Below are positions 1 through 64,000 of a DNA stretch of 64,000 nt, one piece after another. The notes under the pieces are model-generated. The model saw nothing but the letters and a program-made list of their open reading frames with translations. It had not been told where the DNA came from and searched no databases. The position numbers and the translations under genes are program-made. Source of the stretch: Imbricaverruca yamaguchii (taxonomy: Eukaryota; Arthropoda; Thecostraca; Neoverrucidae). Where the stretch lies: contig JAOTOL010001602.1 in assembly GCA_034440575.1 (NCBI GenBank), forward strand, positions 159,001 through 223,000. The letters run 5' to 3'. Position 1 is the stretch's first letter. Each line of letters begins with the position of its first letter.

Positions 1-1894
1 TCCTAGGGATTTGATCACGTCCAATCTGTGTCAAAACTAAATGAAAATGCTATACCGTTGGTTATGGTCGACCACAAGCTGGTACTGCCTGGGTATGACT
101 GATGATATGCGGCGGTGCTGCCAATTTGTACACAACTGCTCCCGTGTCTGCCACTGTTTCCAGTCGCGTAGCAACTAAGCAGCAATTGTGGCACAAACGA
201 ATATCAACAGCTGATTGTGGCACGAAAGTCACGGCGGAGACGTGCTGGAATTGCTGCGGCGTTGTCCAATAATCTGCGGAACTTCCTGCCAGTCCCGCGG
301 TTTTGCTCTGCAACCTGCATACCGGCGAGCACACCGTGCTTTCAGCGCGGCCCCGGTGACCTTTAGAAGACGTGACCTGGTTTCTGGCACCTTCTCTAAT
401 GCTTTACTTTACAGTCCGTGCTGGTTTGCGTATTCCGGATGTGGGGTGCATCACGCTCAAATTGCGCATCGCCAGAACGGCTTGGTGCGTCATTTTTTCA
501 CGTGGGATGCAGGATAGGCTGGCATATCATGCCTGTCTTGGGCTTGCCAGCTTGATGCACTTTGATGTCTTCGATTCCTTTTCGCTCTGGGTAACCTCGT
601 TAAATCCATGCCGGAGGCTAAGTAAGTTAGTTTTACAATTCGCCTAGCCAGTTGGGAAAACGAAGGGATTTATTAACCGACCTCCTGGTAGAGAGATTTA
701 TATAACAATCTCCGTCGGATACATTTCTTGTAGTCGACTTAACTGCATTGTCCATTCGTTTATGGTGTCGAGAGTTCATTTTCCGTCCCGCATCTGAGCC
801 GTGCGTGGCGAATTGCACAGATGCCAGGATGGTTCCTGGGATGCCTTAACTTCCGCTTTATATCTGTGTTTGATGCTACAAATTAAAGACACCAACTTCT
901 AAAATTGCACGGTAATCTTCGCCGACCATATGGTGTAAGGTTACAATATCTAGCCATCACATGCAATAATGATGTACACATGCCACGTGCAACTTCCATG
1001 ACCTGACATTGTTCTACGCGTGGAATATTCTTATGACAGTCACATCCCTCGACATGGTAGCTTAAAGCTGTGATTGGCCATCGTTCCCGAACAAATCATA
1101 GAAATCCGAATTTGATTCCTACAAAAACCGGACTCATGATCAATTTTTTTTCAGTGTTATCCTTTCTTTCTGATCTTTCTTCTTGCCGACCTTGTTTTAT
1201 GTTTGACGTCGGGTATCGAGCACATGGCCTGCTGCTGCTGGGTGCCTTCTGCGATGTCTGCGGCCACCACGCATGTGCTGGACAATTTCAACCGAGTCGG
1301 TAGCCTTCCCGATTACCACACGACATGCAAATCACAGGAGTAATCGAGTGTGCCTGGGCATAGAATAGTCAGGAATTTAATAAGAAAAACGATTCCTAAC
1401 AATCGTTAGGAAACTGTGAGGATTGTTCGATCGGTTGGTAGAGTGACATCACCGAAAATAGCACCCGTCGACCTAGACGACGGCGACGATTGCTTGACCA
1501 GTTAGTGATCTGACATCTTCGGAAATGTCTCCGTCGACCTTTCTTCCAGGGGCGCTATATGGCCTATGCAGTCGATGCGCCCCTAAACCACAATAACTAA
1601 CCAACTAACCAAGACGGTCTTATCATTGACTAACGTGACACAAAATTAACGTCGCGTGAGGACGTCGGCACCACTTGGGCGTCCCGTGGGGGTGTTGGGG
1701 ACTTGCGGTGAGGATCACCTTCGAGCTTCAGACCTGGCTTGCGGGCGAGACAAGTCGATCAGAGCCAGAAGTGACGAATCGTGTCCAGGCACGGCCAAAT
1801 CCACCGATCAACTCGACTCCAAGCCAAGTCACGCGAACAACTCTCCATAAAGCAGGAGCCGGATATGATGCACGTTTTGCGGTGAATTTCTTGC
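1..1894. other. No recognisable gene
   Basis: Mixed-composition sequence with only short open frames (under 110 codons) and no domain, splice chain or repeat array that I can recognise. I see nothing to annotate. Confidence 0.6.
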
Positions 1895-2380
1895 GAGCGG
1901 GCACGAGGAGTATGTGGAAAGGCACGAGGAGCATCTGAGAGGGCACGAGGAGCTTGTGAGCGCGTAAGGGAGCTTGTGAGCGGGCACGAGGAGCATCTGA
2001 GAGGGCACGAGGAGCATCTGAGAGGGCACGAGGAGCATCTGAGAGGACACGAGGAGCATCTGAGAGGGCACGAGGAGCTTGTGAGCGGGCACGAGGAGCT
2101 TGTGAGCTGGAACGAGGAGCTTATGAGCGGGAACGAGGAATATGTGAGCGGGCAAGAGGAGCTTGTGAGCGGGCACGAGGAGCTTGTGAGCTGGAACGAG
2201 GAGCTTGTGAGCGGGCAAGAGGAGCATCCGAGAGGGCATGAGGAGCTTGTGAGTGGGCACGAGGAGCTTATGAGCGGGCACAGGAGCTTGTGAGCGAAGA
2301 GGAGTATGTGAGCGGGCACGAGGAGCATCTGAGAGGGCACGAGGAGCATCCGAGAGGGCACGAGGAGCTTGTGAACGGGC
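1895..2380. repeat. 21-bp minisatellite
   Basis: About 23 imperfect copies of a 21-bp unit, GAGGGCACGAGGAGCATCTG with variants ending in GAGCTTGTGAGC. Because 21 is divisible by three, open frames appear on both strands; they look like translations of the array and not genes, since no flanking exon or start context is visible. Confidence 0.9.
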
Positions 2381-2982
2381 TAATACGTGCACTGAGCTCT
2401 GTGACATGGCTTCCGATTGCGCGTTTCTTGACTCGCTGTTCAGCTGAAGCAATGCACATGCGAGCATTGTCGGAAGGTAGTGCATACCCATGTGTAGTAG
2501 AGAAACACGGCAATGCGGAAGAGCAGTGCCATACACTGGGTATCGCCTCACGACACAGTCTCCGATATTACCACGTCCCAGCCAAACCACATGATATATA
2601 AATATGTTATAATCCGTTGGGTGTTCGTCATATATTCAGGCACGTTTTGTTATGCCATAACGGGCATGCTTAATGCACATAGACATTGTTTATGCATGAT
2701 CATGGCACAGATATTGCTTATGTAATGCGCACACCTACACAAAACCCGACCTCGCTGTTGTTGCTGTCATGTTGCACCCGCAGCATTTCGGCTGGCAGCG
2801 AAGTACGCTCGAAGTGACCACTCCTGGTGGTCCTATATAGATTGTCAGACGACACTGAACTCGGACATGCCCTCGGGGCCTGTCGCTGGACGGACAGCTG
2901 TCTATTCTGAGACAGATCATGCTCGCGAGCCCAGCGCTGTAAGTTGGACTGCCTCGCTGTAGCCACAGTCGGGCGCGCGGCT

Positions 2983-3187
2983 GGACGAGCTATGGACGAG
3001 CTGTGGAAGAGCTTCTGATGAGCTATGCACGCGCTATGGACGAGCTATTGACGAGTTGTGGACGAGCTATGGACGAGCTGAGCTATGGACGAGCTGAGCT
3101 ATGGACGAGCTGAGCTATGGACGAGCTGAGCTATGGACGAGCTATGGACGAGCTATGGACGAGCTATGGACGAGCTATGGACGAGCC
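2983..3187. repeat. 11/17-bp GACGAGCTATG array
   Basis: Tandem copies of GACGAGCTATG, some lengthened by GAGCT to a 17-bp form. The array is imperfect at its left end and nearly perfect at 3060-3187. Confidence 0.85.
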
Positions 3188-3355
3188 CAGTGCTGCAGGC
3201 GGGGCCACTCCGCCGTAGCCACGATGCCGCGGCGACCGGACCGCTCTGGCGATATGAATAATTCGGCTGTCCACCGGCCTGCCAGCCAACACGTCCCACG
3301 CATCGCTGGACACTGCACCATCTGCGGCCGACTGTGTAGCCCAGATGCCGCCGCG

Positions 3356-3709
3356 TGCACTCAGATGCACTCAGATGCACTCAGATGCGCTCAGATGCAC
3401 TCAGATGCACTCAGATGCGCTCAGGTGCGCTCAGATGCACTCAGATGCACTCAGATACACCCAGATGCGCTCAGATGCACTCAGATGCACTCATATGCAC
3501 TCAGATGCACTCAGATGCACTCAGGTGCACTCAGATGCGCTCAGATGCGCTCAGATGCGTTCATGTGCACTCAGATGCGCTCAGATGCGCTCAGATGCGC
3601 TCATATGCACTCAGATGCACTCAGATGCATTCATATGCACTCAGGTGCACTCAGATGCACTCAGGTACATTCAGATGCACTCAGATGCACTCAGATGCAC
3701 TCAGATGCA
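3356..3709. repeat. 10-bp CTCAGATGCA array
   Basis: About 35 copies of a 10-bp unit (CTCAGATGCA/CTCAGATGCG). With a period of 10, all three forward frames read the same 10-residue cycle, which explains three overlapping open frames here. It is not coding. Confidence 0.9.
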
Positions 3710-4616
<907 letters not shown>

Positions 4617-6066
4617 AGTATGTAGTATGTACATATGGATCGCAAGTTTCTTACTAGCCATGATTTTAATCACTCCTCTTTTGGGTACGATATACAGAGA
4701 CAGGACAGAAATAAGAATTTCACGAAATTGGTGCCGGAATAATGAACACTGGTTTAACAGACTGAGGCAGTGCAGTAGCGCTAGCGCTCTAGCGAGCGTC
4801 AGCCGATGATCAGAGCAAGGGAGGAGGAAACAATGGAGACAACGGCGCAACAGCGGTGGGTGAGAAAATGATAAAACCGGCATAGGAACAAACAATGAGC
4901 AATGGAACCGCAAATAAAGAACAGCCAATGGTGGTGGAACGCTGGTTGAGCGACGAAAAGTGAACAAAAGGGTGAACACTGAACCAAGCAATGGAACGAT
5001 GAACAAAACAAACGATGGAACGACAATGAAAACACGAACACACAGTAACAGCGAAACGAATGGTGAAACATCAAATTGCCGTATATTGAACGCTTTCCAA
5101 CAACTTAACATTGCGTATCGTTTAACTTCCTTTCTCTTTCTCGTTTGACCTCCTCTCTGCCTTGAACTATATCTCACCACAATTACCACCTCGTTGCAAC
5201 TGATCACCTCACTATCCCCGCTCGCACTCTCCTAAGCCTGATAGACGAAGGGTGCTTCATCAGCGAGGAATTCCCATTGACCGATTTCCAGCTCGGGATG
5301 TATAGAGCCGTGACGTCATCAGTGGCAGCCTGCAGTGGGGGTCCTCGCTGCCGGAGATGCGCCAGGGTGAAGGCTCAAGATTTCGATAATGTTTTTCTAT
5401 AACTGTTGTTTAGGTTAATCCAAGCTTCGACGACGGATGGTGTTACTGTATGGGCCAAATATAAACGTATGTATGTCGTTGCAAGACCACCACGAATAAC
5501 ACGTATTTCAGACGTGCGCGGTGATTCATCCCGAGTTTCTTCGGTGCAGTGATAAATTAGCTGTTCAGATTTTGACAGCTAATTGATGCCAAGAGTTGGA
5601 TTGCGACTAAGGATGCTACATTGTCGCATACGTAGGTATATACTACCTTCCTGTATGCTTATTTATTTTCAAACATGGATTGTTTATCAAAGCATGTAGA
5701 TGCTTTCTTGCTTCGTGATGCACCGACCATGTGATTAACCTATCATGAAAAATAATGTAATATAATCATCCCAGATTCCCTTAGGGATACCAACGACTCT
5801 TGCATTGTTCACTCAGGACGACTGATCGAGTTGCCGTCCGAAGTGTCATGTACTCCTCACTGATATGCACTGCATGCAAACCTTTCAACGTTATAGTGCC
5901 ACATAGACGGTACAGGCGATGGGAACCTTGGCTCTGCATCTAACCGCATTTTACTGAGAGTTATAGGCGCAATATGATAGCAACAGTCGAGGCACCCTGG
6001 AACCTACATAACGCACAATCAACCAGCTTTGGCTTTGTTTGCATGCTCCACCCAGTCATGGTTCAG
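4617..6066. other. No recognisable gene
   Basis: AT-balanced sequence without arrays or recognisable coding exons. The 4.8-5.1 kb part holds many AACAATGG/GAACAAA-like words that suggest a decayed simple repeat. Confidence 0.5.
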
Positions 6067-6228
6067 AACAGGATGCTTTCTTTTCTTTTCATTGCATTGC
6101 TGAGGAACAAAGGATGTGTTCAGGGAGGGAACTTATCGTACCGGGGACTTCTCGATTCACCATTAGGTCACCTTTGTGCGCCGTTCCGTAGTTCAGGCCC
6201 AAAGATTGCGGCGGGGGACGGGTTGTTC

Positions 6229-6324
<96 letters not shown>

Positions 6325-6505
6325 ATTTTTTTTTTTTTTTATATGAACAACCCGTCCTCCGCCGCAATCTTTGGGCCTGAACTACGGAAGTGGGCACAAA
6401 AGTGAACTAATGGTGAATCGAGAAGTTCCCAGTACGATAAGTTCCCTTCCTGAACACATCCTTTGTTCCTCAGCAATGCAATGAAAAGAAAAGAAGGCAT
6501 CCTGT

Positions 6506-6506
<1 letters not shown>
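6067..6506. repeat. Large palindrome with (TA)n centre
   Basis: The left arm (6067-6232) and right arm (6341-6506) are near-perfect inverted complements of about 166 bp. For example AACAGGATGCTTTC at the left end is mirrored by GAAGGCATCCTGTT at the right end. The centre is (TA)n plus a T run. The arms contain no transposase, and a second (TA)n follows at 6508-6572. Confidence 0.9.

Positions 6507-6572
<66 letters not shown>
6507..6572. repeat. (TA)n microsatellite
   Basis: Pure TA dinucleotide tract directly abutting the right end of the 6067-6506 palindrome. Confidence 0.95.
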
Positions 6573-6574
<2 letters not shown>

Positions 6575-6929
6575 ATTATATATATAATGAATGTTCTCAA
6601 CCTGCGTTCTCCTTCATCCTGGCGAGTCGACACATCCACCAAATCTTCGGTGTCTTGCAAGTACTACATAGTTCTGAAATCCACAGTTGTATTTTTAGAC
6701 TCCCTAATTCAACTGGGGCCCTTGGAAAATATGCGTCGCCCTCCTTATAGCAGGACGCTGGCTGCGCCACTGTTCCCTAGAGTACTAGGAAGTCGACGAA
6801 AGCGGTCATTAAATCTCAGAAGAGACAATTAGTGAGACTGTAAAACATTGCTTCCTCAAAAACCAATTGGTGGCACTCAGAAGTCCGAGAAAACACCATG
6901 CTCCTTTGATTTGTCTCTGCCAGCGAGAG

Positions 6930-7690
6930 CTGGGGCGAGTTGGGTCGTGCTGGGCCGAGATGGGTTTGGCCGGATCGAGGTGCGGCGGATCAGGTCAGGC
7001 TGGGCCGGGACGGGTCATATTAGGTCGTGCCCGGCCGGGACGGGTCATGTTAGGTCGTACTGGGCCGGAACGGGTCGTGTTAGATTGTACTGGGCCGGAA
7101 CGGGTCGTGTTAGGTCGTACTGGGCCGGAACGGGTCGTGTTAGGTCGTGCTGGGCCGGAACGGGTCGTGTTAGGTCGTACTGGGCCGGAACGGGTCGTGT
7201 TAGGTCGTACTGGGCCGGAACGGGTCGTGTTAGGTCGTACTGGGCCGGAACGGGTCGTGTTAGGTCGTACTGGGCCGGAACGGGTCGTGTTAGGTCGTAC
7301 TGGCCCGGGACGGGTCGTGTTAGGTCGTACTGGGCCGGGACGGGTCGTGTTAGGTTGTACTGGGCCGGAACGGGTCGTGATAGGTCGTACTGGGCCGGGA
7401 CGGGTCGTGTTAGGTCGTGCTGGGCCGGAACGGGTCGTGTTAGGTCGTGCTGGGCCGGAACGGGTCGTGTTAGGTCGTACTGGGCCGGAACGGGTCGTGT
7501 TAGGTCGTACTGGGCCGGAACGGGTCGTGTTAGGTCGTACTGGGCCGGAACGGGTCGTGTTAGGTCGTACTGGGCCGGAACGGGTCCGTGTTAGGTCGTG
7601 CTGGGCCGGGACGGGTGATGATAGGTCGTGTTGGGCCGGAACGGGTCGTGTTAGGTTGTGCTGGGCCGGAACCGGTTTGGCCAGATCGAG
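6930..7690. repeat. 30-bp minisatellite
   Basis: About 23 copies of TAGGTCGTACTGGGCCGGAA + CGGGTCGTGT (30 bp). Copies are most uniform at 7040-7580 and decay at both ends. A period divisible by three keeps two frames open (10-residue cycles), and coding cannot be fully excluded. No signal peptide, splice chain or unique flank supports a gene. Confidence 0.9.
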
Positions 7691-8054
7691 GTGTGACGGG
7701 TCTGTTCGGGCTACTCATTTTGGCATTTCCACGCCTACGCGCGGGAGTAGACTTGCTCATCCTTCGCCCCCACTCATAAAACGGCGCTGTAACCGCACTA
7801 TACCTTGGAATTTCACGGCGCGTTTGCGACCAGAAGCCGCACAACCAACTGCTATTGTGGGACACCACTTTTTGCTGGCACCCACCGTCCCACCACTCAG
7901 GCTGGCCGGCGCACGGCTGACTGTGCTGTCCTGAGCTATGTCCCTGTGCGAGCTGGAGCGGGACTTGTGACCTGAGGAGCCGCGCGCCACAAAACTCGGC
8001 GACGCGCCCAGCTTTCACACGGGAATATTCTGATTGGTCGAGCCTGGCAGGGAC

Positions 8055-8182
8055 TCGACTGCCTACATTCCACATTACGTGAAAACGCAATGTGACTGCC
8101 TACATCCCACATTACGTGAAAACGTAATGTGGCTGCCTACATCCCACATTACGTGAACACGTAATGTGGGATAGTAGGCATG
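8055..8182. repeat. Tandem hairpin repeat (three units)
   Basis: Three direct copies of a roughly 38-bp unit that is itself an inverted repeat: CCCACATTACGT and ACGTAATGTGGG pair around a short loop. The unit starts with CTGCCTACAT, and the last copy closes with ATAGTAGGCA, extending the palindrome. It could be the remnant of a short inverted-repeat element. Confidence 0.8.
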
Positions 8183-11100
8183 GTGAAACCCCCGTGTGTG
8201 TACGTGAGTATGCGTGCGCTGACGCTTGCACTGCGGAATAAGTTGCTAGTGTACACAGTACGGGATGGTGTGGTGTTATTTTGTCCCGCTTCTAATGCTA
8301 TTTGTTCTGTGGAAGGAAAAGAGATTCGATCCACGGTGGTGTAGCTCCTTAAACTTAAACTTAAACTCATACTCCAGACTTTTTGGTTGATCCTGCAGAT
8401 CAGCTCAAGCAGCTTAATGTCGCGATTTAGTCCATCGCCCATCTTTTCCATAGTTTTCGGATGCCGGTGAAACAAACGTGACAGTGTGCTTCAATATTGG
8501 TGAGGTACGAACTAAAGGCTTCGTCTAACATTCGTGACACAGGCAAATGTCAAGTTCCCAATTCCGTCAAGTTCAAACATCTATAAATATGTGATGAACT
8601 ACTGATAATAACAATTTTCTCAGAATTGGCGCTTGGGAAAGGTGATGAAGGACACCATTGTAAAGCAAAATGTTCTCCATCATTTCTGAGAACCTTCCCA
8701 AGATAATTCTAAAACATCGAAATTGCAAAAGACTGGAGCCTATTTTTGGACACAATGTGCGAACATCAATAGTTGGAAGGTGTGCCAAACATCTGAATAA
8801 TGCCGAAATTGCCCTTCTCAACATAAGCGAAAGTAGCAACTTAATAGTGCCGCGCATTTACGACAAGCTCCAGTGGTTCCCAACACACACGAGTAACGTG
8901 CTGTTTGTGGATTGGTTAATTCAGTTGTCGCTGTGCAGCGTGCATGCAAATTTGCAAGCCACTGAAGTGGCATACTACGCTTACTAGAGGAGGCCGGCCA
9001 GCCCTTCCTTTCCGCCGCAGTATTTCCAAGGAGCGATCCCGAACATTTCGACAGCCAGCGGCTGTTTATTGTCCCCGAACTTGTTACCCGACGACACACA
9101 TTGAATCATAAATCAGCTCCCCAAAGTTTTGTCGTCGTAAGTAATTTAGGAGACAGTTTCGTCGCGAGATGCTTTGTTATTGGTTTGCATGCACTTCCGA
9201 CTTTCATCAAGACATCAACGGTCTCATCAAATACGTACGATAATAAAACTCTGGATCGCGGCCTTTAAAAGACCGGATCGCGAAGTTTGAAAAACATCGA
9301 CTTAGGCGGTAATCTCAGGTTCTATGCACTTCACAAACGGGTCAGTTCAGGCACTAGATAATCGGTGTCTTTAAGTACATTTATACAGTGTGTATATGCA
9401 TTCTGACAGCTGATATATTATTGCGCCTCTATATTCCCACGTGAGCATACCTCACAGTTGCACGCGCGTACACTAATTCACAGACTGACGCTGGAAAATT
9501 TCAACCATGGAGCCACTTCCCTTTGCACTGGTGCGCCCTGTACTTTGCAGTTCGGTTGAAAATGCGCAGAACGCCAGTCCGTGCCAGAATTGGGCAAGTT
9601 TCGTCGCGCGCTCTACGGCCTTCCTCTGGCGGACAGACCCATCCGCTGGGACATCTGGTGCAAATTCGCCACAGCACGCAAACAGTGCATTTTGTATGCT
9701 GGTGTGCCTACACATGCACGCCGCTGTTATCACACGACACATTCGCGCGCCCGACGGACTACATTTCGGTCTCGCCGGCCGTACTGGTTACGGCCGATGC
9801 TGATGCAGTGGTCTGTGCATGCACAGGTGCTGCTCGGTATGCGGTCGACTGTGGCCCTCTTCGTTTGAACTCTGGTCACGCCGACACGTGTCTGCCTGGG
9901 CTGCGGTGCGGTCGGCGTCAGCGCGGTTCGCGAGGAAGTGCTGAAAACGGCACTTTCTGCGGTCGTGGTGCGCCTACTATTTCATTTCATCGTATGCGTT
10001 TCAGTTTGGTATCACGGACGCTGACGACTTCGGCTCGTGGGCGTAGGGAGAGGATGGGCGGACGTGGGCGTGGCTGGAGAGAGCGAGAGAGGAATGTCGA
10101 GGTCAATGGACCCATGTTTCAAGAATGATCAGTATTATTATATAGCATAGTGTCTGATAGAAGGGTATTCGCCCCACTTGGACGATAATGAGGGGATTAT
10201 CTGGAAGGAGTGTCTGCTGGGGAAGGGCTGTCTTAGAGGAGAGTGAGGGGATTGTCTGGAAGGAGTGTCTGTTGGGTTGTTGGATGTCCAGGAAGGAGAT
10301 GTATGGAGCGAAGGCGGAGATCTTTGAGCGTGAAGAAGGTGTTGTCTGGATATTGATGGAAGACTGTCTGAAAAGAAATGGACTGAGGTATTCCAATGGC
10401 TGAGATTATCTAGAGGTGGGAGGGATACTTGTAGATGGAATGTACGTATGGCGGAGGGTCTGAGAGGCGGCGGGCGTGTGTGGATGAGCTGTCTGGGTTG
10501 GGAGGGGAAGGAACTGTGCTGATCTAGAGGAGAAGCTGTGTGATGGAAAGGCGCTCCCCAGGAGTCCGGCGTGAAATGTCATTTACTATGTGGTGTCATG
10601 TGCGAGGATTTATCAGGCATTGGTACTGATCTTGCTCGCATGATATGGAGGCTCTGCTTCACATGGGGTACTGTTACGGCTGGTGCAAATCACATACTGC
10701 AAAATGCCGATGCGTAGGACGCATTTTTTATGCGTTCGAAATCTACAGAAATACTCCTGCCAACGACAACTAATGCCAACCTTGCATACGTGCGTAATTA
10801 TGAAGCAAGTCAATCGTATCACATTTTATAAGAGGGATCAGAACTATGCTGGAGTTGGAAGTGGTTGGGGTCAACGACCAGTCTCCGGGCATTCTCGTGC
10901 AGCTCGGATGGGATTTGCGCCAAAACACATCCACCCGGGCGGGCATCAGCTGGCCGTTTGGACTGGCGCCAAAGCACACACGAGCTGCCGGAACGTCAGC
11001 TGACTGTCGTACCGTCCTCCTTGACTGTCCCAATCTGCGGATGAGGAGCAGTGTCATAAAATTACTTCACCATTAACTGTGTGAATGAAGAAAGAAGTTG

Positions 11101-12039
11101 CTTGGGAATAGTGAAAAATTGGAAGAAAATAAAGGATCGCCACTTAAGGATTAAAAAGCGGAATGCCTTTTACTTCGGTCACATTCCATTTTACATTACT
11201 TAAGAGTCGTGTGTATAATGACTGTCCACACATGTGGCAAAATGGTAAAAACCTAAGACAAGGATGAAATAGCACAATTACATTAAGTGTGAATTTCCAG
11301 GCCACATGGTCAATTATTTTACACTGGTGAGGAGAGCCTAGGAGGGCGCGGAACACTTCAGCAACTTTACGGGGTATGGTTCAGACGGACTACAGGAGAG
11401 ACTGGTCACTTAGGCGGACCGCGACTGGCAAGTTGAGTGGCATGGCCGGCTTAATTCGGCCTGACTTCTGTCATGTGCTTGACCGGGATGACGAGGTCCG
11501 TTGGCCCCCCGCCGGATATAACTTGCGCTCTCACACCCGATCTCTGCGACAGTTCTGACGCATCGAATATGTTGCCCAGAGATGGGTGCAGTTTCCTCTA
11601 AGAGCTATTCTTAGCTTGCGAAGCGAGAAACAAGCGACAAAAGTGCATCAGGCAGTACAAAATGTGGACTACATCTCTGTCGACAATGTCGACAAAGTCG
11701 CCAACACGACGTCGGAATTGGATGTGCAAGGCACGACTTGTTGCCAAGTTCACCGAACCCTTCACGCCGCTCTGGGATAATATACCAGCACGAGAAAACT
11801 GAAACCGACCGACATCTGGTGCGCATTATGGCTCTCGCTTCACTGGGTCTGAACTGAGAACTCCCACGAGATGATGTGATATTGCGAACCTCTCCAGATT
11901 TTGGTGCGGTTATTCGCTCTGCTACATGATCTGCATTGCTGCTCCCGCATGGCTGTCACATGTGCTGTCTGACCGGTTATTGGCATGCGCAAGACTGATG
12001 TCCACTTAGCATCTCATCACTACGGTGTACGTGAAGACC
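8183..12039. other. No recognisable gene; possible upstream part of gene 1
   Basis: Contains a GC-rich block at 9490-10090 with an open frame of about 200 codons that resembles nothing I recognise, and weak GGAAGGAGTGTCTG repeats at 10190-10280. The first coding exon of the FkbM gene should lie upstream of 12789, ending in phase 1, but no candidate could be supported here. Confidence 0.4.
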
Positions 12040-12788
12040 TGGCTGCTCTGAATTGACCTGAGCTGATCTGCCTGTAGGTTTGGTGGCGCTCCTGACAGTG
12101 ATAGGGCTGATCGTGTATGACTAATCTGACATGACCTGACCTGACTCGACCTCTGTCCGACAAGCTTGGTGGGGCTGCTTGCAGTGATCGAGCTGATTGT
12201 GTGCGCCTGACCTGACCTGACCTTACCTGTGTCCGACAAAATTGGTAGCACTGTTGACAATAATTGAGCTGATTATGCGCGGCTGACCTGACCTGACTTG
12301 ACCTCTGTCCGGCAGGCTTGGCCACGCTTCTGATAGTGAGCGGGCTGGTCGTGTACGTCTAACCTGATCTGACTTCACCTGTGTCCGGCAGGTTTGCTGG
12401 CGCTGCTGACAGTGATCGAACTGATCATGTACAACTGGCCTGACCTGATCTGACCTGACCTGACCTGACCTGACATGACATGACATGACGTGGCATGATA
12501 TAACATGACATGGCATTACCTGATATGACCTGACCTGACCTGACCTGACATGGCCTGACCTGACCTGATCTGACCTCTGTCCGGCAGGTTTGGTGGCGCT
12601 GCTGACAGTGATCGAACTGATCATGTACAACTGGCCTGACCTGATCTGACCTGACCTGACCTGACCTGACATGACATGACATGACGTGGCATGATATAAC
12701 ATGACATGGCATTACCTGACATGACATGACCTGGTGTGACCTGACATAACCTGACCTGACCTGACCTGACCTGACCTCTGCCCGGCAG
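12040..12788 (+). repeat. Compound array spanning exon A acceptor
   Basis: Six degenerate copies of the last intron bases, acceptor and first ~43 bases of gene 1 exon A, at about 12069, 12157, 12231, 12307, 12381 and 12577. They are separated by (CCTGA)n-rich spacers. The true exon at 12789 is the seventh copy. The two nearest copies also share a ~190-bp higher-order unit with ATGACATGAC and ATGATATAAC words. Confidence 0.85.
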
Positions 12789-12940
12789 GTTTGCTGGCGC
12801 TGCTGACAGTGATCGGACTGATCGTGTACGCCGTTGTGACGGCAGCCACGCACGGAGCCAACGATCTGGGCACTGGCTTTGTGACCCTCTACAAGCATGT
12901 GCCGGCAAACTCTTCGGACCGGGACATGCGGTGCATTCAG
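12789..12940 (+). CDS. Gene 1 exon A: transmembrane anchor of FkbM methyltransferase
   Basis: Acceptor CCCGGCAG|GT at 12788 and donor ATTCAG|GTAGCC at 12940. The exon starts in phase 1 and ends in phase 0. It encodes a strongly hydrophobic run (LLALLTVIGLIVYAVV), then a polar stem with a sequon (NSS) and ending RDMRCIQ. This is the layout of a type II signal anchor followed by a lumenal stem. The residues before it (cytoplasmic tail and start Met) must come from an upstream exon. The frame joins without a stop to exon B. The 5' part of the exon is repeated in the preceding array, and its 3' part plus donor is partly repeated at 12970 and 13240. The anchor role is inferred from hydropathy. Confidence 0.7.
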
Positions 12941-12966
12941 GTAGCCGTCTGCCGCATGCCACCGGC

Positions 12967-13260
12967 TCCGGCTTTGTGACCCTCTATAGCTTGGATTGGA
13001 TTGGATTGTGGCTTTACGACGCCCCCAGCAGCTGAGGCCATACAGCGTCGCCTGCCTCTCACCCTGGCAGGAAGGGCGAGTATCGCGGGGAATCTAACCC
13101 CGTACCTCTGGCTTGCCAGACGCTCAGCTTAACCGCTGAGCTACCGACGCCCCCCCTCTATAGCTTGATGGGCCACCTATTCGGGCCGATATCTGCGCGG
13201 TGTACACCATACAAGCAGCCGTCTGTTGTATGCCGGCTCTGGCTTTGGCTCCGTCCACGG
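12967..13260 (+). repeat. Degenerate duplications of exon A 3' end, split by a SINE
   Basis: GGCTTTGTGACCCTCTA of exon A (12867) recurs at 12971 about 103 bp later, is interrupted by a SINE, and the following sequence resumes at 13168. The stretch with the donor (CAGGTAGCCGTCTGCCGCATG) has a further diverged copy around 13210-13255 (AAGCAGCCGTCTGTTGTATG). Confidence 0.65.
12994..13153 (-). mobile_element. tRNA-derived SINE, family C
   Basis: On the minus strand it reads a tRNA-like head with A box TAGCTCAGCGGTTA and a B-box-like GGGTTAGATTCC, then a body ending in a TCCAATCCAATCC tail. It is bounded by a perfect 14-bp target-site duplication, CCCTCTATAGCTTG (12980-12993 and 13154-13167). Confidence 0.85.
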
Positions 13261-15031
13261 CACACCTTGTAGTTTTTGCAGGCGTGCAACTTGGCGTCGC
13301 CAATCTCTCGCGCCATATGGTTACGATAGGCCAAAAGTTTACGTCGTTAGCGAGCCTCGAACCAGCATCCCTTCGGTGACGAGACAGACACATCGACCAT
13401 CACATCAGCACACGCATCGGCGTTCTATCTCATCGCCGTGCATCGATCATTCCATCACACGTGAAAGTTCGTTGGCGTTCGTGAATTACTATACAGGGTC
13501 GGAAGAAATCAAATTTATTATATGCGTCGAGAAGCCAAAGTGCCTGCCATATCAAAGCAATATTAGTACTGGCAAGTATTCCCTTCAGTGAGTGGAGTTG
13601 TGGGACCTGTTCGACAGCTGCCCGTTGGATTATTCGCTTCCGCGTATACGCGTTGGTTCGGCGCCGGGCCGCCAACACCCACTCACCTGACATCTATCGG
13701 CCGGCCACGACAACCAACATATGAATAGCGCTCTGATGAACGGTGCGATCATTTGTCACAGTCGGCCAACGTCGGGCCCCGTAGGACGAGCAATCCGCGT
13801 TTCGCCTCGCACGCCAAAGCCGCCATCGTATATCAGCGAAACGCACGGCCCTGGCAAGGCGCGGACGGGAGGCGGCGCACGTTTTGTTCGAAGCTTTCCC
13901 GGAGTGAAATATTCAGGCGCGCAGATGAATAGCAGGTTGTCGCTGCCTACGAATGTACGTCTACACACCTGCACGCCTGGGTGCAGATAGTTAGCACGCT
14001 GCATGTACACATATACGCACATAGATGTAAGCAAACACACACACACACACACATGCACCCATACTCATCAGAACAATACAATTGCAGATGTTTCACAAAA
14101 TGGACACTTGACAAACCCATGGTGCAATGAATACGAAGCTAAGCGCAGCTAGATGTGAGGATAAAGGACCCTTAGTTGAAAGCAATTCAATTTGTTCCCC
14201 TACAGCACATTCAGTGTCAAATTTCCCAGTTTGTGTTTGCAACGGAGCTCGTGTACGCGATGCCGCTATTTTCGAGCAACAGCCACTCTGCCATCAAAGG
14301 AAGCACAAAATGAACACTCCACACACGTCCAACGCACCCCCGATGAAACTCAACTGTGCGCTCAAACACCAACATCATTATCACAATGGATCACTACATA
14401 TATCGCAACAATTGTCCGGCGACAATATGCTAATGATATGCATGCTAAGACAATGAGAGTAGGTTATTGGGATGTCTGGGGTGACATTCAAGCTGCCGAG
14501 CTCAGATTCAATTCAAGTTCCAAATGCACATTGAGGGTGGTCCCAACGTCGACACGAAGATTAGTTCAGATTGAATGGATTTTTGACTTAAGGACGCATC
14601 GACTGCTACTGGTTATGCAGCATCCCCAGAAGGGGAGGGGTAGTTCAGTTTAAAGGAGATAGGTGGACATAGAAGAGTAAAAGATTGGTGATAATGGAGA
14701 TATAGGATATGCAGTAGATATAGGGGAGTAGAAGAGAGGAAAAGTGAACCTTTACCACTCTGTCCAAAACTATCAGCATGGTGCAGCACAAATACTACCT
14801 TAGTGGTAATTATTCGTTTTGTTTGTGTTTTAATATAATAACCCACAAGTCACCATACATTTGTTCCTTCATTGGGAAAGCTCAGAGTGTACGCTTTAGG
14901 GATAGCTGTACCTAGGTGTTGCCCATCACCGAAAACCCTGAGTCTACCACCGTGTTTCATAACGCACAACTCAGAACGAGTTTCCCACACTTCCACATCA
15001 AAACTGAGGCGCTACGTAAGCCAGGCTGTAA

Positions 15032-15455
15032 AAAGAAATATGCTTCACCAGTGTTTGTGACATCGTACCTATAATCAGGCATTGTTTAGTCTTTCATGAT
15101 TGGCGTAGTGCCATGACACTTATTGAGCTATCGTGAAAGAAATATGCTTCACTAGTGTTTGTGACATCGTACCTATAATCAGGCATTGTTTAGTCTTTAT
15201 GGGGTAGGTTTTGATTAAAATATCTCACGTGTGTGACTTGGATTGTTTGTTTTTGGTTGGTAGTGCCCTTATTGTCGTGAAAGAAATATGCTTCACTAGT
15301 GTTTGTGACATCGTACCTGTAATCAGGCATTGTTTAGTCTGTAATGATTGGTGTAGTGCCATGACACTTATTGAGCTATCGTGAAAGAAATATGCTTCAC
15401 TGGTTGGACATCGTACCTGTAATTTTTTTTAGTGCCATGACACTTATTGAGCTAC
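15032..15455. repeat. Four-copy ~100-150 bp direct repeat
   Basis: Copies of AAGAAATATGCTTCACTAGT followed by GTTTGTGACATCGTACCT and CAGGCATTGTTTAGTC start at about 15032, 15136, 15280 and 15383. The spacers contain AGTGCCATGACACTTATTGA and vary in length; the last copy is truncated. Confidence 0.85.
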
Positions 15456-17126
15456 CGTCCAACTTCTGACAAGTCGCACTTCTGTCGCAAGAGACCGCCA
15501 TATCGGTCGGTCACGGGTCATTAACCACCGACCCTGACGCTAAACTTCGGGGGTAACTATGGCAACCATGGTCAGCTATCAGCCATGAAAAGTGTTACAG
15601 GCACTGCGATTGGACGCCGATTTGGCTATGCCGGTATTGCGTTCACGTGATCCATATGCCATACTAACTTGTAAAATGTCACCGTGTTCCCTAAGCGCGG
15701 GCTCGATATGCTTTGGGTGTGGATAAGATTGCCAGGCTCCGAATTTGATTGGGGATTCAGAAGTAGGCATTCAGGAGCGAGTGCAATTGTAGCGGGGCTT
15801 CAGCGAAGGGTTCTAAAAATGCTCTTTACTTTCGCATGCTGCTTTTATCTTTCAATGTCAAGTACTGGTTACAGCAGGGCAAACAAATGGATGGGCACTG
15901 TATTGGACTTCTGGCTCTGAGTGGGTCGGGCCATACTAATCGATGCCCTTGTGCCTGGAAGAACCCCAATGCGAACCAATTTCCAATGTCCGTGTTCACA
16001 CGCTGCGAATTGGCCTATTATCGTTGCGTGAATCTCGATCCATGCCATGCACACAAACCCAGTGGAGTTAGGAGCACGTGAACGGCGATGTTCTGCACTG
16101 CGCATATTGTGGTTAAGCGATGAAGGTTCGGAAAAGTAATACCATCTCATCAAACGGAAATAATATCAAGTCGTGTGCAAACAGCTAGACGGTTGCGGAC
16201 GAAAGCGCCTCAATTTACGCAAATTTAGGCAAATTTAGGCGAATTGCGGGCAACAGCGCGTAGTGCTTGCTGGGCGATTCTTGGCCGTTCCGTCATAGTC
16301 CTGTCAGAAGCTGTGCGGGGCCGTGTCGGTGGTGGAGTCGAGCCAGGCCGCTCAATACTTCGCCGCCGGCTGTGGGAAGCCCGGCTCGACCACTCGCTCG
16401 CGCATCGCTCACACCGAATTGCTCGCCGAGAGCGAATGCGACGACCGTTTCGGTGCTTGCTGACCTCTATTGAGCCGGGCGCCGTTCGCCCGTTGATGGC
16501 GTCAATCGAGTAGATGACGTATGTCGGATGTCTTCATTCCGGACTACTTAGGAGGCATGGGACAATATACTGCCGATCGTCTGCCAGGCAGTCGCCGTCC
16601 GTGGCATTACATTTCCTTTTTCATTATTATTATCTTGGCTTTTCATACTCGTTTAGATTGCCCTCGTCACATTCCGTTGCCGAGGCGAGATTGGAACCGA
16701 TCTCAGTTAAATTTGGACTCCTGGTGGTGTTAGATCATAATTGCTGATTGGGACTAGGACGGGTGAAGTAATGAGATGCGAAATTGATATTGGTTTTCTT
16801 ATCCTGCATCATGGCAGGAGCGGAACCAAAAGCCTGGCTGAGCGCGGAGAAATTCAACAAAAGTTATCCGATTTGAAGAAAAAGCTGATCGGATTTAAAC
16901 GGCTAGCGGTCTGCGGATCCTCTGCAGAACATTTTAAAGTCATATAATGTTCTCAGATTTCGAGAAAATGTAATTTTGGTGTAACATTTCGGCACAAATC
17001 GACCTCTCGGGGTGGGGGCATTTTGAATCGGCTAGATCGCCTACAAATCTAATAGATTTTCGCTACACTCATTCTAGTATATATATATTTATATATATAT
17101 CCCTGGCTAAGGAAGGCCTTCTGTAT

Positions 17127-17150
17127 GTAGGTTAGGTTAGGTTAGGTTAG
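17127..17150 (+). repeat. Interstitial (TTAGG)n tract
   Basis: GTAGGTTAGG followed by three more GTTAGG-type units, about four copies of the arthropod-type telomeric pentamer, inside intron A-B. It is too short to be a telomere. Confidence 0.8.
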
Positions 17151-17766
17151 TGCATATGAGTCCAATTATGGTCGTACGTGGGCAACTCGCAGTTTTCTTT
17201 ATAACTTCCTAGCTCTCACATTGAGCACTAATGATTCCTAGCATTATAATCCCCAAGTTTGAAGTTGAGGTACTTGGTTCTCGTACTCAAAGGCCCTTGA
17301 ACGAGCAATTTGTCGTATTTTCCTCTTCAATATCACTCGTTACCTCCCATTGCATATCAAAATTCCACAAACATAGCGTAACGTTGCTAGAGCTGAGTTC
17401 GATCCAATACCGCTTGGAGCAATCTTGAGTATCCCTAATTGATTGGAAGATACATTGGGAGCCCGAGCAGATTACATTAGTCTTTTTGCGCCTGCATAGA
17501 AGACGTATGGCCCTACCTCAGTGATAAAGATGGACATTCTGTCTGCCTCGAAAGCTGACGGTCTCACCCAACTATTCCGATGCCTAATTTATCCTCGTGT
17601 TTTGATCCGTTCGGAAATATCTGAGTTGTGCGGCTGTTGTTGCAGCACACTCATCGAAAGTGAAAAATAGTTCCAGCCGAGGTTGTGCCTGCTTCCTATC
17701 CTGGATCACGCACTCGACCATTGGCTGAGCGTCGACCGAGAAAGGCCAAGTCGACCGTCGAACTGT

Positions 17767-17929
17767 GGGGACGAGTAGTCTAGGGGTAAGTTGCTCGTCT
17801 CGCAATCGAAAGGTTGTGAGTTCGAGGCTCACTTGTCGCTACTCTTCGCCCGCGACCAATCGGCGTGAGATTGGCGACGCTACATGACTCAACGGTCGAT
17901 GCGTCAATAAAACCATAGCAACAACGACT
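17767..17929 (+). mobile_element. tRNA-derived SINE, family B
   Basis: Head GGGGACGAGTAGTCTAGGGG with a B box matching GGTTCGAGNCT (here GAGTTCGAGGCT), then the conserved body CGCGACCAATCGGCGTGAGA and tail. Target-site duplication GTCGAACTGT at 17757-17766 and 17930-17939. It is more diverged than the other family B copies. Confidence 0.85.
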
Positions 17930-18315
17930 GTCGAACTGTCATGGCGAGGCTCATATCCGAGGGACCCGTACACAGTTTCGACACTCAAAATGGTGTCGGT
18001 TTGCACCCAATTGGGCCTCATTTTTGTCCACCATATATGTGCCATATACCATGTCGCTCCATATATGCTGCCACATACCATGTCGCTCACATCATCGATC
18101 ACCCCACAGCACTATACATGTTCGTCAAATTCCTACAACTCAGTGTTATCGCCTTCCCCTAACCCCCACCTACCTAACCGCTGTCATTGCACACATCTAT
18201 GATATTCGATTCCACTGGGAATTAAGTAAGTCCGAATCCATCATAGTGCCATATCATAGCAAATACAAGGTAACCAACCGACAGCATGACATCATCTCAA
18301 CTGGGCTTTAGGACA

Positions 18316-19217
18316 GCACACGAATCACTCGCCATTTTATATCTTTTGATGCGTGCTCTGTTGCGTACTCTCATGCTCTGCGACGTGTCCTGTGTGCTCT
18401 GCGACGTGCTCACGTGCTCTGTTGCGTACTCTCGTGCTCTGTTGCGTACTATCGTGCTCTGTTGCATACTCTCGTCCTCTGCGACGTGTTCTGTGTGCTC
18501 TGACGCGTGCTCTGTGTGCTCTGACGCGTGCTCCGTGTGCTCTGACGCGTGCTCTGTGTGCTCTGACACGTGCTCTGTGTGCTCTGACACGTGCTCTGTG
18601 TGTTCTGACGCGTGCTCTGTGTGCTCTGACGTGCTGGTGTTGACGCGTGCTGTTTGCTCTGACACGTGCTCTGTGTGTCGTGTGTTGCGTGCTCTGTCTG
18701 ACGCGTGCTCCGTGTGCTCTGACACGTGCTCCGTGTGCTCTGACGGGTGCTCCGTGTGCTCTGACACGTGCTCTGTGTGTTCTGACACGTGCTCTGTGTG
18801 TCCTGACGCGTGCTCCGTTTGCTCTGACACGTGCTCTGTGTGTCCTGACGCGTGCTCCGTGTGCTCTGACACGTGCTCTGTGTGCTCTGACGCGTGCTGT
18901 GTCTGCGTGCTCCGTGTGCTCTGACACGTGCTCTGTGTTCTGACGCGTGCTCCGTGCTCTGTTGTGTGCTCTGAGACGTGCTCTGTGTGCTCTGCGACGT
19001 GCTCTGTGTGCTCTGACGCGTGCTCTGTGTGTCCTGACGCGTGCTCCGTTTGCTCTGACACGTGCTCTGTGTGCTCTGGCACGTGCTCCGTGTGCTCTGA
19101 CGCGTGCTCCGTGTGCTCCACAGACGGTGACCGTGCCGCCGATTGACGTGTGTGTGTGTGTACAGTGCCCTGGGACGTGCTCCGTGTGCTCTGACGCGTG
19201 CTCCGTGTGCTCCGCAG
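18316..19217 (+). repeat. 21-bp array and duplicated acceptor before exon B
   Basis: About 35 copies of GTGCTCTGACGCGTGCTCTGT lead directly to the exon B acceptor. At 19112-19165 there is a first copy of the acceptor and exon start (GTGCTCCACAG|ACGGTGACCG), then a return to the 21-bp unit, then the true acceptor GTGCTCCGCAG at 19217. The span 18316-19121 contains only one AG dinucleotide, at 18974. Minus-strand open frames of up to 377 codons are array shadows. Confidence 0.85.
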
Positions 19218-19334
19218 ACGGTGACCGTGCCGCCCATTGACGTGTGTGTGTACACCGCCGCGGAGGACCGCTTCGTGTCGGCTCAGCTGCTCACGGAGGG
19301 CGTGTGGCAGCCCACACTCCTCAATGTGTTCCAG
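19218..19334 (+). CDS. Gene 1 exon B: stem and start of FkbM region
   Basis: A 117-bp exon, phase 0 at both ends, with acceptor CTCCGCAG at 19217 and donor TTCCAG|GTAAAG at 19334. It encodes TVTVPPIDVCVYTAAEDRFV and then SAQLLTEGVWQPTLLNVFQ, which fits the region before the SAM-binding motif in FkbM-type proteins, where a short 'disturbance/expression' lead often precedes the first beta strand. It joins exon A and exon C without a frame change. Its first ~37 bases are duplicated upstream at 19124, and its last ~15 bases with the donor are repeated about 31 times downstream. Two alternative donors (19370, 19406) would add 12 or 24 residues in frame. Confidence 0.75.
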
Positions 19335-20370
19335 GTAAAGCGACACGGACCTTCTCAATCCGGGTTCCAGGTAAAGCGACCCGGACATTCTCAATCCGTG
19401 TTCCAGGTAAAGCGACCCGGACCTTCTCAATGTGTTCCAGGTAAAGCGACCCGGACCTTCTCAATGTGTTCCAGGTAAAGCGACACGGACCTTCTCAATG
19501 TGTTCCAGGTAAAGCGACCCGGACCTTCTCAATGTGTTCCAGGTAAAGCGACCCGGACCTTCTCAATGTGTTCCAGGTAAAGCGACCCGGACCTTCTCAA
19601 TGTGTTCCAGGTAAAGCGACACGGACCTTCTCAATGTGTTCCAGGTAAAGCGACACGGACCTTCTCAATGTGTTCCAGGTAAAGCGACCGGACCTTCTCA
19701 ATGTGTTCCAGGTAAAGCGACCCGGACCTTCTCAATGTGTTCCAGGTAAAGCGACCCGGACATTCTCAATGTGTTCCAGGTAAAGCGACACGGACCTTCT
19801 CAATGTGTTCCAGGTAAAGCGACACGGACCTTCTCAATGTGTTCCAGGTAAAGCGACACGGACCTTCTCAATGTGTTCCAGGTAAAGCGACACGGACCTT
19901 CTCAATGTGTTCCAGGTAAAGCGACACGGACCTTCTCAATGTGTTCCAGGTAAAGCGACACGGACCTTCTCAATGTGTTCCAGGTAAAGCGACACGGACA
20001 TTCTCAATGTGTTCCAGGTAAAGCGACCCGGACCTTCTCAATGTGTTCCAGGTAAAGCGACACGGACCTTCTCAATGTATTCCAGGTAAAGCGACCGGAC
20101 CTTCTCAATGTGTTCCAGGTAAAGCGACCCGGACATTCTCAATCCGGGTTCCAGGTAAAGCGACACGGACTTCTCAATGTGTTCCAGGTAAAGCGACCGG
20201 GCCTTCTCAATGTGTTCCAGGTAAAGCGACACGGACCTTCTCAATGTGTTCCAGGTAAAGCGACACGGACCTTCTCAATGTGTTCCAGGTAAAGCGACCC
20301 GGACCTTCTCATTGTGTTCCAGGTAAAGCGACCCGGACCTTCTCAAATGTGTTCCAGGTAAAGCGACACG
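19320..20370 (+). repeat. 34-bp array containing exon B donor site
   Basis: About 31 copies of GTGTTCCAGGTAAAGCGACA + CGGACCTTCTCAAT (34 bp; the first two downstream units are 36 bp). Each unit contains exon-end sequence TGTTCCAG and the donor GTAAAG. Variants alternate GACAC and GACCC. The array begins in the last 15 bases of exon B. Confidence 0.95.
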
Positions 20371-20579
20371 GGTACAGAAGGACACTTGATTAATTTAATG
20401 ATTAATTGAAAGCCCGTTTAGGATGTCGCTTGCCCTAACTTGCGTTGTGTGAGGCTGAGGTAAACACGTCTTTCATCATATGGATGCTTACTAATATCGC
20501 ACCACGGGATTTAACTCCTTGAAAATAGGCTGTTCTCTGCAATAATGCCTCCTCAGCCTCAAAATATGATTCGCTTGAG

Positions 20580-20815
20580 GTAGCTGTGTTGGGGGTGAGG
20601 TGGGGTGGAGGTGTATGCATGGAGGCGGGGTGGGGATGAGGGTGTGTGTATGGAGGTGCGGGTGGGGTGGGGTGGTACGTGAGGCGGTGTGGGTGGTGCT
20701 GGTGGGTGGAATTGGGTGGTGTGTGTAGAGATGTGCGGGGTATGGAATGGTTGTGGGGGTGGGTGTGTGGGGATGGGTGTGTGGGGATGGGTGCGTGGGG
20801 TGGGAGCTATGTTGG
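20580..20815. repeat. G-rich GGTGGGG/GTGTGTGGGGATG repeat
   Basis: Strand-asymmetric G/T-rich tract of degenerate GGGTGGGGTGG and GGGTGTGTGGGGATG units within intron B-C. It could form G-quadruplexes; this is inferred from composition. Confidence 0.8.
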
Positions 20816-21975
20816 AGTAGCGAAGTTTTCCCATGCGTCCCCGAGACTGTTCTCGGTAGATGTACAGTCCGGCGTGCCAAATAAGCAATCATCCTGCTTT
20901 TTTGGTAGGAAGAGGTGCAAAATTTGCTTCTTGAGTTTGCAGCCCAGGTCACCGGAAAGGTGTAGCGGTAGGCTATTTCCACTGTGAATGCTTGGTCCCG
21001 ACGCAAAGTCACGAATGTTGCAAACGAGCTTCGTATTTCACAACAAAGATCCAATTGATCCAATTGATGACCCAACATCGACAACCGACGATTCATTTCT
21101 GAAGCGTGATACACAGTGGGAGTTGCATAACAACAGCCTGTGAGTAGGCAGCGAAGTTATTCTTTGTGATCAACATAATCAGCATTATCATCGTGATAAA
21201 CGCCTATTAGCGCTTGCTCCTATTTGGAGGAGCGTCCAAGTTGAATTCTCTATCAGTTTGAACCGGGCCGTTGAAACTGCTCTCATTTGCGATATAGCTC
21301 CACCAGGATCATGACGAGCATTGGTTGCCATGGTTCCCAACAACAGCTTCGTGCTTTTGAACGGGACGGCTTGCTGTTACTCGGCTGAGCATCTTCGCAT
21401 TGCGGCGGACACTTAGAGAAGTTATGAAAGAAAACTTCGCGTGGTAAAAGGTTGTGTGACAAAAGTTGACGCGGAAGTGCTTCGTGCGCGCGAACTGAGT
21501 TGGGCGAAACATCGCTAGCGAGGAATTGACATCGCATCAAAGACTATCTGAAAATAAGGTCAGCTCTGACAAGGACTTCATTTGGAAGCGAAATCTCTAC
21601 GGCATACCAGCGTGTCCAACAACAAAAGGTCAAGTAGTACATGGTTCCGTAGTAAAAGTACGTAGCTCGCGACCGACCACAGATTATTGCGAAAATGTTC
21701 TGAGTAAATAAGTCACAGTGGTATAAATTGTTGGACATGCAGGTGGCGATGAATAGAACACAGGGATGCACGTGCGCTGCGAAATATTAGTAGTATTTTT
21801 AATCTAACGCAAACTGACTCGACCTAGGCAACTCAGCCTACTTCGATTTGGTCCGTCCCGTTAGCTATGGGAGCAATATAGCCAAGGACTTAACGCGCCT
21901 AAACGTCCCAACTACATACACGATCCAAACCGACCCGCTCATCCCGTAATAAACAAAACTCACATTTGTCAAACT
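20816..21975. other. Intron B-C, no feature seen
   Basis: Unique-looking intronic sequence with no recognisable exon, RNA gene or element. Confidence 0.5.
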
Positions 21976-21982
21976 CGATTGA

Positions 21983-22250
21983 ATCCGACCCGACCCGACC
22001 CGACCCGACCCGACCCGACCCGACCTGACCTGACCCGACCTGACCCGACCCGACCCGACCCGACCCGACCCGACCCGACCCGACCCGACCCGACCCGACC
22101 CGACCCGACCCGACCCGACCCGACCCGACCCGACCGACCCGACCCGACCCGACCCGACCGACCCGCCGACCCGACCCGACCCGACCCGACCCGACCCGAC
22201 CCGACCCGACCTGACCGACCCGACCCGACCCGACCTGACCTGGCCTGAAC
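21983..22250. repeat. (CCCGA)n pentanucleotide array
   Basis: About 50 copies of CCCGA, with occasional CCTGA and deleted units. The CCTGA variant is the same pentamer that dominates the spacers near exon A. Confidence 0.95.
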
Positions 22251-22591
22251 TGACCTGACCGATCCGACCTAACTCAACCCATCCCAATCAAGCAAATACC
22301 AAGCCAAACCTATACAGCATACGTCTACACTATGTACAGCGACTGCTTTATAAATATGGTAGTCCCCACTTAACGTCTACATTTTTGTTTGCAGTAGGAA
22401 AGGTTGCCAAGTGGAAGTTATTTGATTACCAAATTTGACTGGCTGACAGTGCGCAGCCGATACCCCCGGTTTTGCCTGATGTGGGAGAACATTTCCCCTG
22501 TCGAACTGCTGTGCTTGAGATCACGTAGAGAGATGTGGTCTCACCACCGCACAGCCTAATTCTTCATCTGCAAAGTACATACGCGCAGGCA

Positions 22592-22863
22592 CAGTGGAGG
22601 GGGAGGGGGGCATTCGGGTTAACACCCCGCAATTGAACATCCCCTGTGGGCAAGCTCGAGTGTACCCCTCTCTAATGTTTCAGCTACAGGCGCCCCTCTA
22701 GAGAGAAAAACACCCCTCTGGAAGGAAAGGCACCCCTTTGGGAAAGCCAAAATGCGGTCATCCCCTCACCTCCTTCAAGTTTTTTTTAAAGTCGTAGGCG
22801 CACCTCCAGGTATTTTCGAAGGGACGTCCCTCTAGACATGACAAATCCTGGATCCGCCCCTGA
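22592..22863. mobile_element. Possible decayed hAT-type element
   Basis: The right edge reads GGATCCGCCCCTG, similar to the terminal repeats of many hAT elements, and the left edge starts CAGTGGAGGGGG. The interior is A+C-rich with ACACCCCTC words. No clear 8-bp target duplication is seen, so this is tentative. Confidence 0.3.
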
Positions 22864-24341
22864 AAGCAAATTAGCAAATTATCTATGTCTTACCGTGCTC
22901 TGGGCTTAGGCTGTTTTTATTCGTCCTTCTAAGCCTATTCTACTAAAGTCGTCCCACTGCACAGACTCTTGGAGACGACCATTGCCACTGTAGGAAGCAA
23001 AAGCAGGCTAGACGCAATGTCAGGTGAGGAGCAGTGAGGGCAAGCAGTTACAACTTACCAGGTGGCGACACGCACCTTTATTGGGCCTATTGTCGCAAAC
23101 ATAGAGCACCGTGGAGACAAATAAGAGAGCGCCGAATGCGAATTCAGGGTAACTCTCTAAAATATGAAATAATTTACTGCACACAAGATCAGCTTACGTT
23201 ACGACCAGTCACCTATGTAATTGACCTTGGATGGTACCGTGTCATTGACCTGGCATGTCACCCGTGCCATTGACCTGCAATGTCACCCATGTCATGTTCT
23301 TGGGGGTGTCACCCGTTCCATTGACTTAGGATGTCACCCGTGTCATTGACCTGCGATGTCACCCGTGTCATTGAGCTAGGGTGTCACGCGTGTCATTGAC
23401 CTGGAATGTTAACCGTGCTATTGACCTAGGATGCCACCAGTGCTTTGACCTGGATATCATCGTATCCTGATCTTGGATGTCGCCCGTGTCATTGACCGAG
23501 AATGACTGAAAAGTTGCTAACATTGAAATGCGTGTGAATTCCACACGCATTTTGCAGTTTACAAGATTCTTATGTCCATTCACAGATCATTCGACACTGG
23601 AATGATCTGAAAATATCACATCATATCAATTGGGACCTGAAAAAGTGACTACCCTAATGTGGCAAAATGCTATTTTGGTCGGAAGGGAAGATGGTGGATG
23701 ACACGCATTTTTAATCATAGCTCCGTGATTTCATCTGATATCGACCGTAAACTTGAAGCTTCCGTTATGTTGAATCATGTGTATGACGATTTGTGTTGGC
23801 ATACGGTTTGCTTTCAGTTATGAACATAAAAACAAAGCTACGTCTTGATCATGACTTAGTACCGTAATCTAGTCTGAGATCATGCAACCTACCTTCGTAT
23901 CTCCTTTAGTCAAGTGCCTAGACACACATACGCTTTTTGCCTATCTTTAAAACTAGATTTGCTATAGTTCTTTGATATCATTCCGAAAGGAACCCTCTCT
24001 GGAGTTGATAAGCTGACTTTAACTAAGTCTAGCTCGGCCATCCCGGATGGCCCAGCAACCGCTTTGAAAGTGAACGGGTTTCAATTAGATCTTCAGAGAG
24101 AGAAGTATGTGAGTAAAGTACCGCTAAGGATCCGGAAGTTATCCTAAACGAACCTTAGAAGAGGTGGAGTGGTGGAGTTACCTGCTCCATCTGGAGCTCA
24201 AAGTCAAACAACCGGAAGATCAACATTTACATTGCGATGTTGTTCGTGCATACGTATCATATGTGTGCGTGCGCACGCGTGGTGGATTTATGGAGCTGTT
24301 TTTTTACTTTTCGCGAACGCATATTTGTCGCTGTGTTTCAG
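22864..24341. other. Intron B-C, right part
   Basis: Intronic, ending in the pyrimidine-rich CTGTGTTTCAG acceptor of exon C. Apart from the 25-bp array nothing is recognised. Confidence 0.5.
23205..23505. repeat. 25-bp GTGTCATTGACCTG array
   Basis: About 11 imperfect copies of GTGTCATTGACCTGCGATGTCACCC (25 bp) with substitutions and length changes. Confidence 0.85.
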
Positions 24342-24711
24342 AAGGCCCTGAGAAATTATCCCGACGCTGACGTCATTGACCTGGGCGCTCACATCGGATT
24401 CCACACACTGCTGGCGGCTCGGCTCGGACACCGCGTTCTAGCGGTGGAGCCGGTCACCTCTAGTCTGCGACGCATCCGCCACGCGGCGCTCCTGTCGGGT
24501 CTGCTGAGAAACATCACGCTCATTCACAACGCCATCTACAACGCACGAACTTACGCGTGGCTGCGACAACCGCACGGTGATATAGGTGGCACCACAATCG
24601 TGATAGCCGATCCGGCGTATACGAATACGCAGGAAGCGGTGAAGACAATTCTCACGGACGACCTCTATCCGTTCATCAAGAACCGCGTCGTGCTCATCAA
24701 GATGGACATCG
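24342..24711 (+). CDS. Gene 1 exon C: FkbM (Methyltransf_21) SAM-binding core
   Basis: A 370-bp exon with acceptor TGTGTTTCAG at 24341 and donor ATCG|GTACGT at 24711, phase 0 in and phase 1 out. It carries the hallmark Rossmann motif I (VIDLGAHIGFHTLLAARLG), the acidic strand-2 motif (VLAVEPV), the following helix (SLRRIRHAALLSGL), and the strand-4 region RNITLIHNAI with a sequon (NIT). It ends with KNRVVLIKMDI, the start of the conserved 'K-x-D-x-E-G' motif completed by exon D. This is the strongest domain evidence in the window. Known family: FkbM-type SAM-dependent methyltransferases. The substrate cannot be predicted. Confidence 0.9.
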
Positions 24712-27321
24712 GTACGTGGTGCTCCTGACGTCAAATGCTTCGCGTGGGCGAATGCCTGTATTGCTGGGCTGAAGTGTGGTTCCATTCCTGGCGTGAAGCT
24801 AGTGTCCACTCCTAACCTAAATGAGAGTAAACTTCTGGCCTGAGCTGATGGTCCACTCCTGACCTGAAGTGTGGGTCCACTCCTGGCCTGAAGTGAACAA
24901 GGGTGTGGGATCCGATGTTGTCGTTTGAGATAGCTTGCGAAGGTCGATAATCCGCTCCTGCCCTGAAGCGTGTGCGGGTGTGGGGTTTGAGGTTGTGGTT
25001 TGAGGTAGCTTGCCGAAGTCCAGTAAGCTAACGTAGGGCCCGGCTGTGTTGCTGAATGGTTTGGTAAGGCTTTAAGAGGGAACGGCACATTGACTATTCT
25101 CACGATGCAGTTGCGAATATCTGACTGTGCTCTGCTGATCTTGTTGCCGAGATTGCATGACTATAAGCATGCTCCGACACACCCGCCGTGGTCTGACATA
25201 TGGCAGCTTTGGAACATATCATCAGTGCCGTATGTATTGGAAACCACAACAAGCTGCTCATGGGGTCATTCATGTTCACAAGGATCAGTTGAGATCAGAT
25301 CATATCAGATCAGTCCATTTCTCTCAATTGTCAACATAATTTGCAGGCTTTTCTTGGCCATGCTGACGCTCCTGCCGTCAAGATGACACGGCAAGCAAGC
25401 AGTCCACTGCTGGACAAGAAAATTGCGAACCTTGTTTAGAAGGAGATTACTTGTAAGGTTTTCCTTACAGCTTTCCAAATCGGTTAGGTGTGTCAATTCC
25501 AGTGAGAAATTGGCAAATTCCCAGTCGCATGTTTCCTCCTTTAAAACTAGTTGGCCAAATCCAGAGCAATGGAACGTGTCCATCAGCGGACAATTAGTAC
25601 GAGTTAGTATAATTATAATCAGTACAATTAGTACAATTAGTATTAGATTTTCCAGGACAACGCCCGAGAGAGTCTACTGCTGTGCATGTGGTGTGAAATG
25701 TTGCCGATGTGTTCTAGCTCTTTCGTCACGATTTTCAAGCGGACGTGACTTTCTTGTTGTGATGTTCGCATTCTGATATATTTAATCATAGTGGGATGTG
25801 CTCGTTTACGACGCGCACCGGAGGGGGGGGGCAATCCGCCCACCACTCCTCTTTTTCGACGATATCTCATAAACGGACGGCGATGTTGTACTGCAATTTG
25901 ATGATTGTTGCCATTGAAAATTGCCAAGCGTATCTAATGCAACACAAAAACACTTGAAATCCGCTGGTAAATATAGATTATTATATATTATTATATATAT
26001 TGCACCAATATCCGCTGGTATATTGGTGCAAATCGGCCGGCCTGATCGCGGGTGATCGCCGGCAGACCGCCCCGGGGCCGAGCGGTCAAGGTCACAGAGG
26101 GTTCGTCGGTGGCGATCGGCGGCGTTGTGCGGCAGCAGGTTTAGACGCAATTTGACCTTCAAGGCACTGACCTAGGGTCATTAAAATTGTACTGGAACGA
26201 GTTCACTACAGCCATGAAATGCCCTCCTAATTTGTCTGTGTCTACCTTCAGTAGGTTCTGGGATCTTCTGGGGCACGTCCCGTTTGTTGTTTGATTGTTT
26301 ATTGGTTGGTTCACGGTACACTTTATGCACATTCACGGCTAATGGCGCTGCCCACACTGTTTCGCCGGTGGGCCGCGGGATTGGGAAATGTCCTGAGTGG
26401 CGCTAGAGTCGCACCCGGGACCTTTGGTACCCATAGCCCGACACCTTAACCACTCGGCCATCCCCGCCCCCGTCCCGTTTGTGAGGGACGCCGCTCACCC
26501 ATACCGGTGCGTTATTTGAGGTCTATCTAGCCGACGGGTGTGCTAATGTTGACTTGGATCAGTTTATATTGTTGTTATTTGGGCTTAATGGTATGGTATT
26601 TTGCGATTATCCCATCAAGATTTATCCCATTGTTCGTCACAAAGTGCTCGTATTCTTTGTTCAAAGAATGAGGTCCGTTGTGATGCCTCCCCTGCATGTG
26701 CTTGAACTTTGACAGCTCCACACGTCTTGACATAGCATGCCAAGTTTTAATTGTCTCACTCAGAGCCAGCTCTGCTCTTGTCAGTTGGAAATGCACCAAC
26801 TTCAACCACAGTATTTCTCTGGAAGTACTAACAATCTGAATTCGACGAAAGCAGTGTGAGATGGACTTCCCGCACACGGACAGCTTGCCATGCATCTCGC
26901 ACTGCAACTGCACTGGTTATCCTTCCCGGGAAGCACACACACAACGCGGTTGATTTGTGTTCAGTGTCACGAGTTGAGTCCCAGGGCACTTGACATTTAG
27001 TAATCAAAATTGCTGAATGCATCGCATCCTAAACGGCTTCAGCTCTGCATGCATGCTTGCCAACACACGACTGTAAGCACTCAATGCATCCCGTCCCCCG
27101 AGAGGTGTCATTCCGTATGTTTTAATTGCTCTGTAACAGCAATTAGGTCAAATATGTGCAAATTTGGCTAAGTTGTGCAAATATGCTGGACAAATTGCAG
27201 GTTACATTCCGCTCCTTCTGTGGAATCTGCGTCTGTGCTGGTTCAGAGCGATCTCTTCGAGTGCTTTTTCGAAGGGCTGTGAGTGTCCCCTCTTACTTGT
27301 GTTTTGGCGCGCTTTTTCCAG
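24712..27321. other. Intron C-D of gene 1
   Basis: Contains weakly repeated GTCCACTCCTGACCTGAAGTG words at 24.78-24.97 kb and one family A SINE. No other exon is seen. Confidence 0.6.
26288..26470 (-). mobile_element. tRNA-derived SINE, family A
   Basis: Minus-strand copy: head GGGGATGGCCGAGTGGTTAA, B-box-like GGTGCGACTCT (one change from GGTTCGACTCT), body with CACTCAGGACATTTCCCAAT, tail CCAACCAATAAACAATC. Perfect 12-bp target duplication CGTCCCGTTTGT at 26276-26287 and 26471-26482. Confidence 0.92.
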
Positions 27322-27451
27322 AGGGCTGCGAGTGTCGCGGGATTTCGTCCGCGTCGCAGCTCTTCAGTCTTGTGCACATTCCGTACATCTTCATGGACTG
27401 GTCGGTGATGTTCCTGCACCAGCGCAAGCCGCACACCGTCTGTACATCCGA
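27322..27451 (+). CDS. Gene 1 exon D: FkbM C-terminal core
   Basis: A 130-bp exon with acceptor GCTTTTTCCAG at 27321 and donor CCGA|GTAAGC at 27451, phase 1 in and phase 2 out. The junction codon plus GC gives the family motif D-I-E-G (KMDIEGCECR across C/D). It continues with HIPYIFMDWSVM, matching the 'ipyi.mEW' strand and Glu/Asp-Trp motif typical of FkbM proteins near the C-terminus; here the usual Glu is Asp. The two cysteines in EGCECR are common in eukaryotic members. The frame is continuous with exons C and E. Confidence 0.85.
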
Positions 27452-27863
27452 GTAAGCCAACTGATGAGAAGACCAACGGTCTTTATGTTAGAGTTGTTGA
27501 ATTTCAGTACATAAGTCGGTTCGCACAAGGCAGGGGTACTAGACTGAGCCACCCGATGAGGCAAGGCAAGGCCAATGCATCGTTGTTGTTTGCCATGACG
27601 TCTTGCGTTAGCAGGCAATCGGTAGATTACACATGGCATTCGGCATTCAGAGCCATGAATCGCCAGTGTATCACTGAATGGTTACGATGACGAAACAGCC
27701 GCAGCGACAGCACTTTTTATAGGATTTCTATTTTATTTTAGCCACGCTGCGGTCACCATGTGATCGCCCGTCCCCGCAGTCACGAGATCGCCAAATGACC
27801 TACACCGTTTGATGCGCCCAAAAATACAAGATCGTAGAACTTGACCGGTGCCGTCGCCGGCAG

Positions 27864-28080
27864 GAGCATCGACCGGATGACCATCTTCTTGGCGCACCGC
27901 GGCTTCGTGCCGTACGAGGCGCGCACCAACCAGCAGCTCGACTGGCGGCACAGTACGGAGTGGCGCACCGGCTACGTGTACTGGCGCCACGTGTCGGCTG
28001 GCGACCTGCGCGACCCGCCGTCCACGACAGCGGCGCCCCCGGGCGGCACCGACGACGAGGACTACGACTACCGACTGTGA
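27864..28080 (+). CDS. Gene 1 exon E: C-terminus of FkbM methyltransferase
   Basis: Last coding exon, with acceptor GCCGTCGCCGGCAG at 27863 and stop TGA at 28078-28080. It encodes DRMTIFLAHRGFVPYEA, which fits the family's final helix and 'rGy.py' motif, then a Trp-rich strand (EWRTGYVYWRH) like the 'W..D.vW' ending of FkbM domains. A short Pro/Thr and acidic tail ends EDYDYRL. Strong GC and codon bias (GGC, CGC, GCG) marks it as coding. The minus-strand open frames of 168 and 268 codons over this exon are shadows. Confidence 0.85.
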
Positions 28081-28590
28081 TACGGCGCCGGCGGGCGCAG
28101 CGGCGGCGCCTGGATGTCGACGTGTGATACGACACCGGTGTCGCGCACCATTGGCGCCGGCCGCGGCGAATCTCGGTGCGGCGAACGTGAAGCTCGTCTT
28201 GGTGCTGGTCGGTGGCCTGCCTGTCGCTTGGTGGTGTGACTTTTGTGCGCGCGCCGGTGTCGTCGGCATTGGGACTAAGGAGTCCTGCTGGGTCTTCCCT
28301 TGCCACCGAGACTGTTGTGTGCGCGAAGCACCGAAACCATCGTCAGTGTTGATGGAAATTGCCGTATGGACGATATGACCGGTCAGAGGAAACACGTAAG
28401 AAACACTTTTCGCTGGCTGTTGTGACGGCTGACGTGTTGTGAGAAACGCTGGACGCTGACGTGTTGTGACGGCGAGCTCAGTTGCTGGCGAGTTTTCCGT
28501 GCGTGACGTAACGGTGTGTTTCCTCGGGTGCCGCAGCACTGCTGGCGTCGTGGAGGTATGTCAGCAATAAAGCCACGAGCGGGCTCGTTT
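28081..28590 (+). other. Gene 1 3' UTR with polyadenylation signal
   Basis: A canonical AATAAA at 28566-28571 follows the stop by about 490 bp. GT-rich sequence follows but a cleavage site cannot be placed exactly. Confidence 0.55.
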
Positions 28591-29754
28591 TCCCCAGTGG
28601 AAGGTGTCCTCGTGCCGGAGTTACCGGCACTGTAGTGCGTGGAAATATGCTCCAACAAGTGAGCGAGAGCGTGCTTGCAAGTGAGCTCCTACACGTGAGC
28701 AAGAGCACGCCGCTGATCGGCGATGCCGGGCTCATCTCGCCATTTCACGACAGGATGTTCATTGTTTCTTGGCCGTCGGGTGTTGGCCACCGTTGCCAGC
28801 CTGGCTGATATTCGGGCGTCCTTCGGCGCGCACGTTGGACCTCACGGACGCGCGATGCTGTCGCGATCTGTGGTGGCGCGGCACGTTTTCGGCCGGCCTG
28901 TACATTGAGGCGACGCTGTGCGCGACTGTCTCCATGTCGTCAGACAGCGGCCACACCGACTGCTGTCGGCATGCTTACTCTGAACTACTGCCGTAGGAGC
29001 GCTTGTCAAGTGAACTTTTATCCGACTATGTAGCTGTTGTAAACATGACAAGTGCACTTCAGCTGGTGCTACTCCTTTCGCTGACTGTTTGCATCGTGGG
29101 AAACTCGCAAGGGTGAAGTTGTTATCAGTGTGAAACATTTCGTGTTTGACAGTACAGTTTCGGATATTGGTTGCGTTTATTTCGTAAATGTTTGGCCACG
29201 ATACGGCCTCGAAGTGCTGACACAGTGAGCAGAAACAATTTTGATGGATTTTCCACCTGGTCACTGATCAGAAGAAGAGTGCTATGCAAGTGTCGGATCG
29301 GTTGGCTGTCATTTAATGGGTCTGGGGGTCTGGTAGGATTTGATATCAGCGTTTGGCCAGCTTACCTGGTATGTATACCGACATTACTGAAACAGTGAAT
29401 AGTGATTTTTAAACCGTGATTGGGAAATGGTGAGCTCATCAAGGTTGATATTGGGTTGTTCTACGTATTGTATTCTAGTATTGCACCAAAATGTCTGTGA
29501 TCGTATCTGTAGTGGGACCACCCAGGAGCAAATGTGGGCAGGTGTTTCATATTTGAGTTTTTGAATTTACACATGCTCGCCTTACAATTGGAGGACATAG
29601 TGGTGAAGAGTGTGTATGAGTCTGGATAAGAAAGTACAATGCTTGATGAACTGACGCTTGCCTATTCTTACGTTTTGCTGGTATACTTATCTTGATCATT
29701 CAAGCAACGTATCGTGCAAAACAGTACCTTTCGGCTTTTGTAATGGGCGATAGG
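28591..29754. other. Intergenic, no gene recognised
   Basis: GC-rich at 28.6-28.95 kb (possible CpG-rich regulatory sequence), then ordinary sequence. No exon chain is supported. Confidence 0.4.
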
Positions 29755-29943
29755 TTTGTTTGTTTGTTTGTTTATTGGTTGGTTCACGACACACTTTATG
29801 CACATTCACGGCTAATGGCGCCGCCCACACTGTTTCGCCGGTGGGCCACGGGATTGGGAAATGTCCTGAGTGGCGCTAGAGTCGAACCCGGGACCTTTGG
29901 TACCCATAGCCCGACACCTTAACCACTCGGCCATCCCCGCCCC
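29755..29943 (-). mobile_element. tRNA-derived SINE, family A
   Basis: Minus-strand full-length copy with intact A box (TGGCCGAGTGG) and B box (GGTTCGACTCT) and a (CAAA)n-like tail. Imperfect 13-bp target duplication AATGRGCGATAGG at 29742-29754 and 29944-29956. Confidence 0.92.
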
Positions 29944-30066
29944 AATGAGCGATAGGTAACATTGTCGTAGCTGATTGATGCCTTGATCGTTCGTGTTTGT
30001 TTATCATAACGTCTTCTTTTGCACTTTAGCTGGGTAGCACGTGTTTTCTTCCCATCACGGTATTAA

Positions 30067-30902
30067 CCCTCCCCGTCTTTCCGGTCATGTCGTCACACCC
30101 CGTTTTAGAGGGAGGTTGATAGGGATCACCCTCTAGTCTCCAAACTAAGTATCGCACGAAAACGAAAGGGGTGTTGTCGGAAAGCACTCGACGAGTAGGG
30201 TTCGACACCACCCAAAAAGTCCTACAAAGCGACGTCACTTGGGTTTCAAGACTTACATCATGTTATTGGCTCTGGGGAGTTCATTTTGGGAAGATTTAAA
30301 AATAGTTTGAATCAGACCCTGGGGAGTTAATTTTGGAAAGATAAAAATTACTTGGAATGAGGAAAGGAAAGCGAAGTCGACCAGGGCTATGCAATTTGCA
30401 GCCATTCAAGAAGCAAAATTGAATTTCCTGGAAACTTCAAAATTTTTAGTGTTCAAGTTTTCATTTTCCTTTATAAAATGGCTAGGGCGAGCGAAAAACG
30501 TTGTTCGAAGTCCACTTACACCTATACCAAATGCTTACTTTACCCAGAATCTTGGATTTGTACTCTAATGGGCAAAAATGCAAAACTAATAAGCAATCAA
30601 GAACGGAAAAATATTATTTAAAACATTCCTCCGGTGCGTTTTGCTACGTGGTTAACGATAAGCAAACGCTGAAAGTTAAAGCGTGACGACTGGTTGAACG
30701 TTTTTTGGAGGTGACCTTGCTCGGCCTAGACTAACTCATTGACCTTAGATGACCTGACTTCAAAATGTTGACATAACATGCCAAATTAATGTGGAAAAGA
30801 TATGCCAAATTTTGGCGCGCTTCCCTGCGCCGTTCCTTCACTATCCGCGGGAAAGTTTACGGGGTCGGACGAACTCCCTCCCCAGTCCAGAGACGGCGCG
30901 GG
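30067..30902. mobile_element. TTAA-flanked non-autonomous element (piggyBac-like), copy 1
   Basis: Left end TTAA|CCCTCCCCGTCTTTCCGG and right end CCAGAGACGGCGCGGG|TTAG form an imperfect terminal inverted repeat of about 16 bp, next to TTAA on the left and the one-base variant TTAG on the right. Length 836 bp with no transposase. Much of the interior aligns in reverse orientation with 46.5-47.04 kb, including CAGAGCCAATAACATGATGT against CAGAGCCAAAAACATAATGT. The TTAA target and CCC start recall piggyBac-type ends. Confidence 0.6.
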
Positions 30903-31252
30903 TTAGTTCGTGGGATTAGTGACACCTACATCGGATTATCACGTACGTGTATCGTTTGCTATCTCTAGTTAACAAATACGTCAACATATATTTGCTCGTC
31001 TTTCTAAGTGGCATGGGATGTAATGGCTTATGCGCCGTAATAGCCACATTTGTGAGGTAAAACGTGCCGCAAAACTGTGTGTATGCGAACCCATTCCGCC
31101 GTCTGCGATACAAGCTTTGAACATGACTGATATTTCTTGTCATCTGAGGTTGTCACATGGGGTTTGCCATTCTTGTCGTCTGGGGTTGTCAATTCTTGTC
31201 ACTTTGAGTTGGCAAGAGGCACCAGCGCTGGGGTTAAGTCCGTCGGATTTCG
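30903..31252. other. No feature seen
   Basis: Short intergenic stretch with no recognised gene or repeat. Confidence 0.5.
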
Positions 31253-31262
31253 CGAACCTCCA

Positions 31263-31447
31263 AGGGGCGGGGATGGCCGAGTGGTTAAGGTGCCGGGCTA
31301 TGGGTACCAACGGTCCCGGGTTCGACTCTAGCGCCACTCAGGACATTTCCCAATCCCGCGGCCCACCGGCGAAACAGTGTGGGCGGCGCCATTAGCCGTG
31401 AATGTGCATAAAGTGTGTCGTGAACCAACCAATAAACACTAAATAAA
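31263..31447 (+). mobile_element. tRNA-derived SINE, family A
   Basis: Full-length copy with intact A and B boxes and tail CCAATAAACACTAAATAAA. Target duplication CGAACCTCCA at 31253-31262 and 31448-31457. Confidence 0.92.
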
Positions 31448-31767
31448 CGAACCTCCACAATGCAGAGCGGGGGCAGTTCAATGCTTTGTAGGTTTTCTGC
31501 GGTACTTCTTAAACGGTTCATGCCATTGTCTTGCAATTCGGCATTCCTTCCAGCAATTCATTAATGCACATTGTATGACACACTTGAGTTCCAGTCTCTA
31601 AGGGTACGGGTAAGAGACGTGACAGGTCGAATCCAGTCGCCACCTCCCCTGAACAAGGATTTGAATGCGCATTGAAACACTTCCCGCAGACAAACCATAC
31701 AGGATACAATTAGAAGTAAAGCTTGAGTGCATAGATGGAGGATGAAATACAAATTCAGAAGAACCGT

Positions 31768-34240
31768 TGGGCGTCGTGGGCGGACATAATACCGGTGGCG
31801 CCTCTGGTGGTGGGTTTGTGAAGGAACACCACCAGAGTGGACTGGCTCTGATTAGTGCTATATTCTAGTTTCTTGGGAAGGTGTAAGTGATACACAATGA
31901 TCAAATTCGAGCAACATTGAAACAAGCTCTCTTATGATGTGTAGTTCAATTTTATTATGAAATAATTTCACCCTGTCACTTTGTCCATAAAGTGAAATGG
32001 CAGCAATTGCCCACTCAACATCTTGTGATAAAAACACAACAAACATCTTCTGTGTGATGTGCTGACAATTTCAAATGTCCTTATCTAAACGAAAATCGAA
32101 TGTGATACATTTTCATGCCATTCTTGAATAACTTCCATGGAAGGTTAACCCTGTCACTTTTGAACTCAGTTCCAGAATTTGTGTCCCAAATTTTCACATT
32201 GTATACCTTTAACACTCGCACGTCCGGCGGTCTGCGCCAACTTCGCATGTCCGAGGGGGCAGATGTCTGCCCCCTAAGATCTCTAGAACTATGCTAGCTA
32301 GCGACAAACAAGAAACGGCGTTGGATAGCTGGTGATGGGCTCTATCGAAAGTGTTTTGGTCATTTTTTTCGCTTTGGTCAACATTCAGGTCACCAGCTAT
32401 CCAACAGATCAGGTGGGACTCAGATATTGACACATATCTCAGGACCTGTAACAGATAGAAACAAGCGGCGAACACTATTCGACAGTCCTTGAATTGCGCT
32501 GCCGACAATAGGCGGTGTAATTTAAGGTGAGGTCAACCGAAACTCAGGTCAAGGTCATGAATCATGACCTAAGGTGAAGGTCATGGTCTCATCTAGGGAG
32601 GTCATGTGAAGTATCAATCGACACGTCTTGGCGATACAAGCACAATGACGGTAATTCCAGCCTTCTAGCCCAATGCAGTGCGATATAATGCACATAAATG
32701 TGTAGTGATTTCAGGTGACCTCAGAGACCTTGGTGAGGTCACTGAGCAAAAATGTCAGCGGTAACATTTAGCATAGCTTCCATCTACATGCCACAACCGT
32801 TGTGAGATCATTCCGAGCGCACATATGTAACCAGGAAACATTTGTACATTTTACCATAGCCCTATAATGGGAAAGCCATGGCCCATATAACCCATAGTGT
32901 AGTTGGCTCACTTCGCCTGACCTGGTGACCTGGCCTGAGATGACCCAGGATGGACAATGTATGAGGATATGCGACAAATACAAATGAACAACTATGCTAG
33001 GTTTGGCCTTGCTAACCCGATTAGTTTGGCTGCAAATGAGGAAAAGCCGGAGGGCGGCAGATATCTGCCCCTGGACGTGCGCGTGTTAAGTCGCATATCA
33101 GATGTTCTAAATTACCGAATTAGTTGTCAATGGTCTCAAATGAGCCGGCATAAAATCACCTGCCTTCTGATGCCATACTCGATTACCTTTATAGATATCT
33201 AACCCTGTAATTTTTGCACTCAATTCCAGGATTTGTGTCTCGAATTATCACATTATATTCCTTTAAACTGTATAGCAGATGTTCTACATTACCGAATTCA
33301 TTTCCAATGGTCTCAACGTCAGGCGTCATGAGCGGACATAATGCCGGTGGCGCCTCTGGTGGTAGGTTTGTGAAAGAACACCACCAGAGTGGGTTGGGTT
33401 TGATTAATGCTATATTCTAGTTTCTAGAGAGGGTGCAGGCGATTTCCAATGGCCAATTCGAACAACATTGAAACAAACTCTCTTATGACGTGTAGTTCAT
33501 TTTATTGTCAATTCAATTCACCCTGTCACTTTGCCGTTAAAGTGAAATGAAAGCAATTGGTCACCCAACATCTTGTGATAAAAGCGCGTCATACATCTTC
33601 TGTGTGATGTGCTGACAATTTCCAATGTTCTTAACGAAACGAAAATCGAGCGTGCTGCATTTTATGTCATCTTGAATAACTTCTATGAAGGTTTAATGCT
33701 GTCACTTTCGATGTCCCTCTTGTACTCAATTCTAGAATTTGTATTCCAAATTATCACATCATACTACAGTAAATGGTATATCAGATGTTCTACATTACGG
33801 AATTAATAGCCAATGGTCTCAAATAAACCGGAATAAAATCAGCCGTCTTTTGATGCCATGTCCAACTACTTTTATACATAGCTAATTAACCCTGTAATTT
33901 TTGCGCTCAATTCAAAGATTTGTGTCTGAAATTATCACATTCTATTCCCTCAACTTGAATATCGGATGTTCTACATTAGCGAATTAATTTCCAATGGTTT
34001 CAAATAAACTGGCATAAAATCAGCTACCTTCTGATGCCATACTCGACTACGTATATATATTGAACCCTGTCATGTTTGCACTCAACTCCACGATTTACAT
34101 CTCGAATTATCAAATTGTATTACTTGTATTCGTAGATGAGTTGTTCTACATTAGCGAATTAATTTCCAATGGTCTCAAATAAACCGCCATAGAATCAGCT
34201 GCCATCTGTCATACTCGTCTTCTTTTATAGATATCCAACC
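31768..34240. repeat. Repeat block with 400-bp duplication and ~180-bp units
   Basis: A ~400-bp segment starting GCGTCGTGGGCGGACATAAT at 31771 recurs at about 33322. It joins ~180-bp units marked by TCAGATGTTCTACATTA, CCAATGGTCTCAAATAAAC and TCTGATGCCATACTCG, seen around 33090, 33270, 33780, 33960 and 34140. The block is interrupted by a TTAA-type element at 32213-33085. Confidence 0.8.
32213..33085. mobile_element. TTAA-flanked MITE (piggyBac-like)
   Basis: Starts CACTCGCACGTCC and ends GGACGTGCGCGTG, a 13-bp terminal inverted repeat with one mismatch. It is flanked by TTAA on both sides (32209-32212 and 33086-33089). Both ends carry a nearby palindrome of the form GGGGCAGATNTCTGCCCC. A sister unit at 33267-33290 shows the empty site with a single TTAA. 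At 873 bp with no transposase, it must be mobilised in trans. Confidence 0.75.
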
Positions 34241-35509
34241 CTGTCATTTCTTATCTTTTGACATGAAGCTGTCCCGAAATATTGAGGTTCTGGCATGGCT
34301 CGATGCACGTCAAGCGCCGACGGTTGCTGTCCAGAGATCCGGAGGGCCGCCGAGGGGTGGCATGACAAAAACTAACGTAAAGTTCCACCTATTAACAATA
34401 CTAAGCAGCATCGGCTCTGCCACGCCACCATGGTATAGGATAAATTCACGGTTGTAGATGCATTCTTTCCATGCAACGCCCATAAGCGCAATATTCTTAC
34501 ACAATATTAATAAAACCTGTCGGCCTCGACTGTACTAGTGGCAGAACTCATGCCGGGTACATCGCCTAGTGCTTCAAACATGAAAATCTACCTGTTGCTT
34601 CGGTGTTTGGGCTCATTAACATTCAGGGAATAGTTTGCGCCCGACCATATTATGAATGGCGGCGGGCGGTCGGGGACGGGCCGGGGGCCGCCTGCGTCAC
34701 CCCCAGCATCCGGCTGTCCATGGTGGAAAGTTCCAGAATACAATGCGCAAAGGAACAATATCCGCAACCACTCTAAACGGCAATGGAATTGACGTCTGAA
34801 GGCAAACTAACTTTCATACATGTAATTCGCGTCATATTTTATGGAGACAGAGTCTCATAAATTATAACTGTAGTCTTCGCGCACACACTAATGAGCATCC
34901 GGGCGCGCTTGTCGCAGGGGCATGTTTCAGAGTCCTTGAATGTCATCAGGAACCTACATTTTTCTTCCTTTACTGGAGGTTCCCCTGATGTTCGCATTAA
35001 CATTGCGTCTGACGCGTAACGCAAAGGTGACTTCAGATCATGTCGCTAGGTGAACTGAAGGTCTGAAATAGAAAATCGTCTTCTTTCGCTGGACTTTAAT
35101 TTTAACAGAAATTGTATAAACTCCCGAATATATGTGCCGAATCACGATGACCTCTAAACGCATTCCACGTTTCACATCAACATCATGGCATAAGACATGA
35201 CCTGTAATGTATCCAGAGCACATTCATCGTTCGCGATCTGAACGTCAATGTACTGATTATTACGAAGCAAAGGTGGCCAAGCCTATTTTATACAACTGAT
35301 TCATTTCTTATGTAATGCAAATACCCAAGTTTGACTTCAAAGAGTGGGAATATTGTGCACCATTTTTAATCGGACCAACAAGTTTTTTGATGGCTCAAAA
35401 TTACCAGAGGGTGCAAACTCTGCCATGGTTTTGCTTTGGTGGCATTCATTGATCTTCCCTGGGTGCATCTGTGTTGCCTTCTAGCAGAGTTCGGGCACCT
35501 TTGCGAAGA
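34241..35509. other. No recognisable gene
   Basis: Unique-looking sequence without arrays or supported exons; GC-rich patch at 34.65-34.73 kb. Confidence 0.5.
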
Positions 35510-35830
35510 CGGAGCTGACTGTACCATGCTATTGGCGAGTGCAGTCAGCTTGAACTTCTTGTTAGGGGTGCAGTGAGCCTGAAATTCATGTTGGTGAGTG
35601 TAGTCAGCTTGAACTGCATATTGGGGTGCAGTCAGCCTGCACTTCATGTTAGGGGTGTAGTCAGCCTGAACTTCATGTTGGCGGGTACGGTCAGCCTGGA
35701 CTTCATGTTGGGGGTTAGAGTCAGCCTGAACTTCATGTTAGGGGTGTAGTCAGCCTGAACTTCATGTTGGCGGGTACGGTCAGCCTGGACTTCATGTTGG
35801 GGGTTAGAGTCAGCCTGGACTTGATGGACG
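35510..35830. repeat. 29/30-bp array
   Basis: About 11 copies of CAGCCTGAACTTCATGTTAG + GGGTGTAGT (29 bp) with a 30-bp variant ending GGGGGTTAGAGT. The pair of variants at 35665-35725 is repeated as a higher-order unit at 35740-35800. Confidence 0.9.
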
Positions 35831-37560
<1,730 letters not shown>

Positions 37561-37679
37561 ATGTATATACGTATATATATTTTCATACATATACAATGTT
37601 CCAATTGTACCTACTTAACCATCGCCTGTAGGTGGACTATATCCATTCAGCATACAGTGGTTGGATAACTGCATATTAG

Positions 37680-37875
37680 AAGTGCGCCTGCTTGCTAGGC
37701 GGCACGCCTTGCTGCGCAGCAGTCAGCTGGCTCGGCGTGCCGGCGTGCCTGGGCGGGGGGGGGGGGCTGTCGGCTGTTGGAAATAGCACGGCCGGCCAGC
37801 TCCTCTGATCATTCGCTTTACCGGATGAAACCCCGTATCACACGAGCGCCAGCTATCCTGAGGGAAACTTCGGGC

Positions 37876-37915
<40 letters not shown>

Positions 37916-38520
37916 GTACCCAGCTCAGACGATCGACTTGCACGTCAGAATCGCGGCGGACCTCCAGCAGAGTTTCCCCTGGCTTCATCCTGGCCGGGCA
38001 TAGTTCACCATCTTTCGGGTCCCAACGTGTGGGCTCGAGGTCCGCGCCTCAGCAGTGCCGGCGCGCCGAAACGCGCGGCAAGCCAACCGATGGCGCGGCC
38101 CGTGGGTACGCGGCCGGGACGACCCGGAAGCGCCGCAGGGCGCGAAGGTGTGGGAGTCGGCCGGGAGAGGACGGGGACACCCGGAGACGCGGAGACGCCT
38201 GGAGACGCGGCTCGCAGCAACGGGGACTCCGTTCGGTGCAGACGAACACCACAGCAACGGGGACTCCGTCCGGTGCAGACGAATACCGCAGCAACGGGGA
38301 CTCCGTCCGGGTACCACAGCAACGGGGACTCCGTCCGGTGCAGACGAATACCGCAGCAACGGGGACTCCGTCCGGTGCAGACGAATACCGCAGCAACGGG
38401 GACTCCGTCCGGTGCAGACGAATACCACAGCAACGGGGACTCCGTCCGGTGCAGACGAATACCACAGCAACGGGACCGGCGGGCGGCACGCCGAGCAGCT
38501 GGTCCACCACAGCCGGAGGC
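37680..38520 (+). promoter_or_regulatory. CpG-rich region upstream of gene 2
   Basis: Strongly GC- and CpG-rich stretch preceding the first recognisable exon of gene 2, containing a 37-bp array. It is a plausible promoter/5' UTR region by position and composition only; no core promoter motif is claimed. Confidence 0.35.
38214..38475. repeat. 37-bp array
   Basis: About seven copies of CAGCAACGGGGACTCCGTCC + GGTGCAGACGAATACCA (37 bp; one copy shortened). The period is 3n+1, so every frame reads the same 37-residue cycle, giving three overlapping open frames of about 300 codons. Their right ends, not the array, are the probable coding part. Confidence 0.9.
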
Positions 38521-38521
38521 G

Positions 38522-38922
38522 ATGCGGATGCGTCGGGGGACGCCGAGGGGGTCGGGAGAGGGGGCGAACGCGGAAGTGTGCGCCTGCCGCCGTCGGCGTG
38601 CGCCACGCCGACGGCCGACGGCGGGGTCTCGTGGCCTGCTGCTGCTGCTGCTGCTGCCGGCGCTGCTGGGAGACTCCGCGGCCGGGGCGAGAGATCAGAG
38701 CGGCGGCTGCGTCCCGTCAGCTGCCGCCTGCAACGGGAGCTTCGTCTGGCGCGGCTGCTTCGGTCCCAGAGCGGGTCCGCCACCGCGGGTCGTCGCGCGT
38801 CTCCAGCCCGTTCCGCAGGTCGCTGCACCTCTCCGACCTGCCCGGCCGCGGGTCCGGTTTGTCGCAGTCGGCCAGGCTACGTCGGAAGGTGATCCAGCTC
38901 TGCGAACAGGCTGACAGGATAG
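38522..38922 (+). CDS. Gene 2 exon 1: signal peptide
   Basis: ATG at 38522 (or 38528) opens a frame with an Arg-rich lead and the signal sequence GLLLLLLLPALLGDSAAGA, then CVPSAAACNGSFVWRGCFGP with three Cys and a sequon (NGS). The donor ATAG|GTGAGT at 38922 is consensus, but only another frame is open there (RKVIQLCEQADRI, phase 1). One extra base near GCGGGTCG (about 38785) would join the two. Alternatively the weaker donor GAAG|GTGATC at 38887 stays in the signal-peptide frame and also ends in phase 1. The start is chosen because it precedes the signal peptide; the lead of 35 residues is long. Confidence 0.5.
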
Positions 38923-39510
38923 GTGAGTGCTAGGAATTGGGTTCCTTTCACAGCTGAGGAACATCGTTTGGTTAGTTTATTTATTTATATATAGTTTTGT
39001 ATTTCACGATACATGCCCTCCACGTACAGTGGCTGTTATGGACAGTGGCTGTTATAGTTGGTTTATTCAGTTAGGTACCTGGCTAATTGTTTGGATTTCG
39101 GGAAGCACACCGCGATGAGTAGCAACTACTATGACCATGTAACGCGAAACGCATCTATTTTGGCATTCACTGCATACTTAAGACTGCATGGGAAGGATTG
39201 CTGCACGATATTCTGTTTACACAAAACACATGATTACACAGATTACACGTGACCAAAATGTCAGGCTGACGTACCAATTCTACTCTCACCAGAGCAGGGG
39301 AGCACGACAAAAATAAATGGGTGCCGTCCAACAATCGTGTTTTTAGAAACGCGCTTTCATTGTGTTTGCAAGCTAATGCGATTCTGGGCCCATTCAACGT
39401 GCAAGGGATGCACAGCCTGCGATGCAGGGCTTCACCTATTGGGTTGTCGGCCATTCCCCATACTCATCGCACTCCACATGCAACTGAAGATGCGACGATG
39501 TTGTCTCCAG

Positions 39511-39585
39511 CAGATTCCGCGGGCCAGCTCAGGCCGCAAACCCCTGCAGGCCTTCTCTCCAGAACCCGCGTCTTCCTCATCAGAG
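39511..39585 (+). CDS. Gene 2 exon 2 (short, tentative)
   Basis: A 75-bp candidate with acceptor TTGTCTCCAG at 39510 (a NAGNAG site, since CAG follows) and a strong donor CAGAG|GTAAGC. Phase 1 in and out matches both neighbours and encodes DSAGQLRPQTPAG then LLSRTRVFLIR. Exon 1 could also splice straight to exon 3 in the same phase, so this may be a cassette exon. No domain is recognised. Confidence 0.45.
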
Positions 39586-40576
39586 GTAAGCAGACGCCAT
39601 TATAATTGCCAGTCAACTGGAACTCAACTGACATCTGGTGTTCGAAACTGACAACAGAGGAACGAGAAGGAGGCAGGGTGCGGGGGGGGGGGGACCGGCT
39701 CCAAACTTTGGGACTGGGAGAAGTCATCTCAACGTCAACCCGCAGTACGTATAATTGCGTGCTTAAAATTTGCGCTCAGGGCAGCTGAAGCTTTGAGTTA
39801 GCAATCGTTGTCCCATATGTCCAATATGTCGAACATGTCTCGGGCGTTTAGATATGCAATCGCCAAGTTGTTGTTCCGCTGGCTTAGCATGATTTATTGG
39901 ATTACTTCAGCAATTGGTTAGCAATGAATCACATGTGATCCCGTCTTGGCTCCGATGCGTTGGATTGATGACGCAGAAGGCACGACGAGCTTAGTCACTT
40001 CGATTGCCATCAGTCATCCTCAAAACTGAAGTCCGAGTCGCATGCCTTAATTATCTGAATAGGCGGCATTCTTTGTGAAGTCGGCCTGAAAAGTTAATGT
40101 CGATGACTCGAGCCGGGACAAATCCAAACTATTGCTGCGGCATTGTTTCGTAGTTGAGGTGGCGCGAACCTAGAACTTCGAAGGAATGTTCGTTGCGATA
40201 TCAGAAATCGCATTGGATAATTATAATAATCCCGAATTACAATCTGTCAGGTTTTGTTAAATTACGCACAGTGGCCCAGTCGGATCCCTCGCTTCAGATT
40301 TCCATACGATATATTCAGCTTTAGCTTTGCTCACACTTCCGCAACCCTGCCCTGGTTCTCAATCCACCCTGGACGCCTCACTTTGCTAGGTCCCTTAGCG
40401 CTCGAATGCTTAGCACTTGCAGTGGGTGGTGGCTACTGACTCTCATCCCATGGGTAGCTCTAATCGCCCCTGATCACGATCACTTCCATCATTGGAACAC
40501 TCGTATTCCGACTGGTAATCCCGGCACCCAGCATTAGAAGAAGATCCTGGGCTCCTTTACGACGCATTCTACCGCT

Positions 40577-40715
40577 AGGTTATATGGAGTCGCCGACCTC
40601 TCACGCCGGTTGGTCGCGAGTAGACTCGGCAAATTCTATCGGATGTGAGATTCGATCCCACAATCTTGCCATCAAGAGTTTGACGCTCTACCAACTGAGC
40701 TACCGTCATTAAGCC
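40577..40715 (-). mobile_element. tRNA-derived SINE, family D
   Basis: On the minus strand: A box TAGCTCAGTTGGTAGAGC, B box GGATCGAATCT, then CGCGACCAACCGGCGTGAGA, a body shared with family B. No clean target duplication was found, so the copy may be truncated. Confidence 0.75.
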
Positions 40716-41025
40716 GGTTGCCGACATGTCACTGAGCATGATCCGATCCGTATGCATGTAATCCACCTGTCCATGGAAACAGAGTCATCATCCTTCTCAT
40801 CCTCCCGTTTGTCTAAGGTAACTCCTAAAGGGTTCAAGACATCACTTCCAGATTGTGCCTGATCACTTCAAGATTGTGCCTGTATTCTGGCAATGGATGA
40901 GCGCAGTTGTTGTAGAATATGCGCACCAGATCTGCTGTGGGGACCGAAATAGGTTACGTTAAAGTCAGGCGATGACCTATTCCCAATGCGCTTTTATATA
41001 TGTATATGCATAATCTCTGTTTCAG

Positions 41026-41134
41026 AGCTATGCGGTGAGCTGGGCGGCCGCTGCCGTCGGAAGTACCCGAGGCCGCCGCCAGGTGTCAGAGTCATTGCAC
41101 CGGCCTCCAAATGGAAGCATGGAGACACAGCAAG
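41026..41134 (+). CDS. Gene 2 exon 3: N-terminal half of sushi/CCP domain
   Basis: A 109-bp exon with acceptor CTCTGTTTCAG at 41025 and donor CAAG|GTAGGC, phase 1 in and phase 2 out. It encodes LCGELGGRCRRKYPRPPPGV and RVIAPASKWKHGDTA, ending in the codon for Arg completed by exon 4. The first domain Cys, the Pro-Pro-Pro-Gly stretch and the 'GDTARYRC' junction (split over the intron) are the usual layout of a CCP module (C1...G..v.Y.C2). An alternative frame is also open but gives no domain. Confidence 0.7.
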
Positions 41135-41394
41135 GTAGGCGCGACTTGATGCTCTGTCTTGATTCGAATGCATGCACAAAGAGGGAGACTGTAGCTTCTG
41201 AAGCATGACAGATGCAGCACACACTGGAAGCTTATATATACACGGAGTACTTGCCGAACACACGTGTCTTTAACTAATGTTAACACGCAAGGATTTTGGT
41301 GCTTCCTACATGCATTGTTTTCTTGCTACGCAATGTTTCCATGTGAAGATGGTCATCGTTCGGCTGGCTGGCAAGACGCTGAAGTGTGTGTCAG

Positions 41395-41515
41395 GGTATG
41401 GCTGTCTGACACTGACACTGTAGCGTAGCTGTAGCTGTCTGACACTGACACTGTAGCTGATGACACTGACAGTGTCAGTGTCAGTGTCAGTGTCAGTGTA
41501 CGGCTGTCGGGTGCA
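41395..41515. repeat. (GTGTCA)n / CTGACA hexamer tract
   Basis: Mixed CTGACACTGACACTGTAGCT and its complement GACAGTGTCAGTGTCAGTG, forming an inverted arrangement that can fold back on itself. Confidence 0.8.
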
Positions 41516-41570
41516 GTGTGTACGTGGCCACTGAACATATAGGAAAACAAACCAGAACCAGAACCGACTT

Positions 41571-41729
41571 GGTTGGTTATTGGTTTCACGACACATCGAC
41601 CGTTGAGTCGTGTAGCGTCGCCAATCTCTCGCGCCGATTGGTCGCGGGCGAAGAGTAGCGACAGGTGAGACTCGAACCCACAACCTCTTGATTGTGAGAC
41701 AAGCAACTTACCCCTAGGCTACTCATCCC
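41571..41729 (-). mobile_element. tRNA-derived SINE, family B
   Basis: Minus-strand copy with head GATGAGTAGCCTAGGGGTAA, body CGCGACCAATCGGCGCGAGA, tail AAACCAATAACCAACC. Perfect 13-bp target duplication CCAGAACCGACTT at 41558-41570 and 41730-41742. Confidence 0.92.
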
Positions 41730-41742
41730 CCAGAACCGACTT

Positions 41743-42230
41743 CTTGCTCACAACTTTGCATGTACCGTAGCTGCCATCGCCTGATAAAGGATGGCGTATG
41801 ATGTAAACCTATTGATGGCAATAACTTTTTTGTTTAGCCCTTGTAAATCAGGCATGGATCAGGCATGTTTGTGAATCAGTCAATCTGTTATTGGCCAACA
41901 GTTATCGTTCTTCGTTACTGCTCCATGCTGGATGGATTCGGTTGGCTTTATTTCAAAACATCACAATTGTCGAATCCAATTTAGCGAACATAGTGGTCAT
42001 CGGTTAGGGCAGGAATCAAGCTTGTGCTCTCTATGTTGCCAGCGTACGTTTGTCTCTTCTTCTCCCCGCTCTGGTAAATGGGCTAGATTGACTGTAGCTA
42101 CCAGTGCCCCCCCCCCTTCTCCCGACACGCAAAACTGCACTTCATCGTACTCTGGTGGCATAGATCGACCGGACGACTCATCCCGTTCCCCTCGGCACGC
42201 AAACCTCCACTTTATTGTCTAGCATTGCAC
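41743..42230. other. Intron 3 of gene 2, no feature seen
   Basis: Unique intronic sequence before the 77-bp array. Confidence 0.5.
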
Positions 42231-42239
42231 AAAGTCTGC

Positions 42240-43980
42240 AACCACCTTGGCTGGTGGTAAGCCTGGTGGTAAAACACCAGCTGGTGTGTTCAGGTGGTAA
42301 CGCATCAGCTGGTGTTGGCTGGCCTGCTGGTTATTCCGTTGGCGGTACAGGTGCCAGCCAGGTCATCTGTCCCGTTACCACATTGGTTGAAGATGACGTA
42401 CCAGTTGTGCCTACCGTTGGCAGGTGCACGTGACAGCCAGTTTCTGTGGTGCCGTTCCCTGGCTGGTGTGCGCGCCACTGTGCCCGTTGGCGGTACAGGT
42501 GTCCGGCGGGTCATCTGCTCCGTTACCACCCTGGCTGGTGATGACGCCCCACCTGTGTCCCGTTGGCAGGTACAGGTGTCCGGCAGGTCATCTGCTCCGT
42601 TACCACCCTAGCTGGTGATGGCGCACGAGCTGGGTATTGTTGGCAGGTACAGGTGTCCGGCAGGTCATCTGCTCCGTTACCACCCTGGCTGGTGATGACG
42701 CGCCACCTGTGTCCCGTTGGCAGGTACAGGTGTCCGGCAGGTCATCTGCTCCGTTACCACCCTAGCTGGTGATGACGCACGACTGGTATTGTTGGCAGGT
42801 ACAGGTGTCCGGCAGGTCATCTGTTCCGTTACCACCCTGGCTGGTGATGACGCACCACCTGTGTCCCGTTGGCAGGTACAGGTGCCCGGCAGGTCATCTG
42901 TTCCGTTACCACCCTGGCTGGTGATGACGCACGAGCTGGGCATTGTTGGCAGGTACAGGTGTCCGGCAGGTCATCTGTTCCGTTACCACCCTGGCTGGTG
43001 ATGACGCGCCACCTGTGTCCCGTTGGCAGGTACAGGTGTCCGGCAGGTCAGCTGTTCAGCTACCACCCTGGCTGGTGATGACGCTCCACCTGTGTGTCCC
43101 GTTGGCAGGTACAGGTGTCCGGCAGGTCATCTGTTCCGTTACCACCCTGGCTGGTGATGACGCGCCACCTGTGTCCCGTTGGCAGGTACAGGTGTCCGGC
43201 AGGTCATCTGTTCCGTTACCACCCTGGCTGGTGATGACGCACCACCTGGGTCCTGTTGGCAGGTACAGGTGCCCGGCAGGTCATCTGCTCCGTTACCACC
43301 CTGGCTGGTGATGACGCCCCACCTGTGTCCCGTTGGCAGGTACAGGTGTCCGGCAGGTCATCTGTTCCGTTACCACCCTGGCTGGTGATGACGCGCCACC
43401 TGTGTCCCGTTGGCAGGTACAGGTGTCCGGCAGGTCAGCTGTTCAGCTACCACCCTGGCTGGTGATGACGCACCACCTGTGTCCCGTTGGCAGGTACAGG
43501 TGTCCGGCAGGTCAGCTGTTCAGCTACCACCCTGGCTGGTGATGACGCACCACCCGTTGGCAGGTACAGGTGCCCGGCGGGTCATCTGCTCCGTTACCAC
43601 CCTGGCTGGTGATGACGCGCCACCTGTGTCCCGTTGGCAGGTACAGGTGTCCGGCAGGTCAGCTGTTCCGTTACCACCCTGGCTGGTGATGACGCACCAC
43701 CTGTGTCCCGTTGGCAGGTACAGGTGTCCGGCAGGTCATCTGTTCCGTTACCACCCTGGCTGGTGATGACGCACGAGCTGGGCATTGTTGGCAGGTACAG
43801 GTGTCCGGCAGGTCATCTGTTCCGTTACCACCCTGGCTGGTGATGACGCACCACCTGTGTCCCGTTGGCAGGTACAGGTGCCCGGCAGGTCATCTGTTCC
43901 GTTACCACCCTGGCTGGTGATGACGCGCCACCTGTGTCCCGTTGGCAGGTACAGGTGTCCGGCAGGTCAGCTGTTCAGCT
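42240..43980 (+). repeat. 77-bp array spanning the sushi exon 4 acceptor
   Basis: About 20 copies of a 77-bp unit (degenerate from 42240, regular from 42480) of the form CCCGTTGGCAG|GTACAGGTG + TCCGGCAGGTCATCTGTTCC + GTTACCACCCTGGCTGGTGATGACGC..., containing the acceptor and the first ~30 bases of exon 4. Variants carry GTCAGCTGTTCAGCT, identical to the true exon. The unit is 3n+2, so open frames of 69 codons restart every 77 bp. Confidence 0.95.
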
Positions 43981-44055
43981 CGGGAGTCGCGGAGGTGAGG
44001 TCCACCTGCGGCAGAGCCGGCTGGACCAGACCAAGCTTCAGCAGCTGTGTGCCAG
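43949..44055 (+). CDS. Gene 2 exon 4: C-terminal half of sushi/CCP domain
   Basis: A 107-bp exon with acceptor CCCGTTGGCAG at 43948 and donor GCCAG|GTGAAG at 44055, phase 2 in and phase 1 out. It encodes YRCPAGQLFSSGVAEVRST then CGRAGWTRPSFSSCVP, giving domain cysteines 2, 3 and 4, with the invariant Trp between C3 and C4. A second acceptor 17 bases downstream (CCGGCAG at 43965) would lose C2 and lead to a stop in exon 5, so the upstream one is chosen. The exon start is the last copy of the 77-bp array. Confidence 0.75.
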
Positions 44056-45296
44056 GTGAAGTGGCGGCCATCGTCTGAGTCAAGGAAGGCTGGAACGTCA
44101 AGCTTTCGGCTGTCAAAGCAGATTGTCGAACTTCCATGGACAGGAGAAGAAAATTGGACATAATCCCTGTCTGACATACCTGTTCAACGCTTCAACTGTT
44201 TGCCATGGTCATGAATTTGCACACACTAACACAAATCGCAGTTTTACGAACATGAAAATTCCCGGCATATAACAAAATGATGGTGTCACTTCTTACACAC
44301 CTTAAGTAGCACACCCAAAATGTGTAATCCTTTCTCATGCATTGATAACCCTTAACACAACGTACAGTCTGACATACCGATGTCTGTCATAAACCATGCA
44401 ACGGCGAGGTTCGCGTATTTCGCAGTGGTTTGTGGTCACGAATGTGCATCGATTACTGCACATCATATTTGCGTTGTCTTTCACCGTGTCCAAAATGTCT
44501 ACGCTAAAATTGACATTTGTCGGCATAAATTGGCATACATTGGCTCCATTTGCTATTCCTTTGTGGCCATTTACTACCCTGGAGGTGTAAAGCATTGACG
44601 GAGACGCGCATCCCACGAGATGCTCGTTAAATATATTATGGACGCTTCTTTTGTTTCTTCAATGTAAAAATTATTCGGGCACATTTTGCATCTCACTTTG
44701 AAGACTATGTTATTTTGTGCATTGGCCACTTAGCCCATTTATACAAGTGTGGCACGTCTTCTTGCCTGCGGGACATGGTGAGATTTGCAATTATGATTTC
44801 ACCAGCATTTATTTTATTGACTTCCCTCTCGATCACACTACCCTCAAGTAGCCTAAACGTGATGAGATTGTAATTTTGTGAACGGCTTTACATAATTTAT
44901 CATGCATGTATTGACCTCCTTTGTTTTTGCCTTAGCCTTATATAGTGACATTGTGGGTTCTACTTTCCTTTGCATTCCTGCGGTTCGCATCTGGCCCCGT
45001 ATTACTACACGCCTTGTAAGCCCCTAGTTGGACCCTTTGTCAAGGATGACCATTTCCCAGGAACACGTTTGCTATTTTTAAGCTACGCTCGCGTGAGATT
45101 GGGCCCGATGAGATTCCAGTCACCCAATTCATCTCAGAGTTGGGCACTGTCAATTTAATTTTAATTGGAAGAGCTGACTGATAATCGGATATGATTGGTG
45201 ATCGCATAGGCATGAAATAGAGCTCCGTTATATAAGAAGCATCCAGCTGAAATGGAAGCAATTTATAGAAGAGTTGTATGAATTTCGAGAGCACTT
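44056..45296. other. Intron 4 of gene 2, left part
   Basis: No exon, RNA gene or element recognised. Confidence 0.5.
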
Positions 45297-45309
45297 CATG
45301 CACCAGCGA

Positions 45310-45497
45310 GGGGCGGGGATGGCCGAGTGGTTAAGGTGTCGGGCTATGGGTACCAAAGGTCCCGGGTTCGACTCTAGCGCCACTCAGGACATTTCCCAAT
45401 CCCGCGGCCCACCGGCGAAACAGGTGGGCGGCGCCATTAGCCGTGAATGTGCATAAAGTGTGTCGTGAACCAACCAATAAACAAACAATAAACAAAC
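45310..45497 (+). mobile_element. tRNA-derived SINE, family A
   Basis: Full-length copy, intact A and B boxes, tail CAATAAACAAACAATAAACA. Perfect 13-bp target duplication CATGCACCAGCGA at 45297-45309 and 45498-45510. Confidence 0.93.
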
Positions 45498-45510
45498 CAT
45501 GCACCAGCGA

Positions 45511-46522
45511 AGATGACATGTCTTGGTGCTGTTGGCTGATTTTAGCGTACAAATTCATCAGTTTACACAAACCATGTGTCCAGATTCCGAAAAAATCGCC
45601 GACGTATCGAATGTAAGTGACGGGCTTGTCCCGCACATGGATAAAATACTGGTTTCGAATGCGTGCATGTAAGCGATACTCGGTGGCGCCACGCATCGAT
45701 TGCCAATTACAACTCCCTTTACCTGTTTGAACACATAATCGCTAAATATCGCCAAATGGATTGTAAAAATGTGCTGGTTTCAAAGTGCACAATGTGCACA
45801 TCATCCATACTAATATGCTCAATGTGTGCATTAAAATGGAGGAGCGGCACGGCATTTGCACTACAAATGCCTGCCGCATAGAATGCTTCCAGCTGAGTAT
45901 GGAGAGGTGGGTTGCGATTTCTTTGTTTTCCGGTCACGTCGACCAGATATGAAATTGTTCTCTGTTGATTTAAGCGCTCCTTCGCCCATGGCTCTCAGGT
46001 CAGGCCAGCGACTATGTCTGCGCTTATGGAAAAAAGCCTCATCTCAAGCATTCAAGAAAAGAAAGGAGCTTAGCATGTCGACATAGTTTCCATTGAACAG
46101 CGTGATGTCGGCAGCGGTGCGATTACGATAATATAATGGTCATGTAAAGTCACGATATCATTGAAGGACCGTAGCAATGCGGAGGTTGATTTATTTAAGA
46201 TGCATGGGGCTGATGAGGCCCGATGTTAAAATCTGCAATCGTCCCAGAATCAACCAATGTATGGAATCCTTCCTTCTGATGCTGAAGATCACAACGGCTA
46301 ATATATGCTAATATAGGCCACCCGCTCTCCTAATAATTTTCATAAAATGTCAGCTTTGTTTCATTGAGATTCACGAATGCATGTGTAACTAGTGATACAG
46401 TCAGGACCTTGTCGGGTGTGAGGAGGTGTGAGGGGTGGGGGTGGAGCTGCCCTCTAAGGACCAATGCCCCATCGAACTTTAAGATCATTCCCTTGCCACT
46501 ATTTTGATGTACCAAGTTGGCA
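45511..46522. other. Intron 4 of gene 2, middle part
   Basis: No supported exon. An open frame of 121 codons on the minus strand mostly reads through the SINE. Confidence 0.5.
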
Positions 46523-46526
46523 TTAA

Positions 46527-47033
46527 CTTGACACGTCTCGGGAGGGGGCGGGTCTTCAACCGCCCCCTCAGGTCTTTCGCGGGTAACGGACGAACGGCGC
46601 GCGGTAGCGCGCCCAAACGGATACCGATATTTTAATGCAAACTTCTTTTCCCACAGTGAAGAGAAATTGATTTAAACTCAAAATTTTGAAAGTTCAAAAA
46701 GAAACTTTTTGGAGAAAAAATGTTATGGCGCTGGTCGATTTCGCTGTCCTTTTCTCCTTCCAAATAAATTGTGTTTTTTTCATATCTCCCAAAATGAAGT
46801 CCCAGAGCCAAAAACATAATGTAAGTCGTGAAAAGTCGTGAAAATCTAGCCCTCCTGGTGACGTCACTTTTGGGGAAGTTGTTTTAGGGGTGGATCCGGA
46901 CCCTACTCGTCGAGCGCTTTCCGACGATACCTCTTTCGTTTTCGTGCGACGCTTCGTTTGGATGCTAGAGGGGGGTTACTATCCGCCCCCTCCCGAGACG
47001 CAGTGTGAGGATCTGACCGGAGAGACGGCGCGG
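46527..47033. mobile_element. TTAA-flanked element, copy 2 (internally deleted)
   Basis: Homologous, in opposite orientation, to 30067-30902. Its right end CCGGAGAGACGGCGCGG|TTAA matches that copy's CCGGAAAGACGGGGAGGG|TTAA. It carries an 18-bp perfect inverted repeat, CGTCTCGGGAGGGGGCGG (46533-46550) and its complement (46982-46999). The left terminus is diverged. No transposase. Confidence 0.5.
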
Positions 47034-47503
47034 TTAAGAGCGCCTCATACTACGGACAAAGGGTATTCGTCGTTTAAAAAATTATGGCTCTGCAATGAGT
47101 TACATTTGTAATGCACTTTGCGAGTTGCTGGATTACCTCTGGAAAAAAGAAATCCAGACATAGGGCACCAGATCCCAGGTTCACTTCCTAATCTTTTGGG
47201 GTGAATGCATTCCTTCAATGTTGGGCTGAGCCCTCTACAACATCGCATTTCACCTTGGAACTCACGGATGAATCCCCTAATTCCCTTCAATTTTAGTTCA
47301 TCTGATCAGCAGATGCATTAAAAACAGTGGCAGCAGCGAGCCCCCAATAACGTCGAAGATGCTCCACCTCTACCAAATCGTAGCGCTCGAGGTCTTATAC
47401 TTGTGTCGCTCACAAGTCATGGACGGTGCTGAGCCACCCGACCAGCCGACTGCACACCTGCCACCTCACTGAGACACACAGAACGAGCTCAAGTCTTTCC
47501 CGC

Positions 47504-47659
47504 GGGGGACGAGTAGCCTAGGGGTAAGTTGCTCGTCTCACAATAGAAAGGTTGTGGGTTCGAGTCTCACCTGTCGCTACTATTCGCCCGCGACCAATCG
47601 GGGTGAGAGATTGGCGACGCTACATGACTGTCGTAAGTGTCGTAAAACCAACAACCAAC
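47504..47659 (+). mobile_element. SINE family B inserted in exon 5 acceptor tract
   Basis: Head GGGGGACGAGTAGCCTAGGG with B box GGTTCGAGTCT, body and CCAACAACCAAC tail. Perfect 14-bp target duplication CAAGTCTTTCCCGC at 47490-47503 and 47660-47673. The right copy of the duplication is the pyrimidine tract of the exon 5 acceptor (next bases AG|GC). Confidence 0.93.
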
Positions 47660-47675
47660 CAAGTCTTTCCCGCAG

Positions 47676-47764
47676 GCTGTTCCGGCGACAAGGAGAAGCG
47701 ATCGGTGGGATGTCCGTGCACCACTAGTTCGGACTGCTCGCAACAGAGGGAACTAGCAGCATCG
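47676..47764 (+). CDS. Gene 2 exon 5: cysteine-rich segment
   Basis: An 89-bp exon with acceptor TCTTTCCCGCAG at 47675 and donor TCG|GTGAGT at 47764, phase 1 in and phase 0 out. Only one frame is open: CSGDKEKRSVGCPCTTSSDC then SQQRELAAS. Four Cys in the pattern C-x10-C-x-C-x5-C follow the sushi domain directly. No family is recognised. Confidence 0.65.
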
Positions 47765-48461
47765 GTGAGTTGCGAAACGTGTCAATCGTGAGACACGCTA
47801 AGACTGTTGTTTCACTAAAGTATCTGTTCCTGGCTGGAAAACACTACAATCCTGACGTTGCGTCCGATAGGGACTGTCTCCATTTCATAAGTAGAGAGTA
47901 TGAGTAAAGTCTGCCATTGAGAACGACCAATCAACGCCATGGCACAACCTTGTCCAGTCGCCCTTCCCTACCCACGTTCCATCCAGCAATCATCCCGCTG
48001 AACTCTCTACTTTTGATTCTTCGGTCGCATATTTTCACAATAATCACAGCCGATCGAAATAATGAATTCCAGTAGTGAACAACCGGCCTCCCGTGAACTA
48101 GAGTGTAGCTTCATGTATTTTCTCTGGTAGGTCTTGCATTCTCAATGTTTGATTTGCAAAAATGTCTTCTGGGTATGACATGGAACCATGCAGAGGCGTA
48201 GAAGTGTCTCAAACAGTGAGGGGTGGGGAGGAGAAATCTCCTTTGAAGTTCCTTTTTACCATGCATTGCCACGGCACGGATGTTAAACTTTCATAAGTGT
48301 GTGTGGGGCGGTGGGCGTGGCCCACCTATGGAACCCTGCACAACTGGCCGTTTGATTCCGATAGATCGCATGGCTGATGCGTGCTCCTCCAAGACAGTGA
48401 GTGTAGTTCGACGTTGCATCAGTTTTCATCTCATATCGCCACAGTCAAGACCACACTAGTC

Positions 48462-48950
48462 CTCAGACCTCTGTCCTCAGACTACAGTCCTCAGACCACA
48501 GTCCTCAGACCACAGTCCTCAGACCACAGTCCTCAGACCTATGTCCTCAGGACCTATGTCCTCAGACCTACAGTCCTCAGACCTATGTCCTCAGACCTAT
48601 GTCCTCAGACCTATGTCCTCAGACCTCAGTCCTCAGACCTATGGCCTCAGACCTCTGTCCTCAGACCACAGTCCTCAGACCTATGTCCTCAGACCTATGT
48701 CCTCAGACCTATGTCCTCAGACCTATGTCCTCAGACCTCAGTCCTCAGACCTATGGCCTCAGACCTCTGTCCTCAGACTATGTCCTCAGACCACAGTCCT
48801 CAGACCTATGTCCTCAGACCTATGTCCTCAGACCTCAGTCATCAGACCTATGTCCTCAGACCTATGTCCTCAGACCTATTTTCTCAGACCTATGTCCTCA
48901 GACCTCAGTCCTCAGACCTATGTCCTCAGACCTTAGTTCTCAGACCGAAC
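48462..48950. repeat. 14-bp array in intron 5
   Basis: About 34 copies of TCCTCAGACCTATG (14 bp) with ACAG, TCAG and CTCTG variants. The period is 3n+2, so three overlapping open frames are shadows of one 14-residue cycle. Confidence 0.95.
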
Positions 48951-49003
48951 TCCGTCGGCGACGCCACACTTGGACGATTTTTTTTTATAGCTAGTATTTC
49001 TAG

Positions 49004-49286
49004 CACTACTTAGGTGCCGTGCTGTCTGGAAACTGCAAGCGGGCGACGCGTGAAGCCGATGGCAACGTGTCCGTGGCCGATATGAGTGATGAGCGAATTC
49101 ACGATACACGTGCGCAATTTTCCAGCGGATGTTCATCAGGAAGGCGATCTGCTACCACGGTTTCTGCTTCGACTGCTCGCGGTTCGCAGTGGCCGACGTC
49201 GGCGAAGCGCCCCGCGGCTGTGCCGACACAGCTGACACAGTGTCAGGTTGGTAGGGCTTATCCGTGGGAAACCGACACAGTGTCAG
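49004..49286 (+). CDS. Gene 2 exon 6: Ser-rich linker
   Basis: Acceptor with a long T tract, TTTTTTTTATAGCTAGTATTTCTAG, at 49003; phase 0 in matches exon 5. It encodes HYLGAVLSGNCKRATREADG, then a Ser/Thr/Arg-rich linker with SSGCSSGRRSATTVSAS and a final VGRAYPWETDTVS. The donor TGTCAG|GTTAGT at 49286 is the second copy in a 40-bp array. The first copy (49246, GTTGGT) leaves phase 0 and would not match exon 7, and a third copy runs into a stop. The phase 1 end is what exon 7 needs. Confidence 0.6.
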
Positions 49287-49845
49287 GTTAGTGCGGCTCA
49301 TCCGTGGGAAGCTGACACAGTGTCAGGTTAGTGCGGCTCATCCGTGGGAAGCTGACACACTGTCAGGTTAGTGCGGCTCATCCGTGGGAAACTGACACAG
49401 TGTCAGGTTAGTGCGGCTCATCCGTGGGAAACTGACACAGTGTCAGCTGCCCTCGGAGTGTCAGTCGTCAGGCCACTGTGATTCGCCCCTGGAAACCTGA
49501 CACACTGTCAGGCCACTGTGATTCGCCCCTGTAAACCTGACACACTGTCAGGCCAGTGTGACTCGCCCCTGGAAATATGTCAGGCCAGTACGGCTCGACC
49601 CTGGAAACCTGACACAATGTCAGGCCAGTACGGCTCGACCCTGGAAACCTGACACAATGTCAGGCCAGTAGGCTCCCCTGGAAACCTGACACAATGTCAG
49701 GCCAGTATGGCTCGCCCCTGGAAACCTGACACACTGAAACTTGACGCAATGTCAGTCATACGTTCGCCCTGCCCGAAACCTGACACACTGTCAGGCCAGT
49801 GTGACTCGCCCCTGGAAACCTGACACAATGTCGAGCAAGGCCACT
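49231..49845 (+). repeat. 40-bp array containing the exon 6 donor
   Basis: About 15 copies of a 40-bp unit. The first six keep CTGACACAGTGTCAG|GTTAGT with the GT donor (GTGCGGCTCATCCGTGGGAA). Later ones read CTGACACACTGTCAGGCCAC + TGTGATTCGCCCCTGGAAAC, where the donor GT has become GC. Each unit also holds the palindrome CTGACACNNTGTCAG. Confidence 0.9.
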
Positions 49846-51188
49846 CGACCCTCCCTGGGAAGGGAGCAGGGTCTGCCCGCTGAGGAGTACTGAGTGGCAG
49901 GGAGGTCACCCATCAGCGACTGTAGCCTGTTGAGCCGACCAAGCTGCGCCCAGCCTCCCCCAGCAGCGCTAGGGCGATGATGAAGGCCGCTGACTTTGGG
50001 GCGGCCGGTGCTGAGGGAAGACTCCCAGCCAGCAAGTCAAATGAGGCCGGATGGCGAGGGGCATGTAATATCGGATAATAATCTGTAGCAGGAACGGCTA
50101 TAGTAAATCCAATAGTAACGGATATAATATTGCGTAAGTGTGGCGATGCTGCTCAGTACTTAGAATTGAGGAATATAAATTCATTCATGACGCCAATTCT
50201 ATGTTCTAAAAAACGACGTGCTTTTCACTGAGACGTTGAAAGATTGTTGCACGTAGACATCCTAAACCCCAGCTGCTATGTCCTGAATAGTTGGATATTT
50301 TTACGGTATGGTAGGGATCACTGATGTTCACAAAGCACCACGAGATGTAAGAGGGCTTTCTATGAGTTCCCAGCTCAAAATGTCTTTAGTTTGTCCAGCC
50401 TTGCCACGCACAGCATGATAATCAGTTCAGAATGGGTTTTCCAACAAGACAACGCATTGCTAAATCCATCCTCATTGTTCAGCACCTAGATGTATATTTA
50501 TGGCTCGCGGCTGCTATCATTCTTAGTTCTTCATCTTTTAATATAGCATGGGGACATTCCAAATGCTAATATGAATAAAAGAGCCTGGCTACCCAGGAAT
50601 TGTGACCATTTTGTAACGAAAAAAACAGTCTTGTTATGTGGCGGCGTTATGTATGCTACCAATGAACACTGGGTTACGTTGCCGGGCTAAATACACTCTA
50701 TGCACCTCTATTTTGATTCATCGGCTGATCAGAATAATACGCGATAGTACGTACATAGCAAGGGGCTGGCTCTATATCTATAATCCAAGTACTGCAACAA
50801 AGACACTATTTAGGATCCAAATTTAACCCCCGCCGGGTCGAGGGGTAAACGAGATGGAGCATCACTGTGTCCATCCATGCATGCTTCCGCTATTCGTGCT
50901 CATCATCGATGTCCGCTGTGCCCTACACAGCGCATGGACAACATCCAAAGCAGTGCATGCATGGATCAGGGTGTTAACTCATGGCCAGATATGTTTTGGC
51001 TCTTCCATAGTCCGCAATGATCATCGCCAGTCATGATTGTCTGTTTCAACTGCTTTTTCCGTAACAAAATCGATATTTCGGTGATCTTCAGACGTGGTTT
51101 TGGAACGCACCACAACCATGACGAGCTCTGGAATGACTGGACTGCTTTTTTGTTTTGCTTTGTTTATGGGCTGTTTTTTTCTTCACAG
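49846..51188. other. Intron 6 of gene 2, right part
   Basis: No exon or element recognised. It ends in the pyrimidine tract GTTTTTTTCTTCACAG of exon 7. Confidence 0.5.
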
Positions 51189-54100
51189 ATCATGCCGATG
51201 CTGAAGGAATGAACATCGGGACTGGTCGTGCTGGGATAAAAGACACACCAGTCGAAAATGTCACGAGCCCCACCACACCACCAGCAGAAGAGCTATCAAC
51301 CGTTACCGTCCAACGCATTTCAACTCATCGTGGAGAATCTGGTTCCACCGCATCTGATCAGCCGGCAACCGGCGGTATCTGGTTTGATCATATGGCAACC
51401 GGTGGCGCCTCGTCTAATCGCCTGGCAACCGATGTCACTACGCATGATCATCTGGAAACTGGTGGCATTCCGTCTGGTAATCTGGCAACCGATAACACTA
51501 CGTTTGGTCATCTGATCACCGGTGGCACTTCGCTTGATCATCTGACATCAGGTGCCATCTCGCCGGATCATCGGACACCCGGCAGTTCCCCGTCTGCTCA
51601 TTTGACAAACAATGACACCTCTCCCGATAATCTGGGAACAGATGTCACTTCGTCTGATCAGATGGCAAACGATGGTGCATCGTCTGCTCATCTGGAAAGC
51701 GATGACACCTCTTCTAATAATCTGACAAACAATGGTGCCTCGTCTGATCACCTGGAAACTGATGCCACCTCGTCTGATCATCTGGCAACCGGTGGCTCCT
51801 TATCTAATCTCCTGGGAACTGGTGGCATGTCGCCTGATCATCTGACATCAGTTGCCGCTCATCCGAATCATCTGGAAACTGATGGCACCTCTTCTGATCA
51901 TCCGCCAAACAATGGTGTCTCGTCTGATCATCTGACATCAGTTGGCGCTCCTCCGAATAATCTGACAACTGATGGCACCTCGTCTGATCATTTGGCAACT
52001 GATGGCATGACGTCTGATCATCTGGGGGCCGGTGGCGCTTCGCCTGGTCATCTGACATCAGCTGACACCTTGCCGGATTATCTCGCAGCTGACAGTTCCT
52101 CGTCTGTTCATCTGGAAACCGATGGCACATCGTCTGATCATGCGGCAGCTGATGGTGACCAGCTCAACTCTGCCGACGATCCGGAACGAGCTGGCCCGGC
52201 ACCAGACATCCCTGAAGCTGTAACATCAAATGACCCGGAGCCGGGTGACAAAACGCCACGCCAAACCTCGACCGATGCCGCCGAACTATATGGCGCTGTC
52301 CCTGGTGTGGTGGTCGGTACAGCACACCCTGTCCCTGGTGTGGTGGTCGGTGCAGAAGCACACCCTGTCCCTGGTGTGGTGGTCGGTACAGCACACCCTG
52401 TCCCTGGTGTGGTGGTCGGTACAGAAGCACACCCTGTCCCTGGTGTGATGGTCGGTACAGAAGCACACCCTGTCCCTGGTGTGGTGGTCGGTACAGAAGC
52501 ACACCCTGTCCCTGGTGTGGTGGTCGGTGCAGAAGAACGGGAGCACACCCTGTCCCTGGTGTGGTGGTCGGTACAGAAGCACACCCTGTCCCTGGTGTGG
52601 TGGTCGGTACAGAAGCACACCCTGTCCCTGGTGTGGTGGTCGGTACAAAGCACACCCTGTCCCTGGTGTGGTGGTCGGTACAGAAACACACCCTGTCCTG
52701 GTGTGGTGGTCGGTAAGCACACCCTGTCCCTGGTGTGGTGGTCGGTACAGCACACCCTGTCCCTGGTGTGGTGGTCGGTACAGCACACCCTGTCCCTGGT
52801 GTGGTGGTCGGTGCAGAAGCACACCCTGTCCCTGGTGTGGTGGTCGGTACAGCACACCCTGTCCCTGGTGTGGTGGTCGGTACAGCACACCCTGTCCCTG
52901 GTGTGGTGGTCGGTACAGCACACCCTGTCCCTGGTGTGGTGGTCGGTACAGAAGCACACCCTGTCCCTGGTGTGGTGGTCGGTACAGCACACCCTGTCCC
53001 TGGTGTGGTGGTCGGTGCAGAAGCACACCCTGTCCCTGGTGTGGTGGTCGGTACAGAAGCACACCCTGTCCCTGGTGTGGTGGTCGGTACGAGCACACCC
53101 TGTCCCTGGTGTGGTGGTCGGTGCAGAAGCACACCCTGTCTGAACCCTGTCCCTGGTGTGGTGGTCGGTACAGAAGCACACCCTGTCCCTGGTGTGGTGG
53201 TCGGTACAGAAGCACACCCTGTCCCTGGTGTGGTGGTCGGTGCAGAAGCACACCCTGTCCCTGGTGTGGTGGTCGGTACAGCACACCCTGTCCCTGGTGT
53301 GGTGGTCGGTACAGAAGCACACCCTGTCCCTGGTGTGGTGGTCGGTACAGCACACCCTGTCCCTGGTGTGGTGGTCGGTCGACAGCACACAGCACACCCT
53401 GTCCCTGGTGTGGTGGTCGGTACAGCACACCCTGTCCCTGGTGTGGTGGTCGGTACAGAAGCACACCCTGTCCCTGATGTGGTGGTCGGTACAGAAGCAC
53501 ACCCTGTCCCTGATGTGGTGGTCGGTACAGAAGCACACGCTGTCCCTGATGTGATAGTTGGTACAGAATCATACACTGTACCACCGGATGTGCCGGACGG
53601 CATCGCATCAAACTCGACCACGTCGAGCAGTTCTCGTGACGCGGCGTCACAAGGTGTGACACCGGACCTGCCCGACGCTCGATCACCAGCGGGATCTGAG
53701 TCGTACGTGTCCGGCACTGCAGCATTTGAAAACAATGGCCAGGGCTCCTCAGTGGCTGTACCGCCTGGCAGCTCTGTGCCGACTGTTTCTCACCATGTGG
53801 AAGTGCAAGCTACTGTAGTGGATGCCGCAGAGACTGCGGTGTTCAGCGATGCTGCACTGCACGTTCCGGAGCGTGTGACGGAGGAAGTTCTTGCAGTTGA
53901 TGTAGCAGGCAATGCGACGTCTGGTGGTGCTGCACTGCACGTTCCCGAGCGTGTGACAGAGCAAGCTGTTGCAGTTGATGTAGCAGGCCACGTAACATCT
54001 GGTGTAGGTGAACTTCACGTTCCTGAGCGTGTGACGGAGCAAGATGCTGCAGTTGATGTAGCAGGCAATGCGACATCTGGTGTTGCCGAACTTCACGTTC

Positions 54101-57100
54101 CGGAGCGTGAGACAGTGGAAGGTGCTGCAGCGGACCTGCCAGAAGCTGTAGAGAGTGTTGATGTCTCAGACACTGCGACAGCATACCACGACCTACGTGG
54201 TGTATCAGGCGCTGTAACATCACATAGTTCTACACCAGTCACATACGCTGCTGGGGTCGATATGGATGCGCTGGAAATTTCGCATACTGTACCACCAGAA
54301 AGTACTGCACCAGACATGTCAGAAGTAGTGACATTCGAAGATGCCACGTTGAATTCCTCGCAGAATGTGACATTAGAAAGTGCTACACCTAATGACACAG
54401 GCATTGTGACATCTAAGGAAGCTGAAGCAGACGATTTGGCCTTTGTGGCGTTAGACAGTAATGTATTAGACACTTCAAAGACTGTGGCATTAAATCACGC
54501 TGAACCAAATACCTCGCCTACGGCGACTTCAGACAGTGTTATGCCGAATGCTTCACATGCCGTTTCGTCAGGTAATGCCGCACCAAGTGCCTCTCACACA
54601 GTAGTATTGAAAAGTGTTGTACCGAATGAAGCAGACACTGAGGCATCAAGGAATGTAGCTTCGGACATCTCGAACATCCCGGACATCCCGGGCACCTCGG
54701 ATATCTCGGATATCTCGAACATCTCGAACATCTCGAACATATCGGGCATATCAGACATATCGGACATTCCGGATATCCAGGACACCTCGGACATCTCGGA
54801 TATCTCGAACATCAAGAACATCAAGAACATATCAGACATATCGGACATCCCGGATATCCAGGACACCTCGGACATCTCGGATATCTCGAACATCAAGAAC
54901 ATCCCGAACGTATCGTACATATCGGACATATCGAACATTCCGGACATCCCAGACATTTCGGACATATCGGATCATGTGGCATGGGGTGACGTTGACCCAG
55001 AGGGTGCGGCATCGAACATCACTACGCTGTGGGGTGGCGTAGCCGGCGATGGTGGAGCTGCAAATATGTCGATGAATAATGCAACATCGAATGGTACTAC
55101 ACTGTGGAGTGGCACAGTCATGGATGGTGCAGCTGGAAATATTTCGAAGAATAATGTGACGTCGAATGGCGGTTCACAATCAGGAAATGGCGACGTGCAT
55201 TTACTTCATGGCATGGCATCAGTTCATGTGAATAATGGATGGAACGCCGTGTCATCAAATCTCTCTTCACCTGATAGTGAAACTTCGGACGATTTTGTAT
55301 TCAACACTGCAGACGCTGTATCATCGCATGGCACTGCACATGTCTCAGCTGATGCTGCACCTCATGTAGCACATGGTGCTGCATCTAATGTAGCACATGG
55401 TGCTGCATCTAATGCAACACGTGGTACTGCATCTAATGTAACACATGGTGCTGCATCTAATGTAACACATGGTGCTGCATCTAATGTAACACATGGTGCT
55501 GCATCTAATGTAACACATGGTGCTGCATCAATGCTAGTAGAGAATGCTAACACTTGATGCAGCAGATAATGCTACACAAGATGCAGCAGATAATGCTACA
55601 CAAGATGCAACAGATGATGCTACACCTGATGCAGCAGAGGATGCTGCACTTGATGCAGCAGAGGATGCCACACTTGATGCAGCAGAGGATGCTACACCTG
55701 ATGCAACAGAGGATGCTGCACTTGATGCAACAGAGGACGCTGCACATGCTGCAGTAGAGGATGCTACACTTGATGCAGCAGATAATGCTACACAAGATGC
55801 AGCAGAGAGATGCTACACCTGATGCAGCAGAGGATGCTACACCTGGTGCAGCAGAAGATGCTACACCCGATGCAGCAGAGGATGCTACACCTGATGCAGC
55901 AGAGGATGCTACACCTGATGCAGCAGAGGATGCTACACCTGATGCAGCAGAGGATGTGACTTGGTGGCAGAGGATGCTACACCTGATGCAGCAGAGGATG
56001 CTACACCTGATGCAGCAGATGATGCTACACCCGATGCAGCAGAGGATGCTACACCTGATGCAGCAGAAGATTCTGCATCTTATGCAGCAGAGGATGTTAC
56101 ACCTGATGCAGCAGAGGACGCTGCGCTTGATGTAGCAGAGGATGCTACATCTGATGCAGCAGAGGATGCTACACATGATTCAGCAGAGGATGCTACACTT
56201 GATGCAGCAGCAGAGGATGTTACACCTGATGCAGCAGGGGATGCTACACCGCATGCACACGACGAAGTGAAGGCGCATCTTGCCATACGTGACGTCCGTT
56301 CTGACGTGAACTCGCCCGGTGTTATCGTGGACACCTCAGAAGGTGCAGACGCTGATGACGCAGACTCACCTGGTGCGGAGTCAAACTCCCCGAGTGATGT
56401 GGAACCAAATGGTGTAACATCATACAGAGCTACAGCAGATAGCAAACACCACTTGCATCCGGGAAGTGTCTCTCAAGTCGCTACAGATGATCGTGGCACA
56501 AATGACGCCACACCGACTGTGCCCGCTGATGCTGTATCGGATGTCGTAGAAACCACGGCCGCAAATGGCGTCAAATATGCTGGTGTGGCAGCAGTTGTGG
56601 GACGTCACAGCCTCCAGGATGTGACACCGGAAACTGTTACGTCACACAGTGCAGCCTCAGATGACGTCACGCCCCAGACCTCGAGTCACGTGCCAACGAA
56701 GTGGGAGTCTCCCAAGTCCGCGGCACCCTACGTCGCAGAAGCGCGAGTTTCAGATAGTGTAACGTTTAACGATGCTGCATCGGAGACCGCGGACGGTGCG
56801 CCGGCAGCGCCGCCTGACGGCGCGGAATCACACCCGGGCTTGACGCCGTTCGGAGCCCCGAACAGGTTGGCGCCGTATGACGGAGGCCCAGGCGATGTGA
56901 CGTCACACGCTGTGCTGATGACGTCAGATGACATGACGTCAGAACCGGCCGACTCTGGCGACCCTGCGCTGTTCGATTTTTCCGCCAGGGATAGCTCCCT
57001 CCGGGAACGTGGTTACCGCTTCGGGGCTACTCATGGCTATCCCTCTCCGGGCACATGGTTTCCACGTACGGCTAGTTCCAACTCCTGTACGACAGATTGT

Positions 57101-57169
57101 GTTCCAGGTACTGACTCTGAAGAACCTTCCCACGCCTCAGAGAATACTTTAGGCACATGTCCGTTGTAG
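51189..57169 (+). CDS. Gene 2 exon 7: giant repetitive coding exon
   Basis: Acceptor TTTTTTTCTTCACAG at 51188, phase 1 in; stop at 57167-57169 after SENTLGTCPL. The exon encodes about 2,000 residues: 10-residue SDHLxTDGTS-type repeats (51390-52150), 12/11-residue VVVGTEAHPVPG repeats (52296-53575), four 26-residue LHVPERVTE repeats (53850-54125), unique Ser/Thr/Asp-rich sequence, an ISDISNIPD tract (54665-54975), 8-residue THGAASNV and DATPDAAE repeats (55365-56240), and a unique C-terminus. Every array period is a multiple of three, which supports coding. The frame breaks at 52536-52715, near 55551, 55808 and 55965, but the net shift over the exon is zero. It is probably one frame with assembly or real indels. 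Confidence 0.6.
51390..52150 (+). repeat. 30-bp coding array in exon 7
   Basis: About 25 diverged in-frame copies of a 30-bp unit like TCTGATCATCTGGCAACCGG + TGGCACCTCG, encoding SDHLATGGTS. Divergence is high at third positions while the Asp-His-Leu core persists. Confidence 0.85.
52296..53575 (+). repeat. 36/33-bp coding array in exon 7
   Basis: About 36 copies of GTGGTGGTCGGTACAGAAGC + ACACCCTGTCCCTGGT (36 bp) or a 33-bp form lacking GAA, nearly identical. Irregular units at 52530, 52640, 52690, 52713, 53088, 53140 and 53372 shift the frame. Three minus-strand open frames of 466-523 codons are shadows of this array. Confidence 0.95.
54665..54975 (+). repeat. 9-bp ISD coding tract in exon 7
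   Basis: Degenerate 9-bp units (ATCTCGGAC, ATATCGGAC, ATCCCGGAC, ATCAAGAAC) encoding Ile-Ser/Pro/Lys-Asp/Asn triplets. A longer ~90-bp higher-order unit is present twice (54770-54840 and 54845-54905). Confidence 0.9.
55365..56240 (+). repeat. 24-bp coding arrays in exon 7
   Basis: First CATCTAATGTAACACATGGT + GCTG (THGAASNV), then GATGCTACACCTGATGCAGC + AGAG (DATPDAAE), both 24 bp. They share the GCTACACxTGATGCAGC-like core, so the second may derive from the first. Single-base gains at about 55551 and 55808 and a 4-base loss at about 55965 move the frame. Confidence 0.9.
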
Positions 57170-58255
57170 CGAAGCGCACAGCCGGGCTAGTTGCATTTTA
57201 GCTGATTTCCTGCGCCATATGTGACTGTTCGCTTCTGGCAGTTTGAATGATTTTGCATCGTACATTTCCGCTTATCGTTTCATTCCATACTATATTAATT
57301 TATATTAAATTTCCATACTAGTTATTCATATTGAACAAGTGCGTTCAGTTCGATTTGCACCAAACAAACTACGGATAGAAATAGATGACCGTGTTATGAC
57401 ACGTTGTGGCGGCGATGGTCCGTGCACAACCTGGACAGGTGCGATTGTCTGTGTGTTTAAAACTGTAGTGCCTGACCCTGTAGTCTCTGGCCCTGTAGTT
57501 TCCGGCCCAACAGTGTCTAACCCTGTAATGTCCGACCCTGCAATGTCTGACACTGCAGTGTCCGACCCTGTAGTGTGCAACCCAGTAGTGTCCGACCCTG
57601 CCAAGTCTGACCATGTAGTGTTGGACCATGTAGTGTCCGACCATGTAGTGTCCGACCATGTAGTGTCCGACCATGTAGTGTCCGACCATGTAGTGTCCGA
57701 CCATGTAGTGTCCGAACATGCAGTGTGTAACTATACTGCCTGATCCTATAGTGTCTCACCCTACAGTGACTGACTTTGCAATGTCTGAACCAGTAGTAGA
57801 TGGCCCTGCAATATCTGACCCGGCAGTGCCTGCCTTTGCAATGTCTGGCCCTGCAATGTCTGGCCCTGCAATGTCTGGCCCTGCAATGGCTGGCCCTGCA
57901 ATGGCTGGCTCTGTAATGTCTGGCCATGCAATGGCTGGCCCTGTAATGTCTGACCATTGCAATGTCTGACCCTGCAATGTCTGACCCTGCAATGTCTGAC
58001 CCTGTAATGTCTGGCCCTGTAATGTCTGACCATGCAGTGTCTAACCCAGCAGATAAATCTCTGGTGACAGTCGTGAGGATTCCGTTCTGGTATATCATCT
58101 AGATACTATTATCTAGGCACATAGGTTGTAGTAGTACCTCGTTCCCCAGCGAATGTTTTATTGTGTTTTTTAAGTTGTTAATCTTGTGTGTTGTGCACTG
58201 CTTTCCTTGTCATGTGCTGTACAGTTCAATAAACGTGTCTGCAAGATAAGAACCG
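57170..58255 (+). other. Gene 2 3' UTR with polyadenylation signal
   Basis: Runs from the stop to AATAAA at 58228-58233, followed by TGTCTGCAAG. It contains a 15-bp array at 57450-58055. Confidence 0.55.
57450..58055 (+). repeat. 15-bp array in 3' UTR
   Basis: About 38 copies of GTGTCCGACCATGTA and relatives such as ATGTCTGGCCCTGCA (15 bp). Open frames of up to 193 codons on the minus strand and 134 on the plus strand come from the period of 15 and are not supported as genes. Confidence 0.9.
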
Positions 58256-58889
58256 TACCAGTATAAACATCGAGGCACGTTGTGGTCCTTAGCAGAGGAA
58301 TCCATTGTTCAACCCACCGCCAACAGATAACATAATTAGAAAATGGTCACCTGGCTAGTTCCCATATTAGAAGGCCTGAATGTTTCTTAGCACGTCTTGA
58401 AGTTCTCATCTGATTCGTGATAATATTCAGTGTACGTTAATACTTAAAGTTCCACCGTTCGTCATTGCCGGCCATCTTATATTCCCGCGATGTGCAGCAC
58501 CGTATAAACGGCACAAGTTGCATATATCTGATCAGGTAAATACCTAGCGGTGGGGTGTACGAGGCCGAAGTAGTCGAATATCCTGCCCAACCACAGGAGG
58601 GAGTGATATTGGAGTCGGGACATTGAATGGACGAGTGAGGTCCCTCTAAATAATGCAAGAGCCAACGAAAACGCTAGCAGGCTCCGCTGACCAGCTTTCC
58701 AGAAACTGCCAATCCGGCTTCACCACTGTTGTGCTCGGCTCAGCTCAGCTCAGCTCAGCTCAGCACAGCTCAGCTCAGCTCACAGTTTTGCTGGCATCAC
58801 TGTGCATTGTGTTCGTAATCAGCCATCACCGGCTCTACGTGATACACCCGTGGTGGACGGTAGAAATGCAACCGGGTTGATTTAATATT
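58256..58889. other. Intergenic, with a short CTCAG repeat
   Basis: Unremarkable sequence apart from about nine copies of the pentamer CTCAG at 58737-58782. Confidence 0.5.
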
Positions 58890-58904
58890 AACTGCTCTTG
58901 AAAG

Positions 58905-59081
58905 GGGCGGGGATGGCCGAGTGGTTAAGGTGTCGGGCTATGGGTACCAAAGGTCCCGGGTTCGACTCTAGCGCCACTCAGGACATTTCCCAATCCGCGG
59001 CCCACCGGCGAAACAGTGTGGGCGCCGCCATTAGCCGTGAATGTGCATAAAGTGTGTCGTGAACCAACCAATAAACAAACA
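58905..59081 (+). mobile_element. tRNA-derived SINE, family A
   Basis: Copy with intact A and B boxes. Perfect 15-bp target duplication AACTGCTCTTGAAAG at 58890-58904 and 59082-59096, so probably a young insertion. Confidence 0.93.
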
Positions 59082-59146
59082 AACTGCTCTTGAAAGAACA
59101 CATTTTGCAAAAGTAAAAGTTAATCGTTAAATGCAACCAATGTTAA

Positions 59147-60439
59147 CACCCCCTGGAGGGGGACCGCACCCCTCCGGATTTTCATAGATGACTCCAGATT
59201 TTACCGGCCGATATACGCCATTGTTTGTGTACCAGCCAATAAATGACCGGCGCGTTGTTTGAAGTAAGAAAATGAAAATCGACCGAATATTTTTCGAGTT
59301 CAGGGTCGCTAAATTCAAAAAAATTCCAGCGCCAGATCACAAATTTCGTCGCTGATACGCTTCCGGTATACTAGCAAAAAGGAAGTGTTCTTGGCAAAAC
59401 TAGCGACTTGTTTGATGCACATTGTCATGCTACATTGTTCCAGAGTCATGTCAAGTCACCGAGGTCAAGTCAGGTCAAGTTCATAACAGGTTAGCACACG
59501 CTCTAGAGGGGGTATGGCGATATATGAGAGGGGTATGGCCAATAGAATAGAGGGGGTATGGCCAATACTTCCGATTTTTCGTACATAACTTCATATTGTA
59601 CCGGCCGATGTACGCCAAATTTATCGCGTACCAGCTTATAAATGACCGGCGCATTGTTTAAAGCAAGAAAAGTGGAAATCGGCCGAGAAGTTTTAAAGTT
59701 AGGGGTCGTTAAAGTAAAAACAATTCACAGCGCCAGACCACAAAAATCGGCGCTGATGCGCTTCCCGTATATTGGCAATAGGGAAGTGTTCTTGACAACA
59801 CTAGCGACTTGTTTGATGCATATTGTTATGCTATTTAATTTAAAAGTCATGTTAGGTCGCCGAGGTCAAGTCAGGTCAAGCTCATGACAGGCTAATGGAG
59901 GCAAACTTGGTCAACTGGAATGTGTCATAAATGCACATGACTGTCATGCGATTGATGTCACTTTACATGTTACTCCCTATACATCCAGAAATCTACAGTT
60001 TGTTATTGTGTGCCTAAGGATTTCCATCCTTTATTCATGTATTTCACTCCTTTATTTGCGAAGTCGATTGTGCCGAGCCGCCCAACGGAGCAGTCGGGAT
60101 GGGAGCCCGGTTCCGGTAACTGGAGCAGGTAATGTCCTAATAAAGTGCTCCTATATAGGTGACCTGAGGTCAAATGGCGGATCTGACATCTGTATTGCAT
60201 CATTAGTAATGTCCAAAACATCATTAATGCCAATTTTGGAGCATTCAAACACAACCACAGTGATCCATAACAATGACAAGCCAAGCCACGCAAAACCAGA
60301 AAATTTTGCTATTTTGACCTCATTTGACCTTGAAGATATTGACCTAAGGTCATGCATTTTGCTGAGATCTGCCTGGCTTGGGGGCGGAATCCGCCCCCTC
60401 TCCAGGGCGCGTTATTTTCAGAGGCCCTCCAGGGCGATG
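59147..60439. mobile_element. Possible TTAA-bounded element with internal duplication
   Basis: Left end TTAA|CACCCCCTGGAGGG and right end CCCTCCAGGGCGATG|TTAA are imperfect inverted complements. The interior contains a ~300-bp direct duplication (59196-59490 and 59600-59893, each with ACCGGCCGATNTACGCCA and CTAGCGACTTGTTTGATGCA) and a GGGGGCGGAATCCGCCCCC palindrome near 60380. Termini and TTAA fit a piggyBac-like MITE, or two nested copies. Tentative. Confidence 0.45.
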
Positions 60440-60566
60440 TTAACTATCTCTTTTCAAAACTACCCGTTCCGACGGGAGCTTAGTCTCAAACTACCCGGCT
60501 GAAAGGTGGGATTGCTCAACATGAATTTTACCGCTAAAGTAATGCCCATTGGAGTCTTAGTGTTGG

Positions 60567-60623
<57 letters not shown>

Positions 60624-61959
60624 GCTTTATATAATATTTTCAGAGGCCCTTGGACTAAATCTCTCGACACTGATACCACTCTCTCCTGGAGTGTGGCAGG
60701 TTGTTTGTCAGATCACCGCGCCGCCGCACCACTAGATATTTGCCTGATAACCCACCTCTGACTAGTACCATTTAAGCAGGATGCTGCATGTCGGGAGAAA
60801 TTAAGATCGTTTGAAAATGGAATTCCAGCTTCCAAGATAGCTCTCCAATATTTAAATATTCCCGAATGTCAAGTGATTCTTTGCATTCAGTTTTACTATG
60901 GGAGTAATGATCATCGAAGGACTGCTTATTTTGCCATTCAGCTTCTGAGTTTTAGACACTTAACAATAAAAAGATATGCACGGTGGTATCCTAATAGTGA
61001 TGAAAGTCCGAAATAAGACCAATAAGGATAAAGTGGACGTAAACTCACGCGGTGCTCCATCCTCGCAAGACCAGATGTAGTCGTTCCTTCCAGATGCAGC
61101 CAGATGTGTAGCAATCCTGGTCCAGTCCAGGCTCTTGCGACACCAGATGTCTTTATCCTGGTGCGAGTCTTGTCCATTAGCAGCGGTCTTAGTTTTGATC
61201 CTAGATGGTCTTGTCCGGAGGTGAGAGGCGGCAGCAGCTATCTCACCTGCCTGGTCACGGGATAACCATAGCGATCTAGCTCGTGATCTTCATCTCGTCC
61301 AGCTTTGGTCTTCGTGACCGGCAGCGGCGTCTATCCCCAGGGTTTCGCAACCACCGCACCAACCCTGACCAACTTCACGACCACGGCAACACTGCGGCGG
61401 CCTTTTGCTCCCGTTGGAAGCCCCGGGCGTCCGCGGCACGCTATTTCTGCGGACGCCTCGTCTGAACCGCCAACACTTGGTTCGAAACAGCCGCCGGTGG
61501 CTGCCTTCTGTTAACCGGGCCTCGGCAGCGGGCGGCAGTCGGGCACGCTACCGACTGCCGACGTCGACCCGGTGACACCGCCCGGAGCAGCGCGACAGTC
61601 CGCCATCGTCGACGATCCGTCAACGGACGCTGAGTGCTGGGACCTCCACACATCCCTGGCCGGCGGCCGTACGACATGACCCACCACTCCGGGCAGAAGT
61701 GGCGGGGGGCAGTCGGACGTCCATCGGCACATAGCCGCTGGCTCAGCGGCTGACACGCCGTGACATCTGCTGTGCGATGTGGCGGGACAGCGGCACGTAG
61801 GCGCCGGCCCACCTCACCCCCTCAATAGGGGGGGGTGAGGTGGGCTTCTCAACTCAGCCCAAACTTCAAAGTCATCCCTTCGCCCTTGCACAAACGCCGC
61901 CAGCTACCGTTCAACTGCGCACAGCCCGGTGATGTCGCTCGGTTTCATGGCTTCGAAAA
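60440..61959. other. Intergenic with GC-rich right part
   Basis: After a (GT)n tract nothing is recognised to 61.2 kb. At 61284-61512 an open stretch follows an acceptor-like CATCTCGTCCAG and reads QGFATTAPTLTNFTTTATL; it could be an exon of a further gene, but there is no domain or donor to support it. CpG-rich to 61.8 kb. Confidence 0.3.
60570..60621. repeat. (GT)n microsatellite
   Basis: About 25 GT dinucleotides. Confidence 0.97.
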
Positions 61960-62117
61960 GGGGACGAGTGGCCTAGGGGTAAGTTGCTCGTCTCACAATC
62001 GAAAGGTTGTGGGTTCGAGTCTCACCCGTCGCTACTCTTCGCCCGCGACCAATCGGCGTGAGAGATTGGCGACGCTACATGACTTAACGGTCGATGTGTC
62101 GTAAACCAATAACCAAC
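61960..62117 (+). mobile_element. tRNA-derived SINE, family B
   Basis: Full-length copy with head GGGGACGAGTGGCCTAGGGG and B box GGTTCGAGTCT. Perfect 14-bp target duplication CATGGCTTCGAAAA at 61946-61959 and 62118-62131. Confidence 0.93.
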
Positions 62118-62430
62118 CATGGCTTCGAAAACGTCCTCCCGACGTGACCGAACCCCGTGCTCGTAACTACTGCGAGCACCTGCGAGCACCGGGTGGTCCA
62201 CCTGCTCGCAGCGGTGCAGCGCCGTCCAACTACCGCGGCGGCCGCGCGCCGGCAGCTCGTTCGGTGCGGTTATGCTCGATGAAGCCGAATTTGTTGGCCG
62301 CCGGCAGAGCCCGCCGGCCGAATCGATGCCTCCGGGCGGGCGGGCGGGAGGTGGCCGAGCAGCTGCAGCGGGCTGTGCTGGGGTCTCGGACAGATGGGCG
62401 GGTGGTGGCTGAGCAGCTGCAGCGGGCGGT
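62118..62430 (+). other. GC-rich open stretch before the 20-bp array
   Basis: Open from 62144 into the array. After an ATG at 62281 it reads MKPNLLAAGRARRP and later EVAEQLQRAVL, a helix-like segment that is repeated once before the array. This could be a coding exon whose end was amplified, but no domain or splice chain supports it. Confidence 0.25.
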
Positions 62431-62439
62431 GCTGGTGTC

Positions 62440-63300
62440 AGACAGACGGCAGGGGTGTCGGACAGACGGCAGGGGTGTCGGACAGACTGGCGGGGTGTCA
62501 GGCAGACGGGAGGGGTGTCGGACAGACTGGAGGGGTGTCAGGCAGACGGGAGGGGTGTCGGACAGACGGGCGGGTGTCGGGCAGACGGGCTGTGTGTCGG
62601 ACAGACGGGAGGGGTGTCGGACAGACGGGCGGGGTGTCGGACAGACGGGCTGGGTGTCGGACAGACGGGCGGGGTGTCGGGGTGTCGGACAGACGGGCGG
62701 GGTGTCGGACAGACGGGCGGGGTGTCGGACAGACGGGCGGGGTGTCGGACAGACGGGCGGGGTGTCGGACAGACGGGCGGGGTGTCGGACAGACGGGCGG
62801 GGTGTCGGACAGACGGGCTGGGTGTCGGACAGACGGGCGGGGTGTCGGACAGACGGGCTGGGTGTCGGACAGACGGGCGGGGTGTCGGACAGACGGGAGG
62901 GGTGTCGGACAGACGGGCGGGGTGTCGGACAGACGGGCGGGGTGTCGGACAGACGGGAGGGGTGTCGGACAGACGGGCGGGGTGTCGGACAGACGGGCGG
63001 GGTGTCGGACAGACGGGGCGGGTGTCGGACAGACGGGAGGGGTGTCGGACAGAGGAGCGGGGTGTCGGACAGACGGGCGGGGGTGTCGGACAGACGGGCG
63101 GGGTGTCGGACAGACGGGCGGGGTGTCGGACAGACGGGCGGGGTGTCGGACAGACGGGCGGGGTGTCGGACAGACGGGCGGGGTGTCGGACAGACGGGCG
63201 GGGTGTCGGACAGACGGGCTGGGTGTCGGACAGACGGGCTGGTGTCGGACAGACGGGCTGGGTGTCGGACAGACGGGCGGGGTGTCGGACAGACGGGCTG
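62440..63300. repeat. 20-bp GTCGGACAGACGGGCGGGGT array
   Basis: About 42 copies of the 20-bp unit with CTGG and GAGG variants. The period of 20 gives three overlapping frames of 500-560 codons, all reading one cycle; not coding evidence. Confidence 0.95.
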
Positions 63301-63835
63301 GTGGTGGCTGGGCAGCTACAGCTGGCTGTGGTGGGGTTGGACAGACGGACGGGTGGTGGCTGGGCAGCTACAGCGGGCTGTGGTGGGGTTGGACAGACGG
63401 ACGGGTGGTGGCTGGGCAGCTGCAGCGGGCTGTGGTGGGGTTGGACAGACGGGCGGGTGGTGGCTGGGCAGCTGCAGCGGGCTGTGGTGGGGTTGGACAG
63501 ACGGACGGTGGTGGCTGGGCAGCTACAGCGGGCTGTGGGGGGTGGACGACGGCGGGTGGTGGCTGCGCGGGCTGTGGTGGGGTTGGACAGACGGACGGGT
63601 GGTGGCTGGGCAGCTGCAGCGGGCTGTGTGGGGGGGAAGTGGGGGTGGCTGGGCAGCTGGGGGTTGGACAGACGGACGGGTGGTGGCTGGGCAGCTGCAG
63701 CGGGCTGTGGCGGGGTTGGACAGACGGGCGGGTGGTGGCTGGGCAGCTGCAGCGGGCTGTGGTGGGGTTGGACAGACGGGCGGGTGGTGGCTGTGCAGCT
63801 GCAGCAGGCTGTGGTGGTATTGTCTGGCTTTGTGA
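63296..63835. repeat. 52-bp array
   Basis: About ten copies of a 52-bp unit: TTGGACAGACGGACGGGTGG + TGGCTGGGCAGCTACAGCGG + GCTGTGGTGGGG. It shares GTGGTGGCTG(A/G)GCAGCTGCAGCGGGC with the sequence just left of the 20-bp array, so the 20-bp array appears to have grown inside a longer unit. Confidence 0.9.
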
Positions 63836-64000
63836 TGTCGGCGGACAGACAACCCTACGTGGTAAACATCTGGACAATTTTTCAAGTGCATGTTGAAACT
63901 CGATATTATGCCCCTGCGAATGTGTTTCGGAGCACGCAAAACGACGCCGAATCAGCTCTTCGGAACAGCTGACTGCTTATTCGAAGAGCTCATGGCTGTT

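Follow-up and report, generated by a model that had tools for sequence, protein, structure and literature searches.

Minisatellite-like duplications of intron-exon boundaries, named mirages, have been described in the lancelet Adh3 and globin genes (PMC3087553) and also in lancelet TnC and PGBD5 (PMC3902484). The Adh3 mirage units measure 10-72 bp, and the RT-PCR data reported for the Adh3 and globin genes suggest regular splicing despite the mirages (PMC3087553; PMC3902484). In humans, multiple splice donor sites lie within a minisatellite of the IFI6 (6-16) gene (Turri 1995; PMC4526556), and segmental duplications were reported with minisatellites averaging 30-bp units and with 27 intron modifications at exon-intron boundaries (PMC2812944). 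In the potato RdRp gene, a tandem duplication across an intron-exon boundary created an intron (PMC4974935). The preliminary description of the locus presented here held that no such system had been described; this was wrong, as both the lancelet mirages and the minisatellite of human IFI6 are earlier cases.

The window, that is, the whole stretch of DNA that we analyzed, comprises 64,000 nucleotides of Imbricaverruca yamaguchii. In the window, arrays were called by TRF, junction copies were counted by pattern, and the copy numbers given here come from one haplotype. At five predicted junctions, the repeat unit was found to combine a splice site with adjoining exon bases, in agreement with the preliminary description (Table 1). 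We consider it likely, with a probability of roughly 0.8, that the five arrays are mirage-type structures that arose when duplications straddled junctions by chance; splicing is predicted to take place at the exon-edge copy only.

Table 1. Predicted exons and tandem arrays around the five captured junctions (a slash marks a splice junction).
Feature	Position	Strand	Basis and remarks
Array over exon A acceptor (12788/12789)	12132..12829	+	TRF; intron part CTGAC-rich
Gene 1 exon A, signal-anchor-like segment GLLALLTVIGLIVY...RCIQ	12789..12940	+	Translation; gapless P0001 alignment
21-bp array (GTGCTCTGACGC...) into 94-bp, 1.9-copy duplication	18352..19251 (merged); 94-bp row 19071-19251	+	TRF
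Gene 1 exon B, TVTVPPIDVCVY...LLNVFQ	19218..19334	+	Translation; P0001 alignment
34-bp array over exon B donor (19334/19335)	19320..20371	+	TRF; final 15 bases of exon B inside the array
Gene 1 exon C, FkbM methyltransferase core	24342..24711	+	Translation; PF05050
Gene 1 exon D	27322..27451	+	Translation; P0001 alignment
Gene 1 exon E, carrying the stop codon	27864..28080	+	Translation; P0001 alignment
Gene 2 exon 3 (sushi-like domain, first half)	41026..41134	+	Sub-threshold sushi match; phase
77-bp array over exon 4 acceptor (43948/43949)	42336..43976	+	TRF; about 28 exon bases per unit
Gene 2 exon 4 (sushi-like domain, second half)	43949..44055	+	Sub-threshold sushi match; phase
Gene 2 exon 5	47676..47764	+	Phase-compatible joining
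Gene 2 exon 6, Cys-rich	49126..49246	+	Phase-compatible joining
40-bp array over exon 6 donor (49246/49247)	49232..49446	+	TRF; includes last 15 bases of exon 6
Related array, about 40 bp, without GT donors	49467..49845	+	TRF; TGTCAG, then GCC or TC
Gene 2 exon 7, start of long mucin-like exon with arrays inside	51189..52290 (start portion of exon)	+	Phase; TRF

Gene 1 encodes a membrane-anchored FkbM-type methyltransferase, with a PF05050 score of 35.3 bits, above the Pfam gathering cut-off of 22.7; the protein spliced at the exon-edge copies matches this family at 1.6e-8. The spliced translation aligned with the database protein P0001 at 56% identity over 307 residues and no gap, and this gapless alignment spans the A/B and B/C joins with splicing at the exon-edge copies. 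A search for N-terminal exons of gene 1 upstream of exon A gave no convincing match to P0001. The exon C donor lies outside the arrays, and a 24-bp array begins 52 bases downstream. Gene 2 encodes a sushi-like protein with a mucin-like tail, and its predicted exons join in phase. Its sushi-like domain scored 14.2 bits against PF00084, below the gathering cut-off of 20.7, and the spacing of Cys and Trp is sushi-like by eye. A phmmer search of the PDB with gene 2 returned factor XIII B and complement chains (best whole-chain E 5.6e-6; 0 stretches passing alone), and no homologue was found at E 0.001 among 100 candidates. The exon edges of gene 1 are thus set by the P0001 alignment, whereas those of gene 2 are set by phase-compatible joins and the sub-threshold sushi match. 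The window additionally contains two tRNA-like elements and a (TTAGG)3 run at 17132, a repeat of the arthropod type. With a GC content of about 51%, these features point weakly to an arthropod.

The exon A acceptor is present in seven copies from 12076 to 12788, spaced 76 to 201 apart, the first of which (12076) lies just beyond the TRF bounds of the array. The opening bases of exon A are repeated after each copy; five of the seven copies keep AG, and two read AA instead. The 94-bp duplication holds the exon B acceptor (19217/19218) with the first 34 bases of exon B, and its two copies, at 19124 and 19218, both keep AG. All 31 copies of the exon B donor read CAG/GTAAAG inside a 16-base invariant block. 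Their spacing is 33-36 bases, so that no donor copy was skipped, and the pattern count bears out the 31 donors first claimed for this array. The exon 4 acceptor has 22 copies, 20 of which keep AG. The six copies of the exon 6 donor read, in order, CAG/GTTGGT, four times CAG/GTTAGT and once CAG/CTG; GT is kept in five. As in mirages, the units span exon and intron bases in all five arrays (the gene 2 edges being less firmly backed), and many copies keep AG or GT at all five junctions.

The copies are not exact duplicates. In the exon B donor array, the number of differences from the consensus is 10, 6 and 8 for copies 2, 3 and 31 (the value for copy 31 comes partly from its cut running into the flank), 2 for copy 1, and 4-8 for the inner copies 11 and 23-26. 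In the exon 4 array, the intron-side copies 1-3 differ by 22-26 and the exon-edge copy by 3. This variation in sequence, together with that in length (copies of the B array lie 33-36 bp apart), makes it highly improbable that the repeats were expanded or misjoined in assembly, even though the repeat peptide of exon 7 shifts frame several times, as assembly errors would cause.

Of the distal copies, 58 retain AG or GT; when the corresponding alternative splice products were translated, 56 of them ran into a premature stop. All six distal A acceptor copies (four keeping AG), the single distal B acceptor copy, all 21 distal exon 4 acceptor copies (19 keeping AG) and the four distal exon 6 donor copies keeping GT lead to a stop, as do 28 of the 30 distal B donors. 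In the exon 4 array, copies 4-21 read RYRCPAG.L..YHP.W and then a stop, which the diverged copies 1-3 also reach. The exon-edge copy is intact at all five captured junctions. Equal duplicated donors in vitro tend to favor the intron-proximal site. This preference would select a distal copy here, and hence a stop, and it counts against the exon-edge reading.

B donors 2 and 3 would add 12 and 24 residues in frame. These two of the 58 distal copies leave a weak case for the isoform choice suggested in the preliminary description, given the stops at the other 56. They also bear on a broader functional account, in which selection keeps the identical sites because they buffer splicing, delay it kinetically or switch isoforms. 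The invariant core of all 31 B donors would fit such an account; however, 8 of the 34 circular windows of the unit are equally invariant, so that purifying selection on this core was rejected as an explanation. The exon 4 acceptor core is as variable as the rest of its unit (0.91 vs 0.92, copies 1-3 left out), and the exon 6 donor core does no better than the rest (0.67 vs 0.55, six units). With the 56 stops, these values render a functional array very unlikely.

Comparison of U1 pairing and local RNA accessibility revealed nothing that distinguishes the first B donor. The 9-mers are identical in all 31 donors, and U1 pairing is -8.3 kcal/mol for each of copies 1, 2 and 31, which discards a stronger first donor; at exon 6, donor 1 pairs slightly more weakly than its copies (-7.5 vs -7.7). 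The accessibility of B donor 1 against the median of copies 7-31 was 0.18 vs 0.06 with a window of 80, 0.062 vs 0.056 with 150, and 0.031 vs 0.043 with 240. RNA structure was therefore rejected as inconsistent over windows; in each of the three, the accessibility of donor 2 equals or exceeds that of donor 1. The arrays were also considered as suppliers of branch points. CTRAC motifs are dense in the A array only (0, 3, 3, 3, 2, 7 and 6 per 48 bases over its seven copies; background 0.15); each B acceptor copy has one and the 19 exon 4 copies examined have none, and this role was discarded. The short reach of the arrays into exons was dropped as a sign of selection, since the exon portion is by construction limited to one unit.

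Five of the 18 junctions of the two genes in the window, gene 2 exons 1 and 2 excluded, are captured. The 42 merged arrays fill 24.5% of the window bases, and the number of captures is therefore ordinary by coverage: the null expects 4.3 (P 0.44), or 3.4 when restricted to 12-51.3 kb (P 0.29). These values favor a simple coincidence of dense arrays with exons, in which splice sites are not special. However, a junction in every unit requires that the seed unit straddle it, and a null in which an array captures a junction only in this way expects 0.55 capturing arrays (Poisson P 0.0003; 0.0086 with 40 junctions assumed), which makes simple coincidence rather unlikely. Neither P is unbiased because the window was singled out for its junction-capturing arrays. 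In this window, capture is thus not above the coverage null but above the seed-straddling null. The statement in the preliminary description that over half of the boundaries near arrays are captured holds within 100 bases (5/7), but not within 200 (5/11) or 500 (5/13).

The captured junctions tend to read CAG/GT, as four of the five do compared with two of the 13 others (P 0.022, post hoc); this tendency is possibly new. AG/GT at four of the five is also what would be left if at least one array were the track of a new intron born from an AG/GT-type tandem duplication, as with the boundary-crossing duplication in potato RdRp (PMC4974935). When the final 12 bases of intron B-C are set against those of exon B, nine positions agree, and both segments end in VFQ codons, as a duplicated exon segment would. 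Nevertheless, 2-6 of the 12 positions agree in the other seven introns tested, own exon/intron pairs average 4.4 matches vs 4.2 for mismatched pairs, one of which reaches 10, and 20 of the 3,298 AG-ending 12-mers in the window match the end of exon B equally well. Additionally, the repeat unit is about half intron sequence, and at four captured junctions (the exon A acceptor not counted) the partner exons lie 1.9-6.3 kb away. We regard intron birth as quite unlikely here. Of the intron growth suggested earlier, the part that holds is the simple lengthening of introns by the arrays.

Under the mirage reading, a segment duplicated in a genome rich in minisatellites would by chance have included a splice junction, and its copy number may then have risen by slippage or unequal exchange. 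The expansion would be tolerated because one terminal copy still works, and transcripts spliced at a distal copy, most of which would carry a premature stop, would presumably be lost. At the four AG/GT junctions, a wrong distal choice would leave a GT...AG segment. Its removal in a further splicing step could leave no trace and may account for the tolerance of such arrays. The excess of captures over the seed-straddling null implies that a purely neutral account needs ascertainment or mutational bias.

A bolder proposal, which we hold to be speculative and unlikely, is that the arrays are self-erasing: each CAG/GT copy would act as a back-to-back acceptor and donor, and a second round of splicing would restore the same mRNA. 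If so, CAG/GT junctions would be tolerant of almost unlimited copy number, and the CAG/GT bias among captured junctions would be explained. Preferential capture of CAG/GT junctions is a prediction for any annotated minisatellite-rich genome.

The choice among identical splice sites is usually studied with artificial duplications. Exon B, with 31 core-identical donors, offers a natural competition test of this choice by the spliceosome; should most of the mRNA prove normal, either the selection of the exon edge or the correction of wrong choices in a second round must work efficiently. The mirage reading would also extend these structures, reported from lancelets in the literature cited, to probably another animal lineage. 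The GC content of the window is about 51% and that of lancelets is near 41%, so that the DNA is probably not from a lancelet.

Compared with the known systems, the present arrays have in common with the lancelet mirages of Adh3, the globin genes BflGb6 and BflGb9, TnC and PGBD5 the presence of 5' or 3' splice sites within the units and the many copies with AG or GT signals (PMC3087553, PMC3902484). Undisturbed regular splicing and copy-number instability between alleles or tissues would also be expected of a mirage. In the globin mirages, the edges are reported to be excluded from homogenization, a pattern that is not clear in these arrays. The human IFI6 minisatellite resembles the B donor array in that a donor within the repeat supplies many donors; however, two downstream repeat units serve as donors in IFI6 (PMC4526556), whereas nearly all distal B donors would lead to a stop. 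The boundary repeats of human segmental duplications were linked to the activation of cryptic sites and to new introns, whereas the units described here straddle the junctions of established exons. Likewise, the potato RdRp duplication made a new intron, whereas here large arrays lie inside long introns, and intron B-C gives no more than a weak indication of such an origin. Since lancelet mirages have been described and splicing is predicted at the exon-edge copy only, the arrays are a striking example of a known, probably neutral kind of repeat and not a new system. The lancelet globin mirages have units of about 150 bp, with six and three repeats in the two haplotypes reported, whereas this locus reaches 31 copies of 34 bp and involves five boundaries in two adjacent genes.

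TRF returned 82 rows, which were merged into 42 arrays comprising 24.5% of the bases in the window. Five of the 18 junctions considered in genes 1 and 2 lie inside arrays: the acceptors of exons A and B and the donor of exon B in gene 1, and the exon-4 acceptor and exon-6 donor in gene 2. By TRF bounds, each of these arrays takes in 15-41 bases of exon. TRF and the copy counts support the preliminary description of arrays with a splice junction inside the unit at five predicted exon edges, and its figure of up to 31 donors in one array was confirmed at exon B, where 31 units spaced 33-36 bases apart carry CAG|GTAAAG in 31/31. The exon-4 acceptor array has 22 copies (AG kept in 20), the exon-6 donor array six (GT kept in five), and the B acceptor array two. 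The A array repeats the acceptor region and the start of the membrane segment in seven copies, with AG kept in five. Its intron part is made of CTGAC pentamers, which match the animal branch-point consensus and reach a density of 7 in 48 bases where the background is 0.15.

The exons of both genes were assembled by hand (table). The spliced product of exons A-E has 328 residues with every join in phase, and it contains an FkbM methyltransferase domain (Pfam, E 1.6e-8). The database search gave six proteins at E 0.001. P0001, a 396-residue protein encoded on a 2,135-base contig, was the top match and aligned with 56% identity over 307 residues and zero gaps. This alignment crosses the A/B and B/C joins, built at the array copies adjoining the exons, so the predicted edges at both joins are well supported. 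The exon A acceptor is not fixed by P0001 alone, since the alignment starts at exon A residue 1; it is fixed because every upstream copy hits a stop before the remaining exon A.

Coordinates of exons and other features in the window
Feature	Position	Strand	Remarks
A array	12132-12829		
Gene 1 exon A	12789-12940	+	in-phase join
TTAGG run	17132-17146		(TTAGG)3, inside gene 1 intron
tRNA-like element	17767-17842	+	in longer repeated segment; ARAGORN
Gene 1 exon B	19218-19334	+	in-phase join; P0001 alignment
Intron B-C end	24330-24341		last 9 bases encode VFQ
Gene 1 exon C	24342-24711	+	in-phase join; P0001 alignment
tRNA-like, second, distinct family	near 45310 and 26400		by eye
Gene 1 exon D	27322-27451	+	in-phase join
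Gene 1 exon E	27864-28080	+	in-phase join
Large-subunit rRNA piece	37880-38021	-	eukaryotic; 142 bases; Rfam RF02543, 169 bits
Gene 2 exon 3	41026-41134	+	in-phase join; first part of sushi-like domain
tRNA-like element	41655-41730	-	in longer repeated segment; ARAGORN
Gene 2 exon 4	43949-44055	+	in-phase join; second part of sushi-like domain
tRNA-like, similar copy	near 47510		by eye
Gene 2 exon 5	47676-47764	+	in-phase join
Gene 2 exon 6	49126-49246	+	in-phase join
Second array	49467-49845		related to exon-6 donor array
Gene 2 exon 7	starts 51189	+	in-phase join; mucin-like
Exon 7 coding array	52296-53579		repeat peptide HPVPGVVVGTEA

The gene 2 model is less secure. Exons 3-7 join in phase with the frame open into the mucin-like exon, and exons 3 and 4 give a sushi-like reading of 14.2 bits, below the Pfam cut-off of 20.7. 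Factor XIII B and complement chains were among the PDB matches, and no database protein matched at E 0.001. The repeat peptide shifts frame several times within the exon 7 array, so this stretch is misassembled, partly spliced or from an allele carrying frameshifts. Copies of the second array have a unit of the same type but mostly read TGTCAG|GCC, without GT donors. The rRNA piece lies directly upstream of the putative first exon. The tRNA-like elements in repeated segments are probably SINEs, and the short TTAGG run has the sequence of the arthropod-type telomere repeat.

Overlap of arrays with junctions was compared with chance within the window under two nulls that address different questions, random junction placement and seed straddling. 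By coverage there is no excess: 4.3 of 18 junctions are expected in arrays, and 44% of circular shifts capture at least five, or 29% when only the 12-51.3 kb span is taken. An array with a junction in every unit must derive from a starting unit straddling that junction, and we think that collapsing every array to one unit is the better model. It gave 0.55 capturing arrays expected against 5 observed (best-scoring periods), with a Poisson P of 0.0003 that is not unbiased, as the window was reported for this very feature. The value was 0.0007 with the longest periods, 0.0025 for four captures among 18 junctions (two-copy B acceptor left out), 0.0086 with 40 junctions assumed, and 0.004 for gene 1 alone (3 observed, 0.32 expected).

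The reading frame was followed for every alternative join at array copies. Joining at B donor 2 or 3 keeps the frame and lengthens the protein by 12 or 24 residues, respectively; a stop follows each of donors 4-31. Stops also follow the distal copies of the A acceptor (6/6, with the missing upstream exon assigned the phase of the last copy), B acceptor (1/1), exon-4 acceptor (21/21) and exon-6 donors keeping GT (4/4). Among the 58 distal copies in which AG or GT is intact, 56 are unproductive. Splicing is predicted at the exon-edge copy. U1 pairing gave the first copy no advantage, the B copies being equal and the first exon-6 donor slightly weaker; local RNA accessibility favored the first two B donors at the short window only. 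With duplicated donors in vitro, the intron-proximal copy is expected to be used. Such use would be harmful here, and its tension with the predicted exon-edge splicing is the interesting point.

A possible regularity is the enrichment of CAG|GT among captured junctions (4/5 against 2/13 others, one-sided Fisher 0.022; AG|GT, 4/5 against 3/13, 0.047), both comparisons being post hoc with small numbers. If a wrong distal site were used among tandem AG|GT copies, a GT...AG segment would remain, and its removal would restore the same mRNA. The CAG|GT pattern and the unusual copy number are reasons for interest in transcripts of the locus. Intron B-C and exon B agree at nine of their last 12 bases, and VFQ codons end both, which might at most hint at a duplicated exon segment. 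The other seven of the eight introns show only 2-6 matches of 12 with the exon end; 10 matches occur in one mismatched exon-intron pair, and the B-C match is equaled by 20 of 3,298 AG-ending 12-mers in the window.

The preliminary description knew of no such system, but the structure is already in the literature. In the open-licence literature, mostly titles and abstract openings, no example of a donor with 31 or more repeats appeared. Minisatellite-like duplications of intron-exon boundaries are described as mirages in lancelet Adh3 and globin genes (PMC3087553), with TnC and PGBD5 as further mirage genes (PMC3902484). Other related reports concern the human 6-16 gene, with multiple splice donors in a minisatellite (Turri 1995, as cited in PMC4526556), human exon-intron boundaries with tandem repeats (PMC2812944), and a potato RdRp intron gain by duplication across a boundary (PMC4974935). 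The best interpretation of the arrays is that they are mirages, likely neutral, in a minisatellite-rich animal genome.
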